A stretch of DNA of 28,464 bases from positions 1-28,464 of IMG/VR virus record IMGVR_UViG_3300021959_000292. One strand, given 5' to 3'. Shown piece after piece: positions 1 to 28,464 of this stretch; positions within the stretch are counted from its first letter, which is position 1; each line of letters opens with the position of its first letter. The notes under the pieces are model-generated. The model was given only the letters and a program-made list of their open reading frames with translations. It was not told where the DNA came from and made no database searches. The DNA is from a virus. The position numbers were made by a program, and so were the translations under genes.

Positions 1-1
1 T

Positions 2-64
2 GTCAACACCGCAAAATTGCTTGAATCAAAAGGCTTGACGCTCAAAGATTTTGGTATTATGTAA
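2..64 (+). CDS. C-terminal end of an unidentified protein (partial)
   Basis: An open frame enters from the left edge and encodes about 20 residues ending LKDFGIM before TAA at 62-64. It is followed 37 bp later by a strong rho-independent terminator, which supports it being the real 3' end of a plus-strand gene. The fragment is too short to identify. If the genome is circular or circularly permuted, this could belong to the same rightward arm as the partial gene at the right edge, but that is inference. Confidence 0.55.
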   Translation, partial: VNTAKLLESKGLTLKDFGIM

Positions 65-100
65 AACCTGAGATTTATGTCTCTAATACTTTTGTTTGTG

Positions 101-127
101 CCGCTCCTTTTTGGGGCGGTTTTTTTT
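101..127 (+). terminator. Rho-independent terminator
   Basis: A 7-bp stem CCGCTCC/GGGGCGG (one G-T pair) encloses a TTTTT loop and is followed directly by an eight-T run. It ends the rightward gene that stops at 64 and isolates it from the promoter at 155. Confidence 0.85.
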
Positions 128-140
128 ATTTCTGAAAAAA

Positions 141-183
141 GATCAAAATAATACTTGCACCAATATAGTATATTGGATAATAT
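141..183 (+). promoter_or_regulatory. Promoter with palindromic operator in the spacer (operator site 1)
   Basis: The -35 TTGCAC (155-160) and -10 TAATAT (178-183) are separated by exactly 17 bp. The perfect palindrome CCAATATAGTATATTGG (160-176) fills that spacer. A bound repressor would therefore sit between the two promoter elements. The upstream 18 bp (141-158), preceded by an A-tract, are identical to the sequence upstream of operator site 6 (15904-15921, opposite strand). It drives the 69-aa gene at 217. Confidence 0.8.
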
Positions 184-216
184 AAAAGGGAACCCAACAA
201 CAACAAAGGAAAAAAA

Positions 217-426
217 ATGTTCAAAGTACAAATCGAAAACCAAGACAAAAAAGTAATCATCGAATTCACCGCTGACACACTTGCAAACGCAAAGTCTCTT
301 GCTGAGGATCAAGTAAGCAAAGCACTTGCACAACTTGTAAACGTAACAAGCGCAACCGCTTTTGTATGGAATCTTGAGATTGGCGGCATTGACGCAATGC
401 TAGACGCTGACGGTTGGGATTACTAA
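217..426 (+). CDS. Small protein of unknown function, 69 aa
   Basis: The start is set by AAAGG eight to nine bases upstream of ATG, in the CAA-rich leader shared by the other operator-controlled genes. The product is small, acidic and predicted soluble, with an alternating hydrophobic pattern in its first half and a Trp- and Asp-rich C-terminus (DADGWDY). I do not recognise a family. It forms a single-gene transcription unit: an operator-bearing promoter lies 34 bp upstream and a strong terminator 22 bp downstream. That arrangement fits a tightly controlled early phage protein, for example a host-takeover or regulatory factor, but no function can be read from the sequence. Confidence 0.8.
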   Translation: MFKVQIENQDKKVIIEFTADTLANAKSLAEDQVSKALAQLVNVTSATAFVWNLEIGGIDAMLDADGWDY

Positions 427-447
427 TAACAACAAAACACGATACAC

Positions 448-474
448 AGGCCGCATTATGCGGCCTTTTTATTT
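448..474 (+). terminator. Rho-independent terminator
   Basis: A perfect 8-bp stem AGGCCGCA/TGCGGCCT with a TTA loop is followed by TTTTTATTT. It ends the 69-aa gene. The T-rich tail overlaps the stop codon of the convergent minus-strand gene at 469. On the minus strand the hairpin lacks a T-run, so it is probably one-directional. Confidence 0.85.
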
Positions 475-870
475 GCGCTTGAAAAACAAATCTGTACACT
501 TCTCAAGCGTATCACCCTCAAGATCACCGCATGCGGCCTGTATGCTTTTCGTATTGCTTATGTTGGCAATCTCGTTGCAATCACCTTGTGATGTTTGAGC
601 ATCGATCCCGCGTTGTTGCATGCGGCAAAATAGCTCTCTACACAATAGATCGCCTTGTGATTGCTCAACAATAAACAAAGGGCTACAAACGTCTTTTACG
701 AGGTCAAGATCCGTAAGTTGTTTTTGCACCTCAACTTGACCCTTTGCAACCTCGTCACCGCCAACGGCAACAATAACCGGATCCGGCTGTTTTGTGGCAA
801 GCTGTACACCCATCACGCCACCCGCACCCAACGCAACACCAACAACGGCCGCAATGATTATATCAACCAT
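469..870 (-). CDS. Membrane-anchored, cysteine-rich protein of unknown function, 133 aa
   Basis: The start ATG at 870 is chosen because AGGAGGT lies six bases upstream; a longer frame to 906 has no such site. Residues 3-24 form a glycine-rich hydrophobic segment (IIIAAVVGVALGAGG) that looks like an N-terminal membrane anchor. The rest is hydrophilic, with six cysteines in its second half (for example LLCRELFCRM), suggesting disulfides if exported. It is last in the portal operon and directly follows a 33-aa membrane peptide whose 3' end contains its ribosome-binding site. A spanin-like or superinfection-exclusion role is possible. No family was recognised. Confidence 0.75.
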   Translation of the reverse strand: MVDIIIAAVVGVALGAGGVMGVQLATKQPDPVIVAVGGDEVAKGQVEVQKQLTDLDLVKDVCSPLFIVEQSQGDLLCRELFCRMQQRGIDAQTSQGDCNEIANISNTKSIQAACGDLEGDTLEKCTDLFFKRK

Positions 871-874
871 CTTT

Positions 875-976
875 TTACCTCCTATCATGCAAAAGCCACA
901 CAACAAACTCCACCAACATAATCACGCACACAAGCACAATGATCCAATACTCCACAGGCAAGCCATACAAAAGCAT
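875..976 (-). CDS. 33-residue single-pass membrane peptide
   Basis: The ATG (974-976) follows the portal stop codon after one base, with TTGAGG seven to eight bases upstream inside the portal gene. The peptide has a strongly hydrophobic core (residues about 10-29, containing WIIVLVCVIML) and ends HDRR. The final AGG AGG codons double as the Shine-Dalgarno of the next gene, and the stop is four bases before that gene's start. This tight fit supports a real, translationally coupled gene. It could be a mini-holin or a regulatory membrane peptide; the function is unknown. Confidence 0.6.
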   Translation of the reverse strand: MLLYGLPVEYWIIVLVCVIMLVEFVVWLLHDRR

Positions 977-977
977 A

Positions 978-3809
978 TCAATCCTCAATAACAGGGATCA
1001 AGGTGCATCGACAATTTATATCCTCCGATGCAATCCCAAACGCTGCGGGGCTTTCCGTGCGATCGCCTGTACTTGGTACAACAAATTGATCATTGACGTT
1101 GACTACTTGACCGTCAAGCTCAACATGTGTATCACGCACTTTGTCATCACGCGATGACAGCCACTCTTTGCGGATGTTGATCCCGTTGTTTTGTGCTGAT
1201 GTATAGGCTTGATCCGTTGCCATATTCACGGCCTTTGTTGCCTCAGTGCGTGCAATAGTACGGGCACGCTCAGCACCAAATATCGAGCGTTGATCAATAC
1301 TCTTTGCAATCTCGTCAACACTATCACCATCTAACAAACCCGCCTCAATGATACGCTTGATTTTGTTCGCTGTGGATTGTGTTATCTGCATTGATGCAAG
1401 ATCATTGGCATTGACCGCAGCCTCACGCGATCCAAACACAAGATCAAGCGGCCGCGTTTTGCCCGCTCTTGCAAATACATCATCAAGTGCGTCATTCCCT
1501 GTGAGGCTCCACACGCCCAACCATTGCCGCCCCATTTGCCCTTGAAGTATACGCATTTCATCAGCCATCGCAAGCAATGACGACCAATCAACAACGGCCT
1601 TTGTAACCTGTGCGGATCCCGCAAATTTGCGGCTCACAACATAATCATTGATGCGGCTTTTGTATCTCTTGAGTGATTGCCTTAGATACGTATACACTGC
1701 ACGTTCAATGCTCTTTTCAGCGGGTTGCTGCACGCGTGTAACCCAACCTTGCCACATGTCAGATCGTTGCTTTTGTGCGTTGATCTTTTGCTTTTCTTTT
1801 TCGACAAGCTCTTTCATGTACGTTTGACCGCGATCACCAACAACAAACCACTTGATTTGTGCAACCGTGCCCGCAATGCGAAAATCTTGCAAGTGACGTG
1901 CCGCCCATGCCTCACGCTTGCGAATTGCCATCTCTTCGGTATCGGTCTTTGGTTCCTTATCAGCACGATCAACAATAGGCTTGAGCCGCCTGTATTGGTT
2001 ATTCCCTTCAATGTTGCCGCCTTTTTTCCATATCTGAGGCCAATTATCTTTCAAGTCTTGTGCATAGTCTGCATCAAATACCCTGTATTGCGTATTTTCA
2101 AGCGATACTTTGCGATCATCACCTTTTGCGGGAAAATTTGTTATTTCTTGCTTTTTGGTTTGCTTATCATCCTCAGCATTGGACAACGGATGATCCTCAG
2201 GCAATAAATCAGTATCATACGGGTTGCGTTTGTACTTGCCAGTACGCAACGCATACAACAAGCCATTGACGCGAGCCATTGCCCATTGAGCCGCACTTGA
2301 TACTGTTGGGCGTACGCTTGACGGGTTTGTTTCAAAGGCGGCCAAACCTCGCCAATATGACACAGCAAGATAATTGCTATTGGTTATCTTTTTTTTGGGA
2401 TTATTCCCGTACTCCTCATTATGATCAGCGGCTTTTTTTTTTAATCCCTTTTGGGTTGATTCGTTGAGTGCATCCATTGCCTCTTTTGCGTTGCTCTTGA
2501 GGCCGTAATTTGTTTCTTGCTTTTGGTTTTTACCTATTGCACGCAAGATCAATTCAAGGGCCCGCACGTTTTGACCTTCTTCATCTCCTATATCTTGAGC
2601 GGGTGTTTCTCGCTGATCCTGTGGTATGATTGGCGCATCTTCAAGGCCCTCATACATATACGCATCAGCGGCATCCATACCGTTAAGAATGTGCTTTGTT
2701 ACTCGGTCAAGCTGTGAATCACGTATTGTTTGCAACGCCTCAACGCCTGAATAATCGATCTCTACACGAAAAGTTGGATCAAACCGCTTTGCGATCTGCG
2801 TAAGAAGGAATGATAACCGCTTGCCTCTTTTGGTTTGCACCTCCCAGTAATTTTGAGCTTGTTGCCGTGATACTGCAAAGTTTGCACTGTTATCACCAAG
2901 TACTGATGGTGGCACGCCAAAAACCGCGCTAATCGCTTGCCTTGTGTAATCTCGAACCGCTTGAAACTCAAGATCACGCGGGCTGATCTGCAATGGTTCG
3001 ATCTTGACCTGACCACTAAGACACATTGCACCGCCCGAATTACTCATACCCCTATACGCGTCAAGTATAGATCGCCTTTGTTCATAATCCCAAATATCAG
3101 CCTCGTCAGCCGGTGTGATCAAAATATCAGGCCGGCCCTTTTTTGCGGCATCGCTTGCAAGTTTTTGTGCGGATATATCAGCCCCAATTTCACGCTGTAA
3201 AGGTTGTATACCCCCTACACCATACAAAGCATTTACACCGGCCCCCCATGATGCACTTTGAGCGTATACAACACGATCGATCGGATACTCAACAATGTTA
3301 CCACTATCCTCAAATTCAAAGCCCTTGATCCCCATTACAGTATCAGTGATGATTTTGGTTTGCTCAGGATGTAAACGAAACAAAGATGCGGGCACCTCTT
3401 GAGGCCCCGCAAGCAATACATAGCAACCGCCTGTGAGCATCAAGTCAACGATCAATTGCTCACGAAATGAATAACCATCAACGTACGTACTTGGTTGATC
3501 CATCAAATCTAGAAACGGATGATCGATCAAAATCTCTGAGTTTTCACCTTTGCCCCGTATGAGCTTGATCGGCAATGCGGCTAAATCTTGCGATGCTCTT
3601 GACACAGCCGCAAACACATAACCGTGCTGTGAGAACGCAGCCATAGAAACGCCCGCGGGGTACGGGTTTCTAACGCCTTGTGCCTTGTCCCAGTCTGCAC
3701 CATGTGCGGGCCGCTCAGGCTTTGCCACAGGCTTTGCAAACGCCTTTGTTATTGGTTCGATCAATCGCGTCCAAAATGACACAGGCTTTGCGGGTAAATC
3801 TTTACTCAT
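978..3809 (-). CDS. Portal protein fused to internal modules and a Mu gpF-like (MuF) domain, 943 aa
   Basis: The start at 3809 is chosen for GAGGTGAT five bases upstream. Residues 1 to about 400 resemble an HK97-type portal, the ring through which DNA enters the capsid. A typical block is EFQAVRDYTRQAISAVFGVP at 281-300, followed by a Gln/Tyr/Trp helix near 316-323. Residues about 845-943 match the Mu gpF-like head morphogenesis domain: ARTIARTE (849-856), KEWLSSRDDKVRDTH (881-895), LDGQ (898-901) and CRC (933-935). Between them are two modules I cannot assign firmly: 436-545 (SNYLAVSYWRGLAAFETNP, then YDTDLLPEDHP) and 575-670 (IWKKGGN, REAWAARH, GTVAQIKWFVVG). HK97-family portals are commonly 400-500 aa, so this is about twice normal size. 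A methyltransferase gene lies upstream and two membrane proteins downstream. Confidence 0.93.
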   Translation of the reverse strand: MSKDLPAKPVSFWTRLIEPITKAFAKPVAKPERPAHGADWDKAQGVRNPYPAGVSMAAFSQHGYVFAAVSRASQDLAALPIKLIRGKGENSEILIDHPFLDLMDQPSTYVDGYSFREQLIVDLMLTGGCYVLLAGPQEVPASLFRLHPEQTKIITDTVMGIKGFEFEDSGNIVEYPIDRVVYAQSASWGAGVNALYGVGGIQPLQREIGADISAQKLASDAAKKGRPDILITPADEADIWDYEQRRSILDAYRGMSNSGGAMCLSGQVKIEPLQISPRDLEFQAVRDYTRQAISAVFGVPPSVLGDNSANFAVSRQQAQNYWEVQTKRGKRLSFLLTQIAKRFDPTFRVEIDYSGVEALQTIRDSQLDRVTKHILNGMDAADAYMYEGLEDAPIIPQDQRETPAQDIGDEEGQNVRALELILRAIGKNQKQETNYGLKSNAKEAMDALNESTQKGLKKKAADHNEEYGNNPKKKITNSNYLAVSYWRGLAAFETNPSSVRPTVSSAAQWAMARVNGLLYALRTGKYKRNPYDTDLLPEDHPLSNAEDDKQTKKQEITNFPAKGDDRKVSLENTQYRVFDADYAQDLKDNWPQIWKKGGNIEGNNQYRRLKPIVDRADKEPKTDTEEMAIRKREAWAARHLQDFRIAGTVAQIKWFVVGDRGQTYMKELVEKEKQKINAQKQRSDMWQGWVTRVQQPAEKSIERAVYTYLRQSLKRYKSRINDYVVSRKFAGSAQVTKAVVDWSSLLAMADEMRILQGQMGRQWLGVWSLTGNDALDDVFARAGKTRPLDLVFGSREAAVNANDLASMQITQSTANKIKRIIEAGLLDGDSVDEIAKSIDQRSIFGAERARTIARTEATKAVNMATDQAYTSAQNNGINIRKEWLSSRDDKVRDTHVELDGQVVNVNDQFVVPSTGDRTESPAAFGIASEDINCRCTLIPVIED

Positions 3810-3864
3810 GTTATCACCTCTCATTTGCAAATATAGCACGATCACAGGTCTATTGCCTAAATCA

Positions 3865-4491
3865 TCAAAATAGAGGCAATTGCACATAGTATACAGGGCT
3901 TGACCATTGATCAGCCATTGCATTTGCAACGCCCTCAAATGTTTTGCTGCGCTCTTTCTTTGTCTTTGTAGGAGGTTGATATGTGCCCCTATGTTTTGAG
4001 CTCGTAACAAAAGGCGTGTATTGATTGATCATTTTTGTTGCACGCAAAGGCGGCAAGTTTTTCAACCAAAGAAGTGTACGCTTTGAATATGGATGTCCAA
4101 ACATAAAGGGTTGAATTGCTTGCGTGTATTGTGGCATATTGAGAATCTTAAATTGTGTAGGGTTTTCGATTGCAATATGCTTGATCGGTGCATTGAGTAA
4201 AGACATAAAAAACGCTTTTGCCTCAAGTGCTTTGTTGTATCTTTCTTGATTGAGTTGACCTTGTGGGTACATGTGGCGAGCTCCGGCCCTAGATAAATAT
4301 GTGCAAGGAGGAAAAGCGATCATCATTTCATATTTGCCGCTATACGCCTCTTTGAGAGCATCGCCTTTGATATGCCAATCAGGATAGCCCCCGCTTTGAT
4401 CTTGTATGTCACAACTATACGCCTCATGGCCCATATTACGAAACGCAATACATACCCGCTGACTTTCTTCACATGCTACCAATACACGCAT
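3865..4491 (-). CDS. DNA cytosine (C5) methyltransferase-like protein, 208 aa
   Basis: Residues 2-9 (RVLVACEE) look like the AdoMet-binding first strand, and PPCTYLS (61-67) carries the catalytic Pro-Cys (C63). IAIENP (106-111) corresponds to the ENV-type motif VI. These motifs match the short phage cytosine-methyltransferase-like family, which has a much reduced target-recognition region compared with typical 300-400-aa enzymes. The start at 4491 follows TGAGG by five bases; a GTG six bases earlier is an alternative. The gene lies between an orphan and the portal gene. It may protect phage DNA from restriction; the target sequence is unknown. Confidence 0.85.
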   Translation of the reverse strand: MRVLVACEESQRVCIAFRNMGHEAYSCDIQDQSGGYPDWHIKGDALKEAYSGKYEMMIAFPPCTYLSRAGARHMYPQGQLNQERYNKALEAKAFFMSLLNAPIKHIAIENPTQFKILNMPQYTQAIQPFMFGHPYSKRTLLWLKNLPPLRATKMINQYTPFVTSSKHRGTYQPPTKTKKERSKTFEGVANAMADQWSSPVYYVQLPLF

Positions 4492-4545
4492 ATGCACCTC
4501 ATTGAAATGCCCGCAGATGCGGAAAATGATTACGGTTTGTTATGA

Positions 4546-4950
4546 CTACTCGCCACACATCCACAGCCAACAATCAGCATTTTGATCAAGTTGGGTTTCT
4601 TTGCAATCGTTGGCAAGCTCTTGATAAAAGTTTGCCATTTCCTCAGCACTATCAGCCCAAAGATATTTTTTCATTCCATCAAAGTACTCAATACCTTTTT
4701 GTGATTTGTAAAAATCTGCACTGTGTTGAAATTTTGCAATGATACAAAAGTTTTCGTGATCGGCATCCATACGAGCCTCAAAGTTTTCTTTGCCTTCTCT
4801 ATGTACAACTATATTAAACTTGTTGTAACCGTGAAAATATTCTTCAAAGGATAGCACTTCTTTAATTGCCTTTGTTAGCTCTTTTGTGCTGTTGTACGTT
4901 CCTTCTTTGCTTATGTAACCTTCATTGAATTCTATTGTAAATGTAGTCAT
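4546..4950 (-). CDS. Unknown early protein, 134 aa
   Basis: The ATG at 4950 is preceded by AAAGGACAAACAAA and a CAA-rich leader, directly downstream of operator site 2. The product is acidic, rich in Glu, Phe, Tyr and Lys, and starts with a beta-strand-like FTIEFNEGYI followed by predicted helices. There is no signal peptide or membrane segment. I do not recognise a family. It is the first gene after its own operator-bearing promoter, with the C5 methyltransferase and portal genes downstream on the same strand. Confidence 0.8.
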   Translation of the reverse strand: MTTFTIEFNEGYISKEGTYNSTKELTKAIKEVLSFEEYFHGYNKFNIVVHREGKENFEARMDADHENFCIIAKFQHSADFYKSQKGIEYFDGMKKYLWADSAEEMANFYQELANDCKETQLDQNADCWLWMCGE

Positions 4951-4991
4951 TTTGTTTGTCCTTTGTTGTTGGGTTGTTGTTACTTACTCAA

Positions 4992-5030
4992 TCAATATAC
5001 TATGTTGGTAAGTAAAAGCAACCATATAAG
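4992..5030 (-). promoter_or_regulatory. Promoter with operator overlapping the -10 (operator site 2)
   Basis: On the minus strand a TTGCTT -35 is separated by 16 bp from TATATT. That -10 lies within the operator CCAACATAGTATATTGA (4992-5008), which departs from the consensus palindrome by a T-to-C change in one arm. The transcript begins with a CAA-rich leader leading to the 134-aa gene. Confidence 0.65.
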
Positions 5031-5045
5031 CAAAGATATTTGTAT

Positions 5046-5339
5046 TTATTTTTGCTCTTTATTCACAAAGTATCGTTTGAGTGCATCCCTGTACTGTTTT
5101 TCGTTGTAATCAAACACGATCTTTATATCTCTTTGATCCAATGCGTGATCATCGACGATTGCCGCAAAGAGCATATCAACCTCATAATCATTGGTATGTT
5201 TCTTGTAGTCCTCAATCAAGTTGCCCAATGTGTTCTGTACACCTACGATCTGAATATGCAGCCGCAAAAGCCTATTGCGGCCCTCAGATAGTTTGCTCAC
5301 AAGGGATACAATTTTTTTTTCGATGTTCTCAACGGTCAT
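5046..5339 (-). CDS. Unknown helical protein, 97 aa
   Basis: The start overlaps the stop of the upstream methyltransferase gene by four bases (ATGA), a sign of translational coupling. The sequence is largely helical and amphipathic (residues 1-45, then DYEVDMLFAAIVDDHALDQ), without cysteines, signal peptide or membrane segment. Coupling to the methyltransferase suggests an accessory subunit or a protein needed in fixed ratio to it, but this is inference and no family is recognised. Confidence 0.75.
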   Translation of the reverse strand: MTVENIEKKIVSLVSKLSEGRNRLLRLHIQIVGVQNTLGNLIEDYKKHTNDYEVDMLFAAIVDDHALDQRDIKIVFDYNEKQYRDALKRYFVNKEQK

Positions 5340-6610
5340 GATTGATCCCCAAATAGTGATAGCTGTGCATTTTCAAGTTTGTATTGTTTACGGGCCTCCT
5401 CAATACGCCCATCGATGATTGGCAAGTATTCCGGTGTAAGTTCCATGCCAACAAAATTAAAGCCTTCAAGAAGTGCAGCCGCACCCGTTGTGCCGCTACC
5501 CGTAAAAGGATCAAGTATCACCGATCCCTTTTGCCCGCCAATCAATCGACAACACCAACGCATGAGCTTGATCGGCTTGACAGTCGGATGTATGTTGCGA
5601 ACCTCGTTTGCGGTTCGACCGGCACCCGCTCTTGGATTGTTCAAACCAACTGATCCCTCTATACGGTGTACCGCCTCAAAGCCTTTTGTTGTTTCCAAAT
5701 GATCAAGCCCTTCCTCACGCTCAGATCTTGAGGCTTTGGCGCATTGATAAAGGTTTGCGGGCCAACGGCCTTGATTATTCTCAACAAAATTACCGCTTGT
5801 TTCATCACTTATTTGCAATGAAAAAGGCGATCCTGTTTTTGTTAATCTTGATCCTGTCAACTCTTGAGGCCCTACCCAACAAGGATCACCATACCCAAAA
5901 CGACACGCATCTATATTGAGCGCACCCGTGCCATGTTTCAATACATTTTGTGCAATCGTCAAACCCTTTTCAAGCGGCTTGCGAAGTAACAAAGCGGGTT
6001 CAACTGCGGGCTTGAGAGCCGTGCCAAACCCCGCCCATTTTTGCGCGTCTTGTGTTGCGGGTTTTGTGATGTCTTTATGTGTTGCACCTCCAAACTTCCC
6101 TTTTTCGTTTTGGTTAAAGCACGAATTAGCCACATCTTTCCTGCCCTCACGACCAAAAACCTGAACACGATCAACAACCTCACGCACCGCCCCCGCCTCA
6201 CGATCGATCGCTTTGCTTATATCGTGCGACTTTGGAAATCCTGAGAAGTAACACCAATGTATCATATCACGTATCACAAACCCGCCCTGTTGTGCAGCCA
6301 TACCCAACGCAGAAACGGTACGCGTTGAGCTAAAGGCTATCATGTGCCCGCCATGTTTCAAGACACGCAAACACTCAGCAAAGAAGTTGTGACAAGGCAC
6401 GGCCGCATCCCAATCCTTGCCCATAAAGCCCTTGATGTTTTTGCCCTCTTCGATGTCAGCCCATGTGCGGGCAATGCCATCAGCTGACATGCCATAGGGC
6501 GGATCTGTGCAAATTGCATCAATGCTGTTGTCAGGAAATGTCTTGAGGAGTTGCATGCAATCGCCATGCAATATTTTTGTTGTTGGTATATCATCCCAAT
6601 TATCGATCAT
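5336..6610 (-). CDS. Beta-class DNA amino-methyltransferase (N6-adenine or N4-cytosine), 424 aa
   Basis: The catalytic motif DPPYG (36-40) lies near the N-terminus and the AdoMet-binding motif DPFTGSGTTG (367-376) near the C-terminus. This order defines beta-class enzymes such as CcrM-like N6-adenine and several N4-cytosine methyltransferases. HPTVKP (341-346) is the usual flanking motif. The long middle section (about 130-330) probably contains the target-recognition domain. The start at 6610 is fixed by AGGA eight bases upstream. No restriction partner is present, so it is an orphan that probably protects phage DNA or modulates expression. The specificity cannot be read; because the genome is GATC-rich, GATC is one site worth testing. 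Confidence 0.92.
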   Translation of the reverse strand: MIDNWDDIPTTKILHGDCMQLLKTFPDNSIDAICTDPPYGMSADGIARTWADIEEGKNIKGFMGKDWDAAVPCHNFFAECLRVLKHGGHMIAFSSTRTVSALGMAAQQGGFVIRDMIHWCYFSGFPKSHDISKAIDREAGAVREVVDRVQVFGREGRKDVANSCFNQNEKGKFGGATHKDITKPATQDAQKWAGFGTALKPAVEPALLLRKPLEKGLTIAQNVLKHGTGALNIDACRFGYGDPCWVGPQELTGSRLTKTGSPFSLQISDETSGNFVENNQGRWPANLYQCAKASRSEREEGLDHLETTKGFEAVHRIEGSVGLNNPRAGAGRTANEVRNIHPTVKPIKLMRWCCRLIGGQKGSVILDPFTGSGTTGAAALLEGFNFVGMELTPEYLPIIDGRIEEARKQYKLENAQLSLFGDQS

Positions 6611-6628
6611 TGTTGTTGTCCTTTGTTG

Positions 6629-6781
6629 TTATTTGTTGATCTTTCTGTATACTTCACACATTAGATCAATAGCCTGTTGTAGTTTTAGACGATCCTCAAG
6701 TGTCATACTTTTTGAATCACGTACATCAAAAGTGTTTTTTATAGCTTGATCAAGTGTGTTTATTTTTTGTTTCTTTGTCAT
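6629..6781 (-). CDS. Small unknown protein, 50 aa
   Basis: The frame runs from a tandem start (ATGACAATG, 6779-6787) to TAA at 6629. The second ATG sits eight bases from AGGA, the standard spacing here, so it is preferred over the first at 6787. The peptide is basic at the N-terminus (MTKKQK) and then helical (LEDRLKLQQAIDLMCEVYRKI). It uses the shared CAA-rich leader and lies 18 bp upstream of the methyltransferase gene. Function is unknown. Confidence 0.7.
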   Translation of the reverse strand: MTKKQKINTLDQAIKNTFDVRDSKSMTLEDRLKLQQAIDLMCEVYRKINK

Positions 6782-6830
6782 TGTCATTGTCCTTTGTTGT
6801 GCCCCTTGCGGGGCGGGTGTTGTTGGTTGA

Positions 6831-7007
6831 TTAATTGCTAAATAGCTTTTCTTTTGGTTCTATTGATAGATTTTTGTTGTTGAATCGATCTTTGACTTCA
6901 AATGTGTATGCTATTTTATGAAATTGTAGATTGTACATTCTATGTATAAATTCAAATTCATTATCGTATTGTTCGTGTGTATGTGCAGTTTTGATAATAT
7001 ATGTCAT
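6831..7007 (-). CDS. Small unknown protein, 58 aa
   Basis: The start is a tandem ATGACAATG; the second ATG (7005-7007) is eight bases from AGGA and is preferred. The product begins MTYIIKTAHTHEQYDNEFEF and ends with Lys/Asn-rich sequence. It is predicted soluble and not recognised. It is the first gene of the unit driven by the promoter with the longest operator palindrome (site 3). Confidence 0.72.
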   Translation of the reverse strand: MTYIIKTAHTHEQYDNEFEFIHRMYNLQFHKIAYTFEVKDRFNNKNLSIEPKEKLFSN

Positions 7008-7030
7008 TGTCATTGTCCTTGTTGTTGGGT

Positions 7031-7066
7031 GCTTTATCAATATACTATATTGATAAAGCATTGCAA
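7031..7066 (-). promoter_or_regulatory. Promoter with 29-bp perfect palindrome (operator site 3)
   Basis: On the minus strand TTGCAA (7061-7066), a 16-bp spacer and TATATT (7039-7044) form a good sigma70-type promoter. The operator core (7037-7053) covers the -10. The symmetry extends perfectly to 7031-7059, with 14-base arms (left arm GCTTTATCAATATA) around one central base. This is the strongest operator in the window. It controls the methyltransferase unit. Confidence 0.82.
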
Positions 7067-7076
7067 GTATTTTTTT

Positions 7077-8528
7077 TCATTGCCTGTGCTTTTTATACCT
7101 GTACAAAAACGCAACCTCGTATCTAAGGGCATCTAGACCGTGATCGTGCATTTTATCCGGCCGATCTTTTCCTTTGGTTTTACTCCATTTGTACTTACGA
7201 AATTCTTTGATCAACTCTTTGCAATTCGAAAATACATAAAGGGCCGGTTTTCCCTCAGCATCAAGATTGAGCCTATCCTTTACCTGATTGATTGTCTCCA
7301 TTACGCCAATGTGTTTTGGTGCGGCCTTTGTGTGCAAACCCAATTCACGCGCAAGCAAAAGCCGCCCATCTTTTGATTCAGGATCCGCAACTATCCAACG
7401 CAGATCCGGATCCTTTGCACCTAATGCAAGTATCATACGCCCATTTTCAAGCGTTGTTTTTTCGGTCTTGTAGTACTCGCGATAGACGTACAAAGCATCA
7501 TTATCTTCATCATGTGCAATCCAAAGTGCGGCAAATGGGTTGCGAACTCCGAAATCTATGCATAAATCACGGGGCCAATGCTCAGGTATATCAAACGGCT
7601 TGACCACATGCACAGCCCGATCGAACTCAGGATATACAAGCCCGCTTTGACTTGTAAACATTCCAAACAATCGTGCGTTTTGGCTTGCTTCGCTCAAGTG
7701 TGCAACCGCCCGCCTTAGCTTGTTACTTGATATGTACGGATTATCAAGCCCGCTGATTGCATATCGATCAAAACCTTGCAGCTGTTGATCCACAAAAAAA
7801 TCATACATAAAAGACAAGCCTTTTAGCGGTGTGGCAGTGATCAAGATTTTGCCTTTTGTGTCAACCGTTCGCAACATACATTCATCAAAAACATCAACTG
7901 TTGGCTCTTCATCCATCCACACAAATTTTACGCTCGCCCCTTGGAATTTCTCACGCCCCGCATCAACGGATAAAGACACAATGCGGCCCCCATTTGGCAA
8001 ACGCAAAGAGGCCCGATCCTGTGCCCTCCATCTTGAATACTTTGTGCCTTGTGGTGCGTATTGCTCAAGCTTAGGCCGCCCATATTCAAGAGCATCACCA
8101 TAAGACAAAGCGGCATACCATACTGTCTGCGGCTTGCGTTGTATAAGATCCTCAGGCAAGTTGTTCAATTTCATCCACTCCTTTACCCACCATTCATCAC
8201 GCCCCGCAGCTATTGCGATCGCAAGTTGTGCCCCAAATTGCGTTTTTCCCGCACGATTGCCACCAGTACACAAAAACGCCTCACCTGTATTTGCAAAGCG
8301 GATCGCGGCCTCTTGTTGTGATGTGCGTCGTTCTTCGATGCCACACAGATCGCAACGATACGAACCAAGGCCGATCATTTTCATTGTACGCCCGCATCCA
8401 CGCGGGCGATCGCTCTTTGCCCCTTGCCCATCCCATCTATGACAATATGGTTGCCACAAACGAGATAAGGCCAAAGGATATGATTGTTTGATCTCTAAAA
8501 GCCTACGTCTTGCACGGGGTAAGCTCAT
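7077..8528 (-). CDS. terL: Terminase large subunit, 483 aa
   Basis: This is the ATPase-nuclease motor that packages phage DNA through the portal. Walker A is GGNRAGKT (89-96) and Walker B is KFVWMDEEP (201-209). The ITATP motif is at 230-234. The C-terminal RNase H-fold nuclease acidic residues are D325 (CIDFGVRNP), D382 (VADPESKD) and D466 (HDHGLDALRY). An N-terminal Cys/His cluster (C29, H30, C45, C59, C62) precedes the ATPase core and could bind zinc. The start at 8528 lies two bases after the stop of the preceding gene and lacks a strong Shine-Dalgarno, so it is probably coupled. The length is typical of TerL. Confidence 0.96.
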   Translation of the reverse strand: MSLPRARRRLLEIKQSYPLALSRLWQPYCHRWDGQGAKSDRPRGCGRTMKMIGLGSYRCDLCGIEERRTSQQEAAIRFANTGEAFLCTGGNRAGKTQFGAQLAIAIAAGRDEWWVKEWMKLNNLPEDLIQRKPQTVWYAALSYGDALEYGRPKLEQYAPQGTKYSRWRAQDRASLRLPNGGRIVSLSVDAGREKFQGASVKFVWMDEEPTVDVFDECMLRTVDTKGKILITATPLKGLSFMYDFFVDQQLQGFDRYAISGLDNPYISSNKLRRAVAHLSEASQNARLFGMFTSQSGLVYPEFDRAVHVVKPFDIPEHWPRDLCIDFGVRNPFAALWIAHDEDNDALYVYREYYKTEKTTLENGRMILALGAKDPDLRWIVADPESKDGRLLLARELGLHTKAAPKHIGVMETINQVKDRLNLDAEGKPALYVFSNCKELIKEFRKYKWSKTKGKDRPDKMHDHGLDALRYEVAFLYRYKKHRQ

Positions 8529-8530
8529 GA

Positions 8531-8857
8531 TCAAAACTCAATCAAGGTGTTAGAAAGTAGCTTGTACAACTCTTTGCGGGGCTTTTCGATCAACGGCTCA
8601 AAATATGTTGCAATGGGCCAAAGGCTATATTTTCCGGCCTGATGACCTTGCACCCACTTGTTGGCGGTCTTTATCTTTACTGCGGCACGCTTTGCAAGAT
8701 CGCGGGCACAGTATTGATCGCCCGCCTTATCAATCCAAGATAACAAAAGATTTTGAAATGCAAGGTTTTTGCGGCATACATACACACGCCCACTTTTTGC
8801 AACTCTTACTTTTGGCGGTGTCGATACAACAAGATCCTGATTGAATTGCCGCCTCAT
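8531..8857 (-). CDS. HTH-like DNA-binding protein, 108 aa
   Basis: The central region (about 50-75: ARDLAKRAAVKIKTANKWVQG) reads as a helix-turn-helix with a recognition helix near KTANKWVQG. The start overlaps the previous gene's stop by four bases (ATGA), and its own stop is two bases before terL. Because it directly precedes terL it could be a small terminase subunit. The 141-aa HTH protein at 9665 is a better match for that role, so this one may be a regulator or a terminase accessory factor. Confidence 0.7.
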   Translation of the reverse strand: MRRQFNQDLVVSTPPKVRVAKSGRVYVCRKNLAFQNLLLSWIDKAGDQYCARDLAKRAAVKIKTANKWVQGHQAGKYSLWPIATYFEPLIEKPRKELYKLLSNTLIEF

Positions 8858-9639
8858 TGCTTGCCCCGTATCGTTGCGGCTTTGTATGCCTCTTGAATCG
8901 CTGATATCACAGGGGCACGATATAAGGTGATATGCTCAAGATATACAGTTTGACAAGGCTTGCCCGTTTGCTTGATTGTTGCTTGCAATGGCATTGCTTT
9001 TGTATTTGTGAGCGTCAAAAATGTGATCTCGTCATCCGCATGCACAAGTGCCACAGGATCCGCAACACCATAAGACAACAAAACACGCTTTATTTGATCC
9101 TTGTGCTTTGTGGGTGCCCCTTCGTATCTTTTATCAATCTCACGCGTTATCTTGAGGCTTTGCAAGCGTGCAATCATACTGTCAATGTCTGCATTTGACA
9201 TATCATCAACATCAAGATCAAAAAGGCTTTGTTGTACAGGTTTGTTTTGCAATGATTGTACTTGCTCAACGTCGATCAATCCTTCTTTGATCTGTGATGG
9301 TTGGATCTGTATTGATGCCCATTGTGGTTTTATTGATACACTGATATCAGCGTTTTTGTGCCAAACTGCGATCCGTTGTCCTTTTGGCAATTTACTCAAA
9401 TGTTTGCAACTTGCAAAAGAATGATACTTTCTGTCAGCAAATCCAATTTTACCCATTGCGGCCAAATCATATGCGGCCCCCCATATCGATCCGGATTTTT
9501 TTCGCATTGTCTCAGAAATAATGACAAGCGGGATCGCCTTGTCGCTATTTGCGATCAGATATGACAAGATTATTGCCGCGTGTTTTGGTGATGGCTTTGA
9601 TCGGTTGAGTAGGTCTTTGCGTATTTTATGATTGATCAT
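8854..9639 (-). CDS. Winged-helix-like protein of unknown function, 261 aa
   Basis: The start at 9639 is preferred over the ATG at 9675 because AAAAGGACAAAACAA matches the local ribosome-binding leader with eight-base spacing. Residues about 15-75 (HAAIILSYLI..., then SGSIWGAAYDLAAMGKIGFADRKYH) look like a winged helix. A linker is followed by a charged helical region (DIDSMIARLQSLKITREIDKRY), and the C-terminal part is beta-rich. It sits between the probable small terminase and terL. A role in packaging or in regulation is inferred from position only. Confidence 0.72.
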   Translation of the reverse strand: MINHKIRKDLLNRSKPSPKHAAIILSYLIANSDKAIPLVIISETMRKKSGSIWGAAYDLAAMGKIGFADRKYHSFASCKHLSKLPKGQRIAVWHKNADISVSIKPQWASIQIQPSQIKEGLIDVEQVQSLQNKPVQQSLFDLDVDDMSNADIDSMIARLQSLKITREIDKRYEGAPTKHKDQIKRVLLSYGVADPVALVHADDEITFLTLTNTKAMPLQATIKQTGKPCQTVYLEHITLYRAPVISAIQEAYKAATIRGKQ

Positions 9640-9664
9640 TTGTTTTGTCCTTTTTGGTTGTTGT

Positions 9665-10090
9665 TTATTGTTCATCTAGATCGATTGTTGGGCCATCGAT
9701 CACGGCCTGTATTTCGGTTTTGTACTCGCTTATCAGTGTTTGCACGTCAACATTTTCAGCATCAATGGTGATCTGCACAGGGGGCGGGCCGTCTTTGACG
9801 TACCCATGACACCTTTCAAGGAGCCATGCGGCCGCTTGCCATTGCTCACTGCTTGCATTGCGTATGACTTGCAACAACTGATGTGATCCTTTGGTGCGGG
9901 CTTGTTCAAGTTTGCGATAAAATGATCGGTATGGTTGCCGCCCCTCTTTTGCAAAGTTGATCCATCGATACAAAGTACTTGGATCAATACCGGCAAAATA
10001 TGCACATTGATCGCGGGTGTGTCCTTTACTTGCAGCCTCAAGCAAACGAGCAACGATCTGATCATTGAGTATCTTTGCGGGTTGAGCCAT
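9665..10090 (-). CDS. terS: Probable terminase small subunit, 141 aa
   Basis: The N-terminal helix-turn-helix (26-46: RDQCAYFAGIDPSTLYRWINF) resembles the DNA-recognition domain of small terminases. It is followed by a helical oligomerisation-like segment (EQWQAAAWLLERCHGYVK) and an acidic tail (IDLDEQ). The start overlaps the upstream stop as TAATG, with AAGGGG nine bases upstream. In the family this protein recognises the packaging site and loads TerL. Two genes lie between it and terL here, which is less usual. The alternative is a transcriptional regulator. Confidence 0.75.
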   Translation of the reverse strand: MAQPAKILNDQIVARLLEAASKGHTRDQCAYFAGIDPSTLYRWINFAKEGRQPYRSFYRKLEQARTKGSHQLLQVIRNASSEQWQAAAWLLERCHGYVKDGPPPVQITIDAENVDVQTLISEYKTEIQAVIDGPTIDLDEQ

Positions 10091-10272
10091 TATTTCAGCC
10101 CCTTTGCACACAATCTGCGTATATATTCGCCAGCTGTGATGCCGTTTTTAGCGGCTCTTTTTCGTATCCTGACAAGCATATCATGAGGAAATACAACGCT
10201 CAAAACAGGTGATTTTTGTCTTTTTGTATAGGCATCACCGCCCGCGTTTAGTATGTTTTTGTTTTGTTTCAT
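10090..10272 (-). CDS. Ribbon-helix-helix DNA-binding protein, 60 aa
   Basis: Residues about 23-58 (LSVVFPHDMLVRIRKRAAKNG, then ITAGEYIRRLCAKGLK) fit a ribbon-helix-helix fold of the CopG/Arc type: one beta strand and two helices, acting as a dimer. The basic N-terminus (MKQNKN, YTKRQK) would contact DNA. The start is set by AAAGGATC seven bases upstream. Its stop is fused to the terS start (TAATG). It is one of two tiny RHH proteins in the window and a candidate ligand for the repeated palindromic operators; this is inference. Confidence 0.8.
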   Translation of the reverse strand: MKQNKNILNAGGDAYTKRQKSPVLSVVFPHDMLVRIRKRAAKNGITAGEYIRRLCAKGLK

Positions 10273-10287
10273 TTTTTGATCCTTTGG

Positions 10288-10746
10288 TTATTGTGGGGGT
10301 AATTCTTCGCGTGCGGTCATACCGATCCCCGTATACAATCGCAAAGCTCTTGCATATGCTCTTGTTTCAGCCATACGGATAAAAGCACTTTGTACCATCT
10401 TGCCCGTGTTCTCAGGTGTACTGTCACCGTATGCGGTAAACGTGCCGCGTGTGCCCGTTATGGTTGCCTCAATCACTGCATATTGCTCAACCATTGAGTA
10501 ATCGATCAACTTGCTTGTCATACTTTCAAGGCCGTTACGATGTGCAAGATCCAACAAGCCCGCGAACAAAACAAACTCTTTGCCCTTGAGGTTTACGATC
10601 TGATCATTGGCACGCAATAGATCGATCTGTGTTGGCGTGTGTAGGTCACAAGTATAAAAGTGTTTGCCCGCATGTATTACCGTATTTGTTGCGATCTCAT
10701 TGCACTTGCAACATGGTTTTTTTTCGTTTGTCTTGATGATCCGCAT
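10288..10746 (-). CDS. Conserved phage protein with zinc-knuckle N-terminus, 152 aa
   Basis: The start at 10746 follows GGAGGTGAG inside the preceding gene, and the two genes overlap as TAATG. The N-terminus has a CxxC...CxxH arrangement (C12, C15, C33, H36), probably a zinc site. The rest (NLKGKEFVLFAGLLDLAHRNG; TRGTFTAYGDSTPEN; RMAETRAYARALRLYTGIG) looks like a family of conserved phage proteins that I recall near recombination and replication genes. I cannot assign a biochemical role. A single-strand annealing or ssDNA-handling function would fit but is unproven. Confidence 0.75.
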   Translation of the reverse strand: MRIIKTNEKKPCCKCNEIATNTVIHAGKHFYTCDLHTPTQIDLLRANDQIVNLKGKEFVLFAGLLDLAHRNGLESMTSKLIDYSMVEQYAVIEATITGTRGTFTAYGDSTPENTGKMVQSAFIRMAETRAYARALRLYTGIGMTAREELPPQ

Positions 10747-10871
10747 TACTCACCTCCATCATCAAGGTGCTGCTGATACATTGCATCGATGTCTTCATCA
10801 GTAATGGGCTTCTTTGCAAATGCTTCATCAAGAAATTCTATAAGCTCTTTTTGTTCGTTTTCGTTTGTCAT
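10746..10871 (-). CDS. Small acidic protein, 41 aa
   Basis: A tandem ATGACAATG start (10869-10877) with AGGA eight bases from the second ATG opens a short acidic frame (ELIEFLDEAFAKK, then DEDIDAMYQQHLDDGGE). It ends in TAA overlapping the next gene's ATG. It is the first gene after operator site 4, and its end supplies the next gene's ribosome-binding site. Function is unknown. Confidence 0.7.
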   Translation of the reverse strand: MTNENEQKELIEFLDEAFAKKPITDEDIDAMYQQHLDDGGE

Positions 10872-10904
10872 TGTCATTGTCCTTTTTTGTTGTTGTTGTC
10901 TCAA

Positions 10905-10936
10905 TCAATATAACATGTTGAAAAGACTTTGTACAA
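10905..10936 (-). promoter_or_regulatory. Promoter with operator variant (operator site 4)
   Basis: On the minus strand TTGTAC (10931-10936), 17 bp and TTATAT (10908-10913) form a promoter overlapped by TCAACATGTTATATTGA (10905-10921). This departs from the consensus mainly in the centre and one arm. It lies just downstream of the terminator at 10934-10994 and starts the unit that runs through terS and terL. Confidence 0.65.
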
Positions 10937-10994
10937 AAAAACAAAAAAAAGATTGTACGGGCAAGGACAAGACAACAACAAAACCCGTACAATC
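10934..10994 (-). terminator. Rho-independent terminator of the replication operon
   Basis: Perfect 11-bp arms GATTGTACGGG (10951-10961) and CCCGTACAATC (10984-10994) enclose a 22-base loop. On the minus strand the stem is followed by eight T, a G and seven T. It ends the leftward unit that carries the replication initiator and the 49-aa RHH gene. Confidence 0.85.
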
Positions 10995-11006
10995 AAAAAA
11001 GTGATA

Positions 11007-11156
11007 TCACGGCATTAAGCGATCCGCAATACAACGCTTGATATATCGATCAAGCAAATCATCAATACTTAGCTTGTATCTTTTCGCTATTTTTTCCAGT
11101 TGCTCATATTGCACATCATTGAGATTGATCCGCACACGGGTTTGCTTATTTGGCAT
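11007..11156 (-). CDS. Ribbon-helix-helix DNA-binding protein, 49 aa
   Basis: The short frame reads a beta strand (TRVRINLND) and two helices (QYEQLEKIAKRYK and IDDLLDRYIKRCI), the full ribbon-helix-helix layout at near-minimal size. It overlaps the end of the upstream gene by 11 bases in another frame and has no clear Shine-Dalgarno, so translation probably depends on coupling. A strong terminator follows 13 bp downstream. RHH dimers usually repress promoters of their own unit. This one may bind the operator palindromes or regulate replication. Confidence 0.72.
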   Translation of the reverse strand: MPNKQTRVRINLNDVQYEQLEKIAKRYKLSIDDLLDRYIKRCIADRLMP

Positions 11157-11454
11157 TTTTTTGTAATCGTATTTTTTTGGCATATGTAAGATCCTCGACT
11201 AGTTCCTTGATTGATTTTTTTTGTCCTTGTGGCTGTATATCCACAATAACACCTTTACGCTCTTGCTCACGTTGATCGATCAACTGCTGTGATGGTGTCA
11301 GCTGATCGATCCTCGTTATCTCATGTGTACGGCCCAACATAGGCACGGACAAGCGGCACCGCACTTGGTGCCCGTTTATTTCTGCGATGTAGCCAACAAC
11401 AGGCGGCCGCATCCATCCAACACTAAAAATTACTTTGTCGTTTATTTTGTACAT
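11146..11454 (-). CDS. SH3/KOW-like small protein, 102 aa
   Basis: The start follows AAGGGG by six bases. Residues 1-55 alternate strands and turns (INDKVIFSVGWMRPPVVGYIAEINGHQVRCRL), like an SH3- or KOW-type barrel, followed by a charged helical C-terminus (QREQERK, SIKELVEDLTYAKKIR). It lies directly after the replication initiator gene and overlaps the RHH gene. It could be a replication accessory or nucleic-acid-binding protein; no family is assigned. Confidence 0.7.
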   Translation of the reverse strand: MYKINDKVIFSVGWMRPPVVGYIAEINGHQVRCRLSVPMLGRTHEITRIDQLTPSQQLIDQREQERKGVIVDIQPQGQKKSIKELVEDLTYAKKIRLQKNAK

Positions 11455-11464
11455 ATCAAACCCC

Positions 11465-12490
11465 TTATATCACTGCACAATCAATGAGAGCGGCAAAATC
11501 CACAAGGTTTGGATCGGCCTGTATCTCATTTCGTAAATCATCAGTCAAACCGCCATCACGCACCCAATCAAAAACAACATTTGCACATTGCTCATAATCT
11601 TCTGCATTTGCCCTAAATCCGGCCCAAAGACTTTGAGCCTTTCCGTTGCCGTTCATCGCGGCCGCCTGTGCTTTGTCTGCACTGTCAACCGCTTGCAATG
11701 CTTGTGTTTTTATTTCTTCGATAATCTCAGGATCAATGCTCAAAGTACTCAATCGCATTTTGTTGTGGTCGTATTTTGTGGGATCTTGATCCGCCTCTTT
11801 GCTTACCCATCTTTCTTTTATCTTTGATGCCCAACCTCTACCAACATACATGCCTTGTATATTTCTCTCAGCGATGAAATGATCAAGCTTACACACAGCC
11901 TTTGCAACTTGCACTATTGACGCACCCGCCTTGATAGCATCAAAGTCTTTTTGTACGTCGATAGAAACCCAACCTTGCACGGTTGCATGCTTTGCCCATA
12001 GCTCACCCAACCAAAGATCACGCACATCAACATCATCACTGATGTATGGTTTGCTTTTTTTCGTATTGTCCGTACTCTCTTTAATTGGATCTATTTCTTT
12101 TATCTCTTTACTGTTTCTACTTAGGGGATCATTTTCGATCCCCCTACGGCTTAGAAATGATCCCCCATCGGATCGTTTTTGATCCTCAACAGGCTTAGAA
12201 ATGATCCCCTTTGGCTTAGAAATGATCCCCCCTACATCATAGATATTTGATGATGTACGTTTTGTGCTTTTGAGATTGATCGCACCCTTTTCTCGTAGCT
12301 CTTTGAGGCCCCGTTTGATGCTGCCAAGGGATAGCCCTGTATTTTCGGCAAGCGTGCCTTTTGATGGATATGCTTGCCCATCAATACCCGCAAAAAATCG
12401 CATTTCGATAAGTATCAAGATCGCGGCTTTACTCATTTGCTGCATTGCGGCCGCATCGCTTTTGGTTATTTTTATAAATATGTCGGTCAT
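11465..12490 (-). CDS. Replication initiator-like winged-helix protein, 341 aa
   Basis: The start at 12490 is chosen for AAGGG six bases upstream in the shared leader; the longer frame to 12556 crosses operator site 5. Residues about 20-85 form a winged helix (SKAAILILIEMRFF; GTLAENTGLSLGSIKRGLKELREKGAI) of the type seen in phage lambda O-like and RepA-like initiators. Residues 87-125 are encoded by an array of DNA repeats, probably the origin. The C-terminal half (150-341) is helical and acidic and may recruit host replication proteins. No helicase or helicase-loader gene is visible in the window. Confidence 0.78.
   Translation of the reverse strand: MTDIFIKITKSDAAAMQQMSKAAILILIEMRFFAGIDGQAYPSKGTLAENTGLSLGSIKRGLKELREKGAINLKSTKRTSSNIYDVGGIISKPKGIISKPVEDQKRSDGGSFLSRRGIENDPLSRNSKEIKEIDPIKESTDNTKKSKPYISDDVDVRDLWLGELWAKHATVQGWVSIDVQKDFDAIKAGASIVQVAKAVCKLDHFIAERNIQGMYVGRGWASKIKERWVSKEADQDPTKYDHNKMRLSTLSIDPEIIEEIKTQALQAVDSADKAQAAAMNGNGKAQSLWAGFRANAEDYEQCANVVFDWVRDGGLTDDLRNEIQADPNLVDFAALIDCAVI
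12126..12230. repeat. Five 18-bp iterons, probable replication origin
   Basis: Three identical copies of GGCTTAGAAATGATCCCC start at 12148, 12192 and 12213. Two degenerate copies sharing GG, T and the GATCC core start at 12126 and 12170. Spacings are 22, 22, 22 and 21 bp, two helical turns. The 22-bp spacing moves the repeat between reading frames (GIISKP twice, then GGSFLSR), so the DNA rather than the protein is conserved. To the left (about 12056-12125) is an A+T-rich stretch with strong purine/pyrimidine strand bias. The layout is like lambda ori within gene O. Confidence 0.8.
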
Positions 12491-12512
12491 TTTTTGCCCT
12501 TTGTTGTTGGTT

Positions 12513-12545
12513 GTTGTTGTCTCCATCAATATAACATAATGCACA
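12513..12545. promoter_or_regulatory. Divergent promoter region with operator variant (operator site 5)
   Basis: TCAATATAACATAATGC (12526-12542) matches one arm of the operator consensus. On the minus strand a TTGTCC -35, 16-bp spacer and TTATAT could drive the replication gene through a CAA-rich leader. On the plus strand CATAAT could be the -10 for the exonuclease gene, whose leader would be very short. A repressor bound here could control both directions. Confidence 0.5.
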
Positions 12546-12559
12546 CCAAAGGACAAAAA

Positions 12560-13165
12560 ATGTATGTAGTATTAGACACAGAAACAACAGGGCTTTATGC
12601 AAATCGACATGAAATGATCGCATATTGTGGTATCAAACTTGACAAAAACCTCAATGAAATTGGGCGGCTACACATCAAAATCAAGCCGATCAATATATCA
12701 CAGGCCGATCCCGATGCCTTAAAGATCAACGGATATACGCAAAACAAATGGAGTAATGCAAAGGAACCAAAAGAGGCCGCTCACCTTATCGCAAATTTCA
12801 TGCGTGATTGTGTACCGGTTGCCCACAATTGGCCTTTTGATCGTGGCTTTATACTTGCACATCTCAGCAAGTATGCACACGGCCGCAAAATCTTGAGGCG
12901 GGGCATTGATACTGTATCTCTTGCAAGTGCGGTTCTTTTGCCGATGGGCTACAAGTCCGTATCAATGCAATCAATAGCAAATATTTTTGATTGGCCCACA
13001 CAAACACATGAAGCACTTGATGATACTTTGTATTGTGTGCAGTTATTCCGGCTCTTGTACCCCTACAACGCACGCAATGTGATCAAGGTGCGTGCATTGC
13101 TATACTGTGCTAAGATAGGCATGTATATCAATCCAATGCGGGGCAAACATGGGCCTAAATCTTGA
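12560..13165 (+). CDS. DnaQ-like DEDDh 3'-5' exonuclease, 201 aa
   Basis: The exonuclease motifs are present in order: DTETTG (6-11; D6, E8), HNWPFD (89-94; D94) and HEALDD (150-155; H150, D154). This gives a complete DEDDh catalytic set, as in DNA polymerase III epsilon. The start at 12560 follows AAAGGAC by five bases. The enzyme may proofread or trim DNA ends during phage replication. It is divergent from the replication initiator but cotranscribed with tail-fibre genes; its last codons overlap the next gene by 17 bases. Confidence 0.93.
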   Translation: MYVVLDTETTGLYANRHEMIAYCGIKLDKNLNEIGRLHIKIKPINISQADPDALKINGYTQNKWSNAKEPKEAAHLIANFMRDCVPVAHNWPFDRGFILAHLSKYAHGRKILRRGIDTVSLASAVLLPMGYKSVSMQSIANIFDWPTQTHEALDDTLYCVQLFRLLYPYNARNVIKVRALLYCAKIGMYINPMRGKHGPKS

Positions 13166-13544
13166 TCAAATGCGTTGTGCCTGTGCAACAACGGGCATAA
13201 CAGTAAATTACAATACAGCAAAGGCGATCCCGCTTGAATACACCAAATACGGATCATCACAGATCAATGTTGTTGCGTCAATGCTCGAAATACAGCTGAG
13301 TAATGTGTCAAGTGCTACAAAAATATATGCCTCAATCTCAAGAGATACGCAAGGTGATGAATTTGTAATGACTGAGACACGATCAGACATACAAACGGGG
13401 CTTACAACAAACACAAAAGGTACCGTATTGTATCGACTTGACATAATTCTTAGGGATATACAAGATAAGGTGCTATATTTACATTTGAGAACCAATACAG
13501 GCACAACAGATGTGAGTGCGGCCGCATTGACCTATCAATATTAG
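13149..13544 (+). CDS. Probable tail-tip or fibre-associated structural protein, 131 aa
   Basis: The start ATG overlaps the end of the exonuclease gene, with GCGGGGC seven bases upstream. The product is rich in Thr, Ser, Ile and Val with alternating strands (INVVASMLEIQLSNVSSATKIYASISR), typical of beta-structured virion proteins. It is followed after eight bases by a fibre-like protein and then a long fibre, so a tail-tip role is inferred from context. I do not recognise a specific family. Confidence 0.7.
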   Translation: MGLNLDQMRCACATTGITVNYNTAKAIPLEYTKYGSSQINVVASMLEIQLSNVSSATKIYASISRDTQGDEFVMTETRSDIQTGLTTNTKGTVLYRLDIILRDIQDKVLYLHLRTNTGTTDVSAAALTYQY

Positions 13545-13552
13545 GGTAAAAC

Positions 13553-13840
13553 ATGGCAATTGCAAACGTGTATAACGATGAAGGCGGCACAGGCACCGAG
13601 ATCGGAGCCGACACCGCACAAACACAGCAACTTGATGATTTTTCAAGCCTTTGCAATGGTTCAAACACACAATTTACGACAACAAAAGACGTGACAAGCG
13701 GATCACTATCCGTATATTTGAACGGTCTAAAACAAAGGGCAACGCAGATCAGCATTTTAGATGATCGCAATTTTGAGTTTTCCACCCCACCGCTATCAGG
13801 CGATGTGCTTGAGGCGGTATACAACACCACAACGGAGTAA
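13553..13840 (+). CDS. Small fibre-domain protein, 95 aa
   Basis: The start follows TTAGGGT by six bases. The pattern (NGSNTQFTTTKDVTSGSLSVYLNGLKQ; FEFSTPPLSGDVLEAVYNT) is the beta-sandwich layout common in phage fibre and tail-tip domains, where a polar sequence leads into SGSLxVYLNG and ends SGDxLxxxY. A related arrangement ends the long fibre gene that follows (MVFKNGLNLLNMT, then NGDAVLVVYF), suggesting partial duplication of one domain. Likely a receptor-binding accessory protein. Confidence 0.75.
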   Translation: MAIANVYNDEGGTGTEIGADTAQTQQLDDFSSLCNGSNTQFTTTKDVTSGSLSVYLNGLKQRATQISILDDRNFEFSTPPLSGDVLEAVYNTTTE

Positions 13841-13847
13841 CAAGCCC

Positions 13848-15371
13848 ATGACTATATCAATTAGAGGCTCGCAAATAAAAAACAGTACAATCACCTCAAG
13901 CAACCTTGCAACTGGGATTATTGACAACTCAAACCTTTTGGGATCATCGGTCATAACATCGGCCGCGATCAATAATGATGCAATTGTATCAGCCAAAATC
14001 GCTGATGGGGCGATTGATAGCTCGGCATATCTTGCAAATTCTGTGGTTACAGCCGCAAAGATTGACCTTCAAGGCACATTTAACTTTTCAAGCGGCACGG
14101 TAAGTGTTGCAACACCCACAGCCGATGCACACGCGGCCACAAAGGCCTATGTTGACTCAACCGCTCAAGGCGTACACTGGAAAGAATCAGCGATCGCGGC
14201 ATCAACCGCAAACGTCGATATAACAAGCGCACCATCAGCCATTGACGGTGTAACACTTACAAGCGGTGATCGTGTTGTCCTAAAAGACCAAACCGATGCC
14301 TCAGAGTGTGGATTTTACTCTTTTGCAAGTGCCGGTGCAGCGTTGACACGCACTGATGATGCAAACACAGCCGCAAAACTTGAAGGTGCCGCAATCTTTG
14401 TGCGTCAAGGATCATCTCATGCCGATCAGGGTTTTATTGTCACAACTGATGATATAACACTTGGATCCACTGATATTGTGATCTCTCAATTTACTGGTTT
14501 AGCTAGCATAAGCGCGGGCGATGGCCTCACAAAAGCCGGATCGACCATTTCAGTTGACTTATCATCAAATGCCGGTCTTGAATTTGCAAGCGGTGAATTG
14601 CAAGTAAAAGCGGGTAACGGTGTAGAGCTACAAAGCGGATCTTTACAAGCCAAACTCAACGGATCAACCTTGTCACTTAGTGCAAGCGGCTTGAGCGTTG
14701 GGACAATCACAGCAAATGAATTGGGATCAAACTCTGTAACAGGTGCAGCCATTGCCGATGGTGCTATTGGTGATAGCGGTCTTTTTGGTACTGGTGTTGT
14801 TGATTCAGCTGCATTGGCAACAGGATCCGTCACATCAGCCAAATTGGGATCGGCATCGGTTGCAACCGCAAAAATCCAAGATGCGGCTGTTGATGAAAAT
14901 AAGCTTGCCTCAAGTGTTGCGGGTAATGGTCTATCAGGCGGGGCGGGATCTGCTCTTGCTGTTGCTGTGGATGATAGTACAACAGAAATCAGCGGGGGCA
15001 ATGTCATTGTAAAAGATGGCGGGATCGTTAACGCAAAAATGGCAAGTGATTCCGTTGACACAAGTCAGCTAATTGCCGATTCTGTGACCGCTGCAAAAAT
15101 TGGGGCGGCTTTCTTTCAAGAAGTGTTTCAGGTATCAGGATCAAGCACAAGCAGCATCGATCTTGCTCGTTCTCTTGATACTGGCTTTTTCAGTTCTGCA
15201 ATGGTATTTAAAAACGGTCTTAATCTCTTGAATATGACCGCTTTGAGCGATTCAGCCGCAAACAATGACGAATACACAATCGCAAACAATGGTGCGGGAT
15301 CTGTTGGGCGTTTGTCCTTTGGCGGCAACCTTGACAACGGTGATGCGGTTTTGGTTGTTTACTTTACATAA
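13848..15371 (+). CDS. Tail fibre / receptor-binding protein, 507 aa
   Basis: The start at 13848 lies after CGGAG; longer in-frame extensions overlap the previous gene. Both ends contain repeated short units of the type SVxTxAKIxDGAIxxS (about 10-75 and 290-420), which probably form a trimeric shaft. A central domain (about 100-215: ATKAYVDSTAQGVHWKES, GDRVVLKDQT, ADQGFIVTTDD) matches a domain found in many phage and cyanophage fibres. The last 85 residues form a beta-rich head similar in layout to the preceding 95-aa protein. It probably binds the host surface. It is on the strand opposite to all other tail genes. Confidence 0.88.
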   Translation: MTISIRGSQIKNSTITSSNLATGIIDNSNLLGSSVITSAAINNDAIVSAKIADGAIDSSAYLANSVVTAAKIDLQGTFNFSSGTVSVATPTADAHAATKAYVDSTAQGVHWKESAIAASTANVDITSAPSAIDGVTLTSGDRVVLKDQTDASECGFYSFASAGAALTRTDDANTAAKLEGAAIFVRQGSSHADQGFIVTTDDITLGSTDIVISQFTGLASISAGDGLTKAGSTISVDLSSNAGLEFASGELQVKAGNGVELQSGSLQAKLNGSTLSLSASGLSVGTITANELGSNSVTGAAIADGAIGDSGLFGTGVVDSAALATGSVTSAKLGSASVATAKIQDAAVDENKLASSVAGNGLSGGAGSALAVAVDDSTTEISGGNVIVKDGGIVNAKMASDSVDTSQLIADSVTAAKIGAAFFQEVFQVSGSSTSSIDLARSLDTGFFSSAMVFKNGLNLLNMTALSDSAANNDEYTIANNGAGSVGRLSFGGNLDNGDAVLVVYFT

Positions 15372-15410
15372 TACGTGATTGATCAAACAAAACGACTCCT
15401 TGAGTTTTGT

Positions 15411-15436
15411 GCCCGCATCCGCTGCGGGCTTTTTTT
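15411..15436 (+). terminator. Rho-independent terminator of the fibre operon
   Basis: A 7-bp perfect stem GCCCGCA/TGCGGGC with a TCCGC loop is followed by seven T. It lies 39 bp after the fibre stop. Confidence 0.9.
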
Positions 15437-15442
15437 ATGCAC

Positions 15443-15463
15443 AAAAAAGGCCCCGTGTGGGGC
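15443..15463 (-). terminator. Rho-independent terminator for the leftward gene
   Basis: On the minus strand GCCCC-ACAC-GGGGC is followed by C and six T. It faces the fibre terminator and closes the single-gene leftward unit at 15488. Confidence 0.75.
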
Positions 15464-15487
15464 ATGTGCTTTGTGGGGTGTTGTTTA

Positions 15488-15829
15488 TTAGATTATACCG
15501 TGAACACCATACCCTAATTGAGAATATAATATATCATCATCAATATATACATGATCAGTTCTATTAAGTGAAATGAGTATATCTGAGATAATTTTTTTGA
15601 GTTGATTACGTTGTGCCTTTTTTTTGCAATTGTACTCTTTATCAAAGCATGTAAAGTTGTTGTCATTGTCAAGCTCAATAAATGCGATTTTTACAACATA
15701 TCCCTCAGTGGAAATATCACACAATCTAATTGTAGAATTATCAAGCTTAAAAAAAGGAAAGTATTGCTTATAATTTTTGTGTATTGCAAAAGAAATATTT
15801 TTTTGTATTCTTTGATCTAATCGTGTCAT
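15488..15829 (-). CDS. Unknown early protein, 113 aa
   Basis: The ATG at 15829 follows AAAGGACAAACAAA and a CAA-rich leader. The product is rich in Ile, Asp, Lys and Asn with a basic N-terminus (MTRLDQRIQKN) and mixed strands and helices. It has no membrane segment and no recognised family. It forms its own unit between operator site 6 and a terminator, the same layout as the 69-aa gene at 217. It is therefore probably an early, repressor-controlled accessory gene. Confidence 0.78.
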   Translation of the reverse strand: MTRLDQRIQKNISFAIHKNYKQYFPFFKLDNSTIRLCDISTEGYVVKIAFIELDNDNNFTCFDKEYNCKKKAQRNQLKKIISDILISLNRTDHVYIDDDILYSQLGYGVHGII

Positions 15830-15878
15830 TTTGTTTGTCCTTTGTTTTGTTGTTGTGGTAGTATCCCCTACACAAACA

Positions 15879-15921
15879 ACTATACCAATATACTATATTG
15901 ATAGCAAGTATTATTTTGATC
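15879..15921 (-). promoter_or_regulatory. Promoter with operator in the spacer (operator site 6)
   Basis: On the minus strand TTGCTA (15902-15907), exactly 17 bp and TATAGT (15879-15884) form the promoter. The spacer is the operator TCAATATAGTATATTGG (15885-15901). An 18-bp upstream block at 15904-15921 is identical to that of site 1. Confidence 0.8.
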
Positions 15922-15941
15922 TTTTTTTCAAACATGCCTTT

Positions 15942-16310
15942 TTAGTGCTTTGAAAGCTCTTTTTTGACTTGCTCTTTTAATCTGATCTCATGTATTTGCT
16001 CTTTGAGCGGCTCAAGGATAGCAAAAAGTTTGCGTTGTCCACGCTCAAGGCTATCAATGCGATTTGAAAACGATTCAACAAGTTTTGTACGATCTGCATT
16101 TAGCTTGTCAATAACACGTTCAAAACGCGTGCGGATTTCTTGCTCCTCTGTGCGTGCCTCTAGCCGTATTTCGCGGGCCTCACTGCGGCTTTGTTCGCGT
16201 GTCTCTTTGAGATCCTTTTGCGTTTGCACATAGCTGTAAATCATCCAACCCAAAAAAGGGCTGTTGGTTGCAAGATTGACCCAAAGATCATGATAGGTTG
16301 ATGGATCCAT
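15942..16310 (-). CDS. Putative holin (BhlA-like), 122 aa
   Basis: A short N-terminal hydrophobic segment (about 14-28: TNSPFLGWMIYSYVQ) is followed by a long charged coiled coil (KETREQSRSEAREIRLEARTE and onward). This is the layout of BhlA/UviB-type single-span holins. It directly follows the probable lysis enzyme gene (two bases between stop and start; GAGG in the upstream gene provides the ribosome-binding site) and ends the late operon. The hydrophobic stretch is short for a membrane span, so a coiled-coil virion or tail-associated protein is the alternative. Confidence 0.6.
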   Translation of the reverse strand: MDPSTYHDLWVNLATNSPFLGWMIYSYVQTQKDLKETREQSRSEAREIRLEARTEEQEIRTRFERVIDKLNADRTKLVESFSNRIDSLERGQRKLFAILEPLKEQIHEIRLKEQVKKELSKH

Positions 16311-16312
16311 TT

Positions 16313-16906
16313 TTAATCCTCAATTAGTGTGTATGTAAATGTGCGGCCATTGCCCGCGATCTCTTGCATCTTGCATAAAGTTATTAGTCTTGAATAGTCT
16401 GCGGGGTGTTGTATGACAGTGCAACCCGCTGAAAACCGTCCCACTTGATGCGATACACTGTATTGCATTGCACGATGGCAATTTATGCCAAAATAGCCGG
16501 TTTCTTCGGATCTGTGATCATGTATCAAATCTTTGTTATTGTCGCGCCATACGGTAACAGGTGCGTTATCTTTTTGACATAGGGCTTGATACTTGCCTCT
16601 ATGCAAATCAAGCGACCATAAGCCCCTATATTGCCCCGCTTTGAGGATTGCACAACCTTCACTTTTGTACGGGTTTTGTAACCAATACGCACCCGCATCA
16701 ACAGTGCATTTGTATCGTTCCTCAACCCACATGCCGCGATCTTTGTAAAACACGCAAAATAGATCATCAAAAGCATCGGCCCGCCTAACGTTTGAACGAA
16801 TACCAACAAGATTGAGATCATAATTTTTATTTTCAAATGTGGCATATCCCATTGATCGCATTTGTTTAAGTCTGCGGGGCGTATCAGTATGAGGTATGTA
16901 ACGCAT
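16313..16906 (-). CDS. L,D-transpeptidase-like / lysis-associated enzyme, 197 aa
   Basis: The C-terminal half has the conserved sequence of a phage protein family (QYRGLWSLDLHRGKYQAL; TGYFGINCHRA; RFSAGC at 157-162). The pair H144 and C162 in an SAGC motif resembles the catalytic His and Ser/Thr-x-Gly-Cys of YkuD-type L,D-transpeptidases, which act on peptidoglycan. The start at 16906 lies eight bases past the preceding gene's stop; longer frames overlap that gene. Its place between the last tail gene and a holin candidate suggests cell-wall degradation at lysis or during DNA entry. Catalysis is inferred. Confidence 0.68.
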   Translation of the reverse strand: MRYIPHTDTPRRLKQMRSMGYATFENKNYDLNLVGIRSNVRRADAFDDLFCVFYKDRGMWVEERYKCTVDAGAYWLQNPYKSEGCAILKAGQYRGLWSLDLHRGKYQALCQKDNAPVTVWRDNNKDLIHDHRSEETGYFGINCHRAMQYSVSHQVGRFSAGCTVIQHPADYSRLITLCKMQEIAGNGRTFTYTLIED

Positions 16907-16914
16907 TTCAAAGC

Positions 16915-18444
16915 TCAGAAAATAGGGGGTACACCGATCACAATGTTGCATGTACGATCGTTAATATTATAGCCTATTTCAAGAATCATTGCGGGCCGCC
17001 TTGTGTATGTTCTGCCGATCTGTGTGTACGGATCAACAATAAAGCGGCTTGATACTTCGATTTTATCGCCCGCACATAATGTTGCAAAGCGCAAAGATAC
17101 ACGCATTGAGATCCGTGCCCAATTGTAAAAATCCCATATTGCCATGCGATCACGATCTGCGGTGCCCATCGATGACTCATTAAATGATGGATTGTAATAA
17201 AATCCAAAATCACGCTTTATGTTGCCATTTGTTGGCAATGATTTTGTAAATGAGTTTGTACGCACAACCTGTGTACCGCTTGTGTTGTATGTCATTGAGG
17301 TTTGCATGTATGCGGCTTTAAGGTTTGGATCAAAAAAATCAACATCGTCAAGATCGATGATATCAGAATCTGTAATATGTGCGGCCGTTGTTGGTTGCCT
17401 ACCAAATCGCCCCGTTGGATCAAAACATCCTCGCCATGTGAACGAGTTTTGACGCACAGCGGGCCACTGCCCAACAGTTGCAAAAATATCAGCTATCGAT
17501 CGCAAGCCACCATCAAGCGGAGCTATTGCCGAAAAATCCAAACCATACGGGCCGCCCGTTGAATTTGTGATGTATGTATTTGTTAATTGTGCATCGGCAT
17601 AATCAAAGAAACTGTGATTTAAGGGGTAAGCCGTACCGTATGAATTCGGCAATACATCATTTGATCCATTTGTGCCCGCACCCGTTGACGTTACAATTTG
17701 AGCAAATAAGGCATGCGGTGCGGCCGCAATACGTGCCGCGTTGTAAATCTTATCACCTACTTGCAAAGAAGTATCTAGCCCCTCAGTTGGGTGTACACCC
17801 CTTGTGCCTGATAAGGTAAATCTTTTTGTACTATCATCGTATGAATTCCAACCAAGATAAAATGGATCGCCTGATGTTGGCACACAATACAAAAGGCCGT
17901 AATGTGATGATGATTTTGTAAAGCCGGATCCATCAACTACTTGCAAATATGTGTGATTGTTCCACGCATGATCGGCCGTTGTGCTTTCAACAGTATCAAA
18001 AAATAGCTTTGAAAACTGCTTTGATCCGCTTGTACGTGTATCAATACGGCTTTGAAATGCTGATAATATATCTTTGAATACAGCACGATACACACCGCGT
18101 TTGCCCCGCACCTGATCAAGCTGACCAATACCGATCCGCTCTTTTCCTGTCAATCCTCGCAACTGTACATATAAGATCGCAATACAGCCCCGCATAAGGC
18201 TTTGATTGTATTGTGTAAAGTCACCAACAAGACCAACTTCAAAACCTCCAAAAGACACAGACCAACGTTGGGGAATCACTTGCGTGCCTTGTACGCTTGC
18301 CGTTGTAACTCTAAGATCCCCGCGATCTGTAAAAATCTCCACAGGTGATCCAACGCCATACGGTGATCGCACAATCTCAAGCGTGTATAGAGGCGTTATT
18401 GTAGGTGCAGAAAGTGCCGCAATAAAATCAGATCGCCAACCCAT
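16915..18444 (-). CDS. Tail-tip / hub structural protein, 509 aa
   Basis: The start overlaps the previous stop as TGATG, with AAAGGT upstream. The protein begins with a short helix and then long beta-rich regions (TPLYTLEIVRSPYGVGSPVEIFTD; GIGQLDQVRGKRGVYRAVFKDI), and ends with more strands (ICNIV-type pattern in YNINDRTCNIVIG). Position between the upstream tail-tip gene and the lysis gene, and its size, fit a baseplate-hub or distal tail component of a siphovirus. I do not recognise a more precise family. Confidence 0.75.
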   Translation of the reverse strand: MGWRSDFIAALSAPTITPLYTLEIVRSPYGVGSPVEIFTDRGDLRVTTASVQGTQVIPQRWSVSFGGFEVGLVGDFTQYNQSLMRGCIAILYVQLRGLTGKERIGIGQLDQVRGKRGVYRAVFKDILSAFQSRIDTRTSGSKQFSKLFFDTVESTTADHAWNNHTYLQVVDGSGFTKSSSHYGLLYCVPTSGDPFYLGWNSYDDSTKRFTLSGTRGVHPTEGLDTSLQVGDKIYNAARIAAAPHALFAQIVTSTGAGTNGSNDVLPNSYGTAYPLNHSFFDYADAQLTNTYITNSTGGPYGLDFSAIAPLDGGLRSIADIFATVGQWPAVRQNSFTWRGCFDPTGRFGRQPTTAAHITDSDIIDLDDVDFFDPNLKAAYMQTSMTYNTSGTQVVRTNSFTKSLPTNGNIKRDFGFYYNPSFNESSMGTADRDRMAIWDFYNWARISMRVSLRFATLCAGDKIEVSSRFIVDPYTQIGRTYTRRPAMILEIGYNINDRTCNIVIGVPPIF

Positions 18445-19325
18445 CACAAACCTTTATTGCTTAAATTAAATGAAAACGATCCTGATCCTCTTGATGTCAT
18501 TCGATCTATTTCTGATCGGCTTTTTGAACCTGTTACTGTGTTTTGTGCTGAGTCTATACTTGCACGCCCATCATTATTTGGCAAATCACCCGTTGCCGGT
18601 GATGGGCCAATTAACCGAACACTAAACCCTGAACCGTTGTTTTTTGCAAAATATGTATCATAGTCAACAACAAGCCTCATATTCAATGAAAAAAGGCGCC
18701 CGTTTTCGTTTGTCACAAAAGGCGTACCAATGTCATTTTGTGGTCTTTTTAATCCATACCAAAATCGATAGTATCGCATAAAAACCAATCTATCTGAATA
18801 GTCAAAATTCAAGCGTTTTGTAAATGTGACATTGCCCCCGCTTGCGGCCGTTACGTTTATTGATGCTATCTTCTGAATCTCGCGTATGTATGGCGGGCTA
18901 TCTGTTTCAATCACAACATAATCACCCGCAACGGGCACAGTTGATGATCCTGTGAAATCGATAAAAGGATTGTCTTTGACGTTTACAGTAAACAAACCGG
19001 CTTGAGGCGGTGATGAAAAAGATGCGGCCCATGCTTTATTTGTATTAGTCACAAAACTGCAAGCAAAACCTCTGTCAAGGTGATTTTGTAAAGCATCAAA
19101 CTGGTTTGCAAGATCCTCACCAAGTTGCATGCGATCCCGCTGTATTGTGATTGATTCACCGCCCCGCCCAACGGATCGAAATATGCCCCCGCCTTGGGTA
19201 ATACCATCAACCGCATCATGCGTGATGTCACTTTGCAATTCTGCGATTGGCTCACCCAAATCAATCTCAACCAAATGCCGCCCATCAGGTTGTGGGTAAT
19301 AAAAAAACTTTGCGTTGCCCATCAT
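18444..19325 (-). CDS. Distal tail-like protein, 293 aa
   Basis: The ATG at 19325 overlaps the tape measure stop (ATGA). A second in-frame ATG at 19322 has better spacing to GGGGG and may be the true start. The sequence is mainly beta strands with aromatic clusters (VFMRYYRFWYGLKRP). In siphoviruses the gene directly after the tape measure usually encodes the distal tail protein that connects tube and tip, which is the basis of the call. Four-base overlaps on both sides suggest coordinated translation. Confidence 0.72.
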   Translation of the reverse strand: MMGNAKFFYYPQPDGRHLVEIDLGEPIAELQSDITHDAVDGITQGGGIFRSVGRGGESITIQRDRMQLGEDLANQFDALQNHLDRGFACSFVTNTNKAWAASFSSPPQAGLFTVNVKDNPFIDFTGSSTVPVAGDYVVIETDSPPYIREIQKIASINVTAASGGNVTFTKRLNFDYSDRLVFMRYYRFWYGLKRPQNDIGTPFVTNENGRLFSLNMRLVVDYDTYFAKNNGSGFSVRLIGPSPATGDLPNNDGRASIDSAQNTVTGSKSRSEIDRMTSRGSGSFSFNLSNKGL

Positions 19326-21589
19326 GTGCCCCCAAATAGCGGGCTTGTACTTTGCCCGTATGATCCGAATCTTTGTTCTATTTTACGCACAAGTGAATCA
19401 ATTGCGGATCGTTCTGTTATTGCACTGTTGATCGTGATGTTGATAGACTTGCCCCCGCTTGCAGCTTGCACATCTTGTGCAACGGTCGAAGACATTTGGC
19501 CGGTACGCGGTACAACCATCTCACCCTCATGCAACATTGCAAGCCCCCTGTTTGCCCCTGTAAAACGCAAACCGCCCTGACCTGATAACATACGACCCCC
19601 GCCCATTTTTGAGCCACCAAATAACCCCTTGAACGGCTCCACAATAAGATCGATCAATCGTTCAAACATGCCCATCAAAGCCGATCCGATAGCCTCAAAA
19701 AATCCTTTGCCGCTGAAAAAGTCTTTGATGCCATCAACAACACTTTTGATAAGTTTGCCAATACTTGCAAGGATTGCAAAAGGCAATTGTATCAAAGCAT
19801 CAATAATCAAGCGGGCCGCATCAAATAATAAGGGCGGCAAAGCCTCAATCAATAAAGGAATGAGGATCTTGATCCCTTGTGCGATACCTTCAAATGTTGC
19901 CTTGAATTGCTCTTTTACCTCTTCGGGATCTCGTTGCCCCAAATCAGACAAAGCACCAACGGCCCCCGCAACTGCTGATCCAATTGGGCCAAAAGCGGAT
20001 CCAACTGCACTGATCAAAGCGTTTGGATCTGTGGCCGCCTGTATTACTGTTGTTGCAACACCAATACCCCCCGCGATCTGTTGTTGCTTAAAGGCTGCAC
20101 GCTCACGATCTGCACGGGCTTTAACGGCTCTTTTTGCCTCTTCTGTATTGATGTTTTGTTGCTTTGCGATCTTTTGAAGTGTGGCAAGCCGCTCTTTTTC
20201 GGCCTCATTGATTTTATCCAATGCAGAAAGTTGATCCTCATTTGCTATTTTGACAATGTCATTGACCTGTCTTTGTGCTTGCAACATCTTTTGTAATCTT
20301 TTGCCTGTGCTTGCACCAGTCTTTGAAATACCTTTAACCTGTACCGCAAAGCCCTTTGCAACAAGACCAAATATTTGCTTCTGTCTTTTGATCTGTGCCT
20401 CACTTCTCAAGGCTTGTATGTTTGCAAGTGAAGCCTCTTTTTGGCTTTGAATCTGTGTCAATAAAACTGAATCATTTTTTGTGCGTGCAACTTTCTCAGC
20501 TGCCGCAAATTGCTTGATGATCCCTTGCTCTATTGATACAAGATTTGCGAGCTCTTTTTGGTATTCCGCATTGATACGCTCAGCGGGTTGCATGCGTGCC
20601 ATTTGCGATGATAGCAAACGATCGGCAAGTGATGCCGCTTGTGCTTGTAATCCGTTGAGGATACCTTGCAATTTTGTTTGCCGCTCTTTTGCACGGCCGA
20701 TCGCCTCGTCTCTTTTGCGTTGTCGCTCGGTTTCTTTTGCAATTGCGGCCTGTAATTTTATGTACTGATCCGCTTGTGCCTTAATTCTCTTTTGCCCATC
20801 GGTGCGTAAATTTGATATATCACGCTCAAGTTGACTAACCGCTTTAAGTGCAGCCTCTTCCTTTGCTCTTGCCTCAACGCCTTTGGTTGTGAGATCACCG
20901 CTTCTTTTAATCAAGTTGTTAGCAGACAATAGATCATCAAGTCTTTTTTTGGTTGCCTTGAGTGTATCTTTTGCAACCTTCAAACTATCCTGTTTGGCTT
21001 TGATTTGTGCTTCAAGTTGTGTTTCAAGATTTGATGCGGCTTGTTCGGCTTTAAATGCCCGCTTTGTTTCTGCGGCCTCACTTTTGCTGATATCACCCGA
21101 CAATAGAGCGTATTGCAAAGCCAAATCATTAACCTTACCCGCACTATTCAAGATCGCATTTTCAGATTTCAGAAATGCCGCATTATTTTTGTTGATCTTT
21201 TTTGTGTTTTCTTCGATTGCCTTTGATAAGGCTTTGACTGATTCAGCCTCTCTTTTGTTTGCGGCATTAAATACGGCATATGCACCGATCGCGGCTGTGA
21301 TCGCAAGTGTAACCCCAATGATATAAGGGTTGCCGCTTGCCAATGCTCGACCAAAACCACGGAATGATCTAGCCCCTAACATTGCGATCTCACCCAATCC
21401 CGCAATTTCAGGTGCCGCGAATCCCGCAACCTCGCCAACGGCTTGGAATGACCCACTTAAACCACGTGCCTGTGATCTCAAACTCTTTACTGATCGCGTT
21501 GTTTTTTTGGCTTGTCGTTGGGTTTGTTTAAGGCCCTTTTGTGCGCCCTTGCTATCAATCTCTAAAATGTATTCAACTGTTGTACTCAT
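19322..21589 (-). CDS. Tape measure protein, 755 aa
   Basis: The protein fills the tail lumen and sets tail length; 755 residues would correspond to a tail of roughly 110 nm by the usual 0.15 nm per residue. It has a basic N-terminus (KQTQRQAKKTTRSVKSLRSQ) and a hydrophobic segment (about 90-108: GVTLAITAAIGAYAVF). Long helical coiled coils rich in Lys, Glu, Ala and Gln follow (about 108-500). A second hydrophobic region (about 505-645) contains GIKILIPLLIEALPPLLF. The Gly-rich C-terminus includes GLRFTGANRGLAMLHEGEMV, like many tape measures. The start overlaps the upstream chaperone frame by four bases (ATGA). Confidence 0.94.
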   Translation of the reverse strand: MSTTVEYILEIDSKGAQKGLKQTQRQAKKTTRSVKSLRSQARGLSGSFQAVGEVAGFAAPEIAGLGEIAMLGARSFRGFGRALASGNPYIIGVTLAITAAIGAYAVFNAANKREAESVKALSKAIEENTKKINKNNAAFLKSENAILNSAGKVNDLALQYALLSGDISKSEAAETKRAFKAEQAASNLETQLEAQIKAKQDSLKVAKDTLKATKKRLDDLLSANNLIKRSGDLTTKGVEARAKEEAALKAVSQLERDISNLRTDGQKRIKAQADQYIKLQAAIAKETERQRKRDEAIGRAKERQTKLQGILNGLQAQAASLADRLLSSQMARMQPAERINAEYQKELANLVSIEQGIIKQFAAAEKVARTKNDSVLLTQIQSQKEASLANIQALRSEAQIKRQKQIFGLVAKGFAVQVKGISKTGASTGKRLQKMLQAQRQVNDIVKIANEDQLSALDKINEAEKERLATLQKIAKQQNINTEEAKRAVKARADRERAAFKQQQIAGGIGVATTVIQAATDPNALISAVGSAFGPIGSAVAGAVGALSDLGQRDPEEVKEQFKATFEGIAQGIKILIPLLIEALPPLLFDAARLIIDALIQLPFAILASIGKLIKSVVDGIKDFFSGKGFFEAIGSALMGMFERLIDLIVEPFKGLFGGSKMGGGRMLSGQGGLRFTGANRGLAMLHEGEMVVPRTGQMSSTVAQDVQAASGGKSINITINSAITERSAIDSLVRKIEQRFGSYGQSTSPLFGGT

Positions 21590-21846
21590 AAAATATCCGC
21601 AAGATCAATGATCGAAATGTTTGGAAATATAGTGTCTTTTTTGCGTTTGCGTTGTTTCATGATTTTTTTTATGCGATCGCCTCTTGCCCGCACACATTGC
21701 ACATTGATAAGCAAATCACTCCATGATAGTTGTGCAACCTGTGAAGGAAGTACACCATATGTGCGACCAATTATATCATACATGTGTACAATTTCCTCAT
21801 CACTTACGAAACCCCGCAAGCCGTGCGGCCGCCTCCTCATGCCCTT
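21586..21846 (-). CDS. Tail chaperone second frame, probably expressed by +1 frameshift (gpT-like)
   Basis: This frame is open from about 21846 and overlaps the end of the upstream chaperone gene. Its only early ATG (21838-21840) has AAAGGG just one base away, too close to act as a ribosome-binding site. The gene lies between tail tube and tape measure, where phages usually make a G-GT fusion by frameshifting. The upstream frame ends GGG TTT CGT AAG TGA. A +1 slip at TTT-C would join ...LAGF to VSDEEIVHMYDIIGRTYG. The C-terminal half is basic (RGDRIKKIMKQRKRKKD). The real product is probably the fusion. Confidence 0.68.
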   Translation of the reverse strand, partial: KGMRRRPHGLRGFVSDEEIVHMYDIIGRTYGVLPSQVAQLSWSDLLINVQCVRARGDRIKKIMKQRKRKKDTIFPNISIIDLADIL

Positions 21847-22312
21847 TCATGGCACGCTCAAGGATTGCTTTACGATCTGCACTTGATAACATGCCAACCC
21901 ATAATTTGTTTTGTGCCGCGTTTTGCTGATCAATGCCGCTGACAAGGTTGAGATTTTCCCAAGTTGCCCCCGCATCTTTTGAACATCGACGAACACAACG
22001 AATCAATAAACGATCCTCACGCTCTGACATACGTTCAAGCTGATCGGGCTGTATTTGTCCGATCATTTTCATTAGCTCGTCTATATCGTCAACCTCGCCA
22101 CGTTCAACACGCTGTGCGGTTTCTTGTGCCTCTTTGATTTGCTCTTTTGATTGGCCTTTGAAAATAGCACTTGCAAGCAATGCACTTGCAAGGCCCGCGG
22201 CCTCTACTTCACTGGGAGACAAGATCCGCCCTTCAATCTTGATCGCACCATTAAATGCGTCAATCTCAAAAGATGCGGATGTAATGATCTCCTCAAGGAT
22301 ATTTTTATCCAT
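21800..22312 (-). CDS. Tail assembly chaperone (gpG-like), about 170 aa
   Basis: It follows the tail tube gene directly and precedes the overlapping second frame and the tape measure, the standard position of the tail chaperone. The protein is acidic and helical (EAAGLASALLASAIF; IKEAQETAQRVERGEVDDIDELMKMI). Tandem ATG codons occur at 22315 and 22312; the second has better spacing to AGGTG and is preferred. The last codons CGT AAG TGA are immediately downstream of the proposed shift site. Confidence 0.78.
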   Translation of the reverse strand: MDKNILEEIITSASFEIDAFNGAIKIEGRILSPSEVEAAGLASALLASAIFKGQSKEQIKEAQETAQRVERGEVDDIDELMKMIGQIQPDQLERMSEREDRLLIRCVRRCSKDAGATWENLNLVSGIDQQNAAQNKLWVGMLSSADRKAILERAMKGHEEAAARLAGFRK

Positions 22313-22349
22313 CATTACACCTGTGTTTTGGGGGTTTATAGTTTGTTAT

Positions 22350-23291
22350 TTAGTTTGATACGGCGCTTGCATCATCATTGATCATGGTAAGTTTGAAAGC
22401 CGTTTCAGTTGCACTGAGATCAGCCAATCCGTAAAATGTGACCGTACGCTCAACACGTCCAAATGATGTTACATCATCACTGTATTCTGTGATTTTGGCA
22501 TTACGCAAAAGAAATGTCATTGAATCGGCACCCGCTGTGAATGTCAAAGTTACATCACTTTGAGTGCCCGCAAGTTGTGCCGTATAAAGATTGTTATCCT
22601 CAAGATCAAGCGTTGCGGTTATAGTCACCTCACGCACATCACTGATTTGCGGTTGCCCTGTGAGCTTTGATCCAAGGTTATTGATACGCTCAAGTTTGTT
22701 GTCGATGGTAAATTCAAAGGATCGTACAGTGTAATTTACGCTATTGAATGACATCGTACCCGCTTGATGATGGAACATTTGCGCACCATCACCAAAAGAA
22801 GGCGTGATCGCTGTTGTTCGTGTTGACGCAGTCTCAGCGATAAGTTCAAAAGATGCACTTGCCTCAGCACCGGCCTCACATGAGATCGTCATTGTGGACA
22901 CCATAACGCCCTCAAATGTTTCAACGGATCCCGTACCTCTTTGAAAGTCCATAGTCAATGAAGGTAGCACAGTTGTTGGTTCAAAAGCGTGCGTATATGG
23001 CCCCGCCCCTGTTGTTGCGGGTGTTCCACCTATTGCAGCGTTTAGAAGTTGCCCCATACCCTTATAGAATAGCGGCATTTCAAGTGATCCGCCCGCTTGC
23101 TCAAACGCATCAAATGTTGAGATAGCAAAGGCCGCATCACTTTGTGATAAATGCGTTGTGCGTTCACGCTCTTGTGATCTGCTCAATGTTACTGATGTCA
23201 CACGGTTTGATATGGTTGTTGTTACGCCTGTTCCGTATGTTGTTTCTTTTGCGTATTTGATAAAGGCCGATCGGCCAAATTGTAAAGGCAT
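22350..23291 (-). CDS. Major tail tube protein, 313 aa
   Basis: The start follows AAGGGGA by five bases. The sequence is almost entirely beta, rich in Thr, Ser and Ala (SVTLSRSQERERTTHLSQSD; VSTMTISCEAGAEASASFEL; EVTITATLDLEDNNLYTAQL), with a C-terminal strand pair ending TFYGLADLSAT. The length, composition and place before the chaperone gene fit the siphovirus tail tube protein, which polymerises around the tape measure to form the tail. Confidence 0.88.
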   Translation of the reverse strand: MPLQFGRSAFIKYAKETTYGTGVTTTISNRVTSVTLSRSQERERTTHLSQSDAAFAISTFDAFEQAGGSLEMPLFYKGMGQLLNAAIGGTPATTGAGPYTHAFEPTTVLPSLTMDFQRGTGSVETFEGVMVSTMTISCEAGAEASASFELIAETASTRTTAITPSFGDGAQMFHHQAGTMSFNSVNYTVRSFEFTIDNKLERINNLGSKLTGQPQISDVREVTITATLDLEDNNLYTAQLAGTQSDVTLTFTAGADSMTFLLRNAKITEYSDDVTSFGRVERTVTFYGLADLSATETAFKLTMINDDASAVSN

Positions 23292-23301
23292 AGTATTCCC
23301 C

Positions 23302-24066
23302 TTATGATGGTAGTTGATCGCGTACCTGTATCAAGCAGCGTATATCTATTTGTTGTAAGTTGGTTGAAACGATACGGCATACAAGGGCATAATCTGTGCC
23401 GCTTGTACCGCCTTTGGATCTTGCTCGCACAAAACCATCAATAAAACGGGTTTTTGTTTCGTCATATCGAGCCGCATCATTTGATCCGCTTGCATCAAGT
23501 GACAATACATTTACGTATTTGATCCCTTCCAATCCAAGCCTGTTATTGTATGGATTTGCACGTACATTGAAAATACCATTGACCGCAAAATATATATCAA
23601 TCTCGTCAGTGGATGCCTTTACAAATGCCGTTTGTGGTTCGCTTGATGGCGGCCTTTGTAGCGGCTGCGATACAATCAAAGCCGATGGTCTTGATAAGTC
23701 TATATACCCCGCAAGAGGTGATGTGATTGACACGTCTTGTGATAGGTCTGTTGTTTGTGTTGGGTTTTGAAAGTACACAAATAAACGATTTACGGCAAGC
23801 GTTTTTGTGCTGACCTGATCGACCTGTAAAGTTAAGGATCGTGTTGAATAGTCAGCGCCCGTCTTACGCTTGAAAGTCAGCACATCACCCGCATTGTTGC
23901 ACATAACAACATCAAACATATCAGATCGTATATTTTCCCAAAACAGATCCCAATCATTAGGGATCACGATCTCAACGTCTTTGTTTTCAGTTGCACCCGC
24001 ACCCGTTGCACTTGCATCAACCGCGATCGGCTTGCGTTGCTTAAAATCATCATCAAACCAAGTCAT
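23302..24066 (-). CDS. DUF2341-like virion protein, 254 aa
   Basis: The start at 24066 is chosen because GGGGA lies upstream and the preceding stop is one base away; a longer frame overlaps the previous gene. The N-terminus MTWFDDDFKQRKPIAVD and the following DVEIVIPNDWDLFWENIRSD and DVVMCNNAGD resemble the DUF2341 pattern (W-D-W-YR, then D-R-F-D-DG) of beta-sandwich surface domains. It lies between tail terminator and tail tube genes. It may decorate the tail or connect neck and tube; the role is inferred. Confidence 0.7.
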   Translation of the reverse strand: MTWFDDDFKQRKPIAVDASATGAGATENKDVEIVIPNDWDLFWENIRSDMFDVVMCNNAGDVLTFKRKTGADYSTRSLTLQVDQVSTKTLAVNRLFVYFQNPTQTTDLSQDVSITSPLAGYIDLSRPSALIVSQPLQRPPSSEPQTAFVKASTDEIDIYFAVNGIFNVRANPYNNRLGLEGIKYVNVLSLDASGSNDAARYDETKTRFIDGFVRARSKGGTSGTDYALVCRIVSTNLQQIDIRCLIQVRDQLPS

Positions 24067-24067
24067 A

Positions 24068-24517
24068 TTAGATCCCCGTATCGCTTTGAGAATATACCTG
24101 CATCTCAATATAACCGATCCCTATTCCTTCAATGCCATATCGATCGCCATCTTCAGCAAGAAAGGCGCATTTTATATCATCGACAATCGAAGAAAGGCCA
24201 ATTTGCCGATCTGCACAAAGGGCCTTGACCATATCCTCAACAAGATCCATTGCGTTAACTGTTCTTTCCTCAACATCGGCCCCGCCTAAAAATGCGTATA
24301 CTTCAAACGTATTTGTTATTTTATACCGGCCCAATGATTGCCCGTATTCACTAGCCGCTTGAGCAAATGAAACGCACGCAAAAGGCAAGTATGGCGGCTC
24401 AATGATTGCACCTATCTGCACACAGTCTTGCATATCGATCCCACTCTCACCGCCTGAGTAATCGACCGCGATCAACTCTTTTATTTTTTCGGTTATTTGG
24501 CGTGTTCTTGATGGCAT
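24068..24517 (-). CDS. Tail terminator / tail completion protein, 149 aa
   Basis: The start overlaps the preceding stop as TAATG, with GAGGG upstream. The order gp10-like protein, this gene, then the tail tube cluster matches the place of siphovirus tail terminator proteins (gpU-like). The sequence has the mixed alpha-beta pattern of that group (ITEKIKELIAVDY; YKITNTFEVYAFLGGADVEERTVNAMDLVEDM). Identification is mainly by synteny and size. Confidence 0.72.
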   Translation of the reverse strand: MPSRTRQITEKIKELIAVDYSGGESGIDMQDCVQIGAIIEPPYLPFACVSFAQAASEYGQSLGRYKITNTFEVYAFLGGADVEERTVNAMDLVEDMVKALCADRQIGLSSIVDDIKCAFLAEDGDRYGIEGIGIGYIEMQVYSQSDTGI

Positions 24518-24915
24518 TATTTGCCCTCATTAAGTGCTATTTTTAATAGGTTGCTCAACTCTTTTGGCGCACCTGTTTCAACTATTGTTTTTAATGCTCG
24601 CCCCATAAACAAACGCGGCCTCATGTGCTTTGTACCAAATTCAACATAATTAGCATAATTCACAGGTGCGCCGGATGTATTGCCACCCGCACGCAACAAA
24701 ACGCGGGGCCTTCCATTTTTTGTATCAAAAAGCCCTGTAATTGATGATCTCAATCGACCTGTACGCACACGCGGGTAATCCGTTGCATTTATTTTTGCTT
24801 CACGTTCAGCCTTCAAAGACAAAACTTGTAACTTTGTAAATAAAGTTTTTACGATCCTTTGATCGGCTCGCCTCATTCTATGTGAGAATTGTGCAAAGGT
24901 TAATTGTTTACTCAC
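24517..24915 (-). CDS. HK97 gp10-like head-tail joining protein, 132 aa
   Basis: The N-terminal helices are followed by the family pattern PRVRTGRLRSSI (about 48-59) and later YANYVEFGTKHMRPRLFMGRAL, the PxxTGxLxxSI and YaxyVEfGT...PRpFl signatures of HK97 gp10-like neck proteins. The start is GTG at 24915, four bases after AGGTG; no ATG fits. The stop overlaps the next gene (TAATG). Confidence 0.88.
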   Translation of the reverse strand: MSKQLTFAQFSHRMRRADQRIVKTLFTKLQVLSLKAEREAKINATDYPRVRTGRLRSSITGLFDTKNGRPRVLLRAGGNTSGAPVNYANYVEFGTKHMRPRLFMGRALKTIVETGAPKELSNLLKIALNEGK

Positions 24916-24923
24916 GGATCACC

Positions 24924-25538
24924 TCACAAAAGCTGACGTGATTCACGAAATGGAGCAAGGATCTCTTTTATCTCAGGCGGCATGTTCTTTGCACTTATTG
25001 AGATTGTTGCCGCTCTTTGTGTGATACTGTCTTTGCCTTGTGTTGCTTTGTTTCTGTGCAGTTGTGAGGCCCATACACAGATCCCATGTTCAAGATCGGC
25101 CGGTAATGTGCTATTTGCGAAACCCGCCTCACAAACTACCTTTATCGCCCTGTATCCCCTTTCAAAAATATCAGTTGCGACAATCGGATCCATAATCACA
25201 CGCCCCTCATATTGATCAAGTGTGTATTCAGTTGAATCAATAAGCGTATCAGATCCATATTGTCGATCAATGTCGCTGTGTATCGACGTGATCGACTGCA
25301 CGGGCCGCATTGGTATTTGCAAAACCTGTGGATCCTCGTATGTTGGGCCATCAAGAAAAAACTCATAGGTAGCTGACAACATACGAGGTGACGCAAGATT
25401 TTTGGGCTTACGCCAACCCATATAGCGAGCGGTTGCCGCTTCCACACGATCAAGCAAACTTTCAAGATCAGTATTGGCATTGTTGCCTGTAATCTCAGGT
25501 AAGTATTGCTTTAGTGTGGAAACGGTAACCATTGCCAT
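24924..25538 (-). CDS. Head-tail connector protein (gp6-like), 204 aa
   Basis: The N-terminus (VSTLKQYLPEITGNNANTDLESLLDRVEAATARYMGW) has the helical layout of phage DNA-packaging/head-tail adaptor proteins. The middle (YEDPQVLQIPMRPVQSITSIH; YTLDQYEGRVIM) contains the inserted strands of that family. The C-terminal part is helical again. It lies two genes after the capsid protein. An alternative ATG two codons downstream exists; no strong Shine-Dalgarno is visible, so coupling to the upstream gene is likely. Confidence 0.82.
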   Translation of the reverse strand: MAMVTVSTLKQYLPEITGNNANTDLESLLDRVEAATARYMGWRKPKNLASPRMLSATYEFFLDGPTYEDPQVLQIPMRPVQSITSIHSDIDRQYGSDTLIDSTEYTLDQYEGRVIMDPIVATDIFERGYRAIKVVCEAGFANSTLPADLEHGICVWASQLHRNKATQGKDSITQRAATISISAKNMPPEIKEILAPFRESRQLL

Positions 25539-25540
25539 TG

Positions 25541-25906
25541 TTACACGCTACGTGCAACATCAAAGACAAGAACAAACTCAACGTCAACAGTTGCACCGGC
25601 TCCGGCATGAGTCTTGACAATCTTTAGTGATTCAAGAGCATCAAAATCAAGATCGGGGCTATCGGTCAAAGTCAAACTTTCAGCCGTTCCCGCAGTTAGT
25701 GCGTCACTTGATGTGTTGCGCACTGCAAGAGATGTGCTTCCATTTGACAAAGTCAAGATAGCATAGTCTACTCCATTGGCCGCAGTCGTAGCATTTGCAA
25801 CAACCAAGACCTCAACAAGCTTGAGTTTTCGATAGATTGGCATGTATCGTGTTTCATCTGTCCCCGCTGTGGCGGCTACAAGGTGTTTTGATAGTACTTT
25901 TTGCAT
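25541..25906 (-). CDS. Probable capsid decoration or head-associated protein, 121 aa
   Basis: The start at 25906 is fixed by AAGGGGATC upstream; the longer frame overlaps the capsid gene. The product is beta-rich, high in Thr, Ala, Val and Asp (VEVLVVANATTAANG; DYAILTLSNGSTSLAV; TVDVEFVLVFDVARSV) and lacks membrane or signal segments. A small beta protein directly downstream of the major capsid gene is often a decoration or stabilisation protein, but no family is recognised. Confidence 0.68.
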   Translation of the reverse strand: MQKVLSKHLVAATAGTDETRYMPIYRKLKLVEVLVVANATTAANGVDYAILTLSNGSTSLAVRNTSSDALTAGTAESLTLTDSPDLDFDALESLKIVKTHAGAGATVDVEFVLVFDVARSV

Positions 25907-25916
25907 TGTGATCCCC

Positions 25917-27395
25917 TTAAGAAATTGCCATGTTGTAACCAAACGCAACATTTTTGGTTGCATCTAGATCAAGTGTGTCAAAAGTTGCGCGCATTGTTGC
26001 AACGATATCAGTGCCGCCAACATCAATCTTGCGATCAGTCTCCACAAGGATCCCGCGTCGTTCAAAGATTGTCCATGATGGAGCGTGTGCCATCAAAAGA
26101 CCTGTTTTGTTGGTAACAAGATTGTTATAAATACCGCTTGCGTTCATGTCAGCTGATAAGAATCGTGACATGATGATCGGCATGCCCATGATTGCAGCGA
26201 TTTGACCTGTGCGCACGGTTGCTTGTGGCCCAAATACATCAATCGTCTTTACTTCGGTGAGACTCAGAAGGTTTGCGAGTACGGCCTCAGGTGATGCAAA
26301 CAAAACAACGTCTTGCATTGCCAACTCACCCATTTGAGCTTTAAGACCCAAAAGAGCAGCAAAATTGAACGTTCCAAGATCCGCACTTGAGTTGCGGGCA
26401 AAGGCTTGTTTACGCATACCCTTGAACATTCTACGATGATCGCTTGACCCACCAAGTGAGGGGCTACCAGTACCCCAACGCCCACGAATATTCCAATCAG
26501 CGATCGTATCTTGATGTGTTGCACTATCATCACCATTGATTAAAGCATCTTCCATTGCATCATTAAGATCAGATACAATTTGACGTTGCAATGAAGGAAT
26601 CACTGCGATTGCACTATCCTCAGCGGCCGCGTCATCAATGATGAAACGTGAGGCAAGCCCTTTGATTGTGATGCTCTTTTGTGAGGTTGTCACGGTGCTT
26701 GCTTGATATTGTGCGGGGTTGTCGTTTTGGATACTGCCCTTAAGGTATGGGCGGCCGCCACGATTCATGCGGGGCACAATTATTGTGTTTCTATCAACGG
26801 CTTGCTTTTGAAGGTTGTCAGCAACAACGCGGGGCAATTGGCTTTGATCTTCGATGTTGTAATACAGGTTAGCGGCAAATTGATCGGGGATCCATTCAGC
26901 ACCAACGCCCGCACTATCATTGAAAGCCTTTTGTACAAGAGGTTGCATGAATCTTGGAGCTTTTTGCATATGCTTCCAAAGATTAAGATCGCTCTTTGGT
27001 GTATGCGGGTTGCTCATTACCATACGTGCAAGTGTACGTTCTTTGTTGATCTTGAGTAGATCGGCATGCCATTGATTGACCGGCTGATCGGTATCAAGCA
27101 AACCTTTTTGCTCAACACGTACAGTGCCACGACCCGCGATCTGTATATCTTTGTTTTGTGTTTTCCAACGGATCCCGTTTTCATTCACAAATGATTTTAG
27201 TGCATAATCGGGAGCATTGAGATGATCGTCTTTTGCAACTGGTTGTGCTGATGCCTCTTGGATCAAACGCTGTGCGCGCTTGAGATCACCAAGTTGCTTT
27301 TCAAACTGAGATAGCTTTTCAGTCGATGTTTTTTGATGAGTTTTGATCCCCTCAAGGATCGCTTTTGCCTCATTGACAAGTGTTTTATCACTCAT
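25917..27395 (-). CDS. Major capsid protein (HK97 fold), 492 aa
   Basis: The start follows AGGAG by six bases. Residues 1 to about 100 are helical and charged (TLVNEAKAILEGIKTHQKTS; LSQFEKQLGDLKRAQRL), the delta/scaffold domain of HK97-type capsid proteins that is usually cleaved by the prohead protease. The remainder has the expected pattern, including GLASRFIIDDAAAEDSAIAV and VRTGQIAAIMGMPIIMSRFL with the typical G-x-P near the end. The protease gene is immediately upstream. Confidence 0.93.
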   Translation of the reverse strand: MSDKTLVNEAKAILEGIKTHQKTSTEKLSQFEKQLGDLKRAQRLIQEASAQPVAKDDHLNAPDYALKSFVNENGIRWKTQNKDIQIAGRGTVRVEQKGLLDTDQPVNQWHADLLKINKERTLARMVMSNPHTPKSDLNLWKHMQKAPRFMQPLVQKAFNDSAGVGAEWIPDQFAANLYYNIEDQSQLPRVVADNLQKQAVDRNTIIVPRMNRGGRPYLKGSIQNDNPAQYQASTVTTSQKSITIKGLASRFIIDDAAAEDSAIAVIPSLQRQIVSDLNDAMEDALINGDDSATHQDTIADWNIRGRWGTGSPSLGGSSDHRRMFKGMRKQAFARNSSADLGTFNFAALLGLKAQMGELAMQDVVLFASPEAVLANLLSLTEVKTIDVFGPQATVRTGQIAAIMGMPIIMSRFLSADMNASGIYNNLVTNKTGLLMAHAPSWTIFERRGILVETDRKIDVGGTDIVATMRATFDTLDLDATKNVAFGYNMAIS

Positions 27396-27404
27396 GTGTT
27401 ACTC

Positions 27405-28181
27405 CTAATTGGATAAAAGAGCAGCTAAAAAATTGCGCTCTTGTGGGGTTAAAAAGTCTTTCTCTTTGTCCTTATCTTTGTCTTCATCCTCATTCATATA
27501 GCCGCGATCATCCTCATTGGGATCAACGTCTTCATTATCAGGATCGATCATGTCCTCCTCAAAGGTATCATCATCAGGATCAATGGCCGCCTCTACATCA
27601 TCGGGCATATCATGGCGTGCATATGTTACAACAACAACATCATCACGCATCTCAACATCAATGATGTGCTTGAGGTTTGATATTTTAAAAGATCGGTTTT
27701 GCATATTGTATCCTTTTGCGGCAACCGCATCACCGTTGGCGGGTATTGTCACGATTGAGATTTCTAATAATTCGGCTTTGTCAAAGTATTGCCCGCTATG
27801 ACCGTGTGCGGGGTGTGCCTTTTCAAGTGTTGATCTTGGTGTACTATTGATCGGATTAAACCCAACGCTAACCGCATTGAGAAAGCCCGCCTTTGTTTTG
27901 CGTGCAACCTCTTTGGCCTGTGGATCATCCATATCAAACTCAACATCAACCATAAGCTGACCATCGACAACATCAACAACGCCTTTACCTATGGGCAAAC
28001 TGTTGGCATTGTGATTGAGAAGGATCACGGGGTTTTGTTTGTACTTCGATAGATCCCAACCGCCTTGATTGATCACGTCACCATATCGATCCGCGTTTGC
28101 TGTGGATGCCACAAAAGACACTAGATCGCCCTTTGATGCACCTTCACGCAGTATTTCACATTGTAGGTTTCTTATATACAT
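27405..28181 (-). CDS. Prohead protease (HK97-type serine protease) with acidic tail, 258 aa
   Basis: The start at 28181 is set by AGAGG five bases upstream. Catalytic candidates in order are His57 (ILLNHNANSLPIGKG), Ser105 (FLNAVSVGFNP) and Glu140 (LLEISIVTIPAN), the HK97 prohead protease pattern. It matures the capsid by cleaving the delta domain. Residues 194-243 form an extremely acidic tail (DPDDDTFEEDM; EDEDKDKDKEKD) followed by LTPQERNFLAALL, which could act as a scaffold or capsid-docking segment. It is first in the late operon. Confidence 0.9.
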   Translation of the reverse strand: MYIRNLQCEILREGASKGDLVSFVASTANADRYGDVINQGGWDLSKYKQNPVILLNHNANSLPIGKGVVDVVDGQLMVDVEFDMDDPQAKEVARKTKAGFLNAVSVGFNPINSTPRSTLEKAHPAHGHSGQYFDKAELLEISIVTIPANGDAVAAKGYNMQNRSFKISNLKHIIDVEMRDDVVVVTYARHDMPDDVEAAIDPDDDTFEEDMIDPDNEDVDPNEDDRGYMNEDEDKDKDKEKDFLTPQERNFLAALLSN

Positions 28182-28227
28182 AAATACCTCTATATGTGTA
28201 TATACATCATTGTACACCTAATTGCAA

Positions 28228-28255
28228 TATATACAAGAATTACAAGTATTTGCAA
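28228..28255 (-). promoter_or_regulatory. Likely promoter of the late head-tail-lysis operon
   Basis: On the minus strand TTGCAA (28250-28255), 16 bp and TATATA (28228-28233) resemble the other promoters in the window, but no operator palindrome overlaps it. The leader to the protease gene is about 40 bases and has a conventional AGAGG site rather than the CAA-rich leader. Confidence 0.5.
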
Positions 28256-28261
28256 ATAATC

Positions 28262-28311
28262 GAAAAAAGATAAAAATAATGTTTGACTCATAAACCAATA
28301 TACTATATTGT
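28262..28311 (+). promoter_or_regulatory. Rightward promoter with operator (operator site 7)
   Basis: A GAAAAAAGATAAAAATAAT block like that of sites 1 and 6 precedes TTGACT (28283-28288). The operator CCAATATACTATATTGT (28295-28311) overlaps the probable -10 (TATTGT at 17-bp spacing, or TATATT at 15). It drives the partial gene at 28359. Confidence 0.68.
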
Positions 28312-28358
28312 ATTGAGGCGGGGCAATGATGCACTCATAAAACAACAGGACAATGACA

Positions 28359-28464
28359 ATGAAAAAAGGCGATAAGGTTTACATTACAAAGGGTAAAGGC
28401 ATTTACAAAAAAACCACTATGAATATAGTGTATCAGGTATCTAGTGAAGGTATTTATGTGAAAT
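28359..28464 (+). CDS. Start of a small KOW/SH3-like protein (partial)
   Basis: A tandem ATGACAATG start follows ACAACAGGACA; the second ATG (28359) has the standard eight-base spacing to AGGA. The 35 visible residues (KKGDKVYITKGKGIYKK; VYQVSSEGIYVK) look like a small beta-barrel with a GDKV opening typical of KOW/SH3-like proteins. The frame runs off the window. It is controlled by operator site 7. Confidence 0.65.
   Translation, partial: MKKGDKVYITKGKGIYKKTTMNIVYQVSSEGIYVK

Follow-up and report, generated by a model that had tools for sequence, protein, structure and literature searches.

Seven short palindromes dispersed around the genome of an uncultured phage are predicted to be the operators of one phage-encoded repressor, a 60-aa Arc-like ribbon-helix-helix protein that we call RHH2. 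We give this reading, in which DNA binding and repression by RHH2 are deduced from sequence, a probability of slightly above three in four. The observations that underlie it are the sites themselves, their positions in promoters, their conservation in syntenic slots of related phages, their co-variation with RHH2, and the Arc-like sequence and fold of this protein. The DNA analyzed, referred to here as the window, is the whole IMG/VR record IMGVR_UViG_3300021959_000292, which is 28,464 bp long.

Seven palindromes and their promoters

The first-pass annotation of the window listed 17-bp palindromes at positions 160, 4992, 7037, 10905, 12526, 15885 and 28295, and all seven are present there (operators 1 to 7). 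They were described as always lying upstream of a gene start, and we found a start codon 18-57 nt downstream of each. Three of them had been credited with perfect CAATATA/TATATTG arms; the correct number is four (160, 7037, 15885 and 28295). The right arms of operators 4 and 5 are degenerate. When the whole record was scanned allowing up to 3 mismatches over 16 scored positions, the seven 17-mers alone matched, and none of these is inside a gene or away from a promoter. The sole match with 4 mismatches in the record is a register slide within operator 7, and a reversed control pattern had no matches in the record. Using a 15-bp core with up to 2 mismatches, we observed 7 matches compared to 0.21 expected per 28.5 kb under a Markov-1 null. 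All seven operators are intergenic, and the non-coding share of the record is 8.4%; the chance of such placement is approximately 3e-8 (0.084^7), assuming that sites are placed independently. The ends of the contig are bridged by a record from the same sample series, L009, which is identical over 181 and 5808 bases and yields a closed genome of about 28.9 kb. There is no eighth operator in the missing 455 bp supplied by L009 (minimum 5 mismatches), so the closed genome contains exactly seven operators and these are the full set.

Scoring of -35 and -10 elements confirmed the two promoter geometries that had been annotated. In the first, the operator is the 17-bp spacer between the -35 and the -10 (to within 1 bp at operator 1). 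Operator 1 (CCAATATAGTATATTGG; 160..176, plus strand) fills the spacer between TTGCAC and TAATAT and drives an orphan gene at 217-426, and operator 6 (15885..15901, minus strand), which has perfect arms, fills the spacer between TTGCTA and TATAGT and drives an orphan gene at 15488-15829. In the second geometry, found at operators 2, 3, 4 and 7, the -10 (TATATT or TATTGT) is inside the operator. Operator 2 (4992..5008, minus strand) has one arm mismatch, contains TATATT and drives 4546-4950. Operator 3 (7037..7053, minus strand) is a perfect 17-bp palindrome with 6831-7007, 6629-6787, a methyltransferase gene (5336-6610) and 5046-5339 as its targets. Operator 4 (10905..10921, minus strand), with its variant arm, is at the promoter of an operon comprising 10746-10877, 10288-10746, RHH2, TerS and TerL. 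Operator 7 (28295..28311, plus strand; perfect arms) drives a plus-strand gene that starts at 28359 and continues in L009. Operators 1, 6 and 7 have a common upstream block that ends in the -35 (AAAAAAGAT..AAAATAAT..TTG). Operator 5 (12526..12542), to which no strand is assigned, is located between the divergent genes for rep (11465-12490, minus strand) and a dnaQ-like exonuclease (12560-13165, plus strand), with -10-like hexamers in both directions; its degenerate arm form is kept in relatives.

The window encodes two RHH proteins. RHH2 (10090..10272, minus strand) has the predicted contact strand SPVLSVVFP. RHH1 (11007..11183, minus strand), with the strand TRVRINL, is the last gene ahead of a terminator hairpin (GATTGTACGGG...CCCGTACAATC followed by a T run; 10945..10996, minus strand) that separates the RHH1 and RHH2 operons. 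Hairpins resembling this terminator are kept in relatives with the same class of operator as the window (class I, below).

Operator classes and the RHH2 strand among relatives

A TerL search found about 35 related loci in a first round, and a profile raised this number to 92. Among cultured phages, TerL identity was approximately 30% at best and there was no DNA match. We read 13 records of relatives, all of them metagenome contigs of 17-31 kb (ten are 25-31 kb), and found them to be syntenic and circularly permuted. Nearly all 13 have a dispersed, class-specific operator set in six common slots: terL/mtase, mtase/portal, g13848/g15942, prot27405/g469, rep/dnaQ, and the operon running from RHH1 to RHH2. 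One or two clear operator sites are visible in each of G013 and G006. TerL relatives at 50-62% showed no clear dispersed palindrome set, and an operator-like signal in L196 was rejected as a tandem repeat. Dispersed operator sets are therefore conserved among the relatives, and the first-pass proposal of a regulon whose operators are dispersed and lie at promoters in two geometries is supported, repression being a prediction.

We distinguished five operator classes among these phages. One class is used throughout each phage genome, and a matrix of operator counts by class and genome is largely diagonal. Class I operators are CAATATA-N-TATATTG and occur with the RHH2 strand SP(V/T/L)LSVVFP; class II operators are CATTATA-N-TATAATC and occur with SPALPVVFP; class IV operators are CAAGGTA-N-TACCTTG and occur with MISIKIP, IFSIKVP or LISIKMP, the RHH2 of the class IV genome G007 being partly masked by N. 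The palindromes of classes III and V are imperfect, and these two classes were defined partly by eye: class III is CATTATAAGTGAATG-like and occurs with SPRITTVMP, and class V, which G006 fits weakly, contains TATGTTATTATAT and occurs with SPMVNLV(M/V)P.

Operator class thus tracks the DNA-contact strand of RHH2, and it does not track RHH1, the helix-turn-helix (HTH) protein beside TerL, or the TerL phylogeny. We read RHH2 as the protein that recognizes the operators because operator sequence and RHH2 strand change together between phages. This match cannot be due to physical linkage with RHH2, given that the operators are spread around the whole genome. Since the relatives are nested by descent, the number of independent operator switches behind this co-variation is small (about five or six), and no meaningful p-value can be attached to it. 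The co-variation leads us to predict that an RHH2 dimer would bind DNA via a β-ribbon. A prediction of this pairing was tested with L318, a record retrieved by its class IV operator only. It encodes an RHH2 with LISIKMP, which is the predicted Ser-x-Lys pattern, alongside an RHH1 of the shared type. The IMG/VR scans with class II and class IV patterns that gave L318 returned mostly single chance sites among the matches listed.

The best PDB sequence match of RHH2 in an hmmsearch was the Arc MYL mutant (1b28, E 0.0013); matches to Pfam NikA-like and PHROG transcriptional repressor profiles were weak or below the curated cut-off. An AF2 model contains helices at residues 30-42 and 47-59 with pLDDT block means of 89-96, and the top Foldseek matches were P22 Arc, NikA and CopG (probability approximately 1, every E 0.07 or more). 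Because the monomer does not form the strand and all Foldseek E values are above 0.05, the fold call rests on probability, TM-score and the profile match. RHH2 is Arc-type in having profile similarity to Arc/RHH proteins and a strand, unformed in the AF2 monomer, followed by two helices. The repressor had been suggested to be one of the two RHH proteins or the product of a gene outside the window; by these lines of evidence RHH2 fits the first suggestion and RHH1 does not.

Predicted role of RHH2 and competing readings

We propose that an RHH2 dimer, or a pair of dimers, would insert a two-stranded β-ribbon into the palindrome. With the operator either filling the spacer or overlapping the -10, RHH2 bound there would exclude RNA polymerase from the promoter. 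RHH2 is predicted to target its own terminase-carrying operon, where the variant operator 4 implies autoregulation, together with the divergent rep/exonuclease pair and the short accessory cassettes. On infection, the operator promoters (cassettes, rep and exonuclease) would fire first. RHH2 would then build up with the terminase operon and shut off both the early promoters and its own, making the circuit self-limiting, and the head operon, which has no operator, would escape. The strand residues of the resident RHH2 would determine the operator class of each phage. We consider such a programme of early cassette, rep and exonuclease expression followed by shut-off likely, with binding, repression and timing all predicted.

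Most genes that follow an operator are small and variable and lack annotation. The gene at 6831-7007 is found in G003, 91% identical, in a different slot. One cassette gene is 86% protein-identical in G003 (class I) and G007 (class IV), and upstream of it, at the same aligned position, is CAATATACTATATTG in G003 and CAAGGTATTACCTTG in G007. The same cassette has the class-matching operator in each genome, and thus its operator appears to correspond to the RHH2 of that genome. A second cross-class pair (G007 26214 and G008 334) could not be used for a DNA comparison, as its homology is internal. These cassettes raise the idea of a swappable address system in which the operator tag of a cassette must match the resident RHH2 through a near-modular β-strand code. 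Ser versus Pro/Thr at Arc position 11 would correspond to CAA versus CAT, Val versus Lys at Arc position 13 would correspond to TA versus GG, and competition during co-infection would maintain the diversity of classes as heteroimmunity without lysogeny. Taken jointly, these proposals are tentative and the odds are against the full set.

RHH2 could also be a lysogeny or immunity repressor of a prophage or plasmid-prophage, with early shut-off as a secondary role. The five operator classes within one phage group resemble immunity groups, the dispersed operators of a single master repressor keep lysogeny in SPbeta (PMC10516654), and dispersed operators give immunity in Cluster A phages (PMC6550527). 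However, there is no tyrosine integrase in 16 records and no serine recombinase (resolvase) in 12 records, and ParB-like domains occur in just 3 of 89 accessory proteins. A search for a prophage or host via TerL in 84,980 genomes gave a single match of 24% identity, and co-transcription with terminase sets RHH2 apart from a typical prophage repressor. We regard this alternative as unlikely and, since integrase and resolvase were not found, favour early-gene shut-off over lysogeny.

It is considerably less probable that RHH1 reads the operators, even though it is an RHH protein kept in all near-complete relatives and is encoded in an operon controlled by operator 5. The RHH1 strand is (D/E)KI(K/R)IYLG in classes IV and V alike. 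The operators of these two classes differ completely, so a near-identical strand cannot account for them. The relative L120 is also discordant with a role for RHH1. Its RHH1 and HTH proteins belong to the class IV/V type and its TerL is outside the clade of classes I, II and III (100/100), yet it has three CAATATA-type operators in three slots and an RHH2 with the strand SPTLSVVFP. We take L120 to be a natural recombinant in which RHH2 alone fits the operator class. RHH1 was rejected as the specificity determinant based on L120 and the strand likeness between classes IV and V. Two HTH candidates were also rejected: the HTH-like protein adjoining TerL (8531..8857, minus strand), which is absent in class II and of the IV/V form in L120, and a cI-like HTH_3 repressor, none of which was above cut-off in class I genomes.

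A palindrome with an embedded TATATT could instead be a preferred promoter sequence read by RNA polymerase or a sigma factor rather than by a repressor, and the operator does supply the -10 wherever the two overlap. Across relatives, the -10 is inside the operator in 25 of 30 class I placements scored (one site counted in two registers). For class IV, the operator falls within the spacer in 9 of 10 placements, and no clear promoter accompanies some of the matches in G005. The difference in geometry is understandable, as CAATATA-N-TATATTG can supply a -10 and CAAGGTA-N-TACCTTG cannot. The class IV operators sit wholly in the spacer without a -10, the two geometries differ by about 8 bp in where the operator lies relative to the -35, and two-fold symmetry survives class switches that alter both arms together, all of which make a promoter-sequence explanation very improbable. 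The two placements across classes argue that the operator is a separate element and not the promoter consensus itself; it appears to be superimposed on promoters in two ways. A host-encoded regulator whose sites were copied by the phage, with classes reflecting different hosts, is just as hard to credit, given that residues of a phage protein change along with the operator class, with Lys found where the operator has GG, and that L318 was correctly predicted.

The elements that are new in our reading, with RHH2 as the repressor, are the putative RHH reader and the presence of at least five operator classes within one phage group. A likely regulator and transcription programme can be assigned to an uncultured phage group that has no characterized member. 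The group also provides a natural RHH series with at least five matched operators, with which simple binding assays could link strand residues to DNA bases. To our knowledge, natural specificity series are far fewer for β-ribbon than for helix-turn-helix recognition. Should co-infecting phages be silenced by RHH2 as well, phages that lack an integrase would show an immunity-like grouping.

Comparison with known systems

P22 Arc (PDB 1par, 1b28) is the best sequence and fold match of RHH2, and SPVLSVVFP of RHH2 aligns with MPQFNLRWP of Arc. Arc is a small phage repressor that binds over a promoter, as we predict for RHH2, and it controls the ant/arc promoter region. By contrast, the phages described here have a genome-wide set of sites and at least five operator codes among related phages. 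The phiC31 system has a similar layout, in which one phage repressor binds inverted repeats of about 17 bp at many early promoters, but unlike RHH2 the phiC31 repressor is not known to be an RHH protein. In the open-access literature searched, we found no earlier case of a phage RHH repressor whose operators are dispersed.

The first-pass annotation had compared the sites to L5-type immunity or stoperator networks. L5 stoperators are asymmetric sites, up to about 30 in number, that block elongation; most are located off promoters, and they are oriented with transcription (PMC6550527). The seven sites in the window are instead palindromic or near-palindromic and all on promoters, and the best candidate for their reader is an RHH protein rather than an HTH-containing immunity repressor, so this analogy is loose. 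The parts of it that stand are the dispersal of sites and their co-divergence with the repressor among relatives; in Cluster A phages, site motifs and repressors diverge together and repressors prefer cognate sites (PMC6550527). The arrangement here, one repeated site at several promoters across a phage genome, is that of a dispersed-operator regulon.

The closest functional parallel, closer than L5 stoperators, is probably MrpR (YopR) of the Bacillus phage SPbeta, a master regulator with a tyrosine-recombinase fold that maintains lysogeny through a 15-bp motif, the SPBRE (PMC10516654). The SPBRE occurs in about ten scattered promoter regions, mostly of unknown genes, and was identified in silico at a time when the protein was not yet known (PMC10516654). 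Our candidate differs from MrpR in being a 60-aa Arc-like RHH protein, in occurring where no integrase was found, and in having an operator class that varies between relatives. What the two systems would have in common is one phage regulator acting through a repeated short element at dispersed promoters.

Genome ends and distant relatives

The two ends of the window (1 and 28464) are joined by a contig from the same sample series (IMGVR_UViG_3300021957_006290), which bridges them via 455 bp. Thus, the phage genome is circular or circularly permuted and approximately 28.9 kb long. The more distant relatives L169, L181, L189, and L225, with terminases (TerL) 55-60% identical, encode a different short ribbon-helix-helix protein (KHKAICISMNQKSIKQL...KSRIVRDAI), and no obvious dispersed palindrome set was found in these records.

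Operator-driven transcripts and a cassette gene

An A/C-rich leader, ACAACAACAAAGGACAA...ATG, was observed in the window at 4950-4990, 10877-10905, and 12490-12525 and in relatives. It is kept in all operator classes and is a putative translation leader common to operator-driven transcripts. The small cassette gene at 6831-7007 matches a gene of the related phage G003 (L144; 17344-17520) at 91%. Both phages are of class I, the syntenic slot of the gene differs between them, and a class I operator accompanies both copies.

Repeats at the head operon and within rep

Repeated TTCTTGCAATT / TTCTTGTAATT-like units lie upstream of the head operon (protease/capsid; 28217-28290, minus strand), where they precede a TGTATATA-like -10. 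Both elements are present in many relatives as well as in the window. These repeats are a possible late-activator site, and the conserved ribbon-helix-helix protein RHH1 is perhaps their reader.

The replication-initiator gene rep (11465-12490, minus strand) contains three repeats of about GGCTTAGAAATGATCCCC at 12126-12231. The related phages G004, G005, and G006 have other repeats, unlike these, at a similar place. The repeats inside rep possibly mark an origin located within the initiator gene, as in lambda O.
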